A stretch of DNA of 64,000 nucleotides from Rhodobacter sp. SGA-6-6 (GTDB taxonomy: Bacteria > Pseudomonadota > Alphaproteobacteria > Rhodobacterales > Rhodobacteraceae), in assembly GCF_011043545.1 (NCBI RefSeq), contig NZ_JAAKGP010000003.1, positions 186,001-250,000 of the forward strand. The letters are read 5' to 3'. The notes beneath the pieces were generated by a model, which worked only from the letters and a program-made list of their open reading frames with translations, did no database searches and was not told where the DNA came from. Below, piece after piece: positions 1-64,000 of this stretch (positions are counted from its first letter, which is position 1; each line of letters starts with the position of its first letter). The translations under genes were made by a program, and so were the position numbers.

Positions 1-1895
1 CGGAGCTGGCGGTGCAGGCTGTCACTTCCCGCACCTTCGCCGTCTCGGGCGTGGAATCGAAGCCCGCCACCCGCAATCCCTGGCCGCCCTTCATGACCTC
101 CACTCTGCAGCAGGAGGCCAGCCGTAAATACGGCATGGGCGCCAAGCAGTGCATGAACGCGGCGCAACGTCTCTACGAGGCGGGCTACATCACCTATATG
201 CGGACCGACGGCATCGACATGGCGCCCGAGGCGGTGATGGCGACGCGGGCCGAGATCGAACAGCGCTTCGGCAAGCCCTATGTGCCCGACTCGCCGCGGA
301 TGTATAAGAACAAGGCCAAGAACGCGCAGGAAGCGCATGAATGCATCCGGCCGACCGACATGGGTCTCGGGCCGGAGAAGATCCGGGTCGAGGAAGACCA
401 GCGCCGGCTCTACGACCTGATCTGGAAGCGCACCATCGCCAGCCAGATGGCCGCGGCGCGACTGGAGCGCACCACGGTCGACGTCACCAGCCCGGACGGG
501 CAGGTCGGCCTGCGCGCTAACGGGCAGGTGGTGCTGTTCGACGGCTACCTGAAGGTCTACGACCAGGGCCGCGACGACCGGCAGGACGGCGAGGAAGACG
601 ACGAGGGCCGCCTGCCGCAGGTGATGCAGGGCGAGGCGGTCGAGAAGGGTGCGATCACCCCCGACCAGCATTTCACCCAGGCCCCGCCGCGCTATACCGA
701 GGCGACGCTGGTCAAGCGGATGGAGGAACTGGGGATCGGCCGCCCGTCGACCTATGCCTCGATCCTGACCACCATCGTCGACCGCGAATATGTGCGGAAA
801 GAGAAGAACCGGCTGTTCCCCGAGGACAAGGGCCGGCTGGTCACCGCCTTCCTGGCCAACTTCTTCCGCCGCTATGTGGAATACGACTTCACCGCCGATC
901 TGGAGACGGAACTGGACGACGTGTCGGCCGGGGAACGGGACTACAAGGAAGTCCTCTCCCGCTTCTGGCGCGATTTCAGCGCGGCGGTGGCGGAAACCGC
1001 CGACCTGCGCATCGGCGAGGTCCTGGAGAAAATCGACGATTTCCTCAGCCCCCATCTCTACCCGCCCCGGGCCGATGGCGGCGACCCGCGCGCCTGCCCG
1101 ACCTGCGGCACCGGCCGGCTGCACCTGAAGACCGCGCGTTCCGGCGGGGCCTTCATCGGCTGCGGCAACTATCCCGAATGCCGCTACACAAGGCCGCTGG
1201 CCGGGGATGCGGAAGCGGTGGCTTCGGACGGGCGCATCCTCGGGCAGGATGCGGCGGGCAACGAGATCAGCCTGCGGGCCGGCCGCTTCGGCCCCTACGT
1301 CCAGCGCGGCGAGGCGACGGAGGCGCAGCCGAAGCCCGACCGCGCCAGCCTGCCGAAGGGCTGGTCGCCCGACAGCCTCACGCTGGAGCGGGCGCTGGAC
1401 CTGCTGGCGCTGCCGCGGCTGATCGGCCCGCACCCCGAGGACGGCGCCCCGGTCGAGGCCGGGATCGGCCGCTTCGGGCCTTACGTCAAGCACGGGCCGG
1501 TCTATGCCAATATCTCCGATGTCGAGGAGGTCTTCTCCATCGGCATGAACCGCGCGATGGAGGTTCTGGCGCAGAAGGCCGCGCGCGGCGGCCGCGGCTC
1601 TGCCCCCGCGGGCCCGCTGAAGGTGCTGGGCGCGCATCCCGACGGCGGCGAGGTGCAGGTGATGCCGGGCCGCTACGGGCCCTACGTCAAGTGGGAGAAG
1701 GTGAACGCCACCCTGCCGAAGGACCTCGCGCCGGAAGAGGTGACGCTGGAGCAGGCGCTGGAACTGATCGCCGAGAAGGCGGCGAAGGGCGGCAAGGGCA
1801 AGAAGACCGCCGCGCGCAAGGCCCCGGCGAAGAAGGCGGCGGCAAAGCCTGCGGCGAAGAAAGCCCCTGCCAAGAAGACCGCAAAGACGGCCTGA
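1..1895 (+). CDS. topA: DNA topoisomerase I, 3' part (5' end outside window)
   Basis: Type IA topoisomerase, relaxing negatively supercoiled DNA by transient single-strand cleavage. The reading frame is open from the first bases of the window, so the Toprim N-terminus lies upstream. Visible are the active-site motif YITYMRTDG (catalytic Tyr codon at 195-197), the HECIRPTD motif, and RYTEATLVKRMEELGIGRPS. These are followed by a four-Cys zinc ribbon starting CPTCGTGRLHL, three TopA C-terminal repeats with GRFGPYV/GRYGPYVK signatures, and a Lys/Ala-rich DNA-binding tail typical of alphaproteobacteria. It is convergent with choV, with a G/C-rich hairpin between them. Confidence 0.97.
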   Translation, partial: ELAVQAVTSRTFAVSGVESKPATRNPWPPFMTSTLQQEASRKYGMGAKQCMNAAQRLYEAGYITYMRTDGIDMAPEAVMATRAEIEQRFGKPYVPDSPRMYKNKAKNAQEAHECIRPTDMGLGPEKIRVEEDQRRLYDLIWKRTIASQMAAARLERTTVDVTSPDGQVGLRANGQVVLFDGYLKVYDQGRDDRQDGEEDDEGRLPQVMQGEAVEKGAITPDQHFTQAPPRYTEATLVKRMEELGIGRPSTYASILTTIVDREYVRKEKNRLFPEDKGRLVTAFLANFFRRYVEYDFTADLETELDDVSAGERDYKEVLSRFWRDFSAAVAETADLRIGEVLEKIDDFLSPHLYPPRADGGDPRACPTCGTGRLHLKTARSGGAFIGCGNYPECRYTRPLAGDAEAVASDGRILGQDAAGNEISLRAGRFGPYVQRGEATEAQPKPDRASLPKGWSPDSLTLERALDLLALPRLIGPHPEDGAPVEAGIGRFGPYVKHGPVYANISDVEEVFSIGMNRAMEVLAQKAARGGRGSAPAGPLKVLGAHPDGGEVQVMPGRYGPYVKWEKVNATLPKDLAPEEVTLEQALELIAEKAAKGGKGKKTAARKAPAKKAAAKPAAKKAPAKKTAKTA

Positions 1896-1896
1896 T

Positions 1897-1918
1897 CTTC
1901 CTCTTGATCCAAATACTC
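1897..1918. repeat. Half copy of the GAGTATTTGGATCAAGAGG palindrome family
   Basis: These 22 bases are, as reverse complement, identical to part of the left arm of the palindrome at 56498-56570. They begin directly after the topA stop codon. A more diverged half copy lies at 53592-53619. The position after stop codons suggests a dispersed transcription-end or palindromic repeat; its role is not known to me. Confidence 0.6.
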
Positions 1919-1927
1919 TCGGGGGGT

Positions 1928-1950
1928 GCGGGGGGCAGAAGGCCCCCCGC
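1928..1950. terminator. Bidirectional hairpin between topA and choV
   Basis: GCGGGGGG (1928-1935) pairs with CCCCCCGC (1943-1950) around a 7-nt loop. It lies between convergent stop codons. There is no T-run, so termination efficiency is uncertain. Confidence 0.55.
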
Positions 1951-1959
1951 CGCCTTCGG

Positions 1960-2982
1960 CTATCCCCGCGGGTCCAAGAGCTTGCCCATCACATCGGCCG
2001 AGCGGATCACCCCCAGCCTTTGCCCGCCGTCCACCACCGCCAGCGATTCCGCCCCGCTGCGCAAAGCCTCCATCACCTGCTTCACCGGCGTCTCCGGCCC
2101 GACCTCGCGGCTGCCGCCTTCGCCCGGGGCCATCACGTCGCGGGCGGTCAGCACCCCCAGAGGGTTCATGTGGGCGACGAAATCGGCGACGTAATCCGAG
2201 ACCGGATTGGCGATGATCTCGCGCGCGGTGCCGCATTGGACGATGCGCCCGCCCTCCATCAGGGCGATGCGGTTGCCGATCTTGAAGGCCTCGTCCAGAT
2301 CGTGGGAGACGAAGATGATGGTGCGCTTCAGCCGGGACTGAAGCTCCAGCAACTCGTCCTGCAGCTTGGCCCGGATCAGCGGGTCGAGCGCCGAGAAGGG
2401 CTCGTCCATCAACAGGATAGGCGCCTCGGTCACGAAGGCGCGGGCGAGGCCGACGCGCTGCTGCATCCCGCCCGACAGCTCTCCGACCTTGCGGTCGGCC
2501 CATTGCGACAGGTTCACCAGCGCCAGCTGCCGGTCCACCCGCGGCATCCGCTCGGTCGGGGAAATCCCCGCCAGCTCCAGCCCCAGCCCGACGTTCTCGC
2601 GCACCGTCCGCCAGGGCAGCAGGCCGAACTGCTGGAAAACCATGGCGATGCGGGTGGCGCGCAGCCGGCGCAGGGTGGCGGCATCGGCCCTGGTGACCGA
2701 GACCATGCGGTCGCCGTCCAGCACCCGCACCTCGCCCCGCACCACCGGGTTCAGCGCGTTCACCCCGCGCAAAAGCGTGGACTTGCCGCTGCCCGAAAGG
2801 CCCATGAGGACGAGGATTTCCCCTTCGGCCACGGTCAGCGAGCAATCGTGGACGCCGAGGATCTGCCCGGTCGCCGCCTGCACCTCGGCCCGGCTTTGCC
2901 CGGCGTCCATCAGCGGCAGGGCGCGGTCGGGCGCCTCGCCGAAGACGATGCTCACCCGGTCGAATTCGACGGCATTGGTCAT
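1960..2982 (-). CDS. choV: Choline/glycine betaine ABC transporter ATP-binding protein
   Basis: ATPase subunit of a quaternary-amine importer (OpuAA/ProV/ChoV class), 340 aa. Walker A GLSGSGKST, signature LSGGMQQRVGLARA and Walker B ILLMDEPFSALDP are present, followed by a C-terminal CBS-like regulatory region ending SLAVVDGGQRLGVIRSADVM, as expected for this class. The start ATG overlaps the choW stop by 4 nt (ATGA at 2979-2982); a longer frame through choW is an artefact. It is the last gene of the leftward choXWV operon. Confidence 0.93.
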   Translation of the reverse strand: MTNAVEFDRVSIVFGEAPDRALPLMDAGQSRAEVQAATGQILGVHDCSLTVAEGEILVLMGLSGSGKSTLLRGVNALNPVVRGEVRVLDGDRMVSVTRADAATLRRLRATRIAMVFQQFGLLPWRTVRENVGLGLELAGISPTERMPRVDRQLALVNLSQWADRKVGELSGGMQQRVGLARAFVTEAPILLMDEPFSALDPLIRAKLQDELLELQSRLKRTIIFVSHDLDEAFKIGNRIALMEGGRIVQCGTAREIIANPVSDYVADFVAHMNPLGVLTARDVMAPGEGGSREVGPETPVKQVMEALRSGAESLAVVDGGQRLGVIRSADVMGKLLDPRG

Positions 2983-3812
2983 TTGCGGACCACCCTCAAC
3001 ATGCGATCCAGCATGATCGCCACCACCACGATCACCATCCCCGATTCGAAGCCGAGTGCCGAGTTGTTCTGGCCGAGCGCCCGCACCACCGGGATGCCCA
3101 GGCCGTTGGCGCCGACCATGGCGGCGATCACCACCATCGACAGCGACAGCATGATGGTCTGGTTCAGCCCGGTCATGATCTGCGGCAGGGCATAGGGCAG
3201 TTCCACCTTCCACAGCTTCTGCCGCGGGGTGGCGCCGAAGGCGGTGGCGGCCTCGACCAGCGCCTGCGGCGTGGCCGAGATGCCGAGGTAGGTCAGCCGG
3301 ATCGGCGCCGGGACGACGAAGATCACCGTCGCCAGCAGGCCGGGAACCATGCCGAGGCCGAAGAACACCACCGCCGGGATCAGGTAGACGAAGGTCGGCA
3401 GGGTCTGCATCAGGTCCAGGACCGGCGACATCGCGGCATAGAGCCGGGGCCTGTGCGCGGCGGCGATGCCGACCGGCACCCCGATCGCCATGCACAGCAG
3501 GCAGGAGTAGAACAGCAGCACCAGGCTTTCGGTGGTCGCCTTCCAGTAACCCTGGTTCAGGATGAACAGGAAGCCGAGCAGCACCAAGAGGCAGATCTTC
3601 CACGATCGCTGCAATACCCAGGTCAGCGCCACGAACAGCGCCACCACCACCAGCGGATGCGGCCACTGGATCACCGCCAGCGTGGCATCGATCAGCCAGC
3701 CGAAGGCGTCGCTGATGCCGTCGAACAGCGGGCGCGCATTGGCCTTCAGCCAGTCGACGACCTGCTTCGCCGCCCATCCGACCGGAATCTTCGGAATATC
3801 CAACCAGTCCAA
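2979..3812 (-). CDS. choW: Choline/glycine betaine ABC transporter permease
   Basis: Integral membrane permease of 277 aa with several hydrophobic helices and the binding-protein-dependent transport signature near residues 185-205 (EAATAFGATPRQKLWKVELP), the EAA loop that docks the ATPase. It sits between choX and choV with translational coupling to choV. Family membership (ProW/ChoW) is clear; choline as substrate is inferred from the ChoX neighbour and the divergent betI/betA genes. Confidence 0.92.
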   Translation of the reverse strand: MDWLDIPKIPVGWAAKQVVDWLKANARPLFDGISDAFGWLIDATLAVIQWPHPLVVVALFVALTWVLQRSWKICLLVLLGFLFILNQGYWKATTESLVLLFYSCLLCMAIGVPVGIAAAHRPRLYAAMSPVLDLMQTLPTFVYLIPAVVFFGLGMVPGLLATVIFVVPAPIRLTYLGISATPQALVEAATAFGATPRQKLWKVELPYALPQIMTGLNQTIMLSLSMVVIAAMVGANGLGIPVVRALGQNNSALGFESGMVIVVVAIMLDRMLRVVRK

Positions 3813-3839
3813 ACCTATCCCCCGTGCTGGCTGTCAGGC

Positions 3840-3869
3840 GGCGGGGATGCGCTCCTCCGCATCCCCGCC
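3840..3869 (-). other. Intercistronic hairpin between choX and choW
   Basis: A perfect 12-bp stem, GGCGGGGATGCG with CGCATCCCCGCC and a 6-nt loop, fills the 65-bp gap between choX and choW. Such hairpins commonly protect the 3' end of the binding-protein message or partly terminate transcription, giving more binding protein than permease. That role is inferred from position. Confidence 0.6.
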
Positions 3870-3877
3870 CGCCCCGG

Positions 3878-4807
3878 TCACTGCAGCGCGGCGGCCACGG
3901 CGGCCTTGGCGTCGCTGCCGTCCTTGGCGGTCACGCCGTCCAGCCAGGGCTCCCATGCCGCGGGGTTGGCGGCCAGCCAGGCCTTGGCGGCCTCGCGCGG
4001 GTCGGTGCCGTCGTTCAGGATCGCGCCCATGATCTCGTTCTCCATCGGCAGCGAGAACACCAGGTTCTGCAGGAACTTGCCCTGATTCGGGCATTCCTCG
4101 ACATAGCCCTTGCGGGTGTTGGTGTTGACCACGGCGCCGCCGAAGTCCGGGCCGAACACCTCGTCGCCGCCGGCCAGGTAGGTCAGCTTGAAGTTGGCGT
4201 TCATCGGATGCGGCTCCCAGCCCAGGAAGACGATGGGCTGGCCGGCGCCGGTCTTGCGGTCCACCTCGGCCAGCATCCCCTGCTCGCTGCTTTCCACCAG
4301 CTCGAAGCTGGAGAGGCCGAACTGGTCGGCGGCGATCATGTCGAGGATCAGCCGGTTGCCGTCATTGCCGGCCTCGATGCCGTAGATCTTCGATTCCAGC
4401 GCCTCGGCATGGTCCTTGATGTTGCCGAAGTCGCTGATGCCGAGCGCGGCGCCATGTTCGTTGGTGGCCAGGGTGTATTTCGCGCCTTCCAGGTTGGTGC
4501 GCACGGTGTCGACCGTGCCGGCCTCCCGGTAGCTGGCGATGTCGCCTTCCATCGTCGGCATCCAGTTGCCCAGGAAGACGTCGATGTCGCCGTTGGCCAG
4601 CCCGGCATAGGTGACGGGCACCGACAGGACGCTGGTCTCGGTCTCGTAGCCGAGCGCCTCCAGCACCAGCGTGGTGGCGGCGGTGGTGGCGGTGATGTCG
4701 GTCCAGCCGACATCCGAGAAGACGATCTTGTCGCAGCCCGCGCCGAAGGCCGATCCGGCCAGGGCGAAGGTCACGGCGGTGGTCAGAAGCGTGGTGCGGA
4801 TGGTCAT
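3878..4807 (-). CDS. choX: Choline ABC transporter substrate-binding protein
   Basis: Periplasmic binding protein of 309 aa. The signal peptide is about residues 1-22 (…ALAGSAFGAGC). The mature protein starts CDKIVFSDVGWTDIT and contains FLGNWMPTMEGD and FLGWEPHPMN, which carry the aromatic/acidic residues of the ChoX quaternary-ammonium cage (Trp, Asp, Trp). First gene of choXWV. Its start is 87 bp from the divergent betI start, with a BetI-like palindrome between them, so choline-responsive repression is likely. Confidence 0.94.
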   Translation of the reverse strand: MTIRTTLLTTAVTFALAGSAFGAGCDKIVFSDVGWTDITATTAATTLVLEALGYETETSVLSVPVTYAGLANGDIDVFLGNWMPTMEGDIASYREAGTVDTVRTNLEGAKYTLATNEHGAALGISDFGNIKDHAEALESKIYGIEAGNDGNRLILDMIAADQFGLSSFELVESSEQGMLAEVDRKTGAGQPIVFLGWEPHPMNANFKLTYLAGGDEVFGPDFGGAVVNTNTRKGYVEECPNQGKFLQNLVFSLPMENEIMGAILNDGTDPREAAKAWLAANPAAWEPWLDGVTAKDGSDAKAAVAAALQ

Positions 4808-4828
4808 GGTTGCTCCCCGGCGTTTTTG

Positions 4829-4848
4829 TTGATTGACGAGTCAATAAA
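4829..4848. promoter_or_regulatory. BetI-like operator between choX and betI
   Basis: The core ATTGACGAGTCAAT (4832-4845) has perfect 6-bp arms around GA, extended by TTG and AAA. This resembles the known BetI operator, an AT-rich ATTGAACGTTCAAT-like palindrome. It lies between the divergent choX and betI starts and is placed to control both. Confidence 0.7.
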
Positions 4849-4894
4849 CTTCGTGCTTCGTCGGTTTGGCAAGAGTTTTTGTCGGGCCGCCGCG

Positions 4895-5491
4895 ATGCCG
4901 AAGCTTGGAATGGAGCCTATCCGCAAGGAAGCCCTGGTGAAAGCCACGATTGTCGAGATCGGGCGCACCGGCTCTCTCGACGTGACGGTCAGCCAGATCG
5001 CCCGGCGGGCGGGGATGTCGCCGGCGCTGGCGCATCACTATTTCGGCTCCAAGGAAGAGATGTTCCTGGCGGCGATGCGCCATATCCTGACGCTCTACGG
5101 CGCCGAGGTGCGCGGCGCGCTGGCCGCGGCCGAGGGCGACATGGGCCGCATCCGGGCGATCCTGCGGGCCAGCTTCAGCCCCGGCAACTTCCGGCGCGAG
5201 GCGGTGGGAGCCTGGCTGAACTTCTGGGTGCTGGCGCAGTCGGTGCCCGAGGCGCGGCGTCTGCTGGCGGTCTATCAGGGGCGGCTCCGGTCGAACCTCG
5301 CCTCGGCGCTGCGGCCGCTGGCGGGCGACCGTGCGCCGGCGCTGGCCGACGGGCTGGGGGCGCTGATCGACGGGCTTTACCTGCGCGAGGTGCTGAAGAC
5401 CGGCGCGCCCGACGGCAAGACTGCGGTCGCCATGGCGCTGGCCTATCTGGATGCGGCGCTGGCGGAGATGGCGCCGAAGGGCGGGGCGTGA
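4895..5491 (+). CDS. betI: TetR-family choline-responsive repressor BetI
   Basis: TetR-family regulator of 198 aa. N-terminal HTH MEPIRKEALVKATIVEIG … SQIARRAGMSPALAHHYFG is the characteristic BetI recognition helix. The C-terminal effector domain contains AVGAWLNFWVLAQSVPEARRLL, a BetI hallmark. ATG at 4895 was chosen because it begins the family N-terminus; ATG 4910 is an alternative. Its stop overlaps the next start by one base. It probably represses its own operon and choXWV in the absence of choline. Confidence 0.93.
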   Translation: MPKLGMEPIRKEALVKATIVEIGRTGSLDVTVSQIARRAGMSPALAHHYFGSKEEMFLAAMRHILTLYGAEVRGALAAAEGDMGRIRAILRASFSPGNFRREAVGAWLNFWVLAQSVPEARRLLAVYQGRLRSNLASALRPLAGDRAPALADGLGALIDGLYLREVLKTGAPDGKTAVAMALAYLDAALAEMAPKGGA

Positions 5492-6483
5492 TGATCCCGA
5501 CTGCCGCAGATCTGGCCGCCGACCATGCCGCGGCGAAGGCGGTGGCGCGCGAGACGCCGCTGCTGGAAAGCGAGTCGCTGACCCGGGCCACGGGCGCGGC
5601 GCGGCTCTGCGTGAAGGCGGAAAGCCTGCAGCGGGCCGGGTCGTTCAAGCTGCGGGGGGCGTATTGGCGGCTCTGCGGTCTGACCGGCGAGGAGCGGGCG
5701 CGCGGCGTGGTGGCCTATTCCTCGGGCAATTTCGCCCAAGGGCTGGCGCTGGCCGGGCGCGAGATGGGGGTGCCGGTGACCATCGTCATGCCCGCGGACG
5801 CACCGGAGATGAAGCGGCAGGCGACCGAGGGCTTCGGCGCGAAGGTGGAGCTGTCGCAGCACGGCGACCGGCCGCGGGAAGAGGCGGCCTCCGACCTCGC
5901 CCGCCGGATCGCGGCGGAGCAGGGGTTGGTGCTGCTGCACCCGTTCGACGACCCGCGCATCGTGGCGGGGCAGGGCGGGGCCGCGCTGGAGGCGATGGCG
6001 CAGATGGGGGCCGTGCCGGATGTGGCGGTCTCGCCGGTCGGCGGCGGCGGGCTGATGGGCGGCACCGCGCTGGCGGTGCGGGCGGCCAACCCGCAGGCGG
6101 CGATCCGGGCGGCGGAGCCGGTGGGCTATGACGGCATGGGACAGTCGCTGGCCGTGGGCGAACGTCGCAAGGTCTCGGGCGGCGCCACCATCTGCGACGC
6201 GCTGCAGGCCACGATGCCGGGCGAGGCGCCCTTCGCCGCCTGCCTGACGGCGGGCGTTCAGGGCGTGGCGGTGACCGATGCCGAAACCGCCCATGCCATG
6301 AGGGTGGCCTTCGAGGAATTGAAGCTGGTGCTGGAACCTTCCGGCGCGGTGGCGCTGGCCGCCGTTCTGGCGGGCAAGGTGCCGGTGGCGGGCAAGACGG
6401 TGCTGGTGATGGCGAGCGGGGGCAACATCCCCTTCGCCCGGTTTGCGGAAATCGTCGGGGAAGCAAGGGGACTGCGGGAATGA
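5491..6483 (+). CDS. PLP-dependent serine/threonine dehydratase family protein
   Basis: Fold-type II PLP enzyme of 330 aa. The Schiff-base lysine lies in AGSFKLRG (about K53), the substrate loop is SSGNFAQG, and the glycine-rich phosphate loop is [10 protein letters not shown]. Known members deaminate serine or threonine to pyruvate or 2-oxobutyrate, or racemise serine. It is wedged between betI (1-nt overlap) and betA (ATGA overlap), where betB or betC is usually found. 2-Oxobutyrate from threonine would feed the propionyl-CoA genes downstream, but that link is speculation. Exact substrate unknown. Confidence 0.85.
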
Positions 6484-8129
6484 ACGCCGATTATGTCATC
6501 GTGGGCGCCGGATCGGCGGGCTGCGCCATGGCCTACCGGCTGGCCGAGGCCGGGCGGCGGGTGGTGGTGATCGAACACGGCGGCAGCGACGCCGGGCCGT
6601 TCATCCAGATGCCGGGCGCGCTGTCCTACCCGATGAACATGGGCATCTACGACTGGGGCTTCCAGTCCGAGCCCGAGCCCCATCTCGGCGGCCGCCGCCT
6701 TGCCACCCCGCGCGGCAAGGTGATCGGCGGGTCCTCCAGCATCAACGGCATGGTCTATGTCCGCGGCCATGCCCGCGACTACGACACCTGGGCCGAGATG
6801 GGGGCGGACGGCTGGCGCTATGCCGACGTGCTGCCCTATTTCAAGCGGATGGAGCACAGCCACGGCGGCCAGGGGCCGGACTGGCGGGGCTCCGACGGCC
6901 CCTTGCACATCACCCGCGGACCCCGGTCGAACCCGCTGTTCGATGCCTTCATCGAGAGCGGCCGCCAGGCGGGCTATCCGGTGACCGCCGACTACAACGG
7001 CCAGCAGCAGGAGGGCTTCGGCCCGATGGAGGCGACGATCTGGAAGGGCCGCCGCTGGTCCGCCGCCAATGCCTATCTGAAGCCGGCGCTGAAGGGCGGC
7101 AACGTGCAGGTCACGCGCGGTTTCGCCCGCCGCGTGGTGATGGAGGGCAAGCGCGCGGTCGGGGTGGAGGTCGACACCAGCGCGGGGCGCAAGGTGATCC
7201 GCGCCGGGCGCGAGGTGATCCTCGCCGCCTCCTCGATCAACTCGCCGAAGCTCTTGATGCTGTCCGGCATCGGCCCCGCCGACCATCTGCGCGAGCATGG
7301 GATCGAGGTGGTGGCCGACCGCCCCGGGGTGGGGGCCAACCTCCAGGACCACCTTGAAATCTACATGCAATTCGCCGCCGCCCAGCCGGTGACGCTGTAT
7401 AAATACTGGAACCTGTTCGGCAAGGCCTGGGTCGGGGCGCAATGGCTGCTGACCGGGGGCGGCGTCGGCGCCTCGAACCAGTTCGAGGCCTGCGCCTTCA
7501 TCCGCTCGAAGGCGGGGGTGGACTATCCCGACATCCAGTATCACTTCCTGCCGATCGCCGTGCGCTACGACGGCAAGGCGGCGGCGGGCGGCCACGGCTT
7601 CCAGGCCCATGTCGGGCCGATGCGGTCGAAGTCGCGCGGCTCGGTCACCCTGCGCTCGGGCAAGCCCGAGGACGCGCCGGTGATCCGCTTCAACTACATG
7701 TCCACGCCCGAGGACTGGGAGGATTTTCGCGCCTGCATCCGCCTGACCCGGGAAATCTTCGGGCAGGAGGCGATGAAGCCCTTCGTGAAAGCGGAAATCC
7801 AGCCCGGCCCGGGATACGAGACCGACGCCCAACTGGACGATTTCCTGCGCGAGCATGTCGAAAGCGCCTACCACCCCTGCGGCACCTGCCGGATGGGCCG
7901 CGCCTCGGACCCGATGGCGGTGGTGGACCCCGAGACCCGCGTGATCGGGGTGGAGGGGCTGCGGGTCGCCGACAGCTCGATCTTCCCGCAGGTGACCAAC
8001 GGCAACCTCAACGGCCCCTCGATCATGACCGGCGAGAAGGCGGCGGACCATATCCTCGGCCGCACGCCGCTGCCGGCGCTGAACGTGGAGCCCTGGATCA
8101 ACCCGAACTGGCGGACGGCGCAGCGGTAA
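6480..8129 (+). CDS. betA: Choline dehydrogenase
   Basis: FAD-dependent GMC oxidoreductase of 549 aa, the usual BetA length, oxidising choline to betaine aldehyde at the inner membrane. N-terminal ADP-binding motif [22 protein letters not shown] signature [20 protein letters not shown], and C-terminal catalytic region [10 protein letters not shown] … [17 protein letters not shown] with the His/Asn pair. Co-transcribed with betI. No betB (betaine aldehyde dehydrogenase) lies next to it. Confidence 0.93.
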
Positions 8130-8143
8130 TTGATCGGTATCAA
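8130..8143. promoter_or_regulatory. Consensus FNR/FnrL box upstream of ydcH
   Basis: TTGATCGGTATCAA exactly fits the FNR-family consensus TTGAT-N4-ATCAA. It begins immediately after the betA stop codon and lies about 52 bp before the ydcH start, suitable for activation of the small downstream gene under low oxygen. Confidence 0.72.
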
Positions 8144-8195
8144 AGGCAGCTTTCCTTTCCCCGCCTAGAATCGGTGAAGAAAGAAGGAGATAGCC

Positions 8196-8435
8196 ATGTC
8201 CAATACCCCGCACACCCTCCAGGAGGAATTCCCCGGCGAGGCCGAGAAGCTGACCGCGCTGAAGACCGGGAATGCCCGTTTCGCCAAGCTGCTGGAGGAC
8301 TATGACGAGGTGAACGACAAGGTGCACCGGGCCGAGACCCGGCTGGACCTGATCACCGAGGAGGAGGAAGAGGGCCTGCGCCGCCAGCGCTCGCGCCTGA
8401 AGGACGAGATCGCGCGGATGCTGCGCGCGGCCTAG
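8196..8435 (+). CDS. YdcH family (DUF465) small coiled-coil protein
   Basis: 79-aa charged helical protein with the DUF465 pattern HTLQEEFPGEAEKLTALK … FAKLLEDYDEVNDKVHRAE … RRQRSRLKDEIARML. Function of the family is not established. A strong Shine-Dalgarno (AAGAAGGAGA) precedes the ATG. The stop codon overlaps that of convergent pccR (CTAG). The consensus FNR box upstream suggests oxygen-dependent expression. Confidence 0.9.
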   Translation: MSNTPHTLQEEFPGEAEKLTALKTGNARFAKLLEDYDEVNDKVHRAETRLDLITEEEEEGLRRQRSRLKDEIARMLRAA

Positions 8436-9829
8436 CCGGCGATCTCATAGGGCAGAAGCCCGCGCCGGTCGGGGTCCACCCTCAGCCGGCGCTCCAGCGG
8501 CGGGACCGACCTTTGATGGCAGTCCCGCCGTTCGCATATCCGGCAGGAGATGCCGATCGGCTCGAACCGCCCTTTCAGGTCCAGCCCGTCGGAATAGACC
8601 AGTTCATGCGCATGGCGCACCTCGCAGCCCAGGCAGATCGCATAGCGGCGGACCGGGGCGAGGAAGGCGCCGGCGGGTTTCGACACGTCGCGGGCGAGGC
8701 AGAGATAGCGCACCCCGTCCGGGGTTTCCGCCAGCTGGCGCAGGAACTTGCCCGGCGTCTCGAAGGCGGCGTGGACGTTCCACAGCGGGCAGGCGCCGCC
8801 GAAGCGGGCGAATTGCAGCCGGGTGGCCGAATGGCGCTTGGTGATGGTGCCGGCCTGGTCGACGCGAACGAAGAAGAACGGGATGCCCTTCGCCCCCGGC
8901 CGTTGCAGGGTGGACAGCCGGTGCGCCACCTGCTCGACGCTGGCACCGAACAGGTCGGCCAGCCGCTCCAGATCGTAGCGCACCTCCCTGGCCGCCTCCT
9001 GGAAGGCGCGGTAGGGCAGCAGGGCGGCGCCGGCGAAATAGTTGGCCAGCCCGATCTTGGCGATGTCTCGCGCCTCGGGGGTGGAGAAGCGGGCGAGGTC
9101 CAGCGTCGCCTCCAGCAGGTCGTTCTGGGTGATCAGCGCCACCTGATAGAGCAGCTGGAACCTCCGCGTCGCCCCCTGCACCCGGGCGCTGATCTCCAGC
9201 CTTTTCGCCGCCGGGTCGTAGCGGCGCATCTCGGCATTATCGGAATAGTGCAGGGTAACGCCCTGCCGCCGAAGCCACTCTTCGGCAAGGATTGCGATGT
9301 CTTTCCGGGGGCCTGCGGGCGTTGCGAAATGCTCCGCCGCCCGGTCCACCGCATCGATGTAATTGTCGCAATAGTGGAAGAAGTCGCGGACCTCCTCCCA
9401 GGGCGAGGGCCGCAGCGCCGCATCCTCGCGCCCGAGCGCCTCGTCCAGCGAGGCCAGCCTTTCGTGGCTTTGCCGGTAGGCGCGGTGCAGGTCGAGGAAG
9501 GCCCGCGCCAGCGCCGGCGCGTTGGAAGCCGCCAGCCTCAGGTCCGCCAGCGGCGGCGCGGCGGCGGTGAAGACCGGATCGGCCAAAGCCTCGCGCATGT
9601 CGCTGACCAGGCGCTCGCTTTCGCCCACGGTCAGCTCGGTCACGTCCAGCCCGAACTCCTGCGCCAGCGCCAGCACCACCGCGGCGGAAACCGGGCGGTG
9701 GTTGTTCTCCATCTGGTTCAGATAGGGCAGGCTGACGCCCAGCTTGTCGGCAAAGGCCTTCTGCGTCAGCCCCAGCCGGGCGCGGATCTCGCGCAGCTTG
9801 ACCCCGGCATAGAGCTTCTGGGCTGGCAT
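8432..9829 (-). CDS. pccR: Short-chain fatty acyl-CoA regulator, PccR-like
   Basis: 465-aa ScfR-family regulator. An N-terminal Cro/CI-type HTH (residues about 8-65, REIRARLGLTQKAFADKLGV) is followed by an IrrE-like core in which the expected HExxH zinc-protease motif is absent (RFQLLYQVALIT), so it is likely a sensor rather than a peptidase. A Cys-rich C-terminus has CLGC and CRICERRDCH. In Rhodobacter sphaeroides PccR of this family controls propionyl-CoA carboxylase; here pccB, pccA and mcm are close by. Paired TTTGCAAA palindromes directly upstream suggest autoregulation. Confidence 0.9.
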   Translation of the reverse strand: MPAQKLYAGVKLREIRARLGLTQKAFADKLGVSLPYLNQMENNHRPVSAAVVLALAQEFGLDVTELTVGESERLVSDMREALADPVFTAAAPPLADLRLAASNAPALARAFLDLHRAYRQSHERLASLDEALGREDAALRPSPWEEVRDFFHYCDNYIDAVDRAAEHFATPAGPRKDIAILAEEWLRRQGVTLHYSDNAEMRRYDPAAKRLEISARVQGATRRFQLLYQVALITQNDLLEATLDLARFSTPEARDIAKIGLANYFAGAALLPYRAFQEAAREVRYDLERLADLFGASVEQVAHRLSTLQRPGAKGIPFFFVRVDQAGTITKRHSATRLQFARFGGACPLWNVHAAFETPGKFLRQLAETPDGVRYLCLARDVSKPAGAFLAPVRRYAICLGCEVRHAHELVYSDGLDLKGRFEPIGISCRICERRDCHQRSVPPLERRLRVDPDRRGLLPYEIAG

Positions 9830-9842
9830 CGGCTCGCTCCTC

Positions 9843-9870
9843 TTTGCAAAAGCCTTATGGGCTTTGCAAA
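9843..9870. promoter_or_regulatory. Paired TTTGCAAA operators of pccR
   Basis: Two identical self-palindromic octamers TTTGCAAA (9843-9850 and 9863-9870) are separated by 12 bp, so their centres are 20 bp apart on one face of the helix. They lie 14-41 bp before the pccR start. The same octamer occurs upstream of pccB. From memory, TTTGCAAA is the PccR recognition sequence in R. sphaeroides. Confidence 0.75.
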
Positions 9871-9877
9871 GCCGCCG

Positions 9878-11086
9878 TCAACCCAGCCCGATCCGCCGCG
9901 CCCGCCGGATCACCAGCAGGATCGCCAGCACCGAGGCGACGGACGACCCCAGCATCAGCAGCACCAGCGGCATCTCGGTCGATCCGGGCTGCAGCAGCGC
10001 CCCCGCGACCGAGGCCAGCGCCGCGCCGCCGCCGATCATCAGCGCCCCGCCCAGGCCCGAGGCCGCGCCCGCCAGTTCCGGCCGCACCGACAGGATGCCG
10101 GCATTGGCGTTGGGCAGGGCGATGCCGTTCCCCAGCCCCATGAAGATGGTCAGCCCGAAGAAGACCACCGGCCCCGACAGCCGCGCCCAGGTCAGCAGCG
10201 CCAGCGCCAGCAGCCCCAGCGTGGTGACGGTGCAGCCCGCCAGCACCATCCGGTTCAGCCCGATGCGGACCGAGAACCGCCCGGCCAGGAAGTTTCCTGC
10301 CCCGTAACCCACGGCGGTCAGCGCGAACAGCGCGCCGACGCGGGACGAGGACAGGTGGTATATCTCGGTCCCGACGAAGGGCGCGCCGCCGAGATAGGCG
10401 TAGAAACAGCCCGAGGAGAAGGCCGCCGCCCCGGTGTAGCCCCAGAACCGCGGCGAGGTCAGCAGGCGCGGATATTCCCGCAACTGCTGCCGGATCGAGA
10501 CCTCGCGCAGTTCTGCCGTCTCGCCCAGGTCGGCCCAGACCAGCGCGGTGACCGCCAGCCCCAGGATCAGCAGCAGCGCGAAACTGGCCTGCCAGGCGAA
10601 CAGATCGTCCAGCCAGCCGCCGATGACCGGGCCGACCATCGGCACCAGGCTCATCCCCATGGTGACATAGCCGATCATGCTGGCGGCCTCGGCTTCGGAG
10701 GTGATGTCGCGGACGATGGCGCGGGACAGCACCATGCCGGCGGCGATCACCGCCTGCGCCATGCGGCAGATCAGGAAGACCGTGGCGGTGGGCGCGGCCA
10801 GCGTCCCCACCGTGGCGACCAGGAAGGCTGCCAGCGACCACAGCAGGACCTTGCGGCGGCCGTAGCGGTCGGACAGCGGGCCGATGACCACCTGCAGCAC
10901 GGCCGACAGCGCCAGGTAGAGCGGCACCGATTGCTGCATCATCCCGTAGGAGACGCCGAACCACTCCGCCATCCCGGGCAGCGAGGGCAGGAAGATGTTC
11001 ATCGCCAGCGCCGAAAGCCCGGCCACCAGCACAAGCGTGGCCAGCACCGGCGGGGTGCGGCGGTCGAGGAAACGGGCGCGCGTCAT
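9878..11086 (-). CDS. MFS drug-resistance transporter, Bcr/CflA family
   Basis: 402-aa major facilitator with about 12 hydrophobic segments. The family motif between helices 2 and 3 is visible (GPLSDRYGRRKVLL), as is VPMVGPVIGGWL of the 14-TM/Bcr antiporter type. The predicted role is proton-driven export of a small molecule across the inner membrane; the substrate is unknown. It reads toward pccR with 48 bp between them containing the PccR-like operators. Confidence 0.88.
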   Translation of the reverse strand: MTRARFLDRRTPPVLATLVLVAGLSALAMNIFLPSLPGMAEWFGVSYGMMQQSVPLYLALSAVLQVVIGPLSDRYGRRKVLLWSLAAFLVATVGTLAAPTATVFLICRMAQAVIAAGMVLSRAIVRDITSEAEAASMIGYVTMGMSLVPMVGPVIGGWLDDLFAWQASFALLLILGLAVTALVWADLGETAELREVSIRQQLREYPRLLTSPRFWGYTGAAAFSSGCFYAYLGGAPFVGTEIYHLSSSRVGALFALTAVGYGAGNFLAGRFSVRIGLNRMVLAGCTVTTLGLLALALLTWARLSGPVVFFGLTIFMGLGNGIALPNANAGILSVRPELAGAASGLGGALMIGGGAALASVAGALLQPGSTEMPLVLLMLGSSVASVLAILLVIRRARRIGLG

Positions 11087-11127
11087 GCCCCTTGGCTAGC
11101 CGCGGGCGGGCGCGAAGTCCATGGGGG

Positions 11128-11475
11128 CTATTTGGTGAAGATGAACCAGGCGCCGATGCCGATGAAGCCGAAGCCGACCATGGTCTTCAGCGTCACCGGC
11201 TCCTTCAGGTAGAGCCAGGAGAACAGGACGAAGACGCTGAGCGTGATCACCTCCTGGATCGTCTTCAACTGCGCCGCGTTGAAATGGCCGTGGCCGATCC
11301 TATTGGCCGGCACCATCAGCACATATTCGAAGAAGGCGATGCCCCAGCTGACCAGGATCACCACCGCCAGCGGCGCGGCCTTGTATTTCAGGTGGCCATA
11401 CCAGGCGAAGGTCATGAAGACGTTCGAGGCCAAGAGAAGGCCGATCGTCATCGCCGGAACGGGAATCTGCGGCAT
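11128..11475 (-). CDS. DMT family / DUF486 membrane protein
   Basis: 115-aa protein with four hydrophobic helices, matching the DUF486 family ([20 protein letters not shown] … [18 protein letters not shown]-like centre … [13 protein letters not shown] at the C-terminus). The start was taken at 11475 ([12 protein letters not shown]) because this gives the family length; a longer in-frame extension exists. Function unknown. It is divergent from pccB, sharing a 188-bp control region. Confidence 0.85.
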
Positions 11476-11532
11476 CCTTGCCCCCTTGCGCGTTTCCCGC
11501 GGCATACAGCGGGGCAGGGCGGCCGGCAATTC

Positions 11533-11580
11533 TTTGCGGATATGCAATTAGCTTGTATCAGTCTGCCAATGCTTTGCAAA
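11533..11580. promoter_or_regulatory. TTTGCAAA operator upstream of pccB
   Basis: One exact TTTGCAAA lies at 11573-11580. A degenerate copy, TTTGCGGA, lies exactly 40 bp (about four helical turns) upstream at 11533-11540. The exact octamer is the same as the pair in front of pccR. Located 84 bp before the pccB start, consistent with PccR control of propionyl-CoA carboxylase. Confidence 0.65.
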
Positions 11581-11663
11581 TTTTCCCGATTCCGCTTTCC
11601 GCATTGCGGCATCGCCTATATGGTCCCGCGAAATCCTGCGGGAATCCTTGGGGGGAGAAGCCC

Positions 11664-13196
<1,533 letters not shown>

Positions 13197-13199
13197 CCC

Positions 13200-13610
13200 A
13201 TGGCCGCCGTCTCCCGCCTCTCCGCCGCCCTTGCCGCCAGCCTGCTGCTGGCCGCGGGCGCCTGCGAGGAGGAGGCGCCGCCCGCGGGCGATGCGATCGC
13301 GGTGCCCTCGGGCCGGGTGGTGCAGGCGCTGGACGTGATCACCGACCTCGCCGGCCCGCAGGGGGCCACCGCGCGGTTCCGCTTCGTGGTGCCGGGGCTG
13401 CTGCCGGAGGAGGACGCCAGCGCCGATATGCAGGCGATCTGCGACAGCTACGCGCTGCCCCGGACCGAGGGCATGGTGCCCGCGCCGCAGCAGATCGTCA
13501 TCACCTTCGCCGACCGCGCCTTGCCCTTCGGCGAGCCGGCGCCCGATGCGGTGCAGTTCTTCGAGGCCTATTCCCTGCAGGACGGTTCCTGCATCTGGGA
13601 GATGTTCTGA
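13200..13610 (+). CDS. Exported protein, probably DUF6497 family
   Basis: 136-aa protein starting 3 bp after pccB. A signal sequence (SAALAASLLLAAGAC) ends in a lipobox-like AAGAC, suggesting a lipoprotein. The mature part has EVPSGRVV-like VPSGRVVQALDVITD, ARFRFVVPGL, a pair of Cys (CDSY and SCIWEMF at the C-terminus) and QQIVITFADR. The pattern resembles a Rhodobacterales-specific uncharacterised family (DUF6497, from memory). Function unknown. Confidence 0.75.
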   Translation: MAAVSRLSAALAASLLLAAGACEEEAPPAGDAIAVPSGRVVQALDVITDLAGPQGATARFRFVVPGLLPEEDASADMQAICDSYALPRTEGMVPAPQQIVITFADRALPFGEPAPDAVQFFEAYSLQDGSCIWEMF

Positions 13611-13821
13611 TGCGGACACTACATCTTGATATCGCCAGTGGCGTTCCTGCCGCCGCTGATGTAACGGAGTCACAGCCGAACAACTTGGGACGGCTGCCGT
13701 GTCTTTCGCGGCGGTTCTCGGCTAAGGTGACGGAAGGCCGAACCCAAGCGGCCTTTACCTCGCAATGGGGGCAGTCGGGCATGATGCCCCTCTCAACCCC
13801 CCAAGAACTATGGAGTAGAGG

Positions 13822-13962
13822 ATGCAGAAGAGCATGCGTATCGTCATGGCCCTGGCCCTTGTCGGCTTTGTGGCTGCCTGCGCGCAGAAGGCTGAAGAAG
13901 AAGTCGTCTACGTGGACGAGCCGGTCTCGGTCGAACCGACCTATACCGGCAAATACAAGTAA
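13822..13962 (+). CDS. Very small lipoprotein (46 aa)
   Basis: ATG at 13822 preceded by TGGAGTAGAGG. The product begins MQKSMRIVMALALVGFVAAC, a signal peptide with lipobox FVAAC, followed by a short acidic/Tyr-containing tail ending YTGKYK. It is followed by a G/C-rich hairpin. Size, lipobox and ribosome binding site make it a credible gene that length filters would miss. Function unknown. Confidence 0.7.
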   Translation: MQKSMRIVMALALVGFVAACAQKAEEEVVYVDEPVSVEPTYTGKYK

Positions 13963-13974
13963 GATCTTCCGTCA

Positions 13975-14001
13975 GGGCCGGCCGGCACCTGCCGCCGGCC
14001 C
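13975..14001 (+). terminator. Hairpin after the 46-aa lipoprotein gene
   Basis: GGGCCGGC (13975-13982) pairs with GCCGGCCC (13994-14001) around an 11-nt loop, 12 nt after the stop. There is no T-run, so it may be a weak or Rho-assisted terminator. Confidence 0.45.
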
Positions 14002-14106
14002 TGCCGACCCTGCCCTTGGCGGGAAGGCCCTGTGGCGCGCGGGCCCGATTGCGCAGCCTTTCCAGACATATGCGGCCTTGCGGCCCCTGACCCGGGGGGC
14101 CGCCCC

Positions 14107-14499
14107 ATGCTGAAGCACCGCGGCTTTCCCAGCCGGCTGTCCGGCACCGACCTGCAATTCACCATCCGCCGCGCCAACGTCAAGGAAGGCGCGACGAAGA
14201 TCGTCCGGCGCGAGCGGTTCAAGGACCGCAAGCATGTCGACCGGCTGGCCGACCAGGCCTTCATGGCCGCGCTCTGGCAGTATTTCGGCGAAGAGCCGTT
14301 CGAGCGCGGCAACCTCGACTCCGGCCGCCTGTCCTGGCTCATCGGGCGCGAGGTGGTGCCGGCCGAGGACCCGTTCGATCCGGCCTCCTACGAAGCGCTG
14401 TTGCGCATCGACGTGAAGCGGGCCGAGGCCTCCTTCCCCGAGGTCTTCGCCCCCGGTGCGGATGCCGCCGGGTTCGACTGGGACGAGGGCGAGGATTAG
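14107..14499 (+). CDS. Uncharacterised protein in the pcc region
   Basis: 130-aa soluble, charged protein starting MLKHRGFPSRLSGTDLQFTI. No domain recognised; it has a basic patch (KIVRRERFKDRKHVDRLADQ) and an acidic C-terminus (FDWDEGED), and no signal peptide. ATG 14107 was chosen over an upstream in-frame ATG at 14032 because the extension overlaps the preceding hairpin region. Its position between pccB and pccA suggests, but does not show, a link to propionyl-CoA metabolism. Confidence 0.7.
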   Translation: MLKHRGFPSRLSGTDLQFTIRRANVKEGATKIVRRERFKDRKHVDRLADQAFMAALWQYFGEEPFERGNLDSGRLSWLIGREVVPAEDPFDPASYEALLRIDVKRAEASFPEVFAPGADAAGFDWDEGED

Positions 14500-14706
14500 G
14501 CATGTTTCCGCCCAACCCCTTGTCCTTCCGGCATTTCTCCGCGCACGCCCCGCAGGCGCGGCAGATCGGGTTTGCACCGACTCGAGCGCCCCGGCAGTCT
14601 GGCGGTGCGGGCTCCTGTCTGCCCTGGCAGCGCCCGCATAGTCACACTTGTTACCCTTCCCCTTCCCTGCGATCCGGCCCGTCCCTGGCCGGATCGCACC
14701 CTTTTT
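14500..14706 (+). other. Non-coding stretch ending in a strong terminator; possible small RNA
   Basis: About 170 bp with no convincing gene lie between the 130-aa ORF and a strong intrinsic terminator. The distance is unusual for a simple 3' UTR. Self-complementary pieces (for example GGCGCG/CGCGCC and GCGGGC/GCCCGC) are present. It could be a long 3' UTR or an independent small RNA. Confidence 0.3.
14668..14706 (+). terminator. Strong Rho-independent terminator
   Basis: A perfect 12-bp stem, TGCGATCCGGCC with GGCCGGATCGCA, and a 7-nt loop, followed by CCC and a T5 run (14702-14706). This is the clearest intrinsic terminator in the window. Confidence 0.88.
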
Positions 14707-14818
14707 CCTGTCGGCGGCCTGATGCCGATCCCGTGAACCGCGCCAGATTCCCCTTTGAATCCGCGTGGTTTGCGGTAGATTCGCATCCAATAACAACCAC
14801 AACACGAGGCAGTCGAAT

Positions 14819-15037
14819 ATGCGCAGATCCCTTATCGCCTTTGCCCTTCTCACCCTTCCGCTGTCGGCCTGTATGCAGGACCCGGCCTCGCGCGGCGTCG
14901 CCGGCGCGGCCGCCGGTGCGCTGGTCGCCGATGCGCTGGACGAAAACATGGTCGCCGGCGCCGCGCTCGGCGCGCTGGCCGGTGCGGCCACCTGCGGCAT
15001 CGAACTGGGCCTGCCGCCCTGCCAGCCGCGCTACTGA
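14819..15037 (+). CDS. Small glycine-zipper lipoprotein
   Basis: 72-aa product. Signal peptide MRRSLIAFALLTLPLSAC ends in lipobox LSAC. The mature part is Ala/Gly rich (GVAGAAAGALVADALDENMV then AGAALGALAGAATCG), a glycine-zipper pattern seen in outer-membrane lipoproteins. Possible promoter TTTGAA–16 bp–TAGATT at 14754-14781. It is flanked by terminators on both sides, so it is probably monocistronic. Exact function unknown. Confidence 0.78.
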   Translation: MRRSLIAFALLTLPLSACMQDPASRGVAGAAAGALVADALDENMVAGAALGALAGAATCGIELGLPPCQPRY

Positions 15038-15074
15038 TCTGACCGCCGCCGAAGGGCGGCACATCCTGAACCAC

Positions 15075-15116
15075 GGGGTCGCCCGGGCCAATTGCCCGGC
15101 CGGCCCCTTTTCTTTT
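15075..15116 (+). terminator. Rho-independent terminator before pccA
   Basis: A stem with CCGGGC/GCCCGG core (loop CAATT) and outer GGGG/CCCC pairs is followed by TTTTCTTTT (15108-15116). It ends the small lipoprotein transcript only 40 nt before pccA, so pccA needs either read-through or a promoter inside this short interval. Confidence 0.8.
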
Positions 15117-15155
15117 GCCTTGCGCCCGTTGGCCCGGGCCGTCTGAGGGGGAGCC

Positions 15156-17156
<2,001 letters not shown>

Positions 17157-17168
17157 TGGCCCGGGCCC

Positions 17169-17189
17169 CTGATTTTCGTCGAAAATCAG
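17169..17189. terminator. Bidirectional palindrome between pccA and the DUF4174 gene
   Basis: CTGATTTTCG and CGAAAATCAG form a 10-bp perfect stem with one central base, between two convergent stop codons. The A/T-rich arms would give T-rich 3' ends in both directions. Confidence 0.6.
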
Positions 17190-17193
17190 AAGA

Positions 17194-17640
17194 TTACCGC
17201 CCGGCCGGGTTCTTCTCCAGCGATTCCGATCGCGCGATCGGCATCTTGTCGATGGCGTTTACCACCTCGCGCCCGTCCCAGGGCAGCGGCTTGCGGATCG
17301 CCGATCCCCAGTCCTTGTCCATCAGCACCAGCGCGAAGCCGCGCGGGCGCAGCCTCTGGCGCAGCTCGGACCGGGCGGCGGGGTCGGTGTCGGTGATCAG
17401 GATCACGTCGCGCGCCTCCAGCTCGGCATGGTAGCGCGCCAGAAGCTCCATCTGCCGGACGAAGGCAGGGTCGTTCGGGCTGTCGGCGAAGACGACGACC
17501 GGGCGGCGGAGGAACAGAAGATCGGGCTCGACCACCTCGGTGGCCGGGACCGGGGCGAAGGCGGCGGTCCCTTCGGCCCTTGCGGCCAGGGGGGCGATGG
17601 CGGCCAGGGCCAGGAAGAGACGGCGGTTCGGGTGCTTCAT
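17194..17640 (-). CDS. DUF4174 domain-containing exported protein
   Basis: 148 aa. Signal peptide [22 protein letters not shown]. The mature domain matches the DUF4174 pattern: [20 protein letters not shown], then [23 protein letters not shown] and a C-terminal [12 protein letters not shown]. The fold is thioredoxin-like by family description; function unknown. It lies convergent to pccA and divergent from mcm, with its start 77 bp from the mcm start. Confidence 0.82.
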
Positions 17641-17717
17641 GCCCCAGATATAGGGCAGGGCGCGGAAAACCCCAAGCGGCTCCGCAACCCCCTGCGGAGC
17701 CCATGACGGAGAGAGAG

Positions 17718-19844
17718 ATGACGGACCTGAAGGCATGGGAGGCGCTGGCCTCGAAAGAGCTGAAAGGGGCGGCCCCCGACAGCCTGAACTGGCAGACGCT
17801 GGAAGGCATCACGGTGAAGCCGCTCTACACCGCCGCGGACGTGGCGGGCCTGCCGCAGATGGGCGAACTGCCCGGGGTGGCGCCCTTCACCCGCGGCGTG
17901 CGGGCGACGATGTATGCCGGCCGGCCCTGGACGATCCGGCAATATGCCGGCTTCTCGACGGCGGAAGAGAGCAATGCCTTCTACCGCAAGGCGCTGGCCG
18001 CCGGGCAGCAGGGGGTGTCGGTCGCCTTCGACCTGGCCACCCACCGCGGCTATGACAGCGACCATCCGCGGGTGGTGGGGGACGTGGGCAAGGCGGGGGT
18101 CGCCATCGACTCGGTCGAGGACATGAAGATCCTCTTCGACGGCATCCCGCTGGAAAAGATCAGCGTTTCCATGACGATGAACGGCGCGGTGATCCCGATC
18201 CTGGCGAATTTCATCGTCACCGGCGAGGAACAGGGCGTGGACCGCAGCCTGCTGTCGGGCACGATCCAGAACGACATCCTGAAAGAGTTCATGGTGCGGA
18301 ACACCTATGTCTATCCGCCCGAGCCCTCGATGCGGATCATCGCCGACATCATCGAATACACCTCGGCCGAGATGCCCAAGTTCAACTCGATCTCGATCTC
18401 CGGCTACCACATGCAGGAGGCCGGCGCGAACCTGGTGCAGGAGCTGGCCTATACCCTGGCCGACGGCCGGGAATATGTGCGGGCGGCACTGGCGCGGGGG
18501 ATGAACGTCGACGATTTCGCCGGGCGGCTCAGCTTCTTCTTCGCCATCGGGATGAATTTCTTCATGGAGGCGGCGAAGCTGCGGGCGGCGCGGATGCTGT
18601 GGCACCGGATCATGTCCGAGTTCCAGCCGAAGAAGACCTCCAGCCTGATGCTGCGGACGCATTGCCAGACCAGCGGAGTCAGCCTGCAGGAGCAGGACCC
18701 CTACAACAACGTCATCCGCACCGCCTATGAGGCGATGGCGGCGGCTCTGGGGGGCACGCAGTCCTTGCACACGAATGCGCTGGACGAGGCCATCGCGCTG
18801 CCGACGGAGTTCAGCGCAAGGATCGCGCGGAACACCCAGCTGATCCTGCAGGAGGAGACCGGGATCACCCATGTGATCGACCCTCTGGCCGGGTCCTATT
18901 ACGTCGAAAGCCTGACCCATCAGCTGGCCGAGGAGGCCTGGAAGCTGATCGAGGAGGTCGAGGCGATGGGGGGCATGACCAAGGCCGTCGCCTCGGGGAT
19001 GCCGAAGCTGCGGATCGAGGAGACGGCGGCGCGGCGGCAGGCGATGATCGACCGCGGCGAGGAGGTGATCGTCGGGGTGAACAAGTATCGTCTGCAGAAG
19101 CAGGACCCGATCGACATCCTCGACATCGACAATGTGAAAGTGCGCGACGCCCAGATCGCCCGGCTGGAGCGGATCCGGGCGGCGCGGGACCAGGCGAAAT
19201 GCGATGCGGCGCTTCTGGAACTGGGGCGGCGCTGCGCGGAAGGCGGCAACCTGCTCGAGGCGGCGGTGGAATGCGCCCGCGCCCGGGCCACGGTGGGGGA
19301 GATTTCTCTGGCGATGGAAGGCACGTTCGGGCGGCATCGGGCCGAGGTGAAGACTTTGGCCGGGGTCTACGGCTCGGCCTACGAGGGCGACGAGGGCTTC
19401 GCCCAGATCCAGAAGGATGTGGAGGCTTTTGCCGAGGCCGAGGGCCGGCGGCCGCGGATGCTGGTGGTGAAGATGGGCCAGGACGGCCACGACCGCGGGG
19501 CGAAGGTGATCGCGACAGCCTTCGCCGACATCGGCTTCGACGTGGACGTGGGGCCGCTGTTCCAGACGCCGGAAGAGGCGGCGCAGGACGCCATCGACAA
19601 CGACGTGCATGTGATCGGCATCTCCTCGCAGGCGGCCGGCCACAAGACGCTGGCGCCGAAGCTGATCGAGGCGCTGCGGGCGCAGGGGGCGGGGGATATC
19701 CTGGTCATCTGCGGCGGCGTGATCCCGCAGCAGGATTACGACTTCCTGAAGGCGGCCGGGGTGAAGGCGATCTTCGGCCCGGGCACCAATATCCCGGCGG
19801 CGGCGAAGGACATCCTCGATCTGATCCGGGCGGCGAAGGGGTAG
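17718..19844 (+). CDS. mcm: Methylmalonyl-CoA mutase, B12-dependent
   Basis: 708-aa single-subunit mutase converting (R)-methylmalonyl-CoA to succinyl-CoA, completing propionyl-CoA assimilation. Substrate-binding TIM barrel motifs [20 protein letters not shown] and [16 protein letters not shown] are present. The C-terminal cobalamin domain has [18 protein letters not shown] (DxHxxG base-off ligand) and [14 protein letters not shown] 17718 follows GGAGAGAGAG at good spacing; ATG 17703 is an in-frame alternative five codons upstream. No epimerase or MeaB gene is in the window. Confidence 0.96.
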
Positions 19845-19863
19845 GGCCGGCATCGGCGGGTGA

Positions 19864-19880
19864 ACCCCGCGCTGCGGGGT
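19864..19880 (+). terminator. Small hairpin after mcm
   Basis: ACCCCGC and GCGGGGT around a GCT loop, 20 nt after the mcm stop; no T-run. Confidence 0.4.
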
Positions 19881-19893
19881 GGTGCGGGTGAAC

Positions 19894-19977
19894 ACCCGTC
19901 CCGGGCTTGACCCGGGACCTCTCTTTCCGGCGTCCCGCGGTTTGGGGGCGAGGTCCCGGGTCAAGCCCGGGACGGGT
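19894..19977. repeat. CCCGGGTCAAGCCCGGG-type palindromic element (intergenic copy)
   Basis: Perfect 28-bp inverted repeat: arms at 19894-19921 and 19950-19977 with a 28-bp spacer. Each arm contains the nested palindrome CCCGGGCTTGACCCGGG. A related 60-bp element lies inside the aldehyde dehydrogenase gene at 34111-34170. It looks like a small non-autonomous palindromic element. Confidence 0.85.
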
Positions 19978-20015
19978 TGAAGGGGGGTAGGGCGGGGTTC
20001 ACCCCGCCGCCGGGG

Positions 20016-20396
20016 TCACAGCTCGATCTCTCCGTTCGGTCCCGGCAGCTGCGGCCCCTCGGGGGTCAGCGGCGGGGCGTCGAGGCGGCGGCGGATCAGG
20101 ATGTCGCCGTTCGGCAGCATCACCGGCATCTCGTAGTTGCGGATGTCGCCCATCAGCCGCACCAGCTCGGTCAGCTGCGGGCCGAGGTCCTCCAGCCAGG
20201 GCTTCGCCTCCTCCAGCGCCTTGGCCATGCCGTCCAGCGCCGGCTCCATCTCGGTCATCAGCCCGCGCAGGAGCAGCCTGGCGCCCTCCTCCATCAGCGA
20301 GGTGCCGCTGTCCTGGGGCTGTCCGGGTTTCGGGGGCTCTTCCGCGGCGGCGGCAAGCGGTGCGCACAGGGCAAGCGCAAGGATCAGGCGTTTCAT
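20016..20396 (-). CDS. Small exported protein
   Basis: 126 aa. Signal peptide MKRLILALALCAPLAAAAEE. The mature part has SLMEEGARLLLRGLMTEMEP, a helical region, then IRNYEMPVMLPNGDILIRR. This pattern recurs in Rhodobacteraceae, where such proteins are sometimes named AAA family ATPase, but there is no Walker motif, so that name is not supported. Function unknown; possibly periplasmic. Confidence 0.75.
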   Translation of the reverse strand: MKRLILALALCAPLAAAAEEPPKPGQPQDSGTSLMEEGARLLLRGLMTEMEPALDGMAKALEEAKPWLEDLGPQLTELVRLMGDIRNYEMPVMLPNGDILIRRRLDAPPLTPEGPQLPGPNGEIEL

Positions 20397-20491
20397 CGGC
20401 GGCAGCCTTTCGACGGAACCTGCCCCTATATGGGCGCCGGGGCCTGCAGGCGCAAATCACATGTGGCCGATGGGCGGTGGCCTGCCGGGCG

Positions 20492-21547
20492 TCAGGCCGG
20501 GATGTCGATCGTCACCGGGAAATGGTCCGACGCCTGCAACAGTGCCTCGCGCAGTTCGGGCACCGCCATCACCGCGGGATCGTTGAACGGGTGCCAGATC
20601 CGCCAGTCCGGCATCCGCGCCGCCAGGTTGGGCGAGACCATGATGAAATCCAGCAGCGCCTCGAAATAGCGGTGCTGCGGCTTCAGGTAGAAGCGCGCGG
20701 TGGTGGGCGAGATGCCGACCTTGGATTGCAGCGCCAGCTCGGCATGGGGCTCGCGCAGGCGGAAGGGCGAGGACTTGTCGCAGCCCATCACGATCTCCAC
20801 CCCCGAGCGGCCGAACAGCTTCTCGAATTCGTCCAGCCCGGGGCCGTCGTTGAAATCGCCCATCACCAGCAGCCGGTCGCCGCGGGCCAGATGCTCTTCG
20901 ACCCGGGCGCGCAGCCAGATGCATTGCGCCAGCTGCTTGCGGCGGTTCTGGATCGACAGCCGCATGATCTCTTCGCGGGTCTCGGCGCCGTGCGGGGCCT
21001 TGGACTTGGCATGGACGCCGATCAGCCGCAGCGACAGCCCGCGGCCGGTCAGCGCGATCTCCAAGGGCGGCTTGGAGAAGCGGATCAGTTCCGGCGCGGT
21101 GTCGGTGTCGAGGTCGTAGCGGAAGGTGCCGTCGAAGCGCGGGGCGGAACGGCTGCCCTTCTTGCCCACCGGCGCGCCCTTCGGGTCGTGCCGCGGGGTG
21201 ATCACGTCGGGGTCGTAGAGGAAGCAGATCTCCTGCTCGGTCTCCGAGGCGAACCCCAGCAGCGCGCGGCGCGCCCGCAGGCCGAAATGGCGGGCGAAGC
21301 TTTCCAGCGCGGTGACGGTGGAGCGGCGGGAATTGGTGTCCGGCCCCTCGATGATCATCACCCCGTCGGCATCCATCGCCGAGAACACGATGCCGAGCGC
21401 GCCGGCCTGCTCGCCCCGGCTGATGCCGTAGCGGGCCGAGGGCTCGGCGTCCTCGTGAAGCCGGCCGCGGTCGTCGAAGAGGGCGTTGAACCATTCGACA
21501 TTGTAGCTGGCAAGGCGCAGCGGGCGGCGGGCGGGGGCCTCGGTCAC
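20492..21547 (-). CDS. Endonuclease/exonuclease/phosphatase family protein
   Basis: 351 aa. EEP-fold motifs: LRLASYNVEWFNALF at the N-terminus, MIIEGPDTNS (metal Glu), LIGVHAKSKAP, LLVMGDFNDGPGLDEFE and C-terminal ASDHFPVTIDI with the catalytic Asp-His. The substrate could be a phosphodiester, nucleic acid or phospholipid head group. It starts with GTG at 21547, overlapping the stop of the DnaJ gene by 4 nt (GTGA), indicating translational coupling. An apparent upstream extension is out of frame with that gene and artefactual. Confidence 0.88.
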   Translation of the reverse strand: MTEAPARRPLRLASYNVEWFNALFDDRGRLHEDAEPSARYGISRGEQAGALGIVFSAMDADGVMIIEGPDTNSRRSTVTALESFARHFGLRARRALLGFASETEQEICFLYDPDVITPRHDPKGAPVGKKGSRSAPRFDGTFRYDLDTDTAPELIRFSKPPLEIALTGRGLSLRLIGVHAKSKAPHGAETREEIMRLSIQNRRKQLAQCIWLRARVEEHLARGDRLLVMGDFNDGPGLDEFEKLFGRSGVEIVMGCDKSSPFRLREPHAELALQSKVGISPTTARFYLKPQHRYFEALLDFIMVSPNLAARMPDWRIWHPFNDPAVMAVPELREALLQASDHFPVTIDIPA

Positions 21548-22257
21548 GCGGCCTCCTTCTCGGCGATCTGCTTCCAGGCCTCGTTGATGACCTGCAGCCG
21601 CCGCTCGGCCAGCTTCATCGCCTCGGGCGGCACGCCGCGGGCCTGCATCACATCGGGGTGGGTGTCGCGGACCAGCAGCTTCCAGGCCTGCCGGGCCTGG
21701 TCCTTCGACGCATCGCGCGGCAGGCCGAGCACGTCGTAGGGATCGCGCGGCGCGCCCTCGACCAGCCGGGCGCGGACGGTGCGGAAGCAGGGCTCGTCCA
21801 GGCCGAATTCCTCGGCGACATGGGCGAGGAAGGCATCCTCGCCGCAATGGTAGCTGCCGTCGGCCAGAGCGATCTGGAACAGCGCCTCCAGGATGTCGAC
21901 CAGGATGTGGTGGTCGTCGGCGCAGATGCGGTGCCCGTCCGGGTTGAACAGCCGGGCGATCTTGCGGGCATAGGCGTCGAAGCCGGCCACGTCCTGCCGG
22001 GCCAGGTCGAAGACATGGGCGGCATGGGCCTCTTCGCCCGGCGGGAACTGGAAGATGCGGCGGAAGGCGGTGACCTCGGCCCGGCTGACGGCGCCGTCGG
22101 CCTTGGCCATCTTGGCGCCGAGGGCGAGGACGGCGATGGTGAAGCCGACCGACTGTTCCGGTGCCGGCGCGCCGCGCAGGCGGTCGAAGACCACGGACAG
22201 CGGTTCGCCCTTGGCGAGGGCGGAAAGAGCGTCGGCGATGCGGGTCCAGATCGACAT
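21544..22257 (-). CDS. TerB/DnaJ domain co-chaperone (DjlA-like)
   Basis: 237 aa. The N-terminal two thirds is a TerB-like acidic helical domain (FTIAVLALGAKMAKADGAVSRAE and a second DG(S) repeat IALADGSYHCGE). The C-terminal J domain, about residues 168-235, carries the HPD motif in DTHPDVMQARG and DPYDVLGLPRDAS. Without the DjlA N-terminal TM helix it would be cytosolic. Presumed to stimulate DnaK; specific client unknown. Confidence 0.9.
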   Translation of the reverse strand: MSIWTRIADALSALAKGEPLSVVFDRLRGAPAPEQSVGFTIAVLALGAKMAKADGAVSRAEVTAFRRIFQFPPGEEAHAAHVFDLARQDVAGFDAYARKIARLFNPDGHRICADDHHILVDILEALFQIALADGSYHCGEDAFLAHVAEEFGLDEPCFRTVRARLVEGAPRDPYDVLGLPRDASKDQARQAWKLLVRDTHPDVMQARGVPPEAMKLAERRLQVINEAWKQIAEKEAA

Positions 22258-22322
22258 GATGGCGCGACCTTAGAGTCCGGGTCGTGCCCGGGCAAGCGGC
22301 CGGGCGGCGGCGCACGGGAATG

Positions 22323-22808
22323 TCAAAGGAATTTCGCCAGCAGCAACAGGTCGATGAAGCGGCCGAACTTGAACCCGGCCTCGGGGATGGTGGCGGTGAG
22401 GCGATAGCCCATGCGTTCGTGGAAGGCGCGGCCGGCGGGATTCTCGCCGGAGACGGCGGCGATCATCTGGTGGGCGCCGGCGGCGCGGGCGTGGTCCTCG
22501 ACGGCCTCCAGCAGGCGGCGGCCGGTGCCGTGGCCCGACAGGCCGGGCAGCAGCGAGATCGAATGCTCCATGCAGGTGGCATAGCCCTTGCCGCCGCGGA
22601 ACTGGCCATAGCTGGCCTGGCCGATCACCCGGCCGCCCTCCACCGCGACAAGGAAGGCATGGCCGAGCTGCGCCTTGGCGGCGATGGTGGCGGAAATCTC
22701 CTCGGGCGATTTCGGCACGGGCGAGAAGGTGACGGCGGTGTTCTCGATCCAGTGGTTCATCAGCGCGGCGATGGCGGGCGCGTCTTCCGCACAGGCGGGG
22801 CGGATCAT
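22323..22808 (-). CDS. GNAT family N-acetyltransferase
   Basis: 161 aa. Acetyl-CoA-binding motif A LSGHGTGRRLLEAVEDHARA and motif B NPAGRAFHERMGYR. The N-terminal IRPACAEDAPAIAALMNHWI resembles phosphinothricin/methionine-sulfone acetyltransferase relatives. The start ATG overlaps the ppx stop by 4 nt, so it is the distal gene of the ppx transcript. Substrate unknown. Confidence 0.87.
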   Translation of the reverse strand: MIRPACAEDAPAIAALMNHWIENTAVTFSPVPKSPEEISATIAAKAQLGHAFLVAVEGGRVIGQASYGQFRGGKGYATCMEHSISLLPGLSGHGTGRRLLEAVEDHARAAGAHQMIAAVSGENPAGRAFHERMGYRLTATIPEAGFKFGRFIDLLLLAKFL

Positions 22809-24379
22809 TCCTCGGCCCGAAGCGCGACCTTCGCCTCGGCCTTCATCGCCTGGGCCAGCGAGGCGAAGCGGGTCTGCGCCACCTCGCCGAACAGGCCCAC
22901 CCCCTGTTCGGTCAGCGACAGCACCAGCTGGCGCTTCTTCGGCTGCCAGCGCAATTCGCCCGCCTCGGCCGGGTCGCCCACGGCGAACATGGCGCCGAAG
23001 CGCATCGCCTTGCCCAGGACCTCGGCCTGGGCGATGTCTTCCTCGGGCAGCAGGCGGAACAAGGGCTCCATCCGGCTGCCGGCGCGGCTGTTCTTGTAGC
23101 GGTGCAGCAGCGCGAGGCCGAGGAAGACCCGGCCGGGATGGTCCAGCCCGCCGAGGTTGGCGCGGGTGGCGTTGTCGAAACAGGCCTCGGCCCGGTAGTC
23201 GGGATGGGCGCGCCAGGTGGTGTCGTGCAGCAGGCAGGCGGCCTTGATCAGCCGCAGCCGGTCTTCGGTCACGCCCTTGAACAGCGGTTCGAGGAAGAGG
23301 AACAGCTTCTTGCCGAAGCCGGGGATGCGGGCCTGGGTCAGCTCGGTCATCCGCGCCGCCTCGATCAGCGGGTCGCGGGCGCGCAGGCGGGCGGGCATCT
23401 GTTCGTAGAGCAGGCCCTCGCGGATGCCGTAGGAGGAGACGTCGATGGAGGAGGGCTTCAGCACCCGGACGATCTCGCGCAGCACCTCGCAGGCCAGGGG
23501 GACCAGTTCCATCCGCTCGGCGCTGGTGCCGGTGCGGCCGCGCAGGGCGGCAAGGTCGGCGGTGGCCAGCCAGTCCAGCGTGTCCATCAGCCCCTCGGGC
23601 GTCATCCGGTATTCGTGCAGCACGGTCAGCGGGTAGCTGCGGCGTTCCATGTCCAGCCGGGCGATCACCCGCCAGCTGCCGCCGACCAGGTAGATGCGGT
23701 CGCCTTCGGGGCGGATCGCGCGGGCGGCGGCGGAGAGCACGGCGTCGATATGCGCCTTGCGCTTCTTCGGCCCGCCCTCGATCTGCTGCAGCCGGAACGG
23801 GCCGAGCGGGGTGGAGACGCGCTTGCCGACCCGGCCCTCGGCGATGCGGGCGAGTTCCATCGAGTTGCCGCCGATGTCGCAGACGATGCCCTTGGCCTCG
23901 GGCCAGCCGAGTAGCACGCCCTGCGCGGACAGCCGCGCCTCCTCGGCGCCGTCGATGACATGCAGCTTCAGGCCGGTCTCGCGCAGGACCTGTTCCTGGA
24001 ACGCGGCGCCGTCCTCGGCCTCGCGCACGGCGGCGGTGGCGACCACGGTGAAGGGCGAGACCTGCATCCCCTTGGCCAGCAGCGAGAAGCGTTTCAGCGC
24101 GGAAAGCGCGCGGGCCTTGCCCTCGGGGTGCAGCCTGCCGGTCTGGGCCAGGCCCTTGCCGAGGCCGCACATGATCTTTTCGTTGAAGAAATAGGCCGGG
24201 CTGCGGGCGGCGCCGTCGAAGACCACCATGCGGACCGAGTTGGAGCCCACGTCCACCACGCCAACGCGCGACAGCGCCCGGGCCGAAGGGTCGTCGAAGA
24301 GCGGTCGGCCGAAGGGGCCCCAGTCGCCGGCCTCCCCGTCGTCATCGTCGAGGGCGGGTGCTGTGCTGTCTGCATCCAT
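22805..24379 (-). CDS. ppx: Exopolyphosphatase / Ppx-GppA family phosphatase
   Basis: 524 aa. Actin/hsp70-like ATPase fold: VGVVDVGSNSVRMVVFDG phosphate-1 loop, VVATAAVREAEDG, and VCDIGGNSMELARI phosphate-2 loop. The C-terminal HD-like domain includes LLHDTTWRAHPDYR. It hydrolyses terminal phosphates of polyphosphate, or pppGpp. It has a divergent 30-residue acidic N-terminal extension. Polyphosphate kinase lies upstream on the same strand, separated by a repeat element. Confidence 0.9.
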   Translation of the reverse strand: MDADSTAPALDDDDGEAGDWGPFGRPLFDDPSARALSRVGVVDVGSNSVRMVVFDGAARSPAYFFNEKIMCGLGKGLAQTGRLHPEGKARALSALKRFSLLAKGMQVSPFTVVATAAVREAEDGAAFQEQVLRETGLKLHVIDGAEEARLSAQGVLLGWPEAKGIVCDIGGNSMELARIAEGRVGKRVSTPLGPFRLQQIEGGPKKRKAHIDAVLSAAARAIRPEGDRIYLVGGSWRVIARLDMERRSYPLTVLHEYRMTPEGLMDTLDWLATADLAALRGRTGTSAERMELVPLACEVLREIVRVLKPSSIDVSSYGIREGLLYEQMPARLRARDPLIEAARMTELTQARIPGFGKKLFLFLEPLFKGVTEDRLRLIKAACLLHDTTWRAHPDYRAEACFDNATRANLGGLDHPGRVFLGLALLHRYKNSRAGSRMEPLFRLLPEEDIAQAEVLGKAMRFGAMFAVGDPAEAGELRWQPKKRQLVLSLTEQGVGLFGEVAQTRFASLAQAMKAEAKVALRAEE

Positions 24380-24472
24380 GGCAGGGATTCCCCCTTAGTG
24401 CAGGTCCTAGATGTCAGCCGGGCGGAGGCTGGTCAACCATTTGTGGAATAGCGGGGGCGAGGGACAAGAAGG

Positions 24473-24500
24473 TGTCATCGCGCCGTCATGGAACTGTCAT
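24473..24500. promoter_or_regulatory. Pho-box-like 11-bp direct repeats upstream of ppx
   Basis: GTCAT occurs at 24474-24478, 24485-24489 and 24496-24500, exactly 11 bp apart; the last is CTGTCAT. This is the PhoB direct-repeat geometry. It lies 94-121 bp upstream of ppx, but the repeats read on the opposite strand to ppx, so assignment is tentative. Confidence 0.35.
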
Positions 24501-24550
24501 CTCCGCGAGGGCCGTAGGGCGGGTTTACCCCGCCGCCGTGGCCTTGCCAT

Positions 24551-24760
24551 GGCGAAGGCCATCGCCTTCGCCACACAACAACGCTTCCCCTTGTCCCGGC
24601 CGGGCCTCAAAGGCCCGGCCAGCGCCCGCCCCGCCCTCGGCGGGCGCTTCTCGCCCGCCGGGTCGGGCGCTGGCCTCTCGGGGTTAAGGGCTGCCAGCGT
24701 TTCCGGGTGTAACCCTTACGCACGGGCGGGGCGAGGCAGTGCCTCGCCTCATCCCGCCCG
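24551..24760 (+). repeat. ~209-bp structured repeat, copy 1
   Basis: Fills most of the 415-bp gap between ppk and ppx. It starts with hairpin GGCGAAGGCC…GCCTTCGCC. Next is CCGGGCCTCAAAGGCCCGG, then a large stem region built from CCAGCGCCCG and CGGGCGCTGG enclosing CGGCGGGCG repeats. It ends with GGCGAGGCAGTGCCTCGCC inside CGGGCGGG/CCCGCCCG. Other copies are at 47510, 60296 and 61847. No coding potential seen. Confidence 0.85.
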
Positions 24761-24794
24761 AGGAGAGCGGAAAAGAGGCGGAGGTGAACCCGCC

Positions 24795-27002
24795 CTACGC
24801 CGCCGGTGGCGGCGCATCCTCCGGCGCCGCAGCGATGCGGGGCACGTCCTTGGCGCCCGCCGTGCCGCGGCCGGACAGCGAGGGGTTCTCCATGAAGAAG
24901 CGGTGGCAGGAGAACAGCTCGCGCCCGCCGTTCTGCCCGTTGTCGGTCAGGTCGCGGCGGTAGCTGCCGTCGGCCGACAGCACCCAGCTCTGCGCCTCGT
25001 CGGCCAGGTTGGCGGCCATGATCTGGCCCATGATCTGGCTTTTCACCGTGGGGTTATGCGCCTCGACCAGGGTTTCCACCCTTCGGCTGAGGTTGCGGCC
25101 CATCCAGTCGGCGGACGAAAAGAACACCCGCGCGTTGCGCGAGGGCAGGGCATGGCCATTGCCGAAGCAGACGATGCGGCTGTGTTCCAGGAAGCGCCCG
25201 ACGATGGACTTCACCCGGATGTTCTCGCTGAGTCCCTTCACCCCCGGCCGCACCCCGCAGATGCCGCGCACTACCAGCGTGATCTTCACCCCGGCGTTGG
25301 AGGCGGCGTAGAGCGCGTCGATCACCTCGGGCTCGATCAGGCTGTTCATCTTGGCCCAGATCGCCGCCGGCCTGCCCTCGCGGGCATTCTCGGCCTCGCG
25401 CGAGATCAGGTCCAGCAGCCGGGTCTTCAGGCTGATCGGGCTGATCGCCAGGTTCTCCAGCCCCTGCGGCTGGACGTAGCCGGAGAGGTAGTTGAACACC
25501 TTGGTCGCATCGCGGCCGAGCGCAGCGTCGCAGGTGAAGAAGGACAGGTCCGTATAGATCCGCGCCGTGATCGGGTGGTAGTTGCCGGTTCCGTAATGGG
25601 TGTAGGTCACCAGCTGGTCGCCCTCGCGCCGCACCACGGTGGAGATCTTCGCATGGGTCTTCAGGTGCATGAAGCCGTAGACGACATGGGCGCCGGCCCG
25701 TTCCAGCCGGCGCGACTGCCGGATGTTCGCCGCCTCGTCGAAGCGGGCCTTCAGTTCCACCAGGGCGGTGACGGATTTCCCGGCCTCGGCGGCCTCGCAA
25801 AGCGCGGTGACGACAGGGCTGTCCCAGGAGGTGCGGTAGAGCGTCTGCTTGATCGCCAGCACGTTGGGGTCGCGCGCCGCCTGTTCCAGGAAGCGGATCA
25901 CCAGGTCGAAGGTCTCGTAGGGGTGGTGCAGCAGCATGTCCTTCTGCTTGATCGCGGCGAACATGTCGCCCTCGTGGTCCTGCACCCGCTCCGGCACCCG
26001 CGGGGTGAAGATCGGCCACAGCAGATCGGGGCGCGAGGACAGCACCAGTTCCTTCAGGTCGGCGATGCCGAGAAGGCCGCGCACCTCCACCACCTCGGAT
26101 TCGGTGACGTGGAGTTCCTCCATGATCAGGCTGCGCAGGTCTTCCGGGGCGCCGGCGGACATCTTCAGCCGGATCACCTCGCCCCGGCGGCGGCGTTTCA
26201 GCGCCACCTCGAATTCGCGCACCAGGTCTTCGGCCTCGTCCTCGACCTCCAGGTCGCTGTCGCGCAGCACGCGGAACAGGCAATGGCCGCGGTTGGCATA
26301 GCCCGGGAACAGCATGTCGAGGTGGAGGAGCAGCAGTTCCTCCAGCGGCAGGAAGCGGTTCTCGCCGTCCTTCCCCGGCAGGCGGACGAAGCGGGCGATC
26401 TGCTGCGGGATCGGCAGCAGCGCCTTCAGGCTGCGCTTGTCGGCCATCCGCTCCAGCTCCAGCGCCAGCGAGAAGCCGGTGTTGGGGATGAAGGGGAAGG
26501 GGTGCGCCGGGTCGATGGCCAGCGGCGAGAGCACCGGGAAGACATTGGTCAGGAAGTGCTGTTCCAGGAATTTCTGGTCGCGCACGGTCAGCTTGGAGCG
26601 GCTGACGAGGTCGATGCCCGCAGCCTCCATCTCGCGCCGCAGGGTCTTGAAGGTGGTCTGCTGGGTCTGCAGCAGCGCCCGCGCCTCGGCATGGATCAGC
26701 GCCAGCTGCTCGGCGGGGGAGCGGCCGTCCTCGGACAGGATGCGGTTGCCGGCGCGGACCAGCGCCCGCAGGCCGGCCACCCGGACGGTGAAGAATTCGT
26801 CCAGGTTGGTGGCCGAGATCGACAGGAAGCGCAGCCGCTCCAGCAGCGGGACGGCGGGGTTGGTGGCCTCCTCCAGCACCCGCCAGTTGAAGGCCAGCCA
26901 GCTGAGCTCGCGGTTGAAGAACCGGCGGGGTCCGGCGATCTCGGCCTCGGGCAGGGCGACGGGATCGGGGAAGGGGGATTTCAGGAAATCGGCGGTGGTC
27001 AT
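24795..27002 (-). CDS. ppk: Polyphosphate kinase 1
   Basis: 735 aa, usual length for PPK1. N-terminal [20 protein letters not shown], head domain, and phospholipase-D-like C-terminal halves. The autophosphorylated His lies in [13 protein letters not shown], and the [17 protein letters not shown] and [16 protein letters not shown] regions are conserved. It catalyses reversible synthesis of polyphosphate from ATP. It is oriented toward ppx, giving the usual ppk–ppx pair, here split by a repeat element. Confidence 0.96.
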
Positions 27003-27126
27003 GGCATCCGGAATACCCCGCCGACATGGCGGTTTGGTGTCAGTCTTTCACTCGCCGCTGCGGCTGTCCAGCGGCGCCGCGGGAAAGGGGCGGTGGGGAT
27101 TTCCGCGAGGTGCCGGCCCTTGAAAT

Positions 27127-27159
27127 GGCGAAGGTCCTCGCCTTCGCCATGGCGCAGCC
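27127..27159 (+). repeat. Fragment of the ~209-bp structured repeat
   Basis: GGCGAAGG…CGCCTTCGCC followed by ATGGCGCAGCCGG resembles only the first hairpin of the element. The stem has one mismatch, as expected for a decaying fragment. It lies in the 170-bp gap between ppk and hdaA. Confidence 0.5.
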
Positions 27160-27172
27160 GGCCCGATGGGGC

Positions 27173-27847
27173 CTACTCCTCCGGCGGCAGCAGCCCGGCG
27201 GCCAGCGCGCGGGTGACGGGGCGGCCCTCGGCCAGCGCGGCGGCGTCCAGCGCCGCGACCAGCGCCCTGGCGGCGCCGATGGAGCGGGGCATCCGGGCGA
27301 GCAGATAGGGGATCAGGTTCGGCGCCACCGCCAGCTGGCGGTCGGCGAACAGCTTCACCAGCACGGCGGAAAGCAGCGCGTCGTCGGGCGCCTCCAGCCG
27401 CGTCACCGGGGCGGCCTGCATCCGCGACAACAGGTCGGGCAGCGTGAGCCCCCAGTCGCGCGGCGGCGCGGCGGCGGTCAGGAGCAGCGCGCCCCGCGCC
27501 TCGGCCAGCAGGTTGTGCAGGTGGAACAGCGCCGCCTCGGCCTGCGCGTCCCCGGCAACGGCGGCGGCATCCTCCACCGCCACCCGCCCGGCGGCGGCCA
27601 GCGCGGGGAGGTCGAGCGCGGCCAGGTCCGCGGCAGCCACCACCGTGGCGCCGGTCTCCGTCGCCCAGATCTGCGCCAGATGGGTCTTGCCCGCCCCCGT
27701 GGGGCCAAGCAGCAGCATCTTGCCCCCCGGCCAGCCTTTCCAGCCGTCCAGTGCCGCCAGCGCCAGCGCATTGGCGGGCGAGACGAAGAACTCCGCCCGC
27801 GTCATGCCGTCCTTGGCGGGCAGGTCGAAGACCAGCTGGCGGCTCAA
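27173..27847 (-). CDS. hdaA: DnaA-related Hda/HdaA-like AAA protein
   Basis: 224 aa, resembling the AAA+ half of DnaA without the DNA-binding domain IV. Begins SRQLVFDLPAKDGMTRAEFF with FVSPANALALAAL, Walker A LLLGPTGAGKTHL, and the sensor region ARMPRSIGAARALVAALD. Family role: stimulates ATP hydrolysis by DnaA after replication initiation, together with the clamp. The best start is TTG at 27847, overlapping the upstream stop by 4 nt (TTGA), with AAGGGA upstream. No ATG gives the family N-terminus. Confidence 0.85.
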   Translation of the reverse strand: MSRQLVFDLPAKDGMTRAEFFVSPANALALAALDGWKGWPGGKMLLLGPTGAGKTHLAQIWATETGATVVAAADLAALDLPALAAAGRVAVEDAAAVAGDAQAEAALFHLHNLLAEARGALLLTAAAPPRDWGLTLPDLLSRMQAAPVTRLEAPDDALLSAVLVKLFADRQLAVAPNLIPYLLARMPRSIGAARALVAALDAAALAEGRPVTRALAAGLLPPEE

Positions 27848-28956
27848 GCGCCCGTCCCTTTGCCGGACCTGCGCCGCGGCTTCTCGGCCTCGGCTGGCGT
27901 CCGGCCCTCCTGCCCGCGATACAGCAGGCTGGCCTGATACTGCTCCACCCCGAAGCGGGTCAGCACGCCGATGGAGGCGGCGACCGGCACCGCGACCAGC
28001 ATCCCGACGAAGCCGAAGACGGTGCCGAAGGCCGACAGCGCCAGCAGGAGCCAGACCGGATGCAGCCCGACCGACTTGCCCACCAGCTTCGGCGTCAGGA
28101 TGTTGCCCTCGATGAACTGGCCGGCGGCGAAGATCGCGGCGACGACACCGATGGACACCCAGTCGCCCCAGAACTGGAACAGGGCAAGGCCGATGGCCAG
28201 CACCCCGCCGACCAGCGCGCCGACATAGGGAATGAAGGTGATCGTCCCGGCGATGGCGCCGACGATCAGCCCGAACTGCAGCCCGGCCAGCATCAGCGCG
28301 ATGGAGTAATACCCCCCCAGCAGCAGGCAGACCGAGACCTGCCCGCGCACGAATCCCGCCAGCACCGCGTCGATCTCGCGCGCCAGCCGCCGGACCGTGG
28401 GGGCATGGTCGCGCGGCAGCAGGCTGTCGACGCGGGCGATCATGTGGTCCCAGTCCAGCAGCAGATAGAAGGCCACCACCGGCACCACCAGAATGAAGAC
28501 CACCACCGAGACCACGCCGAGCGCCGAATTGACCAGCCCGGCCACCAGTTCTCCGCCGCGCGACTGGATCGCCGCGCCGATGTCGGCCAGCGTCTGCCGC
28601 ATGGTCGAGGTGGAATCGGCCAGCGACGGGAAGTGATCCAGCAGGAAGCCCTGCAACCGGCGCGAGATGTCGGGCGCGGCGTTGACCAGCGCGGCCAGCT
28701 GGCTGACCAGCGTCGGGATGATCGCCAGCACCAGCAGCACCACCAAGAGCAGCGCGAGAATCGAGATCAGCGCGGTGGCGGCGGTGCGGGAAAGCCCTGC
28801 GCGTTGCAGCCGGTCGGCGACGGGATCGAGGAAATAGGCGATGGCGCCGCCGACGAGGAAGGGCAGCAGCACATGGCCCATCAGCCACAGGAGCAGCAGG
28901 AACACCACGAATGCGATGCCCCAGTATTTCAGCTGCTGGCTTACCGGAAGTGCCAT
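27844..28956 (-). CDS. AI-2E family transporter (PerM-like)
   Basis: 370-aa membrane protein of the AI-2E/UPF0118 family with about eight hydrophobic helices. The N-terminal segment KYWGIAFVVFLLLLWLMGHV and the family core VGAIAGTITFIPYVGALVGG … QFIEGNILTPKLVGKSVGLH are diagnostic. Members export small molecules or act as Na+/H+ antiporters; substrate here unknown. The ATG start follows AGGAGAGG. It is co-transcribed with hdaA, a pairing I believe is common in this order. Confidence 0.9.
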   Translation of the reverse strand: MALPVSQQLKYWGIAFVVFLLLLWLMGHVLLPFLVGGAIAYFLDPVADRLQRAGLSRTAATALISILALLLVVLLVLAIIPTLVSQLAALVNAAPDISRRLQGFLLDHFPSLADSTSTMRQTLADIGAAIQSRGGELVAGLVNSALGVVSVVVFILVVPVVAFYLLLDWDHMIARVDSLLPRDHAPTVRRLAREIDAVLAGFVRGQVSVCLLLGGYYSIALMLAGLQFGLIVGAIAGTITFIPYVGALVGGVLAIGLALFQFWGDWVSIGVVAAIFAAGQFIEGNILTPKLVGKSVGLHPVWLLLALSAFGTVFGFVGMLVAVPVAASIGVLTRFGVEQYQASLLYRGQEGRTPAEAEKPRRRSGKGTGA

Positions 28957-29162
28957 GGCCTCTCCTTTGCCTCCAGATGGCAGAGGACCGGCGCGCTGGC
29001 AAGTGCGGCAAGGCCGGGGGCCGGGCGGAGGGCCGCCGTCAGCATGCGCTTACCGGGGTGGTCCTAAACCGGAGGTGCATCGACGGCAGGGCGCGACGGC
29101 TGGCAGACCGGCGCCGCACCCCGGGCAGGCCGCCCGGTGGGCATGACCCGAAAGGACGACAG

Positions 29163-29426
29163 ATGACCCGTGCATTCCTGCTTTCCATGGCGCTTGCCGC
29201 CGCTCCCTTCGCCGCGATGGCGCTGCCCGCGGTCGGCGACATCGTCGGCACCACGCCCGAGGCGGCGACTGCCGCGCTGAAGGAGAAGGGCTGCGAGGTG
29301 AAGGCGTTCGAGCCCGAGGACGGCAAGATCGAGGCCAAATGCACCGACACCGCCACCGGCAAGCCGGTCGAGGTCTATATCGACCCGAAGACCGGCGCCG
29401 TGGCCGAAGTCAAGCTGGAGGACTGA
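29163..29426 (+). CDS. PepSY-domain exported protein
   Basis: 87 aa. Signal peptide MTRAFLLSMALAAAPFAAMA. The mature part DIVGTTPEAATAALKEKGCE … EVYIDPKTGAVAEVKLED matches a single PepSY-like domain. Such small periplasmic PepSY proteins often accompany cytochrome b561 genes, as here with 5 bp between stop and start. Probably associated with periplasmic redox or diheme partners; exact role unknown. Confidence 0.85.
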   Translation: MTRAFLLSMALAAAPFAAMALPAVGDIVGTTPEAATAALKEKGCEVKAFEPEDGKIEAKCTDTATGKPVEVYIDPKTGAVAEVKLED

Positions 29427-29431
29427 TCGCG

Positions 29432-30073
29432 ATGGCTGCCCCTTTCAGAACGCAGGCTGACGAGGCCGGCGCGATTCAGCCGGTGCGGCTGTGGGACCCG
29501 GTGATCCGGCTGACGCATTGGGGGATCGCGCTGATGGTGCTGGCGAATGCCGTGCTGACCGAAGGGGGCAGCCGGATCCATGTCTGGGCCGGCTGGGCGG
29601 GGCTCGCGCTTCTGCTTTTGCGGCTGGTCTGGGGTCTCGTCGGCACCGCAGAGGCGCGCTTCTCGGCCTTTCCTCCCAATCCGGCGGCGGCGCTGCGCCA
29701 TCTGGTGCGGCTGGCGCGGGGACGGGTGGAGGAATATCCCGGCCACAACCCCGCGGGGGCGGCGATGGCCTATGCGCTCTGGGCCACGCTGGCGGTGCTG
29801 ATGGCGAGCGGGATCTGGATGACGGGTGGCAAGTCGCCGATGCAGCTGGATGCACAGCGCGCCGCGGTTGCGGCGGGCGACTGGTCGGTCATGGTTGCCG
29901 AAGACCGGCGCGATGACGACAAGGCCCTTGGCGATGCCGTCGAGGAGGTGCACGAAGTGGCTGGCAACCTGATCCTGTTTCTTGTTCTCCTGCACCTCGT
30001 CGGCGTCGTTGCCGAATCCCGTGCATTGCGCCGCAACCTCGTCCTGCCCATGCTTTTCGGACCCCGCGAATGA
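29432..30073 (+). CDS. Cytochrome b561 family protein
   Basis: 213-aa inner-membrane di-heme protein with four TM helices. Heme-ligand histidines are expected in RLTHWGIALMV and SRIHVWAGWAG, and near VEEVHEVAGNLILFLVLLHLV. GHNPAGAAMAYALWA is typical of the soluble-donor type. It transfers electrons across the membrane, donor unknown. It lies in an operon with PepSY upstream and a membrane-bound HTH protein downstream (ATGA overlap). Confidence 0.9.
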   Translation: MAAPFRTQADEAGAIQPVRLWDPVIRLTHWGIALMVLANAVLTEGGSRIHVWAGWAGLALLLLRLVWGLVGTAEARFSAFPPNPAAALRHLVRLARGRVEEYPGHNPAGAAMAYALWATLAVLMASGIWMTGGKSPMQLDAQRAAVAAGDWSVMVAEDRRDDDKALGDAVEEVHEVAGNLILFLVLLHLVGVVAESRALRRNLVLPMLFGPRE

Positions 30074-30594
30074 CCGAACCCGTCGCAAAGGCGAAGACCG
30101 GCGTCACCCGCAGGCTGAGCAATGCATTGGTGGCGTTTCTGGTGGTCCAGTCGCTGGCTGCGGTGTTCTTCGTCGGCGACGTGATCGGCGACCTGATTGC
30201 CGATCCCGGCTCGACCCATTTCATCACCGAGGCGCTGGTGACGCTGGTGCTGGTGATGGGGGTGGTCTTCGGCGCGGTGGCGCTGCGGCGAACGGTCGAG
30301 CAGATGCAGGCCCAGCAGACGGCGCTGGCCGTGGCCTCGGGCGCACTGGCCGAGGTGATCGGCGCGCAATTCGCGGCCTGGGGCCTGCCCCCGGCCGAGC
30401 GGGACGTGGGGTTCCTTGCCTTGAAGGGGCTGGACGTGGCCGGGATCGCGGCGCTGCGCGAGGCGGCGCAGGGCACGGTGCGGGCGCAACTGACGCGGAT
30501 CTACGCCAAGGCCGGTGTCTCGGGCCGTGCCCAGTTCGCCGCTTTCTTCGTCGAGGACCTGCTGGGGCAGGGGCTGCCGGTCGATCCCGCATAG
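30070..30594 (+). CDS. Membrane-anchored LuxR-type HTH protein
   Basis: 174 aa. Two hydrophobic helices (about residues 17-40 and 52-76) precede a cytosolic C-terminal HTH of LuxR type (LPPAERDVGFLALKGLDVAG … GTVRAQLTRIYAKAGVSGRA). A transcription factor tethered next to a redox cytochrome suggests that it senses membrane redox state or signals from the b561 protein. This is an inference from the ATGA-coupled gene order. Targets unknown. Confidence 0.82.
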   Translation: MTEPVAKAKTGVTRRLSNALVAFLVVQSLAAVFFVGDVIGDLIADPGSTHFITEALVTLVLVMGVVFGAVALRRTVEQMQAQQTALAVASGALAEVIGAQFAAWGLPPAERDVGFLALKGLDVAGIAALREAAQGTVRAQLTRIYAKAGVSGRAQFAAFFVEDLLGQGLPVDPA

Positions 30595-30613
30595 AGCTTG
30601 CCGCAAGAATCGC

Positions 30614-30661
30614 TTGACGGGTTTGGACCGTTCCAATATTCCGCGTTTGGAACGGTCCAAA
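30614..30661 (+). promoter_or_regulatory. Promoter between twin LacI-type operators
   Basis: The -35 TTGACG (30614-30619) and -10 TATTCC (30637-30642) have a 17-bp spacer. The operators TTGGACCGTTCCAA (30623-30636) and TTGGAACGGTCCAA (30647-30660) are each palindromic, and mirror images of each other. One fills the spacer and the other covers the start-site region. A bound repressor would block RNA polymerase. The LacI gene at 45244, last but one in the operon, is the obvious candidate. Confidence 0.78.
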
Positions 30662-30686
30662 TGGGCTGCCGCCATCGGGAGGGTGA

Positions 30687-31688
30687 ATGCGCTGGATATT
30701 GGCCGGGGCCAGCACGATTGCGGCCCAGCACATGATCGGGGCCTTTCGGGGCAATGGCGATACGGTGGCGCATGTGGTCTCCACCACCCCGGCGCGGGCG
30801 GCGGAATTCGCCGCCGAGCATGGCATCCCGAAGCATGGCAGCGATCTGGCCGCCGCGCTGGCCGACCCGGAGACGGATGCGGTCTACATCTCCTCGACCA
30901 ATGAAAAGCACCGGGCGCAGGCGCTGGCGGCCATCGCCGCCGGCAAGCATGTGCTCTGCGAGAAGCCGCTGGCGATGACGGTCGCCGAGGCTGCGGAGAT
31001 GGTCCGCGCGGCGCAGGCCGCGGGGGTGACCTTCGCCACCAACCACCACCTGCGCTGTTCCGGCAGCCACCGGGCGGTGCGGGCGCTGATCGCCGAAGGC
31101 CGGATCGGCCGGGTGCTGTCCCTCCGCATCTTCCACGCCGTCCACCTGCCGCCGCATCTTCAGGGCTGGCGGATCGACAACCCCGATGCGGGCGGCGGGG
31201 TGATCCCCGACATCACCGTCCACAACGCAGATGTAGCGCGGTTCCTGCTGGGCGAGGACCCGGCAAGCGTGGTGGCGCAGATGACCGCCTCGGGCATGGG
31301 GCAGGGGGTCGAGGATTCGGCGATGTCGGTCTGGACCATGCCCTCCGGCGCCATGGTCTTCGCCCATGAAAGCTTCACCCATCCCTTCGCCGGCTCGGGG
31401 CTGGAGGTGCATGGCACCGAGGGCTCGATCTTCGCGCGGGGGGTGATGACGCAGTTGCCGTTGGGCGAGATCGAGCTGGTGACGGCGAAGGGGCGCGAGG
31501 CGGTGCCGTTCCCGGACCACAACCTCTACGCCCAAGGCGTGCGGGACTTCTCCGAGGCCGTCGCCGGCCGCGGCCGCCCGGCGGCCGACGGTTGGGACGG
31601 CGTGGCCTCGCTGACCGTGGCGCTGGCGGTGCGCGAGGCGGCCCGGACCGGCGAAAGGCAGGCGGTGAGGATCGAGGGCAGGGCATGA
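30687..31688 (+). CDS. Gfo/Idh/MocA family oxidoreductase
   Basis: 333 aa. N-terminal NAD(P) Rossmann fold MRWILAGASTIAAQHMIGAF, with the family motif VLCEKPLAM (catalytic Lys) and a C-terminal α/β domain containing GGGVIPDITVHNADVARFLL. Family members oxidise or reduce sugars, inositols and related polyols. First gene of the 15-gene LacI-controlled operon, 26 bp after the right operator, and coupled by ATGA to the CoA-transferase gene. Specific substrate unknown. Confidence 0.9.
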   Translation: MRWILAGASTIAAQHMIGAFRGNGDTVAHVVSTTPARAAEFAAEHGIPKHGSDLAAALADPETDAVYISSTNEKHRAQALAAIAAGKHVLCEKPLAMTVAEAAEMVRAAQAAGVTFATNHHLRCSGSHRAVRALIAEGRIGRVLSLRIFHAVHLPPHLQGWRIDNPDAGGGVIPDITVHNADVARFLLGEDPASVVAQMTASGMGQGVEDSAMSVWTMPSGAMVFAHESFTHPFAGSGLEVHGTEGSIFARGVMTQLPLGEIELVTAKGREAVPFPDHNLYAQGVRDFSEAVAGRGRPAADGWDGVASLTVALAVREAARTGERQAVRIEGRA

Positions 31689-33256
31689 GCAAGCTGGTTT
31701 CCCCCGCCGAGGCGGTTGCGCGCATTGCCGACGGCGCCGTGGTCACGGTCTCGTCCTCCTCGGCGCTGGGCTGCCCCGATCTGGTGCTGAAGGCGCTGGG
31801 GCAGCGCTTCCGCGACGAGGGCCATCCGCGCGGGCTGACCACGCTGCACCCGATCGCGGCGGGCGACATGTATGGCGTCAAGGGCATCGACTGGATTGCA
31901 CAGGACGGGCTGCTGTCGCGGGTGCTGGCGGGGTCCTATCCCTCCGGCAGTTCCAACCTACCGATGCCGGAAATCTGGAAGATGATCGTCGAGGACCGGG
32001 TGGCCGCTTACAACGTCCCCTCCGGCATCATGTTCGACATGCACCGCGAGGCGGCGGCGAAACGGCCCGGGGTGCTGACCCGCGTCGGGTTGCAGACCTT
32101 CGTCGACCCGGTCCGCGAGGGCTGCGCGATGAACGCGAAGGCCGCAGAGCAGCCCATCGTCTCCCGCGTGGAGTTCGGCGGCGAGACCTGGCTGCACTTT
32201 CCCAATATCCAGCCCGATGTCTGCATCCTGCGGGCGACCACGGCGGACGAATGGGGCAACCTGACCTACGAACACGAGGGCGCCTATCTGGGCGGGCTGG
32301 AGCAAGCCATCGCCACCCGCACCAACGGCGGGCTGGTGATCGCGCAGGTCAAGCGGCTGACGGCGCGCGGGTCGCTGCGGCCGCATGACGTGCGGGTGCC
32401 GGGGCATCTGGTCGACCTGATCGTGCTGGACCCCGACCAGAAGCAGACCACCGAGACGCCGCATGACCCGGCGATCTCGGGCGAAGTGATCCGGCCGTGG
32501 GGCAGCTTCACGCTGGCCGAGCACGGCATCGAAAAGGTAATCGCCCGCCGCGCGGCGATGGAACTGCGCGCCGGGATGACCGCCAACCTGGGCTTCGGGA
32601 TTTCCGCCATGGTGCCCCGGGTGCTGCTGGAGGAGGGCCATCCGCAGGCCGTGACCTGGGCCATCGAGCAGGGCGCTGTCGGGGGAATGCCGCTGACAGG
32701 CTTCGCCTTCGGCTGCGCCTCCAACGCCGATGCCTATGTGCCCTCGCCGCAGCAGTTCATCTACTTCCAGGGCGCGGGCTTCGACATGTCCTTCCTGTCC
32801 TTCCTGGAGGTGGATGTGGAGGGGAACGTCAACGTCTCGAAACTGGGCAAGAAGCCCTATCTGACCGCGGGCTGCGGCGGCTTCGTTGACATCACCGCGC
32901 ACGCGAAGAAGATCGTCTTCTCGGGCTGGTTCGAGGCCGGAGCGCAGATCGATTTGACGGAATCCGGCATTTCGGTGCGTCAACCGGGGAAATTCACCAA
33001 GATGGTTGCACAAGTCGAACATGTCACCTTTTCCGGGCAGCGCGCGCGGGAACAGGGGCAGGAGGTGTTGTATATCTCCGAGCGCTGCGTGATGCGCCTC
33101 TCCGACAGGGGGCTTGTGGCGACCGAGATCATGCCCGGTATCGACCCGGCGCGGGACATCGTGGCAGCCTCGGAGGGCCGGGTGGCGGTGGCGGAGAATG
33201 CCGTGACCATGCCGCTGGCCCTGCTGGCCGAAGGGCCGATGGGATGGGCGCCATGA
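31685..33256 (+). CDS. Propionate/acetate CoA-transferase family protein
   Basis: 523 aa, a fused alpha+beta family I CoA-transferase (YdiF/Pct type). The alpha half starts MSKLVSPAEAVARIADGAVV; the beta half follows, with the catalytic Glu in TWAIEQGAVGGMPLTG (about E328), consistent with the family. It transfers CoA from an acyl-CoA to a free acid, activating it without ATP. Context suggests activation of an acid produced by the aldehyde dehydrogenase two genes downstream. Confidence 0.88.
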   Translation: MSKLVSPAEAVARIADGAVVTVSSSSALGCPDLVLKALGQRFRDEGHPRGLTTLHPIAAGDMYGVKGIDWIAQDGLLSRVLAGSYPSGSSNLPMPEIWKMIVEDRVAAYNVPSGIMFDMHREAAAKRPGVLTRVGLQTFVDPVREGCAMNAKAAEQPIVSRVEFGGETWLHFPNIQPDVCILRATTADEWGNLTYEHEGAYLGGLEQAIATRTNGGLVIAQVKRLTARGSLRPHDVRVPGHLVDLIVLDPDQKQTTETPHDPAISGEVIRPWGSFTLAEHGIEKVIARRAAMELRAGMTANLGFGISAMVPRVLLEEGHPQAVTWAIEQGAVGGMPLTGFAFGCASNADAYVPSPQQFIYFQGAGFDMSFLSFLEVDVEGNVNVSKLGKKPYLTAGCGGFVDITAHAKKIVFSGWFEAGAQIDLTESGISVRQPGKFTKMVAQVEHVTFSGQRAREQGQEVLYISERCVMRLSDRGLVATEIMPGIDPARDIVAASEGRVAVAENAVTMPLALLAEGPMGWAP

Positions 33257-34020
33257 GCGGGGTCAGGCTGCACATCCAGGGGCCGGTGGCCGAGCTGCGG
33301 CTGGACAACCCGGCCAAGCTGAACTGCTTCACTGTCGAGATGCTGGGCCAGCTGGCCCAGCATCTGGAGGTGGTGGAGGGCCGCCCGGAACTCCGCGCCA
33401 TGGTGCTGACGGCGGAGGGCGAGCGCGCCTTCTGCACCGGCGCCGACATCAACGCCTGGGGCGACCTGACCCCGGCGGAATTCGCCCGCAATTGGGTGCG
33501 CGGCGGCCATCGCATCTTCGACCGGCTGGCGCGGCTGGCGAAACCCACCATCGCGGCGCTGAACGGCCACGCCTTCGGCGGGGGCCTTGAGCTGGCGGCG
33601 GCCTGCGACCTGCGGGTGATGGCGCCGAAGGCCACCATCGCCTTGCCCGAGGCCGGGGTCGGCATCGTGCCGGGCTGGTCGGGGACGCAAAGGCTGGCCC
33701 GACTGATCCCCGAGCCGATGCTGAAGGAAATGGCGCTGTTCGGCCGCCGGATCGGCGCCGACCGCGCCCATGCCTGCGGCTTCGTCGCCGAGGTGGCCGA
33801 GGATGCCCGCGCCGCGGCCTTCGCCATTGCCGGGAACCTGACCGCCTTGTCGCCCCGTGCCGTCGAGATCGACAAGGCGATGATCCACGCCGCCCGCGGC
33901 GAGGATGCGGCGGCCATGGTCGAGGCGCTCGGCTCCGCCGCCATCGCCGCCTCGGCCGACCGCGACGAGGGCGTCGCCGCCTTCCGCGCAAAGCGCGCGC
34001 CAGAATTTCCGGGAACCTGA
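33253..34020 (+). CDS. Enoyl-CoA hydratase/isomerase family protein
   Basis: 255 aa crotonase-fold enzyme. Oxyanion-hole motifs ERAFCTGADINAWGD and NGHAFGGGLELAAACDL; active-site region ALPEAGVGIVPGWSGTQRLA with Glu and a Trp-Ser substitution near the second catalytic position. ATG 33253 (ATGA overlap) was chosen over the ATG three codons upstream. Probably hydrates or isomerises the CoA thioester made by the preceding transferase. Confidence 0.9.
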   Translation: MSGVRLHIQGPVAELRLDNPAKLNCFTVEMLGQLAQHLEVVEGRPELRAMVLTAEGERAFCTGADINAWGDLTPAEFARNWVRGGHRIFDRLARLAKPTIAALNGHAFGGGLELAAACDLRVMAPKATIALPEAGVGIVPGWSGTQRLARLIPEPMLKEMALFGRRIGADRAHACGFVAEVAEDARAAAFAIAGNLTALSPRAVEIDKAMIHAARGEDAAAMVEALGSAAIAASADRDEGVAAFRAKRAPEFPGT

Positions 34021-34022
34021 CG

Positions 34023-35597
34023 ATGACCGACCTGACCCTGATCCCCGCCACCGACGCCACGCTTCCCGAGGTCCGGGTGAATCGGCACTGGATCGGCGGC
34101 GAGTTCACCGCGTCCCGGGCTCGACCCGGGACCTCTGCTGGTGACGAGGTCCCGGGTCAGGCCCGGGACGGGGACGACTGGACTGAACGGCTCTCACCTT
34201 CCCACGGCGCCGTCGTCAGCCGCTCGGCCCGCGGCACGGCGGAAGATGCCGAGGCCGCCATCGCCGCGGCCCGGGCGGCCTTCGACGACGGGTGCTGGAG
34301 CCGGATACCGGCCAAGGCGCGGGCGGCGGTGCTCTTGAAGGTGGCCGATCTGATCGAGGCCAATGTCGAGCGGATGGCGCTGCTGGAGACGCTGGAATCC
34401 GGCAAGCCGATCAGCCAGTCGCGCGGCGAATGCGGCGGGGCCGCCGACCTCTGGCGCTATGCCGCGGCGCTGGCCCGCACCTCGCACGGCGACAGCCACA
34501 ACAGCTTGGGCGAGGACATGCTGGCGGTGGTGCTGAAAGAGCCGATCGGCGTCGTCTCCATCATCACGCCGTGGAATTTTCCGTTCTGGATTCTTGCCCA
34601 GAAATTGCCCTTCGCGCTGGCCGCCGGCTGCACCTGCGTGGTGAAGCCGTCCGAGATGACCCCTTCGACCACGGTCATGCTGGGGGAACTGCTGCAAGAG
34701 GCCGGGCTGCCGGCGGGCGTGGTGAACATCGTCCTCGGCCTCGGTCAGCCGGTCGGGGCGCTGATGGCCGCGCATCCGCAGGTGGACATGGTGACCTTCA
34801 CCGGATCGACCGGCGTCGGCCGCGGCATCGCGGCGGCGGCCTCCGGCACCTTGAAGAAGGTGGCGCTGGAACTGGGGGGCAAGAACCCGCAGGTGATCTT
34901 CCCCGACGCCGACCTCGACAGCGCCGCCGATGCCGTCACCTTCGGGGTCTATTTCAACGTCGGCCAATGCTGCAACTCCGGCAGCCGGATCATCGTGCAC
35001 GAGGACATTGCAGACGCCTTCACCGCCCGGGTGGTGGAGCTGTCGCGCAAGGTGGCCTTCGGCGACCCGCTGGACCCGCGCACGCAGGTCGGCGCCATCG
35101 TCACCCCCGCGCATCAGCAGAAGATCGACAGCTATGTGCAGGCCGCGCAGGCCGAAGGCGCCACCGTCGCCCTCGGCGGCGGCGCGCTCACCATTCCCGG
35201 CTTGAAGGGCGAGTTCTACCAGCCCACCATCGTCGCCAACGTCACCCCCGCCATGGCCATCGCGCGGGAGGAAGTCTTCGGCCCGGTGCTCTCGGTCCTG
35301 ACCTTCCGCACGCTTGACGAAGCGCTGGCCTTGGCGAACGATGCGTCCTACGGTCTTTCGGCCGGGGTATGGAGCGAGAACGTCCACACCTGCCTGGAAT
35401 TCGCGCGGCGGGCGCAGGCCGGCACGGTCTGGACCAACACCTGGATGGACGGATTCCCCGAGGTCACCTTCGGGGGCATGAAGCAATCGGGCCTGGGCCG
35501 CGAGATCGGCCGCTACGGGATGGAGGAATTCCTCGAGGTGAAGTCGCTGGTGATGCGGATCGGCCGCACCCGCGCGCCTTGGGTGAAAGCGACCTGA
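34023..35597 (+). CDS. Aldehyde dehydrogenase with an in-frame repeat-derived insert
   Basis: 524-aa NAD(P)-dependent aldehyde dehydrogenase. Motifs: PWNFPFWILAQKLPFALAAG, FTGSTGVGRGI, catalytic Glu in VALELGGKNPQV and catalytic Cys in FNVGQCCNSGSR. Residues about 31-50 (SRARPGTSAGDEVPGQARDG) are encoded by a 60-bp palindromic repeat and separate VNRHWIGGEF from ERLSPSHGAVV, which are adjacent in ordinary family members. The insert keeps the frame and lies before the conserved core. Probably oxidises an aldehyde formed by a GMC enzyme of the operon. Confidence 0.92.
   Translation: MTDLTLIPATDATLPEVRVNRHWIGGEFTASRARPGTSAGDEVPGQARDGDDWTERLSPSHGAVVSRSARGTAEDAEAAIAAARAAFDDGCWSRIPAKARAAVLLKVADLIEANVERMALLETLESGKPISQSRGECGGAADLWRYAAALARTSHGDSHNSLGEDMLAVVLKEPIGVVSIITPWNFPFWILAQKLPFALAAGCTCVVKPSEMTPSTTVMLGELLQEAGLPAGVVNIVLGLGQPVGALMAAHPQVDMVTFTGSTGVGRGIAAAASGTLKKVALELGGKNPQVIFPDADLDSAADAVTFGVYFNVGQCCNSGSRIIVHEDIADAFTARVVELSRKVAFGDPLDPRTQVGAIVTPAHQQKIDSYVQAAQAEGATVALGGGALTIPGLKGEFYQPTIVANVTPAMAIAREEVFGPVLSVLTFRTLDEALALANDASYGLSAGVWSENVHTCLEFARRAQAGTVWTNTWMDGFPEVTFGGMKQSGLGREIGRYGMEEFLEVKSLVMRIGRTRAPWVKAT
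34111..34170. repeat. Palindromic element inserted in frame in the aldehyde dehydrogenase gene
   Basis: 60-bp imperfect palindrome. Arms 34111-34135 and 34146-34170 match in 23 of 25 positions around a 10-bp spacer. It shares GTCCCGGG…GACCCGGGACCTC with the intergenic element at 19894-19977. Its length is a multiple of three and it contains no stop in the gene's frame. Confidence 0.85.
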
Positions 35598-35649
35598 CCC
35601 CGCGAGGGGATAGGCAAAAACGACGACGCAACGATGGGAGGAAAACCGG

Positions 35650-36906
35650 ATGCGTGGTTACTTCAAGGCGAAGATGACGGTTGCGGCGGCGCTGCTGGCC
35701 TCGACGGCCGGGATGGCGGCGGCCGAGGACGTGGAAGTCCTGCACTGGTGGACCAGCGGCGGCGAGGCCGCGGCGCTGAACGTGCTGAAGGAGGATCTGG
35801 CCGGGAAGGGCATCGGCTGGGTCGACATGCCGGTGGCGGGCGGCGGCGGCGAGGCGGCGATGACCGCGCTGCGCGCCCGCGTCACCGCCGGCGACCCGCC
35901 GACCGCGGTGCAGATGCTGGGCTTCGACATCCAGGACTGGGCCAAGGAAGGCGCGCTCGGCAACCTCGACGCCGTGGCCCAGGCCGAGGGCTGGGATGCG
36001 GTGATCCCGGCGGCGCTGCAGGCCTTCTCGAAATACGACGGCCACTGGATCGCGGCGCCGGTCAACGTCCATTCCACCAACTGGGTCTGGATCAACAAGG
36101 CCGCGCTGGACGCCACCGGCCTGGGCGAGCCGACCAACTTCGACGAGCTGGTCGCGGTGCTGGACAAGATGAAGGAAGCCGGGATCACCCCGATCGCCCA
36201 TGGCGGCCAGGCCTGGCAGGACGCGACGATCTTCGACGCGCTGGTGCTGGCGGAGGGGACCGACTTCTACAAGGCCGCCTTCGTCGACCTCGACCCGGCC
36301 GCCTTGGGCGGCGAGAAGATGGCCGCGGCCTTCGACAAGCTGATCAAGCTGCGCAGCTACTTCGACGACAACTTCTCGGGCCGCGACTGGAACCTGGCCT
36401 CGGCCATGGTGATCAACGGCGAGGCCGGGATGCAGTTCATGGGCGACTGGGCCAAGGGCGAGTTCCTGAAGGCCGGCAAGGTGCCGGGCACCGATTTCGT
36501 CTGCATCCGCTTCCCGGGCACCCAGGGGGCGGTGACCTTCAACTCCGACCAGTTCGCCATGTTCAACGTGCAGGGCGAGGGCAAGCAGGCGGCGCAGGCC
36601 GCCATGGCCTCGGCCATCGAGAGCCCGGCCTTCCAGTCGGCCTTCAACGTGGTCAAGGGCTCGGTCCCGGCGCGGACGGACGTGCCGGACACCGACTTCG
36701 ACGATTGCGGCAAGAAGGGCATGAAGGACCTGGCCGAGGCCAATACCGCCGGCACCCTGTTCGGGTCGATGGCGCATGGCCATGGCGCCCCGGCGGCGGT
36801 GAAGAACGCCACCTATGACGTGATCACCGCGGTGGTGAACGGCGAATACAGCGACGGCGCCTCGGCGGCCACCGCGCTGGCCGAAGCCGTGGCTGCGGCG
36901 CAATAA
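35650..36906 (+). CDS. ABC sugar transporter substrate-binding protein
   Basis: 418 aa periplasmic binding protein of the CUT1 class. Signal peptide about residues 1-25 (…[18 protein letters not shown]). Family motif [38 protein letters not shown] and [14 protein letters not shown]-terminal Cys in [12 protein letters not shown]. Ligand unknown, but the class binds mono- or oligosaccharides and glycerophosphodiesters. Followed by three hairpins and then both permeases. Shine-Dalgarno GGGAGGAAAA. Confidence 0.92.
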
Positions 36907-36914
36907 GCCGACCT

Positions 36915-36991
36915 CCCCGGGGGCGGGACCTTCGCCCCCGGGGCTGCAAATTCCCTGGAAGGAATTTGCGAAAAATCCTCGAAGATTTTTC
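36915..36991 (+). other. Three consecutive intercistronic hairpins
   Basis: Hairpin 1 is CCCCGGGGGCG/CGCCCCCGGGG (36915-36943), hairpin 2 GCAAATTCC/GGAATTTGC (36946-36969) and hairpin 3 GAAAAATC/GATTTTTC (36970-36991). All stems are perfect and lie between the binding-protein and permease genes. Likely mRNA 3'-end protection or partial termination that keeps binding-protein levels above permease levels. Confidence 0.65.
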
Positions 36992-37021
36992 CGCCACCCG
37001 CAGGGAAGGGGAGGACCAGCC

Positions 37022-37918
37022 ATGGCTGAGCCGGCACAGGCCGATTTCCGCACGCGACTCCAGGACTGGCTGCCGAAGATCGTGCTGGCGCCGTCCTTCG
37101 CGGTGACGCTCTTGTTCGTCTACGGCTTCATCCTCTTCACCATCGTGCTCTCGTTCACCGGCTCGAAGATGCTGCCGAAGTTCGATGCCTGGGTGGGGCT
37201 GGCCAACTATCAGAGGCTGTTCAGCCTGCCGGAGTGGAAGATCGCCCTGGTCAACATCGCCATCTTCGCCAGCCTCTACATCGTGATCTGCACCCTGATC
37301 GGGCTGATGCTGGCGATCTTCCTGGATCAGAAGATCCGGGGCGAGGGCGCGCTGCGGCCGATCTATCTGTATCCGATGGCGCTGAGCTTCATCGTCACCG
37401 GCACCGCCTGGAAATGGTTTCTCGATCCCGGCATCGGGCTTCAGAACGTCATGCACCAATGGGGGTGGGAGAGCTTCCAGTTCACCTGGATCAAGTCGAA
37501 CACCATGGCGATCTACACCATCGTCATCGCCGCGGTCTGGCAGACATCGGGCTTCGTGATGGCGATGTTTCTGGCCGGGCTGCGCGGCATCGACAATGAA
37601 ATCCTCAAGGCCGCGCAGATCGACGGCGCGTCGAACTGGCAGCTGTATCGGCGGATCGTCATCCCGCTTCTGCGGCCGGCCTTCCTGTCGGCCTTCGTCA
37701 TCCTCAGCCACCTGGCGATCAAGTCCTACGACCTGGTGATCGCGCTGACCAACGGCGGGCCGGGGCGGGCGACGGCGATGCCGGCGACCTTCATGTATTC
37801 CTACACCTTCACCCGCAACGAGATGGGGGTGGGCGCCTCCTCGGCGGTGATCATGCTGATGACCATCGCCGCGATCATGGTGCCCTACCTCTATGCCGAA
37901 CTGAAGGAGAAGAAGTGA
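37022..37918 (+). CDS. ABC sugar transporter permease 1
   Basis: 298-aa CUT1 permease with six TM helices. EAA motif GIDNEILKAAQIDGASNWQL. Hydrophobic segment SFAVTLLFVYGFILFTIVLS near the N-terminus. Forms the channel with the next gene; stop and start codons overlap (GTGATG). Confidence 0.93.
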   Translation: MAEPAQADFRTRLQDWLPKIVLAPSFAVTLLFVYGFILFTIVLSFTGSKMLPKFDAWVGLANYQRLFSLPEWKIALVNIAIFASLYIVICTLIGLMLAIFLDQKIRGEGALRPIYLYPMALSFIVTGTAWKWFLDPGIGLQNVMHQWGWESFQFTWIKSNTMAIYTIVIAAVWQTSGFVMAMFLAGLRGIDNEILKAAQIDGASNWQLYRRIVIPLLRPAFLSAFVILSHLAIKSYDLVIALTNGGPGRATAMPATFMYSYTFTRNEMGVGASSAVIMLMTIAAIMVPYLYAELKEKK

Positions 37919-38808
37919 TGGCCTCTTCAGTTTCGGGCGCGACCCAGGACAGCGCCGTCTCCACCGGCAACGTCACCCGCGTCTTCATCTATCTGGTGCT
38001 GATCCTCTTCGCACTGTTCTACCTGCTGCCGCTTTACGTCATGGCGGTGAACTCGGTGAAGCCGCTGGCCGAGATCACCGGCGGCAACATGATGGCGCTG
38101 CCGAGGGACTGGACGCTGGAGCCCTGGGGGGCGGCCTGGTCCACGGCGCAGATCGGCGTCTCGCCCACCGGGCTGAAGCCCTATTTCCTGAACTCGATCC
38201 TGATGGTGGTGCCGGCAGTGGCGATCTCCACCGTGGTCGGTGCGCTGAACGGCTACATCCTGACCAAATGGCGCTTCCGCGGCGACACCTGGGTCTTCGG
38301 GCTGATGCTGTTCTCCTGCTTCATCCCGTTCCAGATCGTGCTGATCCCGATGGCGCGCGTGCTGGGGCTGCTGGGGCTGGCCGGGTCGGTCCCGGGGCTG
38401 ATCCTGGTGCATGTGGTCTACGGCATCGGCTTCACCACGCTTTACTTCCGCAACTACTACGCCGCCTTCCCGACCGAGCTGATCCGGGCGGCGCAGATCG
38501 ACGGCGCCGGCTTCTTCCGCATCTTCTGGCGCATCCTGCTGCCGGTCTCCGGCCCCATCGCCGTGGTCAGCGTGATCTGGCAGTTCACCAACATCTGGAA
38601 CGACTTCCTGTTCGGCGTCTCCTTCGGCGGCACCTCGCAGCCGGTGACGGCGGCGCTGAACAACCTGGTGCAGTCCTCGACCGGGGTGAAGGAATACAAC
38701 GTCCATTTCGCCGGCGCGATCCTGGCCGCGCTGCCCACCCTCTTCGTCTATATCGTCGCCGGCCGCTATTTCGTGCGCGGGCTGATGGCTGGCTCTGTGA
38801 AAGGCTGA
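37918..38808 (+). CDS. ABC sugar transporter permease 2
   Basis: 296-aa CUT1 permease. EAA motif FPTELIRAAQIDGAGFFRIF, followed by WRILLPVSGPIAVVSVIWQF. Long periplasmic loop after the first helix. ATG 37918 chosen; a GTG one codon upstream is possible. Three bp before the ATPase gene. Confidence 0.93.
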   Translation: MASSVSGATQDSAVSTGNVTRVFIYLVLILFALFYLLPLYVMAVNSVKPLAEITGGNMMALPRDWTLEPWGAAWSTAQIGVSPTGLKPYFLNSILMVVPAVAISTVVGALNGYILTKWRFRGDTWVFGLMLFSCFIPFQIVLIPMARVLGLLGLAGSVPGLILVHVVYGIGFTTLYFRNYYAAFPTELIRAAQIDGAGFFRIFWRILLPVSGPIAVVSVIWQFTNIWNDFLFGVSFGGTSQPVTAALNNLVQSSTGVKEYNVHFAGAILAALPTLFVYIVAGRYFVRGLMAGSVKG

Positions 38809-38811
38809 TCC

Positions 38812-39924
38812 ATGGGCTTTCTCGACATCTCCAACGTCACCAAATCCTACGGCTCGGTCGAGGTGCTGCACCGCGTCGACATCTCGGTCGAGGAGGGCGA
38901 GTTCCTCGTCCTTGTCGGCCCCTCGGGCTGCGGCAAGTCCACGCTGCTGAACATGATCGCCGGGCTTGAGGGCATCACCGGCGGCGAGATTTCGATCAAG
39001 GGCCGCGTCGTCAACGGCGTCCATCCGTCGAAGCGCAACATCGCCATGGTGTTCCAGTCCTACGCGCTTTACCCCAACATGACCGTCGGCCAGAACATGA
39101 CCTTCGGGCTGGAGATGCACGGCGTCCCGAAGCCCGAGCGCGACAAGGCGCTGGCCGAGGTGGCGAAGCTCTTGCAGATCGACCACCTCCTGGACCGCAA
39201 GCCGGGGCAATTGTCGGGCGGCCAGCGCCAGCGCGTCGCCATGGGCCGGGCGCTGGTGCGCGACCCCGACGTGTTCCTGTTCGACGAGCCGCTGTCTAAC
39301 CTGGACGCCAAGCTGCGCGTCGACATGCGGACCGAAATCAAGAAGCTGCACCAGAAGCTGCGCACCACCATCGTCTATGTCACCCACGACCAGATCGAGG
39401 CGATGACGCTGTCCACCCGCATCGCGGTGATGAACAAGGGCCATGTCCAGCAACTGGGCAAGCCGAAGGAAATCTACGACAGCCCTGCGAACCTCTTCGT
39501 CGCTACCTTCATGGGCAGCCCGGCGATGAACATCGTGCCCGCCAAGGTAGTGATGGAAGGCGGCCGGCCGCAGGCGCAGGTGACCGATGCCGAGGGCCGG
39601 CCGATCCTGCTGGCGCTGGAGCAGGGCAATCTGGCGGGATGGGAGGGGCGCGACATCCTCCTCGGCATCCGGCCGGAGGCGATCACCGATCCCGAGGGCG
39701 CCGACCGCAACTCCCACGCCATCCGCAGCCTGTCGAACCTGGTCACCGTCACCGAGCCGGCGGGGGCGGACACTTTCGTCACCATGTCGCTATCGGGGCG
39801 CGACGTGATCGCCCGGATGCGGGCCGATGCGGCGGTGCATCCCGGCCAGCGCTTCGACTTCGCGGTGAACATGGAGAAGGCGGTGGCCTTCGACCCGGCC
39901 ACCGAGGAACGGATCGCCCCCTGA
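38812..39924 (+). CDS. ABC sugar transporter ATP-binding protein (UgpC/MalK type)
   Basis: 370 aa. Walker A LVGPSGCGKSTLLNMIAG, signature LSGGQRQRVAMGRALV, Walker B VFLFDEPLSNLDAKLR and H-loop VYVTHDQIEAM. C-terminal OB-fold (TOBE) regulatory domain containing LLGIRPEAI. Completes the importer. Its stop overlaps the GMC gene start by one base, linking uptake directly to the first oxidation enzymes. Confidence 0.95.
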   Translation: MGFLDISNVTKSYGSVEVLHRVDISVEEGEFLVLVGPSGCGKSTLLNMIAGLEGITGGEISIKGRVVNGVHPSKRNIAMVFQSYALYPNMTVGQNMTFGLEMHGVPKPERDKALAEVAKLLQIDHLLDRKPGQLSGGQRQRVAMGRALVRDPDVFLFDEPLSNLDAKLRVDMRTEIKKLHQKLRTTIVYVTHDQIEAMTLSTRIAVMNKGHVQQLGKPKEIYDSPANLFVATFMGSPAMNIVPAKVVMEGGRPQAQVTDAEGRPILLALEQGNLAGWEGRDILLGIRPEAITDPEGADRNSHAIRSLSNLVTVTEPAGADTFVTMSLSGRDVIARMRADAAVHPGQRFDFAVNMEKAVAFDPATEERIAP

Positions 39925-41408
39925 TGCAGCCCGACATCCTGATCATCGGTTCCGGCATGGGCGGGGCCACCCTGGCGGCATCGCTGGCGCCCTCGGGCCG
40001 CCGGATCGTGATCCTGGAACGCGGCGAGCGCTTGCAGGACTGCCCCGAGGCGCGCGACCCGGCCGCCATCTTCCGCCGCGCCTTCTTCAAGCCGAAGGAG
40101 GTGTGGAAGGATGCCCAAGGCCGCAGCTTCGAGCCGGGCAACTACGCCTTCGTCGGCGGCAACACCAAGTTCTACGGTGCGGTCCTGCTGCGCTACCGGG
40201 CCGAGGATTTCCGTCCCCTGCGTCATATCGAGGGCACCACCCCGGGCTGGCCGATCCCCTACGAGGCGCTGGAGCCGTATTACTCGCGGGCCGAAACCCT
40301 GTATCGCGTCCGCGGCGATGCCGGGTCGGGCGACCCGACCGAGCCGCCGCATTCCGCGCCCTATCCGTTTGCGCCGATCCCCGACGAGCCCGACATCGCC
40401 GCCCTGCGCGCGGCCTTCGCGGCGCAGGGCCTGCACCCCGTGCCGCTGCCGATCGGGCTGGACATCGACGCCTGGCTGAAACGCGCGCCCACCACCTGGG
40501 ATGCCTTCCCCTGCACCACCGGCGCCAAGTCCGACGCCGAAAGCTGCGGCCTGGCCGAGGCCTTGAAGCACCCCAACGTCACCCTGCTGACCGGGGCGAA
40601 GGTCACCCGCCTGCTGGCCGAGGGCCGCAAGGTGACCGGGGTGGAGGTCGAACGGAACGGGACGCGCGAGGTGATGACCGCGCCGCTGGTCTGCCTGTCG
40701 GCCGGGGCGGTGATGTCCTCGGCGCTGCTGCTGGCCTCGGCCAATGCCGAGCATCCGAACGGACTGGCGAACGGCTCGGATCAGGTCGGCCGCAACTTCA
40801 TGAACCACAACCTCACCGGGATGGTGGCCTGGAACCCGTTCCGGCGGAACCGCACGGTCTACGAGAAGACCATCCAGGTCAACGACTGGTATCTGACCGG
40901 CGGACCGGAGGGCGAGCCCTTGGGCAATATCCAGATGCTGGGCCGGATCACCGGGCCGATCCTGGCCGGCGAGGCCGGGCTGCCGCTCTGGCTGGCGCGC
41001 CACATCGCCGACCATTCCATCCACATCATGGCGATGTCCGAGGACCTGCCCGACCCCGACTCCCGCGTCCTCTGGCGCGACGGCGTGGTGCTGGACGGAC
41101 GCCGCACCAACACCCGCGCGCATGACCTGCTGGTCGCGCGGCTGAAGCGGGCGATGAAGCGGGCGGGCTGGCCCGTCGTGATGGCGCGGGGCTTCCCGAA
41201 GTCGAAGCCCAGCCACCAATGCGGCACCGCGCGGATGGGGGCGGACCCGGAGACCTCGGTGGTGGATGCGAACCTGAAGGCGCATGACCTCGACAACCTC
41301 TATATCGTCGATGCCTCGGTGCTGCCGACCTCGGCCGCGGTGAACCCCTCGCTGACCATCGCCGCCTTGGCGCTGCGGGCCGGCGCGCATATCGGCGGGC
41401 TGCAATGA
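39924..41408 (+). CDS. GMC family FAD oxidoreductase 1
   Basis: 494 aa. N-terminal FAD motif DILIIGSGMGGATLAASLA with ILERGE, then GGNTKFYGAVLLRYRAEDFR. The C-terminal catalytic region SHQCGTARMGADP … AAVNPSLTIAALALR supplies the His/Asn pair. It is the branch resembling fructose/gluconate dehydrogenase large subunits and pyranose oxidases rather than choline dehydrogenase. No small-subunit or cytochrome c partner lies adjacent. Probably oxidises a sugar or cyclitol hydroxyl. Confidence 0.87.
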   Translation: MQPDILIIGSGMGGATLAASLAPSGRRIVILERGERLQDCPEARDPAAIFRRAFFKPKEVWKDAQGRSFEPGNYAFVGGNTKFYGAVLLRYRAEDFRPLRHIEGTTPGWPIPYEALEPYYSRAETLYRVRGDAGSGDPTEPPHSAPYPFAPIPDEPDIAALRAAFAAQGLHPVPLPIGLDIDAWLKRAPTTWDAFPCTTGAKSDAESCGLAEALKHPNVTLLTGAKVTRLLAEGRKVTGVEVERNGTREVMTAPLVCLSAGAVMSSALLLASANAEHPNGLANGSDQVGRNFMNHNLTGMVAWNPFRRNRTVYEKTIQVNDWYLTGGPEGEPLGNIQMLGRITGPILAGEAGLPLWLARHIADHSIHIMAMSEDLPDPDSRVLWRDGVVLDGRRTNTRAHDLLVARLKRAMKRAGWPVVMARGFPKSKPSHQCGTARMGADPETSVVDANLKAHDLDNLYIVDASVLPTSAAVNPSLTIAALALRAGAHIGGLQ

Positions 41409-42163
41409 GCGCCCCCGTCGCCCTGATCACCGGCGGCCAGCAGGGCATCGGCCTTGCCATCGCCCTGGCCCTGCAAGGCGCAGGCTTCCGCATCGCCGTG
41501 GCCTCCTTGCCGCCCGCCGAGGCCCCCGCGGTGCGCGAGGGGATGTCGCGGTTGCAGGACGCCAGCTACTACCCCCACGATGTGGCCGATGCCGGTGCCG
41601 CGCCGGGGCTGCTGGAGCGGGTGGAGGCCGACCTCGGCCCCGTCGCCTGCTTCGTCTCCAACGCCGGGGTCCCGGCCAAGGTGCGCGGCGACCTCCTCGA
41701 CCTGACGCCCGAGTCCTGGGACCATGTGCTGGCCGTCAACCTGCGCGGTGCCTTCTTCCTGGCGCAGGAGGTGGCCTGCCGCATGGTCCGCCGGCAATCG
41801 CCGCATTACCGCTCGCTGAGTTTCGTCACCTCGGTCTCGGCCGAGATGGCCAGCGTGGAGCGCGGCGAATATTGCGTGTCGAAATCCGGCGCCTCGATGG
41901 TGGTGAAGCTGTTCGCGCTGCGGCTGGCGCCGCTGAACATCGGCGTCTTCGAGCTGCGCCCCGGCATCATCGCCACCGAGATGACTGCCGGGGTGCGCGA
42001 CAAATACACCGCCCGGATCGAGGCCGGCCTCGTCCCCGCCCACCGCTGGGGCGAGGCGGAGGACATCGGCCGCGCCGTGGTGCCGCTGGCCACCGGACGG
42101 ATGGCTTTCGCCACCGGCATGGTGGTGCCGCTCGACGGCGGACTTTCCATCGCAAGGCTGTAG
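41405..42163 (+). CDS. SDR family NAD(P)-dependent oxidoreductase
   Basis: 252 aa. Cofactor motif ALITGGQQGIGLAIALAL, active site NAG (SNAGVPAKVRG), Ser in FVTSVSAEMASVERGEYCVS and catalytic YCVSKSG (Tyr-x3-Lys). C-terminal GMVVPLDGGLSI is typical. Three-ketoacyl reductase-like architecture; substrate probably a polyol or keto sugar given its place between two GMC genes. ATGA overlap with the upstream gene. Confidence 0.9.
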   Translation: MSAPVALITGGQQGIGLAIALALQGAGFRIAVASLPPAEAPAVREGMSRLQDASYYPHDVADAGAAPGLLERVEADLGPVACFVSNAGVPAKVRGDLLDLTPESWDHVLAVNLRGAFFLAQEVACRMVRRQSPHYRSLSFVTSVSAEMASVERGEYCVSKSGASMVVKLFALRLAPLNIGVFELRPGIIATEMTAGVRDKYTARIEAGLVPAHRWGEAEDIGRAVVPLATGRMAFATGMVVPLDGGLSIARL

Positions 42164-42166
42164 GAT

Positions 42167-43756
42167 ATGGAAAAAGGCTACGATTTCATCATCATCGGCG
42201 GCGGCTCCGCCGGCGCCGTCCTTGCCGCGCGGCTGTCCGAGGACCCTTCCGCCCGCGTCCTGCTGCTGGAGGCCGGGGGCCGCGACAGCCACCCGTTCTA
42301 TCACCTGCCCGCCGGTTTCGCGAAGATGACCAAGGGCATCGGCTCCTGGGGCTGGCAGACCGTGCCGCAGCGCCACATGAACGGCATGGTGATCCGCTAT
42401 ACGCAAGCCAGGGTGATCGGCGGCGGCTCCTCGATCAATGCGCAGATCTACACCCGCGGCAATGCGCTGGACTACGACGAATGGAGGCAACTCGGCTGCC
42501 CCGGCTGGTCCTACGAGGACGTGCTGCCGTATTTCCGCAAGGCGGAGGACAACGACACCTTCGACAACCGCTTCCACGGCAAGGGCGGGCCTTTGGGCGT
42601 GTCCCAGCCCCGTGCGCCGCTGCCGATCTGCGAGGCCTGGTTTGCCGCCGCCGCCCAGATGGGCATCCCCCGCAACAGGGACATGGCGGGCGAGGTGCAG
42701 GAGGGCGTCGGCTACTACCAGCTGACGCAAAGGAACTACCGCCGGTCCTCGGCATCCATCGCCTATCTGCGCCCCGCGCGCGGGCGGGCGAACCTGGAAG
42801 TGCGCACCGGGGTGCAGGTGCTGCGGATCGTGGTCGAGAAGGGCAGGGCGGTCGGGGTGGAGACGCCGGAGGGCATCCTGCGGGCTTCGGCGGAGGTGAT
42901 CCTGTCCTCCGGCGCTATCGGCAGCCCGCGGCTGCTGCAACTGTCGGGCATCGGCCCGGCCGACAACCTGCGCGGCTTGGGCATCCCGGTGGTGCTGGAC
43001 CAGCCGCAGGTGGGGGCGAACCTTCAGGACCATCTGGACCTGTTCGTCATCGCCGAATGCACCGGCCCGCATACCTATGACCGTTACGCGAAACTGCACT
43101 GGTCGGCGCTGGCCGGACTGCAATACCTGCTGACGCGGCGGGGGCCGGTGGCTTCCAGCCTCTTCGAGACCGGGGGGTTCTGGTATGCCGACCCGGACGC
43201 GCGCAGCCCCGACATCCAGTTCCACCTCGGCCTCGGCTCGGGGATCGAGGCCGGGGTGGCGGCGATGCCGCAGGGGGGCGTCACGCTGAACTCGGCCTAT
43301 CTGCGGCCGCGGTCGCGCGGGACGGTGCGGCTGGCCAGCGCCGACCCGCTGGCGCCGCCGCTGATCGACCCGAACTACTGGGAGGACCCGCATGACCGCG
43401 AGATGTCGATCCGCGGGCTGAAGCTGGCCCGCGAGATGATGGCGCAGGAGGCGCTGAAGCCCTTCGTGCTGGCCGAGCGGCTGCCGGGGCCGGAGGTGCG
43501 GACCGATCAGGACTATTTCGACTATGCCTGCAAGCATTCCAAGACCGACCATCACCCCGCCGGCACCTGCCGGATGGGCAGCGACCCTCAGGCGGTGCTG
43601 GACCCGGAGCTGCGGTTGAACGGGCTGTCCGGCCTGCGCGTCGTCGATGCCTCGGTGATGCCGCGGGTGGTCTCGGCCAATACCAACGCCACCACGATCA
43701 TGATCGCCGAGAAGGCCGCCGACATGATCAAGGCTGCTCATGGAGGCCGGGCATGA
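42167..43756 (+). CDS. GMC family FAD oxidoreductase 2 (choline dehydrogenase-like)
   Basis: 529 aa. FAD motif FIIIGGGSAGAVLAARLSE, GMC signature 1 ARVIGGGSSINAQIYTRGNA, signature 2 GAIGSPRLLQLSGIGPA, and C-terminal HHPAGTCRMG … NTNATTIMIAEKAADMIK with catalytic His/Asn. Related to BetA/AlkJ-type alcohol dehydrogenases; likely converts an alcohol to an aldehyde that the operon's aldehyde dehydrogenase can oxidise. Substrate unknown; clearly distinct from the GMC protein two genes upstream. Confidence 0.9.
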   Translation: MEKGYDFIIIGGGSAGAVLAARLSEDPSARVLLLEAGGRDSHPFYHLPAGFAKMTKGIGSWGWQTVPQRHMNGMVIRYTQARVIGGGSSINAQIYTRGNALDYDEWRQLGCPGWSYEDVLPYFRKAEDNDTFDNRFHGKGGPLGVSQPRAPLPICEAWFAAAAQMGIPRNRDMAGEVQEGVGYYQLTQRNYRRSSASIAYLRPARGRANLEVRTGVQVLRIVVEKGRAVGVETPEGILRASAEVILSSGAIGSPRLLQLSGIGPADNLRGLGIPVVLDQPQVGANLQDHLDLFVIAECTGPHTYDRYAKLHWSALAGLQYLLTRRGPVASSLFETGGFWYADPDARSPDIQFHLGLGSGIEAGVAAMPQGGVTLNSAYLRPRSRGTVRLASADPLAPPLIDPNYWEDPHDREMSIRGLKLAREMMAQEALKPFVLAERLPGPEVRTDQDYFDYACKHSKTDHHPAGTCRMGSDPQAVLDPELRLNGLSGLRVVDASVMPRVVSANTNATTIMIAEKAADMIKAAHGGRA

Positions 43757-44061
43757 TCCGCCATATCGTCCTTGTCCGCTTCCGCCCCGAGGTAAGCGAA
43801 GCGGAGATCGCCGCCATCTTCGCCGACCTCGCTGCGATCAGGGCCAGGCTGCCCGGGGTGATCGACATCCGCGCCGGCCGCAGCGAGAGCCCCGAGCGGA
43901 TCGAGCGCGGCTATATGCACGGCTTCACCGTCGATTTCACCGACTGGGCGGCGCTGGCCGCCTATCAGGACCATCCCGACCACCGCCGTGTCGGTGCCGC
44001 CCTCGTCGCCGCCGCCGAGGGCGGGATCGACGGTATCCTCGTCTTCGACCTTGCCTGCTGA
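43753..44061 (+). CDS. Dabb (stress-responsive A/B barrel) domain protein
   Basis: 102 aa. Ferredoxin-like barrel with MIRHIVLVRFRPEVSEAEI at the start and the Dabb hallmark YQDHPDHRRV. Related proteins include dimeric cyclases such as olivetolic acid cyclase and stress proteins. Catalytic or accessory function in the operon is unknown. Overlaps the GMC2 stop by 4 nt. Confidence 0.88.
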   Translation: MIRHIVLVRFRPEVSEAEIAAIFADLAAIRARLPGVIDIRAGRSESPERIERGYMHGFTVDFTDWAALAAYQDHPDHRRVGAALVAAAEGGIDGILVFDLAC

Positions 44062-44070
44062 GGGCCCGCC

Positions 44071-45240
44071 ATGCTGATCCTGCCCACCGAAGATTTCCGA
44101 CTGGAACCTTACCGCCTGACCGGCACGCCGCTTGTCCCCCGTGCGCCCCGGATCGCGCTGACCCGCACTGCCTTCGCCGCCGCCCATGTGGTCAGCGATG
44201 CCCTGCGCGAGCGCAGCCCCTGGGATGGCCGCCCGGCGGTGGACTGGGAGGGGACGCTCTCCTTCCGCCACTGGCTCTGGGATCAGGGCCTCGAGCTGGC
44301 CGAGGCGATGGACACCGCGCAGCGCGGCATGGGGGTGGACTGGGAGACGGCGCTGGAGCTGGTGCAGCGCACCATGGACGAGGCCAAGGCGCATCCGCTG
44401 CGGCCCCGGGTCTGCGCCGGGGCGGGGACGGACCACAAGGCGCTGGCCGAGTTGACCACCGTGGAGGCGATCATCGCCGCCTACGAGACGCAGGCCGAGG
44501 CGATCGAGGCCGCAGGCGGCCAGTTGATCCTGATGGCGACCCGGGCGCTGCCGGCCATCGGCGCCACGCCCGAGGTCTACCGGCAGGTCTACCGCCGCCT
44601 GATCGACGGCGCGGCGCAGCCGGTGATCCTGCACTGGCTGGGCGAGATGTTCGACCCGGCGCTGGCGGGCTACTGGGGGACCGCCGATGTCGCCGAAGCC
44701 TCGGATTTCGTGCTGTCGCTGATCGCCGAGAACCCGGCCAGGGTGGACGGCATCAAGATTTCCCTGCTGGATCAGGCGCATGAGGAGGCCTTCCGCGCCC
44801 GCCTGCCCGCAGGCGTCCGCCTCTATACCGGCGACGACTTCAACTATGCCGCGCTGATCGAGGGCGACGGGACGCACCATTCCCACGCCTTGCTGGGCGC
44901 CTTCGCCGCCATCGCCCCCGCAGCGGCGCAGGCGCTGGAGGCGCTGGCGCAGGGCGACCGGGACGCCTATCACCGCCTGCTGGCCCCTACCGTGCCGCTG
45001 AGCCGCGAGATCTTCCGCGCGCCGACCCGGTTCTACAAGGCCGGCATCGCCTTCCTTTCCTGGCTCAACGGGTTGCAACCCGGCTTCGTGATGCCCGCCG
45101 GTTTCCAGTCCTCGCGCGGGATCGTCCATTACGCGCAGGTCTACCGGCTGGCCGATGCCGCCGGGGTGCTGATCCGCCCCGATCTGGCCGAGGCGCGGAT
45201 GCGGAGCCTCCTGCACCTCTACGGCATCGACCAGGGCTAG
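44071..45240 (+). CDS. DUF993 family protein (dihydrodipicolinate synthase-like)
   Basis: 389 aa. DUF993 pattern: RIALTRTAFAAAHVVSDALR near the start, DWEGTLSFRHWLWDQGLELA, VCAGAGTDHKAL, and INPARVDGIKISLLDQAHEE-like DGIKISLLDQAHEEAFRARL with a Lys placed as in DHDPS/NAL-type TIM-barrel aldolases. The family has no assigned reaction that I know of. Retro-aldol cleavage of a keto-sugar acid would fit a terminal glycerate kinase; that is inference. Confidence 0.85.
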   Translation: MLILPTEDFRLEPYRLTGTPLVPRAPRIALTRTAFAAAHVVSDALRERSPWDGRPAVDWEGTLSFRHWLWDQGLELAEAMDTAQRGMGVDWETALELVQRTMDEAKAHPLRPRVCAGAGTDHKALAELTTVEAIIAAYETQAEAIEAAGGQLILMATRALPAIGATPEVYRQVYRRLIDGAAQPVILHWLGEMFDPALAGYWGTADVAEASDFVLSLIAENPARVDGIKISLLDQAHEEAFRARLPAGVRLYTGDDFNYAALIEGDGTHHSHALLGAFAAIAPAAAQALEALAQGDRDAYHRLLAPTVPLSREIFRAPTRFYKAGIAFLSWLNGLQPGFVMPAGFQSSRGIVHYAQVYRLADAAGVLIRPDLAEARMRSLLHLYGIDQG

Positions 45241-45243
45241 GCG

Positions 45244-46245
45244 ATGGAACGCCGCCCCACCATCGTCGATGTCGCAAGGGCCGCGGGGGTGTCGAAATCG
45301 ACCGTCTCGCTGGTCTTGCAGAACTCGCCGCTGGTGCGGGCCGAGACCCGGGCCGATGTCCGCCGGGCGATGGCCGAGATCGGCTATGTCTACAACCGCG
45401 CCGCCGCCACGCTGCGGTCGGCCAATGCCGGGCTGATCGGGCTGGTGATCAACGACCTGCGCAACCCGTTCTTCACCGAATTCGCCACCTCGGTGCAGAT
45501 GGCGCTGTCGGCCCGCGGCTATGCCACGGTGATGGCGAACACCGACGAGGACCCCGCCCTGCAGGCGCAGGTGGTGGGGGCGATGATCGAGCACGGCGTC
45601 TCGGCGCTGATCCTGTCCTCGGCCTATGGCGAGGTGGCGCCGACATTCGACCAGATCGCCCGCGCCGGCATCCCCGCGCTGCAGGTGCTGCGCCGGGCGC
45701 ATCCCGACACCGACCGCTTTCCCTTCGCCGCCCCGGACGGCCCCCGTGGCGGCCGGCTGGCGACCGAGCACCTGCTGGAGCGCGGCGCGAAGCGGATCGC
45801 CTTCGTCGGCGGGCTGCCGGGCCGGTCGGTGACCGAGGCGCGGCTGGCGGGCCATCTGGAGGCGCTGGCGGAGGCCGGCCTGCCGCCGCTGGTGCTGGAG
45901 GGCCGTCCGGTGCGCGCCTTCGGCCGCGAGGCCGCCGCCCGGCTGGCAGCCGACCACCCCGAGGTCGACGGGGTGCTGTGCTTCAACGACCTGGTGGCGC
46001 TCGGCCTGTTGTCGGGCTGCGCCGAGATCGGCCGCAGGGTCGGGCCGGACCTGAAGGTGGTGGGCTTCGACGACATCGAGGAATGCGCGCAGGTCTACCC
46101 GACGCTGACCTCGATCCGCAGCCATATTGCCGGTTTCGGACAGCAGATGGCGGGAACGGTGCTGGCCTGGCTGGAAGAGGGTGTTAGACCTGCGCCGGTA
46201 ACCTCGTCCGCCGTGGAGCTGATCGCCCGTGCCTCGACCCTTTGA
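45244..46245 (+). CDS. LacI family transcriptional regulator
   Basis: 333 aa. N-terminal HTH TIVDVARAAGVSKSTVSLVL with hinge helix AAATLRSANAG, then a periplasmic-binding-protein-like sugar sensor (GLIGLVINDLRNPFFTEFAT … VVGFDDIEECAQVYPTLTSI). Three bp after DUF993 and overlapping the glycerate kinase by 17 nt, so it is part of the operon. It probably binds the two palindromic operators at 30623-30660. Confidence 0.93.
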   Translation: MERRPTIVDVARAAGVSKSTVSLVLQNSPLVRAETRADVRRAMAEIGYVYNRAAATLRSANAGLIGLVINDLRNPFFTEFATSVQMALSARGYATVMANTDEDPALQAQVVGAMIEHGVSALILSSAYGEVAPTFDQIARAGIPALQVLRRAHPDTDRFPFAAPDGPRGGRLATEHLLERGAKRIAFVGGLPGRSVTEARLAGHLEALAEAGLPPLVLEGRPVRAFGREAAARLAADHPEVDGVLCFNDLVALGLLSGCAEIGRRVGPDLKVVGFDDIEECAQVYPTLTSIRSHIAGFGQQMAGTVLAWLEEGVRPAPVTSSAVELIARASTL

Positions 46246-47488
46246 CCGCCCCGCCTTCCTGCGCCGCCTGTTCGACCGGGCGGTGGAAGTGGCCGATCCG
46301 ATGCGGTCGCTGGCCGCGCATCTGCCGGAGAAGCCGCCGGGCCGGGTGGTGGTGATCGGCGCCGGCAAGGCCAGCGCGCGGATGGCCGAGGCGGTGGAAT
46401 CCGCCTGGGGGCCCTGCGAGGGGCTGGTGATCACCCGCTACGGCTATGGCCGGCCGACCCGAGGGGTAGAGATCGCGCTGGCCGCCCATCCGGTGCCGGA
46501 TGCGGCGGGGGCCGAGGCGACGGCGCGGATGCTGGAGCTGGTTTCCGGCCTCGGCGAGGGCGATTTCGTGCTGGCGCTGGTCTCCGGCGGCGCCTCGGCG
46601 CTGCTGTGCGCGCCGGCCGAGGGAGTGAGCCTGGCCGAGAAACAGGCGGTGAATGCCGCCCTTCTGGCCTCGGGCGCGCCGATCTCGGCGATGAATACCC
46701 TGCGCAAGCATCTCAGCCGGGTGAAGGGCGGGCAACTGGCCGCCGCCGCCTGGCCGGCGAAGATGCTGGCGCTGATCATCTCCGACGTGCCGGGCGACGA
46801 TCCGGCCTTCATCGGCTCCGGCCCCACCGTGGGCGATGCGACCACCCCGGCGGAGGCCGAGGCCATCCTCGACCGCTGGCAGATCGGCGTGCCGGCCCAT
46901 GTCCGCGCGGCGCTTGGCCGCTCGGGCGTAGTGGCGCCCAGCGATCCTCGGCTGGCGCGGGTGGAGAACCGCATCTTCGCCGCCCCGGCGCAATCGCTGG
47001 AGGCTGCGGCAGAAATCGCCCGGGCCGAGGGGGTGGAGGTGCGCAGCTTGGGCGATGCGCTGGAGGGCGAGGCGCGCGAGGTGGCCGCGGCGCAGGCAAG
47101 GATGGCGCTGGAGATCGCCGCGGCCCGCAGGCCCGGCGATGCGCCGGTGCTGCTGCTGTCGGGCGGGGAGCTGACCGTGACCCGCCGCGGCGACGGCGTG
47201 GGCGGGCCGAACGCCGAGTTCTGCCTGGCCCTGGCGCTGGCGCTGGAGGGCGCGGCGGGCATCCATGCGCTGGCCTGCGACACCGACGGGGTGGACGGCG
47301 CGGCCGAGGTGGCGGGGGCGGTGGTGACGCCCGACACGCTGGCGCTGGCCCGGGCCAAGGGGCTGGACCCGGCGGCGGCGCTGGCGGCCAACGATGCGCA
47401 TGGCTTCTTCGGCAGGATCGGCGGGCAGGTGGTGACCGGGCCGACGCTGACCAATGTCAACGATTTCCGGGCGGTGCTGATCGGCTGA
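46229..47488 (+). CDS. Glycerate 2-kinase / hydroxypyruvate reductase family (DUF4147)
   Basis: 419 aa. MOFRL/DUF4147 architecture: VVVIGAGKASARMAEAVE, LVSGGASALLCAPAEGVSLA, MNTLRKHLSRVKGGQLA, SDVPGDDPAFIGSGPT, and C-terminal NAEFCLALALAL … DTDGVDGAAEVAGA. Converts glycerate to 2-phosphoglycerate in known members. Starts with GTG inside the LacI gene. As the last gene of the operon it suggests that the substrate carbon enters glycolysis as glycerate. Confidence 0.9.
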   Translation: MPRPFDRPAFLRRLFDRAVEVADPMRSLAAHLPEKPPGRVVVIGAGKASARMAEAVESAWGPCEGLVITRYGYGRPTRGVEIALAAHPVPDAAGAEATARMLELVSGLGEGDFVLALVSGGASALLCAPAEGVSLAEKQAVNAALLASGAPISAMNTLRKHLSRVKGGQLAAAAWPAKMLALIISDVPGDDPAFIGSGPTVGDATTPAEAEAILDRWQIGVPAHVRAALGRSGVVAPSDPRLARVENRIFAAPAQSLEAAAEIARAEGVEVRSLGDALEGEAREVAAAQARMALEIAAARRPGDAPVLLLSGGELTVTRRGDGVGGPNAEFCLALALALEGAAGIHALACDTDGVDGAAEVAGAVVTPDTLALARAKGLDPAAALAANDAHGFFGRIGGQVVTGPTLTNVNDFRAVLIG

Positions 47489-47509
47489 GGGCAATTGCCC
47501 GGTTTGACT

Positions 47510-47718
47510 GGCGAAGGCGCGTGCCTTCGCCACAGCGCAACGGTTGCAACCCGACCGGCCGGGCCTTCAAGGCCCGGCCAGCGCCCGCCCCGCCCTCGGC
47601 GGGCGCTTCTCGCCCGCCGGGTCGGGCGCTGGCCTCTCGGGGTTCTCGTGACTGCCGTTTCTGGGTGATCCGTCGCGCACGGGCGGGGGCGAGGCAGTGC
47701 CTCGCCTTCTCCCGCCCG
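47510..47718 (+). repeat. ~209-bp structured repeat, copy 2
   Basis: Same layout and orientation as the copy at 24551. First hairpin loop differs (GGCGAAGGCGCGTGCCTTCGCC split as 9-bp arms). Second hairpin CCGGGCCTTCAAGGCCCGG. Final hairpin GGCGAGGCAGTGCCTCGCC. It fills the 303-bp gap between the glycerate kinase and proS. Confidence 0.85.
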
Positions 47719-47791
47719 GCCCACCCTCCCGCCTTGCCTGCCAGCGCCCGAGCGGCTAGGAAACCTTCGACCCTTCCCCAGCGAGGCCCCG

Positions 47792-49132
47792 ATGCGTCTT
47801 AGCCGCTACTTCCTGCCCGTCCTCAAGGAAAATCCCGCCGAGGCGCAGATCGTCTCGCACCGCTACATGCTGCGCGCCGGCATGATCAAGCAGCAGGCCG
47901 CCGGCATCTATTCCTGGCTGCCGCTCGGCTACCGGGTGCTGAAGCGGATCGAGCAGATCGTGCACGAGGAGCAGATCCGTGCCGGCCATATCCCGCTGCT
48001 GATGCCCACCCTTCAGCCCGCCGACCTCTGGCGCGAATCCGGCCGCTACGACGACTACGGGCAGGAGATGCTGCGGATCAAGGACCGGCAGGACCGCGAC
48101 ATGCTGTATGGCCCGACCAACGAGGAGATGATCACCGACATCTTCCGCGCCCATGTCAGCAGCTACAAGGACCTGCCGCTGACGCTCTATCACATCCAGT
48201 GGAAGTTCCGCGACGAGATGCGGCCGCGGTTCGGGGTGATGCGGGGCCGCGAGTTCTACATGAAGGACGGCTACAACTTCGACGTGGACAGGGACTCGGC
48301 GCTGCACGCCTACAACCGCCACATGGTCAGCTACCTGCGCACCTACGAGCGCATGGGCCTGACCGCGATCCCGATGCGCGCAGCCTCGGGGCCGATCGGC
48401 GGCGACAACACCCATGAATTCCTGGTGCTGGCGAACACCGGCGAGTCGGAAGTGTTCTACGACGACCGGGTGACGGCGCTGAAACTGGGCGACCGCCAGG
48501 TCGATTACGACGACCGGGCCGAGGTCGAGGGCATCTGCAAGGAGTTCACCACGCTTTACGCCCGCACCGATGAGACCCACGACGAGGGCCTGTTCGAGCA
48601 GATCCCCGAGGCGCACCGCAAGGTCGGCCGCGGCATCGAGGTCGGGCAGATCTTCTACTTCGGCACCAAATATTCCGAGGCCATGGGGGCGACCGTCGTC
48701 ACCAAGGAGGGCAACCGGGTGCCGGTCGAGATGGGGTCGCATGGGATCGGGGTCTCGCGCCTGCTGGGCGCGATCATCGAGGCCAGCCACGACGACAAGG
48801 GCATCATCTGGCCCGAGGGGGTGACGCCCTTCCCGGTCGGCATCGTCAACCTGAAACAGGGCGATGCGGCGGCGGATGCGGCCTGCGCCGGGCTGGAGAA
48901 GGCGCTGCTGGCCAAGGGGCTGGAGCCGCTCTACGACGACCGCGACGAAAGGGCGGGGGCGAAATTCGCCACCATGGACCTGATCGGCCTGCCCTGGCGG
49001 ATCACCGTCGGGCCGCGCGGGCTGGAGAAGGGCGTGGTCGAGTTGACCTCGCGCCGCACCGGCGAGTCCGAGGAGATGGCCCCCGAGGCCGCCGTGGACC
49101 GGATCGCACAGATCTACGCGCCGCATCGCTGA
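47792..49132 (+). CDS. proS: Prolyl-tRNA synthetase (short alphaproteobacterial form)
   Basis: 446-aa class II synthetase lacking the large editing insertion between motifs 2 and 3, as is normal for alphaproteobacteria. Class II motifs: [40 protein letters not shown] and [17 protein letters not shown]-terminal anticodon-binding domain [15 protein letters not shown]. The upstream gap is a repeat element. It attaches proline to tRNA-Pro. Confidence 0.96.
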
Positions 49133-49144
49133 GGGCGCGGGGCG

Positions 49145-49639
49145 ATGATCGGCAAGGCCGTCTTCCTGCTGGGCGCGCTGGCCGGCGGGGCCGGCCTGTC
49201 GCAGTTCCCCGAATTCTCGCAGCAATACCTGCAGCGGCTGGCCGGGCAGGTGGATGCGCTGACGGTGGTGGTGCGGGACTTCGACGCCTCGGCGCAGAAG
49301 AACGGGCTGACGCGCGAGGAGGCCCTGGCCGAGATGCGGGGCACCGCCTTCCTGGACGACCGCCAGCAGGACCTGCGCCGCACCTTCCTGCGCCACGCCC
49401 GGCTGTCGGACAACCTGGTCGCCCTGCGCGAGGTCACGCCGCTGGCCCGCATCCTGATGCCGCAGCGGCTGGGCGATGCCGAGACCTTGGCCGCCACCTG
49501 GGGCGATTTCCGCCCGGCGGTGCCGGTGACGATGGAGGGGCTGGCGGCGGCCGGGATCGGCTTCCTCGGCGGCGGCATGGCGCTGTCCGGCCTGCTCTCG
49601 CTGCTGCTCTGGCCATTCCGCCGCCGGGCGCGGGGCTGA
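49145..49639 (+). CDS. DUF2937 family membrane protein
   Basis: 164 aa. Family signature FPEFSQQYLQRLAGQVDAL. N-terminal hydrophobic helix and a second one near the C-terminus (GLAAAGIGFLGGGMALSGLL), with a charged periplasmic or cytosolic middle. Unknown function. Twelve bp after proS, probably co-transcribed. Confidence 0.85.
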   Translation: MIGKAVFLLGALAGGAGLSQFPEFSQQYLQRLAGQVDALTVVVRDFDASAQKNGLTREEALAEMRGTAFLDDRQQDLRRTFLRHARLSDNLVALREVTPLARILMPQRLGDAETLAATWGDFRPAVPVTMEGLAAAGIGFLGGGMALSGLLSLLLWPFRRRARG

Positions 49640-49674
49640 CCTCTGCTTCAACCCTTCCAGTCGTTGATGGAAGA

Positions 49675-49825
49675 CTGTTCCCCACGGGCGCGAGGATGAG
49701 CCGGGGACGAAGGGCGAGACCGCGAAGAGCGCGGCCTGTTCCCCGCGGACGCGGGGATGAGCCGGCGGCCGGAGAAACCGCACCTGACCGGAAATTCCGT
49801 TCCCCGCCCCCGGTCGACGACGCAC
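49675..49825 (+). CRISPR. Isolated type I-E-like CRISPR remnant (three repeats, two spacers)
   Basis: 29-bp repeats at 49675-49703 and 49736-49764 (26/29 identical) carry CTGTTCCCC…GGATGAGCCG, close to the type I-E repeat class (GTGTTCCCCGCG…GGGGATAAACCG). A third degenerate repeat begins at 49797 (CCGTTCCCCGC, matching the first 11 positions except one). The period is exactly 61 bp, giving 32-bp spacers at 49704-49735 and 49765-49796. No cas gene and no room for a leader: DUF2937 ends 35 bp upstream. It is the main content of the 309-bp gap 49640-49948. Confidence 0.78.
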
Positions 49826-49948
49826 ATCTGACTCCCGCCAATCCGCCATCACAACCGCATGACCGAACGTCACCCGCGCCGCCGGGCGATTGATGCGCCG
49901 CCCCGGGGCTGTCATCTTTCCGACAGCTTCCGCAGGCAGGTTGCCGCC

Positions 49949-50611
49949 ATGATGACGACCGACAGACATGGCCCCCTCGCGGGGCGCGCGCCCTCGCTGG
50001 GCGAGGTGCTGGCCGATGGTATCGTCCATGCGCTGGCGCTGCTGGCCGGGCTGGTGGCCTTTCCGATCCTGCTCTACCACGCGCTGGTCACCGCGGGCCT
50101 TGGCACCTTCGCCGGGCTGGCGGTCTATGCCGCCGGGTTCTTCCTGATGTGGGGCTTCTCGCTGGCCTACAACATGACCCCGCCAAGCGCGCTGAAATGG
50201 CTGCTGCGGCGGTTCGACCATTCGATGATCTACGTGATGATCGCCGGCACCTATACCGCCGTGATCCCGCATCTCGACCATCCCGGCTGGGCCTGGTCGC
50301 TGGGCGTGGTGGTCTGGGCCGGGGCGGCCCTGGGGATCGTGGTCAAGGTGGCGCTGCCCGGGCGCTACGACCGGCTGTCGATCCTGGCCTATGTCGCGCT
50401 CGGCTGGGTCGGCGTCGTCGCCTTCGGGCCGGTCGCCGCGGCGTTGCCGCTGGCCTCGCTGTGGCTGCTGGTGGCGGGCGGGCTGACCTATGTCGCCGGC
50501 GTCGCCTTCTACCTGTGGGAGCGGCTGCGGTTCCAGACCGCGATCTGGCATCTGTTCGTGGCCGTCGCCGCGGGGCTGCATTTCGCCGCCATCGCGGTGG
50601 CGCTGGCCTGA
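49949..50611 (+). CDS. Hemolysin III / TrhA (PAQR-like) family membrane protein
   Basis: 220 aa with seven hydrophobic helices. Family motifs: GEVLADGIVHALALLAGLVA, SLAYNMTPPSALKWLLRRFD, HSMIYVMIAGTYTAVIPHL and C-terminal AIWHLFVAVAAGLHFAAI with the conserved His residues of the putative metal-hydrolase site. Role in bacteria is membrane-lipid or energy homeostasis rather than haemolysis. Start at ATG 49949 or 49952; the longer upstream frame runs toward the CRISPR remnant. Confidence 0.88.
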   Translation: MMTTDRHGPLAGRAPSLGEVLADGIVHALALLAGLVAFPILLYHALVTAGLGTFAGLAVYAAGFFLMWGFSLAYNMTPPSALKWLLRRFDHSMIYVMIAGTYTAVIPHLDHPGWAWSLGVVVWAGAALGIVVKVALPGRYDRLSILAYVALGWVGVVAFGPVAAALPLASLWLLVAGGLTYVAGVAFYLWERLRFQTAIWHLFVAVAAGLHFAAIAVALA

Positions 50612-50612
50612 A

Positions 50613-50634
50613 GGGGCGGCGCGGACGCCGCCCC
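50613..50634. terminator. Bidirectional hairpin after hemolysin III gene
   Basis: GGGGCGGCG and CGCCGCCCC form a 9-bp stem with a CGGA loop between convergent genes. Confidence 0.65.
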
Positions 50635-50648
50635 CCGGCAAGCCGTCC

Positions 50649-50924
50649 TTACTTGGACAGTTCCGCCATCATCTCGTCCAGCGCCTTGCAGGTGGCGTTC
50701 AGGTCCTCGGCGCTGCCGTTGGCCGAAGCCTTGGCCGCCAGTTCCTGCACCTTCGGCGCCAGCTCGGCCAGCTTGGCCGGGTCGGACGAGGCCAGTTCGG
50801 TGATCTTGGTGGTCAGCTCGGTGGCTTTCTTCTCGGCGTCGGCCTGGGTGCAGGCGGCCTCTTCCTTGCAGGCGGAGAGGAAGGCGACGGCCGAGACGAC
50901 GGCCAGGACGGGAAGGATACGCAA
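50649..50924 (-). CDS. Small helical lipoprotein
   Basis: 91 aa. Signal peptide with lipobox LSAC (MRILPVLAVVSAVAFLSACK). Mature part is helical, Ala/Lys/Glu rich with two Cys (ACTQADAEKKATEL and NATCKALDEMM) probably forming a disulfide. Unknown function; convergent with the hemolysin III gene and divergent from lolC/E, with a 246-bp intergenic interval in which I see no clear motif. Confidence 0.78.
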   Translation of the reverse strand: MRILPVLAVVSAVAFLSACKEEAACTQADAEKKATELTTKITELASSDPAKLAELAPKVQELAAKASANGSAEDLNATCKALDEMMAELSK

Positions 50925-51170
50925 AGGGGTTACTCCATGTGGAACTTCGTATCGGCGCGCGTTTCACGCCGGGACGGAGAACACGCTTTCGTGAGCCGAA
51001 TGTCCATCCGCGCGATTGCCCACAGGCTGGTTCTTGCCCAAGGGGCAGGGGGCGGCCCTCTGCCGGGGGCGGCGGGCCTTCCTTGACCTTTCCGCCCGGA
51101 ACCGCCAGTTTCGCCGGCAATCAAGGCCCCGCCGCAGCCGCGGCGAAGGGGCGGCACCGGATCGAGGCAG

Positions 51171-52454
51171 ATGGCAGGCAGAACCGCACCCTTTTCGGCC
51201 TTCGAATGGATGATCGCCTGGCGCTACCTGCGGGCCCGCCGGGCCGAGGGCGGGGTCTCGGTGATGACCTGGATCTCGGTCATCGGCATCACCCTGTCGG
51301 TCTTCGCGCTGGTGGCGGTGATGGCGGTGCGGGCGGGCTTCCGCGAGGAATTCGTCGACACGCTGCTCGGCGCCAACGGCCACGTCACCGTCTACAACTG
51401 GCGGCTGGACGACCAGGGCCGGCGGCTGCGCGGCTTCCCCGACTGGCAGGAGGTGCAGGCGCGGCTGGCAGAGGTGCCCGGGGTGACCCGCGTCGCCCCG
51501 ATGGTGCGCGGGCAGGCGATGGTCTCCTCGGTCGGCGGGTCCTCGGGGGTGGAGGTCTTCGGCATGGCGCCCGCGGATGTGGAGGCCATCCCCTCGCTGA
51601 CCGGCGGCGGCGACGATTTCGGCGACATCTCGCGGCTGTCCGAGGGGATCGCCCTCGGCTCCGGCATCGCCCGCGACCTGGGACTTCAGGTCGGCGACCG
51701 GCTGCGGCTGATCTCGCCCGACGGGGCGAAGACCGCCATGGGCACCAGCTTGCGGGTGATGGCCTATGAGGTGGTCTACATCTTCACCTCCGGCAGCCCC
51801 GAGATCGACCGCACCCGCGCCTATCTGCCGCTGGCCGAGGCGCAGGAATATTTCAACGCCGAGGGCGTGGCCGACGAGTTCGAGGTGATGGTCGCCAGTC
51901 CCGAGGCCATCGACACCTACGTCCCCGCGCTGCTGGCCGCCGGGGGCACCGATGCGATGGCCTGGACCTGGCAGCAGAGCGCCGGCAACTACCTGCGGGC
52001 GCTGACGGTCGAGGACAACATGATGTTCATCCTGATGTCGATCCTGGTGCTGATCGCCTCGCTCAACATCATCTCCGGGCTGGTGATGCTGGTGAAGAAC
52101 AAGGGCCGCGACATCGGCATCCTGCGCACCATGGGGCTGACCGAGGGGTCGGTGCTGCGGGTGTTCTTCCTCTGCGGCGCGCTGACCGGGCTGGTGGGGA
52201 CGGTGGCCGGGATCGCCCTCGGCAGCCTGTTCGCCCACTACTTCACCCCGATCTTCGACTTCATCAACTGGGTCGCCGGCGGCGGGCTCTGGGACCCGGA
52301 GGTGCGGCCGATCTACCACCTCTCGGCCAAGCTGCAGCCGGGCGACGTGGTGACGGCGGGGCTGTTGTCGCTGGTGCTGTCCTTCGTGGTGACGATCTTC
52401 CCGGCCCGCCGGGCGGCAAGGATGAACCCGGTGGAGGCGCTGCGTTATGAATGA
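51171..52454 (+). CDS. lolE: Lipoprotein-releasing ABC transporter permease LolC/E
   Basis: 427 aa MacB/FtsX-type permease with four TM helices and a large periplasmic domain. N-terminal [20 protein letters not shown] then [21 protein letters not shown]-terminal [21 protein letters not shown] and [17 protein letters not shown]. Single LolC/E homologue probably acts as a homodimer (LolF-type). It extracts outer-membrane lipoproteins from the inner membrane and hands them to LolA. Overlaps lolD by 8 nt. Confidence 0.93.
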
Positions 52455-53121
52455 GGCGCTGGTTCTGGACGGGCTGGAGAAGGGTTACAACCACGGAAAG
52501 CCCTCCGAGGTGCAGGTGCTGCGCGGCGCCTCGCTGACCGTGGCGGTGGGTGAGGTGGTGGCGCTGGTCGCCCCTTCCGGCGCGGGGAAATCGACGCTGC
52601 TGCACATCGCCGGCCTGCTGGACACGCCGGATGCCGGCCGGGTGGTGCTGGGGGGCCGCGAGATGGGCGACCTGTCCGACCGCGCCCGCACCGAGGCGCG
52701 GCGCGGCGAGGTCGGCTTCATCTACCAGTTCCACCACCTGCTGCCCGAGTTCACCGCGCTGGAGAACGTGGTGATCCCGCAGCTGGCCAACGGGGTGGAG
52801 AAGGCGGCGGCCGAGGCCCGGGCGATGGACCTTCTGTCCCGCGTCGGCGTCGCCGCCCGCGCCGGCCACCGCCCGGCGGCGATGTCGGGCGGCGAGCAGC
52901 AGCGGGTGGCCTTCTGCCGCGCGCTGGCCAACGCGCCGCGGCTGCTGCTGGCGGACGAACCCACCGGCAACCTCGACCCCGCGACCTCGGACCAGGTCTT
53001 CGGGGCGCTGATGGAGCTGGTGCGGTCGACCGGCATGGCGGCGCTGATCGCCACCCACAACATGGAGCTGGCGGCGCGGATGGACCGGGTGGTGCGGCTG
53101 GATCAGGGCCGCGTGGTCTGA
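52447..53121 (+). CDS. lolD: Lipoprotein-releasing ABC transporter ATP-binding protein
   Basis: 224 aa. Walker [19 protein letters not shown], signature [16 protein letters not shown], Walker [19 protein letters not shown] and [18 protein letters not shown], the LolD motif. Energises the LolC/E partner encoded immediately upstream. Confidence 0.95.
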
Positions 53122-53164
53122 TAGCTGTGGGTGAACCGCAGCCATCACAGCCACGAGGAACCCC

Positions 53165-53554
53165 ATGCGCGCCAAGCTTCTCCTGATCCTCCCCTTGCTC
53201 GCGGCCTGCGTCGAGGAGAAGACCCCCACCGGCGCCGAGGACTTCGCCGCCTTCTGCTCCGGCTGCCACGGGGCCGGAGCGAAGGGAGACGGCCCGATGG
53301 CCGCCGAGCTGGCCCACAAGCCCGCCGACCTGACCCGCCTGTCGCGCCGCAATGGCGGCGACTTCCCCAAGCTGCGGGTGATGGCGAAGATCTGGGGCTA
53401 TACGGGAGGCAAGGACGGCGAGGCGGTGATGCCGAACTTCGGCCCGCTCTTGGACAGCCCGCTGGTCCCCTACGACGCCGGGGACGGGATCGAGAGCCCG
53501 ACACCGCTGCGGCTGGTGCAGCTGGCGGAATATGTGGAGAGGGTGCAGAGGTAG
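53165..53554 (+). CDS. Lipoprotein class I c-type cytochrome
   Basis: 129 aa. Signal peptide with lipobox LLAAC at the N-terminus. Heme-binding FCSGCHGAGAKGDGP (CxxCH) and a Met ligand candidate in AVMPNFGPLLDSPL. Likely an inner-membrane-tethered periplasmic electron carrier. Follows lolD after 43 bp with ACGAGGA upstream. Partner unknown. Confidence 0.87.
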   Translation: MRAKLLLILPLLAACVEEKTPTGAEDFAAFCSGCHGAGAKGDGPMAAELAHKPADLTRLSRRNGGDFPKLRVMAKIWGYTGGKDGEAVMPNFGPLLDSPLVPYDAGDGIESPTPLRLVQLAEYVERVQR

Positions 53555-53591
53555 GGGCGTTGGTGGGGGCTTTGCGCCTCTACATTCTCGC

Positions 53592-53619
53592 AGGATATTT
53601 GCGCCAAAGTGAAGAGGAG
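53592..53619 (+). repeat. Diverged half copy of the GAGTATTTGGATCAAGAGG family
   Basis: AGGATATTTGCGCCAAAGTG followed by AAGAGGAG resembles the arm of the 56498 palindrome (TATTTG-CAAG-GAGGA order). It lies in the gap after the cytochrome c gene, at the edge of the low-GC segment. Confidence 0.4.
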
Positions 53620-53655
53620 GCCACTTCTCAAGCCTGCAGCCGCTCAGCAACTTGC

Positions 53656-54354
53656 CTATTGAAACTTCGTCGCTGTGATCTCCCCGAGTTCGGTATTCAG
53701 GCCAAAATCTCTATGCATCAGCATACCGTTCACTATATATAGGTCATCGAGCAGAAAAGTGTCCATTTGTTGATCTGCGGGGTTCCAGAGATAAAGAGCA
53801 GTTGAGTAAGCGGGACTCGCCCAAGGTTCATACCAAGATGGGTCAACCGTGACTGCTCCGAGTTTGAAGTATTGCGGATCTTGATGCTTCTCGACGTCCT
53901 TGAGAATGGCGAAGACCTCGCTCCGGTCTGTGATGCGGTCGTCCATAAAGTAGCAGCCGCCTTCGAATGCTACCCCGGCGACCGCAGTCACCGCAGCCGC
54001 AGTGATCGTTGCTGGAGCTGTAACAATTGCTCCGATCGTGCCCAATACGCCAGAAGTGCCAGCTATGATGCCTACCGTTCCGGCTGCGGACCCCCCCGCA
54101 GCTGTCGAGCCAATCATTATAGCCCCTGTCATTGGATTTACTATCGTATAGAGACCCGCAGCTTTGAATGCCAAACCTGCCGCCCCGGCGGCCACGACCG
54201 CGCCCTCTGCCGCAGCAATCGACTTGTCAGTCGCTGACGAGCCAGAGCGCACCAAGTCGCTTAGCCGATAGTCACAAACACCCGCGCTTGCAGGACCGGA
54301 AAGTGCAAAGACTGCGAACAACGCCAGCGGCGAAAGAAATCGATCTCTGTTCAT
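53656..54354 (-). CDS. Low-GC orphan exported protein
   Basis: 232 aa, not recognised. Signal peptide MNRDRFLSPLALFAVFALSG then CDYRLSDLVRSGSSATDK. The centre (about residues 45-125) is Ala/Gly/Thr-rich and hydrophobic (AAEGAVVAAGAAGLAFKAAG), as in pore-forming or glycine-zipper membrane segments. The C-terminal half is soluble with aromatic residues (DPSWYEPWASPAYSTALYLW). GC content and codon use are visibly lower than in neighbouring genes, with many A/T-ending codons, indicating recent acquisition. Confidence 0.8.
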   Translation of the reverse strand: MNRDRFLSPLALFAVFALSGPASAGVCDYRLSDLVRSGSSATDKSIAAAEGAVVAAGAAGLAFKAAGLYTIVNPMTGAIMIGSTAAGGSAAGTVGIIAGTSGVLGTIGAIVTAPATITAAAVTAVAGVAFEGGCYFMDDRITDRSEVFAILKDVEKHQDPQYFKLGAVTVDPSWYEPWASPAYSTALYLWNPADQQMDTFLLDDLYIVNGMLMHRDFGLNTELGEITATKFQ

Positions 54355-54435
54355 AGCATCTTCATCCCGTTGCCAAGTTCAAACAAAGAATGGTGCGTTA
54401 CCGAATACAGTCAACGAGTAGCACGAAAATCTTGC

Positions 54436-56433
54436 TCACACATCCAGCTCCTCCACGAACCTAGCATTCTCCTGGATATACTGGAACCGCAGTTCCGGCT
54501 TCTTGCCCATCAGGCGTTCCACCAGGTCGCCGGTCTCGCCGCCTTCCTCGTCGTCGATGCTGACCCGGATCAGCTTGCGGGTCTCGGGGTTCATCGTGGT
54601 GTCCTTCAGGTCCTTGGCGTCCATCTCGCCCAGGCCCTTGAAGCGCTGCACGTCGATCTTGCCCTTGCCGCCCAACCCCTTGGCCAGCCATTCCTCCTTC
54701 TCGGCGTCGTCGGCGACATACATCCGCTTCGGGCCCTGGGTCAGGCGATACAGAGGCGGGCAGGCCAGGTAGAGGTGGCCCTTGTCGATCAGCGGCCGCA
54801 TCTGGGTGAAGAAGAAGGTCATCAGCAGGCTGGCGATATGGGCGCCGTCCACGTCGGCGTCGGTCATGATGATGATCTTGTCGTAGCGCAGGTCGTCCAG
54901 CCGGAACTTCGTGCCCATGCCGACGCCCAAGGCCTCGCAGATGTCGCGGATCTCGGAGTTGTCGTTCAGCTTCGACGAGGCGGCGCCGAGGACGTTGAGG
55001 ATCTTGCCCTTCAAGGGCAGCAACGCCTGGTAGGTCCGGTCCCGCGCGCCCTTGGCGCTGCCGCCGGCGGAATCGCCTTCGACGATGAAGATCTCGGTGC
55101 CCGAACGGTCGGTGGCCGAGCAATCCACCAGCTTGCCGGGCAGGCGCAGCTTCTTGGTGGCGGTCTTCCTTTGCGTCTCCTTCTCCTGCCGGCGGCGCAG
55201 GCGTTCCTCGGCCCGCAGCACCAGGAAGTCGAGGATGGCGCCGGCGGATTTCGGGTCGGCGGCCAGCCAGGTGTCGAAATGGTCGCGGACGGCGTTCTCG
55301 ACCCATTTCGCCGCCTCTTCCGTCGCCAGCCGGTCCTTGGTCTGGCCGACGAACTGCGGCTCGCGGATGAAGACGGAGATCAGCGCGCAGCCCCCGGTCA
55401 GCATGTCCTCGCGGGTGATGGCTTCGGCCTTGCGGTTCTTCACCCGCTCGCCATAGGCGCGGATGCCCTTCAGGATCGCGGCCCAGAACCCGGTCTCATG
55501 GGTGCCGCCCTCGGGCGTCGGCACGGTGTTGGTGTAGCTGGAGATGAAGCCGTCGCGGGCCGGCGTCCAGTTGATCGCCCATTCGACCGAGCCGGGGACG
55601 CCGAACTTCTCCTGGAAGGAGACCTTGCCGGCGAAGGGGCGGTCGGCGTAGGTCGTCACCTTCTCCAGCTGGTCGGAGAGGTAGTCCGACAACCCGCCGG
55701 GGAAGTGGAAGGTGGCCTCCATCGGCGTGTCGCCGTCGGGGATGGCGGATTTCCAGCGGATTTCCACGCCCGAGAAGATATAGGCCTTCGACCGCGCCAT
55801 CTTCAGCAGCCGGTGCGGCTTGAACGCCTGCTGGCCGAAGATCTGCGGATCGGGATGGAAGGTGACGAAGGTGCCGCGGCGGTTGGCGGTGGCGCCCAGT
55901 TTCTGCAACCCGCCCAGCGGTTTGCCGCGCGAGAACTCCTGCGCGAACAACTCGCGGTTCTTCGCCACCTCGACCCGCAGGTGGTCGGACAGCGCGTTGA
56001 CCACCGAGGAGCCGACGCCGTGCAACCCTCCGCTGGTCTCGTAGGCCTTGCCGTTGAACTTGCCGCCGGAGTGCAGGGTGCAGAGGATCACCTCCAGCGC
56101 CGACTTGTCGGGGAATTTCGGATGCGGATCGACCGGAATGCCGCGGCCGTTGTCGCGGATGGTCAGGCTGCCGTCGGCGTGAAGCTCCACCTCGATGCGG
56201 TTGGCGTGGCCGGCGACGGCCTCGTCCATGGCGTTGTCGAGGATCTCGGCGGCCAGGTGGTGGTAGGCGCGTTCGTCGATGCCGCCGATATACATGCCGG
56301 GGCGCAGGCGCACCGCCTCCAGCGGTTCCAGCACCTCGATGGACGAGGCGTCATAGGTGGAGACGGCCGAGGCGAGGAGGTCGCCGGAATCTGTGGGGGA
56401 CATGCGCTGCTCTGCTTTGGTGCTTGCAGCCAT
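54436..56433 (-). CDS. parE: DNA topoisomerase IV subunit B
   Basis: 665 aa from ATG 56433, or 655 aa from ATG 56403. GHKL ATPase motifs EILDNAMDEAVAGHANRIEV and IRDNGRGIPVDPH with GGLHGVGSSVVNALS. The Toprim domain has IVEGDSAGGSAKGARDR and DADVDGAHIASLL. C-terminal PETRKLIRVSIDDEEG is ParE/GyrB-typical. Decatenates daughter chromosomes with ParC, which is not in the window. The longer start is preferred for its GGAA-type ribosome site; confidence in the start is moderate. Confidence 0.95.
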   Translation of the reverse strand: MAASTKAEQRMSPTDSGDLLASAVSTYDASSIEVLEPLEAVRLRPGMYIGGIDERAYHHLAAEILDNAMDEAVAGHANRIEVELHADGSLTIRDNGRGIPVDPHPKFPDKSALEVILCTLHSGGKFNGKAYETSGGLHGVGSSVVNALSDHLRVEVAKNRELFAQEFSRGKPLGGLQKLGATANRRGTFVTFHPDPQIFGQQAFKPHRLLKMARSKAYIFSGVEIRWKSAIPDGDTPMEATFHFPGGLSDYLSDQLEKVTTYADRPFAGKVSFQEKFGVPGSVEWAINWTPARDGFISSYTNTVPTPEGGTHETGFWAAILKGIRAYGERVKNRKAEAITREDMLTGGCALISVFIREPQFVGQTKDRLATEEAAKWVENAVRDHFDTWLAADPKSAGAILDFLVLRAEERLRRRQEKETQRKTATKKLRLPGKLVDCSATDRSGTEIFIVEGDSAGGSAKGARDRTYQALLPLKGKILNVLGAASSKLNDNSEIRDICEALGVGMGTKFRLDDLRYDKIIIMTDADVDGAHIASLLMTFFFTQMRPLIDKGHLYLACPPLYRLTQGPKRMYVADDAEKEEWLAKGLGGKGKIDVQRFKGLGEMDAKDLKDTTMNPETRKLIRVSIDDEEGGETGDLVERLMGKKPELRFQYIQENARFVEELDV

Positions 56434-56497
56434 TAGACCATTTCCGGGGGGAGGGGCGCAAGATGTGGGGTGTCGCGCCCTTGGGCTAGCGGAGAAG

Positions 56498-56570
56498 CCT
56501 CCGGCGGGAGTATTTGGATCAAGAGGAAGCGGCATGATCTTCCTCTTGACGGAAATACTCCCGCCGGAGG
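56498..56570. repeat. Palindromic repeat between parE and the LLM flavoprotein gene
   Basis: 32-bp arms at 56498-56529 and 56539-56570 pair in 29 of 32 positions around a 9-bp loop. The arm contains GAGTATTTGGATCAAGAGG, identical in inverse to 1897-1918. It lies upstream of parE and after the stop of the LLM gene, both leftward, so it may end the LLM transcript. It could form a very stable RNA or DNA hairpin. Confidence 0.8.
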
Positions 56571-56602
56571 TCGCGGCCGGCCCGAGGTGTGCCGGCCGAA
56601 AG

Positions 56603-57622
56603 TCAGCGCCAGCCGAGCGCCGGGGCGACGTGCTTCAGGATGCTTTCGATCACATGGGCGTTGTAGTCGACGCCCAGCATGTTCGGCACCGTCAGGAGCA
56701 GGGTGTCGGCCTCGGCGATGGCCTCGTCCTTGCGCAACTCCTCGATCAGCCGGTCGGGCTCGGCGGCGTAGCTGCGGCCGAAGACGGCGCGGGTGTCGTC
56801 GATCACGCCGATCTGGTCCTGCTCCGGCCGGCCGCCGCCGAAATACCGGCGGTCGAGGTCGCTGGTCAGGGCGAAGATCGACCGGCTGACCGAGGCGCGC
56901 GGCGTGCCTTCATGCCCGGCGGCCTTCCAGGCCTCGCGGAACTTGCGGATCTGGCGGGCCTGTTGCAGGTGCAGCGGTTCGCCGCTCTCGTCCCATTTCA
57001 GGGTCGAGGTCTGCAGGTGCATCCCCAAAGTGCCGGCCCATTCCGCGGTGGCGTCGGAGGCCGCGCCCCACCAGATGCGGCTGCGCAAGCCCGGTGAATG
57101 CGGCTCCAGCCGCAGCAGGCCCGGCGGATTGGGGAACATCGGCCGTGGGTTGGGCTGGGCGAAGCCCTTGCCCTCCAGCAGGCGCAGGAAGGTCAGCGCA
57201 TGGTCGCGGGCCATGTCCTGATCGGTCTCGCCCTCCGCGGGCGCATAGCCGAAGTGGCGCCAGCCGTCGATCACCTGCTCGGGCGAGCCGCGCGAGATGC
57301 CGAGTTGCAGCCGTCCGCCGGCGATCAGGTCGGCCGACCCGGCATCCTCGATCATGTAGAACGGGTTCTCGTAGCGCATGTCGATGACGCCGGTGCCGAT
57401 CTCGATCCGCTTCGTCCGCGCGCCGACGGCGGCCAGCAGCGGAAAGGGCGAGGCCAGCTGGCGGGCGAAATGGTGGACGCGGAAATAGGCGCCGTCGGCC
57501 CCCAGTTCCTCGGCCGCCTCGGCCAGTTCGATGGATTGGGTCAGCACATCGGCGGCCGAGCGGACGGCGGAGCCGCGCTCGTCGGACCAATGGCCGAAGG
57601 AGAGGAAACCGATCTTCTTCAT
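56603..57622 (-). CDS. LLM class (luciferase-like) flavin-dependent monooxygenase
   Basis: 339 aa TIM-barrel flavoprotein. MKKIGFLSFGHWSDERGSAV at the start, AEELGADGAYFRVHHFARQL with the His of the active site, GTGVIDMRYENPFYMIEDAG and GGRLQLGISRGSPEQVIDGW. Uses reduced FMN and O2 on an unknown substrate. Single gene; divergent from no close neighbour. The GST gene on the same strand lies 115 bp upstream. Confidence 0.9.
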   Translation of the reverse strand: MKKIGFLSFGHWSDERGSAVRSAADVLTQSIELAEAAEELGADGAYFRVHHFARQLASPFPLLAAVGARTKRIEIGTGVIDMRYENPFYMIEDAGSADLIAGGRLQLGISRGSPEQVIDGWRHFGYAPAEGETDQDMARDHALTFLRLLEGKGFAQPNPRPMFPNPPGLLRLEPHSPGLRSRIWWGAASDATAEWAGTLGMHLQTSTLKWDESGEPLHLQQARQIRKFREAWKAAGHEGTPRASVSRSIFALTSDLDRRYFGGGRPEQDQIGVIDDTRAVFGRSYAAEPDRLIEELRKDEAIAEADTLLLTVPNMLGVDYNAHVIESILKHVAPALGWR

Positions 57623-57737
57623 GGCGGGGCCTTTCCCGGATCAATTCGCGTTGACGGGGAAGTAGGGCGAAGGCGGCCGTTGCGCCAGTGCGCGGCAGGG
57701 CGCCGCCGCGCACAGCGACTGTGCTCTGGCCGAGGCC

Positions 57738-58397
57738 CTATTCGGGCTCGGCCATCCGCGCCGCCCACATCTCCTGGAAGGCGGGGCGGGACTGGCAGCG
57801 GGCGAGCCAGCCCTTCACCTGCGGGAATTCCTCCAGCAGCGTGGGATGGCCCTGGGCATAGCGCAGGCATTCGGCGGTGTTGATGTCGGCCACGGTGAAG
57901 CGGTCGCCGACCAGCCAGTCGTGGGTCTCCAGATGGCCCTGCATCCGCCGCAGCGGCCGGCGCAGCTTCTCGGCCGAGACCGCCAGCGCCGCCTGCCCCT
58001 CGGGCGAGTCCATGCCGCCCGATTGCAGCGCCGCCATGATCTCCAGCGCCGGGGTCTCGATCCCCGTTGCGGCGAAGAGCGACCACTGCTCCATCAGCGC
58101 CTGCTTGGCGGGGTCCTGCGGGCCGAGGTCGCCGCCGTAGCGGCGGGCGATGTGGGAGGTGATCGCCAGCGATTCGGTCAGCAGCAGGCCGTCGTCGGTC
58201 AGCGCCGGGATCTGGCCCATCGGGTTGATCGCCAGGAATTCGGCCGAGGCGGTGTTCAGCACCCCGGCCCGGGCGCCGTCGTCCTTCAGCCGGTAGGCCT
58301 GGATCACCGGGACATGGGCGAAGGGCGCGCCGCATTCGGCCAGAAGCCAGAGCGGGCGCGAGGCGCGCGAACGGTAGACGCCGTAGAGGGTGAGCAT
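57738..58397 (-). CDS. Glutathione S-transferase family protein
   Basis: 219 aa. N-terminal thioredoxin-like domain MLTLYGVYRSRASRPLWLLA, cis-Pro region FLAINPMGQIPALTDDGLLL and ESLAITSHIARRYG. C-terminal all-helical domain with N-cap/hydrophobic staple WLVGDRFTVADINTAECLRY. Ser or Cys near residue 11 could be the catalytic residue. Substrate unknown. Divergent from the LuxR/hydrolase gene with 118 bp between starts. Confidence 0.9.
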   Translation of the reverse strand: MLTLYGVYRSRASRPLWLLAECGAPFAHVPVIQAYRLKDDGARAGVLNTASAEFLAINPMGQIPALTDDGLLLTESLAITSHIARRYGGDLGPQDPAKQALMEQWSLFAATGIETPALEIMAALQSGGMDSPEGQAALAVSAEKLRRPLRRMQGHLETHDWLVGDRFTVADINTAECLRYAQGHPTLLEEFPQVKGWLARCQSRPAFQEMWAARMAEPE

Positions 58398-58515
58398 CGG
58401 TTTTCTCCGCAGATGCAGCCAGCAGCGCAGCTTTCGCGCAAGTGCGGGGAAAGGTCCATGGCCGATGCGGCAAATCCGCTTGCCGCCCCCCCGGGGGGGT
58501 GCGGTAATATGCCCC

Positions 58516-60270
58516 ATGACCAGCGATCCCCGCCCGCCGCAGACAGCCTCGCTTGCCGATCGGGACCAGAGGGCCGAGATCGTCGACCGGCTTTACGACG
58601 TGGCGCTGGACCCGATCAAGCTGGAGCATCTGCTGGAGGTCTGGGAGGGCCGCGCCGCGCCGCTGCGGCAGGGCCGGGCGATCCCGCTGGAGGACCCGGA
58701 GATCGAGGCGCACATGCAGCGCGCCACGGTGTTCCTGGGCCGCTACGACGCCATCCCCGACAACGCCTATCGCTCGGTGCTGGAGGACATCCCGCGCTCG
58801 GCCGCCTTCCTGTCGGACGGCGGCGCGCTGATCGCCGATTGCAACCGGCCGGCGGCGGTGGCCTTCGGCATCCGCGCCGGCGGCCCCTTCGCCGCGCTGC
58901 CCTTCGAGGCCGAGGATCGCAGCCTGCTGGCGGGCGTCATCCGCAAGGTGGCGGGCGGCCGGGCCGAGAAGGTGGTGACTTTGCGCATCCGGTCCACCGT
59001 CACCGGCAGTCCGGTGATCGTGCGGGTCGGCCGGGTGGAATCGGACCCGGGCCAGCCGCCGCTGGCCCTGGTGCTGTCGACGGAACTGGTCTGGCCCGAG
59101 GGCTTCGAAACCACGGTGCAGGAGGCCTTCGGCCTGACCCCCGCCGAGGTGGAGATCGTGCGCGGCATCACGCTCGGCCTGCCGGTCAAGGACATCGCCG
59201 AGGCGCGGGGGCGGTCGGCCGAGACGGTGCGGACCCAGCTGCGCTCGATCCTGCAGAAGACCGAGACCCACAGCCAGAGCGAGCTGGTGCGGGTGGTGAT
59301 CGGGCTGATGGACCTGGCGCTGATCCCGGCCGGCGGCACCGGCCGCTCGGTCCCGATCGGCGGCGCGCTGGAGCCGCGCGAGGTGCGCGAGCTGTGGCTG
59401 GCCGACGGGCGGCGGCTGACCTGGATCGAGTTCGGCGATCCCAAGGGCCAGCCGGTGGTCTACATGCACCTGGATTACGGGCTGATCCGCTGGCCGGCCT
59501 CGGCCGAGCGGCACGCGGCGGCGCGCAAGCTGCGGGTGATCGTGCCGATCCGCGCGGGCTATGGCACCACCGACCTGCATCTGCGGGCGGCGGACCATCT
59601 GGGCGCCGTGACCCAGGACTACATCGCGGTGCTGGACCATCTGGCGGTGCAGGACGCCATCGCGCTGCCGCTGGGGGCCGACCTGCGCTTTGCGATGAAC
59701 CTGGCGAACCGGCGGCCCGACCTGGTGGCCGGGATCGTCGGCGCCGCCTGCCAGCTGCCCCTGCGGACCGCGGCGCAATACGAGCGGATGGACAAGTGGC
59801 AGCGCTTCATCCTCGCCAATGCCCGCTATGCGCCGAAGGTGCTGCCTTTCCTGGTGCAGGCAGGCTTCTCGCTGGCGCGGCGGCTGGGAAAGGACATGTT
59901 CTTCGCCCAGGTCAACGGCGGCAGCCCGGCGGACATGGAAGCCTTCGCCCGGCCCGAGGTGCGCGAGGCGATCCTCACCGGCTCGGACGTCTGCCTGACC
60001 CGGCAGTGGAGCGCGCACGAGGCCTTCACCCGGGAATGCATCGGCTCGGAGAAGGACTGGTCGGCGGTGGTGCGGGAGTGCAAGGTGCCGGTCCTGCTGC
60101 TGCAGGGCGACCAGGACCCGCAGACGCCGGCGCAGTCGATCCGCGAGCTGATGGAGGATTTCCCGCATCTGGAAGTGCGCTTCGTTCCGGAGACCGGGCA
60201 GATGCTGTTCTTCAAGGAATGGCCGCTGGTGCTGGACGAGGTGGAGGCGATGGCGGCGCGGCTGGGGTAG
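58516..60270 (+). CDS. LuxR-type HTH protein fused to a degenerate α/β-hydrolase domain
   Basis: 584 aa. N-terminal sensor-like region (about 1-195), HTH at about 206-270 (FGLTPAEVEIVRGITLGLPV … RSAETVRTQLRSILQKTETH), then an α/β-hydrolase-like domain (about 290-584; WIEFGDPKGQPVVYMHLDYG). The nucleophile elbow reads LPLGADL: Gly near 387 replaces the catalytic Ser. The catalytic His position reads TGQML (Gln near 562). Only the acid GDQDPQTP is kept. It is therefore probably a ligand-binding regulator rather than an enzyme. Confidence 0.85.
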   Translation: MTSDPRPPQTASLADRDQRAEIVDRLYDVALDPIKLEHLLEVWEGRAAPLRQGRAIPLEDPEIEAHMQRATVFLGRYDAIPDNAYRSVLEDIPRSAAFLSDGGALIADCNRPAAVAFGIRAGGPFAALPFEAEDRSLLAGVIRKVAGGRAEKVVTLRIRSTVTGSPVIVRVGRVESDPGQPPLALVLSTELVWPEGFETTVQEAFGLTPAEVEIVRGITLGLPVKDIAEARGRSAETVRTQLRSILQKTETHSQSELVRVVIGLMDLALIPAGGTGRSVPIGGALEPREVRELWLADGRRLTWIEFGDPKGQPVVYMHLDYGLIRWPASAERHAAARKLRVIVPIRAGYGTTDLHLRAADHLGAVTQDYIAVLDHLAVQDAIALPLGADLRFAMNLANRRPDLVAGIVGAACQLPLRTAAQYERMDKWQRFILANARYAPKVLPFLVQAGFSLARRLGKDMFFAQVNGGSPADMEAFARPEVREAILTGSDVCLTRQWSAHEAFTRECIGSEKDWSAVVRECKVPVLLLQGDQDPQTPAQSIRELMEDFPHLEVRFVPETGQMLFFKEWPLVLDEVEAMAARLG

Positions 60271-60295
60271 GGACGCTTCCGCCAGCCTTCGGCTT

Positions 60296-60504
60296 GGCGA
60301 AGGCGCGTGCCTTCGCCATCACGCAACGGTTCAGCCTGGACCGGCCGGGCCTCAATGGCCCGGCCAGCGCCCGCCCCGCCCCCGGCGGGCGCTTCTCGCC
60401 CGCCGGGTCGGGCGCTGGCCTCTCGGGTTTCGTGCCACCACTGTCTCCCGGGACAGCCGCCGCGCACGGGCGGGGCGAGGCAGTGCCTCGCCTGTTCCCG
60501 CCCG
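60296..60504 (+). repeat. ~209-bp structured repeat, copy 3
   Basis: Same layout as the copy at 24551, beginning with GGCGAAGGCG…GCCTTCGCC after the LuxR/hydrolase gene stop. The second hairpin is CCGGGCCTCAATGGCCCGG: one loop or closing base differs. It ends with GGCGAGGCAGTGCCTCGCC and CCCGCCCG. The rest of the 554-bp gap to ppk2 (60505-60824) holds a hairpin, an FNR-type box and the ppk2 leader. Confidence 0.85.
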
Positions 60505-60664
60505 CCCCATCCCACATCCCCGGCAGGGATTCCTTACCCAAGGTCACTTTCTTTGCCGCCTTACCGCAAACGGGGTATGCGCGGGCGGCGCGGGGCGGTT
60601 AAGAAAGCCTCAGTCGTGGTGGCATTTGCGACGCAGCCTTTTGGAACGGAACCTTTTCCCCTTG

Positions 60665-60699
60665 GCGGGACGGCAGCCTTAGACCAGCTGCCGTCCCGC
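60665..60699. other. Perfect 12-bp hairpin upstream of ppk2
   Basis: GCGGGACGGCAG (60665-60676) and CTGCCGTCCCGC (60688-60699) pair around an 11-nt loop. No T-run follows on either strand, so it may be a terminator remnant or a structural element. Confidence 0.5.
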
Positions 60700-60749
60700 G
60701 CCTCATTCTCCGCCAGGCCACCGGAAGACCCGCGGAATCGGCGGGAATC

Positions 60750-60763
60750 TTGACCGGGATCAA
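60750..60763. promoter_or_regulatory. FNR/FnrL-type box upstream of ppk2
   Basis: TTGACCGGGATCAA fits TTGAY-N4-ATCAA, the form bound by FnrL/Dnr-type regulators. It is 62 bp before the ppk2 start, suitable for activation under low oxygen or nitric oxide. Confidence 0.62.
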
Positions 60764-60792
60764 TGCAATTCAGCCGCCGGGGATATAGGATT

Positions 60793-60816
60793 TCCCCTGT
60801 CCAGTCCGACAGGGGA
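60793..60816 (+). promoter_or_regulatory. Leader hairpin overlapping the ppk2 ribosome-binding site
   Basis: TCCCCTGTC (60793-60801) pairs with GACAGGGGA (60808-60816) around a 6-nt loop. The right arm contains the purine-rich Shine-Dalgarno (AGGGGAGAG, 9-14 nt before the ATG), so folding would hide it. Confidence 0.5.
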
Positions 60817-60824
60817 GAGTCCGC

Positions 60825-61835
60825 ATGGAAGATCAGTCGCCGCAGGGAACCGTCCTGCCCGAAACCGCCGCAGCCATCGCCGCGCCCGCCGCACCTGTCC
60901 GCCGCCGCCGGGCGCCCGCGGCCCCGGCCGATTCCTCCGGCGGCGCCGGCGAGGGGCTGACCGGGCCGCAGCGATTCCCCGCCGTCGACAGCGACGCCAT
61001 CCGCGAGGTCTTCGAATCCGGCCGCTATCCCTATGCCCGCCCGATGGGCCGCGCCCCCTACGAGGCCGAGAAGGCCCGGCTGCAGGCGGAACTCCTGAAG
61101 GTGCAGATCTGGGCGCAGGAGACCGGGCAGAAGTTCGTCGTGCTGATGGAGGGCCGCGACGCCGCCGGCAAGGGCGGCACCATCAAGCGCTTCATGGAGC
61201 ATCTGAACCCCCGCTACGCCCGGGTCTGCGCGCTGACCAAGCCCTCGGAGGTGGAGAAGGGGCAATGGTTCTTCCAGCGCTACATCGCCCATCTGCCCAC
61301 GGCGGGCGAGATCGTCTTCTTCGACCGCAGCTGGTATAACCGCGCCGGGGTGGAGCGGGTGATGGGCTTCTGCACCCCGGCGGAATACCTGGAATTCATG
61401 CGCCAGGCGCCGGAGTTCGAGCGGATGCTGGTCCGCTCCGGCATCCGGCTTTACAAATACTGGTTCTCGGTCACCCGCGAGGAGCAGCGCCGCCGCTTCC
61501 TCGCCCGCGAGACCGATCCGCTGAAGATGTGGAAGCTGTCGCCGATCGACAAGGCGTCCTTGGACAAGTGGGACGACTATACCGAGGCGAAGGAGGCGAT
61601 GTTCTTCTACACCGATACCGCCGACGCGCCCTGGACCATCGTCAAGTCGAACGACAAGAAACGGGCGCGGCTGAACTGCATGCGGCATTTCCTGGCCTCG
61701 CTGGACTATCCCAACAAGGACCACGCGGTGGTCGGCGCGCCGGACCCGCTGATCGTCGGCCGGGCCAGCCAGGTGCTGGGCGGCAACGGCCATATCCTGG
61801 AGGCGGCGCGGCATCCTTCGGTGAAGGGGAGTTGA
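60825..61835 (+). CDS. ppk2: Polyphosphate kinase 2
   Basis: 336 aa. Disordered N-terminus rich in Ala/Arg/Pro (about 1-50), then PPK2 domain: Walker A VLMEGRDAAGKGGTIKRFME, lid LTKPSEVEKGQWFFQRYIAH, Walker B IVFFDRSWYNRAGVERVMGF, and DPLKMWKLSPIDKASLDKWD. Class I PPK2 transfers phosphate from polyphosphate to ADP or GDP. This is the second polyphosphate kinase in the window besides ppk. FNR-type box and ribosome-site hairpin upstream. Confidence 0.95.
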   Translation: MEDQSPQGTVLPETAAAIAAPAAPVRRRRAPAAPADSSGGAGEGLTGPQRFPAVDSDAIREVFESGRYPYARPMGRAPYEAEKARLQAELLKVQIWAQETGQKFVVLMEGRDAAGKGGTIKRFMEHLNPRYARVCALTKPSEVEKGQWFFQRYIAHLPTAGEIVFFDRSWYNRAGVERVMGFCTPAEYLEFMRQAPEFERMLVRSGIRLYKYWFSVTREEQRRRFLARETDPLKMWKLSPIDKASLDKWDDYTEAKEAMFFYTDTADAPWTIVKSNDKKRARLNCMRHFLASLDYPNKDHAVVGAPDPLIVGRASQVLGGNGHILEAARHPSVKGS

Positions 61836-61846
61836 CCGGCTTCCTT

Positions 61847-62055
61847 GGCGAAGGCCATCGCCTTCGCCACGGCGGAACGGTTCAACCGGGACCGGCCGGG
61901 ACCATAAGTCCCGGCCAGCGCCCGCCCGCCCCTCGGCGGGCGCTTCTCGCCCGCCCGGGCGGGCGCTGGCCTCTCCGGGTCTCGTGCCGACAGGTCTCCG
62001 GTTGATGCGATGCGCACGGGCGGGGGCGAGGCAATGCCTCGCCTTTCTCCGCCCG
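61847..62055 (+). repeat. ~209-bp structured repeat, copy 4
   Basis: Same layout as the copy at 24551, directly after ppk2. The second hairpin is CCGGGACCATAAGTCCCGG, in which C-G pairs seen in other copies are replaced by A-T while the stem is kept. The final hairpin loop differs (GGCGAGGCAATGCCTCGCC). It fills most of the 308-bp gap to the DUF1007 gene. Confidence 0.85.
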
Positions 62056-62143
62056 GGGAGGACGGCGGAGCCCGGGGTGACCTCGCCCTCGGTTGCGGGG
62101 ACCGCCGATCCGCTCTAGCCTGCCGCCGCGAAAGGGAGCGGTC

Positions 62144-62803
62144 ATGCGGGCAGGGGCGGCACTGGTCTGGGCGGTCGTGGCGGGGGCGGGCGGCCCGGCC
62201 CTCGCGCATCCGCATGTCTTTATCGACACCTCGGTCGAAATCCTCCTCGACGACCAGGACCGGGTGACGGCGGTCAGGATCGGCTGGGTCTATGACGAGC
62301 TGTTCTCGCTGATGGTCATCGCCGACCGCGAGCTGGACACCGACGCCGACGGCGCCCTGTCGCCGGAAGAAGCGGCGGGGCTGAAGGGCTTCGACATGGA
62401 GTGGATGGAGGGCTACCCCGGCGACAGCTACGCGCTGATCGAGGGCCGCGAGCTGACGCTCGGCCCGCCGGAGGAGCCGACGGCGGATTGGGACGGCAGG
62501 AACATCCGCACCACCCACTTGCGCCACCTGCTGGCGCCGGTGGAGATCGGCCCCGATACATTCATCGTGCAGGTCTACGACCCGGGCTATTACACCGCCT
62601 ATTTCATCCCCTTCGACCCGGTGATCACCGGCGGCACCGGCGCCTGCCGGGCCGAGGTCTGGGGGCCAGACCCCGATGCCGCGGACCAGGCGCTGAAGGA
62701 TGCGCTGCTGGAATATGCGCCGGACCAGGACCTGGAGGCGGATTTCCCCGCCGTGGGCAAGAATTTCGCCGAGGAGGTGCGGGTGACATGCGCCGCGCCC
62801 TGA
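62144..62803 (+). CDS. DUF1007 family exported protein
   Basis: 219 aa. Signal peptide MRAGAALVWAVVAGAGGPALA followed by HPHVFIDTSVEILLDDQDRV, the family signature. Acidic pair DTDADGALSPEEA resembles an EF-hand. ATG 62144 follows AAAGGGAGCGG. Its 3' end overlaps the NicO transporter gene by 16 nt; this pairing recurs in proteobacteria and suggests a periplasmic partner in nickel/cobalt handling. Confidence 0.88.
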   Translation: MRAGAALVWAVVAGAGGPALAHPHVFIDTSVEILLDDQDRVTAVRIGWVYDELFSLMVIADRELDTDADGALSPEEAAGLKGFDMEWMEGYPGDSYALIEGRELTLGPPEEPTADWDGRNIRTTHLRHLLAPVEIGPDTFIVQVYDPGYYTAYFIPFDPVITGGTGACRAEVWGPDPDAADQALKDALLEYAPDQDLEADFPAVGKNFAEEVRVTCAAP

Positions 62804-63696
62804 TCCTCGCCGGCCTGCCGGTGGCCGTCCTGCTGGGCCTTCTCTGGCTGGCGGGCGGCTTCGACGGCATCCTGCGGGCCGCGGCGGCGGCGCAGCGCGA
62901 GACGCAGGATGCGCTGGCCGGCGCGGTGCGGGCGATCCGCTCCGGCGAGCCGGGGGCGGTGGCGGGGCTTCTGGCCGTCAGCTTCGGCTATGGCGTTCTC
63001 CATGCGGTGGGGCCGGGCCACGGCAAGGCGCTGATCGGCGCCTACGGGCTGGCGCGGCGGGTGCCGGTGCTGCGGCTGTCGGCGCTGGCGCTGGTCTCCT
63101 CGCTGGCGCAGGCGGCGGTGGCGGTGGCGCTGGTCTACGGTTTGGTGGCCCTTCTGGGCCTGACCCGGCAGGCGGCGACCGGACTGGCCGAGGGGATGGT
63201 GCCCCTGATCGGCAACCTGATGATCGCCGGCCTTGGCCTCTGGCTGCTGGCGCGCGGCCTTGCCGGACTGCTGCGGCGGCAGGCGCAGGAGCGCGACTAT
63301 GACCACCATCATCCCCACCACGACCATGGCCCCGACTGCGGCTGCGGCCATGCCCACGGGCCGACCGTCGAACAGGTGGAGCGGCTGACCGGCTGGCGCG
63401 ATGCCGCGCTGCTGGTGGCCGGGATCGCGCTGCGCCCCTGTTCCGGCGCGCTGTTCCTGCTGATCCTGACCTGGCAGCTGGGCATCGGCGCCGCCGGCGT
63501 GGCCGGGGCCTTCGCCATGGGCCTGGGCGTGGCGCTGGTCACCATGGCGGTGGCCGCACTGGCGGCCTGGGCGCGGGAAGGCGCGGTCCGGCGCCTCTCC
63601 GGCGGCGCGCTGGCCCGCGCCCTGCCGCTGGCCGAGGCGCTGTTCGGCGCGGTGATCCTGGCGGCCGGGCTGGTGCTGGCGGGCCGCGCACTCTGA
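62788..63696 (+). CDS. NicO/RcnA family nickel/cobalt transporter
   Basis: 302 aa, six hydrophobic helices. Motifs VLHAVGPGHGKALIGAYGLA and ALRPCSGALFLLILTWQLGI are the conserved metal-path segments. The cytosolic loop is rich in His, Asp and Cys (DHHHPHHDHGPDCGCGHAHG), the metal-binding stretch typical of exporters. Predicted efflux or uptake of Ni2+/Co2+; direction unproven. The start codon lies inside the DUF1007 gene. Confidence 0.9.
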   Translation: MRRALILAGLPVAVLLGLLWLAGGFDGILRAAAAAQRETQDALAGAVRAIRSGEPGAVAGLLAVSFGYGVLHAVGPGHGKALIGAYGLARRVPVLRLSALALVSSLAQAAVAVALVYGLVALLGLTRQAATGLAEGMVPLIGNLMIAGLGLWLLARGLAGLLRRQAQERDYDHHHPHHDHGPDCGCGHAHGPTVEQVERLTGWRDAALLVAGIALRPCSGALFLLILTWQLGIGAAGVAGAFAMGLGVALVTMAVAALAAWAREGAVRRLSGGALARALPLAEALFGAVILAAGLVLAGRAL

Positions 63697-63769
63697 GCCG
63701 CTGCCACACGCTGCGCTGCGGCGGATTTCGCCCCTTGCCCCGGCAAAAATGCCCCGGCATACCGGCGCG

Positions 63770-64000
63770 ATGACCCGCAACCTGACCTATTCCGCCCATG
63801 CACGGGCCACGCTCGTGCTGGGGCTGCCGCTGATCGGCTCGCATCTGGCGCAGATGGCGCTGCATGTGGTCGATACGGTGATGATGGGCTGGTATGGCAT
63901 GGTGCCGCTGGCGGCGGTGGTGCTGGGCTCGGCCAGCTTCTTCATCGTCTGGGTGCTGGGCGCGGGCTTCTCCAAGGCGGTGATGCCGATGGTTGCCGGC
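63770..64000 (+). CDS. MATE family multidrug efflux transporter, 5' part (truncated by window end)
   Basis: 77 codons from ATG 63770 to the end of the window, frame still open. MTRNLTYSAHARATLVLGLP then LIGSHLAQMALHVVDTVMMG, the MATE/NorM first and second helices. Predicted cation-coupled drug or metabolite exporter. 73 bp after the NicO gene. Confidence 0.85.
   Translation, partial: MTRNLTYSAHARATLVLGLPLIGSHLAQMALHVVDTVMMGWYGMVPLAAVVLGSASFFIVWVLGAGFSKAVMPMVAG

Follow-up and report, generated by a model that had tools for sequence, protein, structure and literature searches.

Which compound is taken up and broken down by the products of a fifteen-gene cluster in the window, the 64-kb stretch of Rhodobacter sp. 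SGA-6-6 DNA analyzed here? The window's open reading frame list contains all 15 genes, each on the + strand, between 30687 and 47488, as the original prediction of fifteen one-strand genes had it. Of the span given earlier, 30614–47488, the end stands and the start does not, as the first gene begins at 30687 and 30614–30686 is upstream DNA. The coordinates also bear out the junctions described before: seven of the 14 are overlaps of 1–17 bp, five are gaps of 2–9 bp, and gaps of 52 bp (35598–35649) and 115 bp (36907–37021) flank the binding-protein gene. Pfam, NCBIfam, and tblastn assignments agree with the families named at that stage. Gfo/Idh, CoA_trans, ECH_1, Aldedh, SBP_bac_1, two GMC, SDR, Dabb, and DUF993 (553 bits) score above Pfam cut-off; LacI and glycerate kinase are matched by NCBIfam models only, with scores under the curated cut-offs, and for both permeases and the ATPase the identification comes from tblastn to annotated homologues. 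On the evidence outlined below, the probable role of this conserved operon, centered on the known enzyme 1,5-anhydrofructose reductase, is the uptake and breakdown of 1,5-anhydro sugars, for example 1,5-anhydroglucitol.

The first clue lies in the first gene (30687..31688), which encodes a Gfo/Idh protein by Pfam. Its product scores 356.9 bits against 2glx and 343.1 bits against 4koa, both 1,5-anhydro-D-fructose reductases (AFR), compared with 99.1 bits for the next family. NCBIfam models for IolG and levoglucosan dehydrogenase return 135.7 (cut-off 355) and 99.7 (cut-off 650). By these sequence scores AFR is the closest family, well separated from GFOR, inositol dehydrogenase, and levoglucosan dehydrogenase. 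The catalytic-type residues K93, D175, and H179, which we take to correspond to K94, D176, and H180 of 2glx, are present in 25 of 25 AFR sequences. Judged by sequence, the window protein belongs to the AFR family, and is predicted to reduce 1,5-anhydro-D-fructose (AF) to 1,5-anhydro-D-mannitol (AM) with NADPH. Likewise, the Gfo/Idh protein of the orthologous Sinorhizobium meliloti (Ak57) operon is nearly identical to the crystallized AFR 4koa. The likeness to the Sinorhizobium enzymes (2glx and 4koa) is one of sequence family; the literature consulted on them covers the reductase and an outline mannose route, not the other operon genes.

A second clue comes from the importer. The CUT1 solute-binding protein (35650..36906) falls, by Pfam and its closest solved relatives, in a glucose-binding clade: those relatives bind glucose, and the nearest, 4r2b (72% identity), was crystallized with glucose bound. 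An open-access search for literature on Oant_3817/4R2B found no relevant paper. CUT1 permease 1 (37022..37918), permease 2 (37915..38808), and a UgpC-type ABC ATPase (38812..39924) follow. An AFR-family reductase together with a binding protein that lies among glucose-binding proteins suggests that the substrate is a 1,5-anhydrohexose or an anhydrohexitol. The earlier description, an unknown substrate of the kind "sugar or cyclitol conjugate or polyol," holds in its sugar-like part and is too loose in view of the AFR family and the glucose-type binding protein; the conjugate idea falls away, as no conjugate-splitting gene was seen among the 15. We lean toward 1,5-anhydrohexose compounds as the substrate class, and give an even chance to the narrower claim that the operon imports and aerobically degrades AF, 1,5-anhydro-D-glucitol (AG), and/or AM. 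In S. meliloti, smc04396, the binding-protein gene by gene order, is reportedly induced by dextrin (PMC4960864), which lends weak support to the substrate class. Against the proposal, a glucose-type binding protein could simply indicate glucose.

The genes also appear to share a regulator. The LacI-family protein (45244..46245) was recognized from an NCBIfam match below cut-off, the operator pattern, and its presence at 76/76 DUF993 loci. Upstream of the first gene lies a candidate LacI-type operator pair (30623..30660, no strand assigned), composed of TTGGACCGTTCCAA at 30623–30636 and TTGGAACGGTCCAA at 30647–30660 and set within a perfect 15-bp inverted repeat. These are the sole exact matches in the 64 kb, and 40 simulated windows contained none; if two mismatches are tolerated, the number of sites across the window is what chance would give. 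Across homologous units whose AFR start was covered, a palindromic operator with a central CG and at most one mismatch precedes 21 of 21. The pattern is absent from three AFR loci outside the operon, and also precedes DUF993 where that gene is divergently transcribed. Such conservation fits a predicted local LacI regulon, and the operator and gene-set data together sit well with the original proposal of one catabolic unit, under LacI control, that acts on a sugar-like compound. Going by gene numbering, the LacI of the S. meliloti operon would be SMc04401, a regulator whose binding motif was used in an S. meliloti network study (PMC4560400); the accessible portion of that study gives neither substrate nor pathway for the regulon, and a term search of the main text of PMC4052901 returned no SMc04401.

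How widely these genes travel together was assessed at 80 DUF993 loci, each gene being counted on the same strand at the same locus and only in loci long enough. GMC1 was present in 71/72, SDR in 72/72, GMC2 in 74/74, the binding protein in 66/69, each permease in 68/71, and the ATPase in 68/72, and the linkage around DUF993 exceeds chance. AFR was sought in the operon genomes for 40 of the 80 loci and found in all 40; in 35 it lies on the same strand, 11.6–15.2 kb upstream of DUF993, and the remaining five loci lie near contig ends. Starting instead from 17 AFR regions in other genomes, 13 are part of the operon, and a contig end truncates one more. The comparison with other Rhodobacterales envisaged in the original prediction finds the gene set conserved there, and also in Hyphomicrobiales and one genome outside the class. 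Several observations count against the proposal: Dabb (67/79) and glycerate kinase (44/74) occur in part of the loci only, one operon (L113) shows neither aldehyde dehydrogenase nor DUF993, two loci (L117 and L118) carry AFR without the operon, and in another (L124) an AFR paralogue of 47–48% identity lies in a different cluster.

The data support AFR membership, a glucose-type binding protein, a single LacI-type operator pattern, and intact catalytic-type residues; the identity of the substrate and the order of every reaction we infer. The exact route, from AG or AF via AM and 2-keto-3-deoxy-D-gluconate (KDG), is offered tentatively. GMC1 (39924..41408; Pfam, NCBIfam), a flavoprotein closest to FAD glucose/fructose dehydrogenases with a pyranose oxidase-like C-terminus and with H431 and N474 in 90/90 sequences, would serve as a 1,5-anhydrohexitol C2 dehydrogenase, oxidizing AG at C2 to AF. 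AFR would then reduce AF to AM, setting the manno configuration; this reduction is described for Rhizobiaceae (PMC12441222). GMC2 (42167..43756; Pfam, NCBIfam), a choline-dehydrogenase-like flavoprotein with H463 and N507 in 95/95, would act as a C6 alcohol dehydrogenase, and together with the aldehyde dehydrogenase (34023..35597; Pfam, NCBIfam; N185, E283, and C317 in 52/52) would convert C6 of AM to an acid, 1,5-anhydro-D-mannuronate, which is the same compound as 2,6-anhydro-D-mannonate because mannitol has C2 symmetry. A FadX-like class I CoA-transferase (31685..33256; Pfam, FadX model below its cut-off), with the catalytic-type Glu328 in 24/24, would turn the acid into a thioester. The enoyl-CoA hydratase, or crotonase (33253..34020; Pfam, NCBIfam), would eliminate the beta-hydroxyl to an enol ether, and hydration would open the ring to KDG, free or as a CoA ester, with CoA passed to the next acid. 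Its hydratase-type residues E113 and E133 are found in 26/28 and 28/28 crotonases, the exceptions being L117 and L118, outside the operon; operon crotonases have both in 26/26. DUF993 would be the KDG(-CoA) aldolase, yielding pyruvate and D-glyceraldehyde, the latter being oxidized to D-glycerate and phosphorylated by glycerate kinase to 2-phosphoglycerate. By Fischer bookkeeping over four D-configured 1,5-anhydrohexitols, AM alone gives KDG and D-glyceraldehyde, which would explain why a manno-forming reductase lies beside a glycerate kinase. Neither the SDR (41405..42163; Pfam, NCBIfam PRK12745 over cut-off; Y156 and K160 in 92/92) nor the Dabb protein (43753..44061; Pfam) is allotted a step, which counts against the route.

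The aldolase assignment draws on a structure model of DUF993 (44071..45240) in addition to its Pfam match. The model (pLDDT 81.7) is a DHDPS-fold TIM barrel: after 4dnh, DHDPS entries among the matches listed have TM scores (target) of 0.70–0.83. K229 lies on strand 6 (residues 225–230 of the model), the position of the Schiff-base lysine, and K229, H188, T82, and R85 are present in 93/93 sequences. The strand 5 tyrosine and GTTGE motif of DHDPS are absent from DUF993, which counts against the proposal; H188 and MDTAQR-type residues are there instead in 93/93, an equivalence drawn by eye against the DHDPS of the window genome, the hhalign alignment being unusable and residues 82–84 having pLDDT below 50. 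The model thus suggests a DHDPS-superfamily fold with Lys229 as candidate Schiff-base lysine. Glycerate 2-kinase (46229..47488, GTG start) has GlyK_Thmprot as its best model, at 200 bits (cut-off 550); the two NCBIfam matches, a Thermoproteus and a Thermoplasma model, each fall short of the cut-off. The fold, Lys229, and the kinase are in keeping with the earlier suggestion of C–C cleavage by DUF993 to a glycerate-level product. The non-phosphorylative Entner-Doudoroff pathway ends in a DHDPS-fold KDG aldolase, a glyceraldehyde dehydrogenase, and a glycerate 2-kinase. The window shares these end steps in its DHDPS-fold DUF993, an aldehyde dehydrogenase, and glycerate 2-kinase, but DUF993 is a family of its own and the path to KDG would run via a CoA thioester and opening of the ring. 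The open-access literature searched held no paper on "DUF993."

Other readings of the locus have to be weighed. The window AFR is only ~53% identical to that of S. meliloti, so its specificity may have shifted, and the Rhodobacterales operon could degrade another cyclic ether or polyol by similar logic. The DUF993 cluster of Janthinobacterium is consistent with such drift: it keeps CoA-transferase, crotonase, aldehyde dehydrogenase, GMC2, and glycerate kinase, has a different importer (CUT2-like by gene sizes), and shows neither AFR nor GMC1 within 31 kb. We nevertheless judge drift unlikely, given that K93, D175, and H179 are invariant and that operator, gene set, and binding-protein family are common to the window operon and the 4koa-holding operon of S. 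meliloti.

Glucose itself, or its 2-keto aldose glucosone, would suit the relatives of the binding protein, and GMC1, with its sugar dehydrogenase kinship and pyranose oxidase-like C-terminus, might then resemble a pyranose 2-dehydrogenase, with AFR reducing the osone to mannose; Kuhn et al. are said to have reported in 2006 that AFR also reduces osones. With a free aldehyde at C1, however, neither oxidation at C6 nor activation with CoA nor a crotonase would be needed, and an ordinary sugar kinase is absent among the 15 genes, making this reading improbable.

The published outline leads elsewhere: after reduction of AF to AM, an unlinked oxygenase would hydroxylate C1 to give mannose, leaving the other operon genes to a secondary role or to another substrate. 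Conversion of AM to mannose is reported in S. morelense, and in Rhizobiaceae is described as running through a P450-like C1 hydroxylase, the enzyme not being identified (PMC12441222); this reported route counts against the one proposed here. P450 genes do occur elsewhere in the window genome and in 15 of 16 other AFR genomes. Yet the operon proteins scanned with Pfam and NCBIfam include no AFR-linked P450-like hydroxylase, no other oxygenase, and no mannose kinase; one genome (G262) has AFR with the operon (L112) and no match in a search for the P450 family; and the core neighbors are co-conserved with AFR. An unlinked enzyme of another family could still carry out the hydroxylation. As an account of the operon, this outline is quite improbable. 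PEG-type, lignin/phenylpropanoid, DMSP, glycerol-glycoside, and inositol pathways were set aside, since to our knowledge AFR, a binding protein of the glucose type, and glycerate kinase do not occur together in any of them.

Breakdown of 1,5-anhydro sugars remains the preferred reading. Foods and the body commonly contain 1,5-anhydroglucitol, and in two inherited diseases its 6-phosphate is what lies behind the neutropenia. The anaerobic pathways by which 1,5-AG and 1,5-AM are degraded in the gut, which resemble the proposal in substrate class, use a PTS and the glycyl-radical enzymes YbiW/PflD (PMC12441222), whereas the 15 genes include neither and offer import by an ABC system, oxidation with flavin and NAD, and CoA chemistry. 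The same 2025 review, in its accessible sections, describes an oxidative 1,5-anhydroglucitol pathway as not yet described (PMC12441222), and what could be consulted of PMC11046441 mentions AF solely as a bound ligand in the structure of a glycogen synthase. No paper joining this enzyme set was found in the open-access literature searched, and "route not described" is meant in that sense. If the proposal is correct, the operon supplies candidate genes for the missing oxidative pathway, links orphan families, namely DUF993, Dabb, and the two GMC proteins, with a single class of substrate, and suggests why AFR forms a mannitol-type rather than a glucitol-type product. That it represents the first aerobic, oxygenase-free AG/AF pathway, opening a cyclic ether via a CoA thioester and crotonase, with AFR serving to give the manno form that leads to ordinary KDG and D-glyceraldehyde, and using DUF993 as a new type of KDG/KDG-CoA aldolase, is possible but doubtful. 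Production of AF in-house by a GH31 glucan lyase was also considered; the window genome gave no GH31 match in a search that was positive in 6/14 control genomes, so such a source is unlikely here.

A sigma-70 promoter scan gave no matches (1.1 expected), and terminator-like sites, at nine versus 6.4 for background, are near background. A GC-rich, perfect 11-bp hairpin lies 3' of the binding-protein gene (36915..36943, + strand), where it possibly stabilizes the mRNA.

The operon of 15 plus-strand genes (30687-47488) is built around 1,5-anhydro-D-fructose reductase (AFR), and most likely degrades 1,5-anhydrohexose sugars aerobically. AFR, the first enzyme, is already known; no description of the pathway beyond it was found in the open-access literature searched. 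For the Gfo/Idh protein encoded by the first gene, the best matches are two solved Sinorhizobium proteins, both named 1,5-anhydro-D-fructose reductase: 2glx (356.9 bits) and 4koa (343.1 bits), with the next family at 99.1. Its S. meliloti Ak57 operon counterpart, at 53% identity to the window protein, nearly matches 4koa across 333 residues. Because the window protein groups with these structures and the Ak57 operon copy is almost 4koa itself, the operon is the genomic home of AFR. The original prediction of a catabolic operon of unknown substrate thus described a real unit, whose substrate can now be specified further.

The 15 reading frames and their named families lie where first proposed, as confirmed by an ORF check and Pfam and NCBIfam models; LacI and glycerate kinase were assigned via NCBIfam models at scores below the cut-offs, and the two permeases and the ATPase via tblastn to annotated homologues. 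The tight packing also holds, with 7 of 14 junctions overlapping (by 1-17 bp) and 5 being gaps of 2-9 bp, while the large gaps of 52 bp and 115 bp flank the binding-protein gene, the latter harboring a perfect 11-bp GC-rich hairpin. The 15-gene block stands, but its start required revision to 30687, where the first gene begins; the preceding bases once included hold two operator-like sites. Here, TTGGANCGNTCCAA occurs twice within perfect 15-bp inverted repeat sequence (30622-30661), directly before the first gene. Further exact matches were absent from the rest of the 64-kb window and from 40 simulated windows. With two mismatches allowed, the window holds 2 sites against 2.05 expected; because this is chance level, the weight rests on the exactness, position and conservation of the site. 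Allowing at most one mismatch, the site precedes AFR in 11 of the 21 loci whose DNA includes the start of the operon's AFR gene, and in the other 10 precedes the LacI gene opening the AFR unit, where it also faces a divergent DUF993 gene; this count was made from the site list, omitting overlapping loci L091-L107, and the 21 loci are not independent, several being close relatives. The site also precedes GMC1, the first of two GMC flavoprotein genes, in 20 loci, suggesting that the genes form separate units sharing a single regulator. Three loci (L002, L032 and L056) have a single site, lying outside the 450 bp upstream of the tested genes, and none was found in L117, L118 or L124. PMC4560400 includes an SMc04401-tagged regulator with a motif, and gene order would equate SMc04401 with the operon's LacI. 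Separately, 28 homologous loci (cluster c0, e.g., L002, L016 and L043) have another, oppositely oriented LacI-family gene directly upstream of the binding-protein gene, suggesting that the importer is separately controlled there.

Conservation was gauged from a DUF993 scan of genome contigs that returned 134 relatives, the best 80 of which were kept, mainly recorded as Rhodobacterales and Hyphomicrobiales. Counting genes on the same strand as DUF993 where the DNA reached far enough, these best 80 of 134 contain GMC1 in 71/72 loci, SDR in 72/72, GMC2 in 74/74, LacI in 76/76, the binding protein in 66/69, each permease in 68/71 and the ATPase in 68/72. Aldehyde dehydrogenase (ALDH; 34/68) carries little weight, its gene starting ~10 kb upstream, about where the fetched DNA runs out. 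Gene order is maintained although GMC1 identity drops to ~50%. All 15 genes occur in annotated plasmid records of Peteryoungia, Rhizobium daejeonense and Microvirga, and 14 in that of S. meliloti Ak57, where Dabb is not annotated; DUF993 is divergent from the remaining genes in the latter three. AFR was found in 40/40 operon genomes tested (40 of the 80 kept loci, hand-picked from L004-L055 with short contigs mostly omitted). In 35 it lies 11.6-15.2 kb upstream of DUF993 on the same strand, with contig identity inferred from coordinates, and in 5 the DUF993 locus is close to a contig end. Conversely, AFR at E 1e-60 occurs in 17/398 Pseudomonadota genomes, the window's own included. The 16 other genomes supplied 17 AFR regions for comparison: 13 have the operon, including L113, where ALDH and DUF993 were undetected; L109 is cut after three genes, L117 and L118 carry AFR but not the operon, and L124 holds a paralog (described below). 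DUF993 (E 1e-60) is present in 14 of these 16 genomes, in G339 away from the operon, and absent from the two with a lone AFR (regions L117 and L118, outside any operon; genomes G004 and G059, both relatives from the same taxonomic class).

The importer is compatible with such a substrate. Among solved structures, the binding protein is most similar to 4r2b ("sugar transporter Oant_3817 ... with bound glucose"), at 72% identity, within the 57-86% seen among the operon's own binding proteins (every third of 86 rows); glucose/galactose-binding proteins of Pseudomonas putida, Pelagibacter and Thermus follow. 1,5-Anhydroglucitol is glucose minus the C1 hydroxyl, so a glucose-type binding protein fits it, although it also fits glucose itself.

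Catalytic-type residues are invariant over aligned rows (omitting partial rows and those with stops or X) of CoA-transferase (24/24), ALDH (52/52), GMC1 (90/90), GMC2 (95/95), SDR (92/92), AFR (25/25) and DUF993 (93/93). Both crotonase glutamates persist in 26/26 operon copies; the two crotonases outside the operon have Gly in place of E113. GMC1 (39924..41408) is closest to FAD glucose and fructose dehydrogenases, and GMC2 (42167..43756) to a chloramphenicol-inactivating oxidoreductase and choline dehydrogenase, matching choline dehydrogenase models below cut-off. DUF993 has a single close solved relative, the uncharacterized 4dnh (SMc04132), followed by the DHDPS family. In its predicted model, strand 6 carries Lys229 and strand 5 carries His188, at the positions of the DHDPS Lys and Tyr; T82 follows strand 2, in a poorly modeled stretch (pLDDT <50 at 82-84). 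Since the DHDPS Tyr and the pyruvate-binding GTTGE motif are replaced by other residues, DUF993 is not classed as a DHDPS or 2-keto-3-deoxygluconate (KDG) aldolase, but it probably works like one.

We infer all steps beyond AFR, and the GMC1 step preceding it. Mannitol is C2-symmetric, so 1,5-anhydromannitol (AM) retains the D-manno configuration when read from C6. C6 of AM would be oxidized to an acid and activated with CoA; removal of the beta-hydroxyl would yield an enol ether, and water added at the ether carbon would open the ring to 2-keto-3-deoxy-D-gluconate. By Fischer bookkeeping of four anhydrohexitols, only AM leads to KDG and D-glyceraldehyde, the other three giving L-glyceraldehyde; this would account for AM being the product of AFR and for the presence of a glycerate kinase. 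Two proteins, SDR and Dabb, have no step in this scheme; a 5-keto intermediate might be reduced by the SDR in a KduD-like manner, and Dabb might aid hydration or tautomerization. Counting against this route, glycerate kinase (44/74) and Dabb (67/79) are not universal among long-enough loci of the best 80 of 134, and AFR also occurs without the operon. An alternative fate for AM is outlined in the review PMC12441222, according to which S. morelense converts it to mannose via a P450-like enzyme. P450 genes do exist elsewhere in the window genome and in 15/16 other AFR genomes; however, the operon shows no oxygenase, and G262 has AFR and the operon with no P450 match. Two further studies give weak hints, with tags mapped to genes by order only: smc04396 is reported to be induced by dextrin (PMC4960864), and SMc04390-04392 are listed with the proteins that decrease in the absence of PhaR (PMC12542648).

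Several homologous loci show variations. An AFR paralog (47-48% to the window protein) lies in a separate cluster (L124:1-12561) with an importer, GMC2, ALDH, a class II aldolase, an HbpS-like protein and an SBD_N/NBD_C-type (DUF1537) kinase; it is a candidate for another sugar-acid cluster. A sister cluster on a Janthinobacterium lividum EIF2 plasmid (L089) combines DUF993, CoA-transferase, acyl-CoA dehydrogenase, enoyl-CoA hydratase, ALDH and GMC2 with a xylose-isomerase-like protein, two aldo/keto reductases, a different importer, glycerate kinase and an HbpS-like protein. AFR was not found within the 31 kb fetched, and the cluster perhaps serves a related pathway for another substrate. In four related loci (L005, L006, L011 and L013), permease 2 and the ATPase are separated by a second binding-protein-like stretch (48-50% identity). 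In Roseibium/Labrenzia loci (L084:5930-6517 and cluster c8), the gene after LacI or glycerate kinase encodes a HAD-family phosphatase, which might be a sign of a phosphorylated by-product. One DUF993 match (G274:C40:257948-259096) contains an in-frame TGA. The record titled Exiguobacterium profundum (L075, CP059262.1) carries the alphaproteobacterial operon at 54-94% identity, and is therefore probably mislabeled. Likewise, S. meliloti Ak57 has a 3.7 Mb "pSymB" (L087, CP090106.1) that carries ndvB, a chromosomal gene, so this replicon may be mislabeled.
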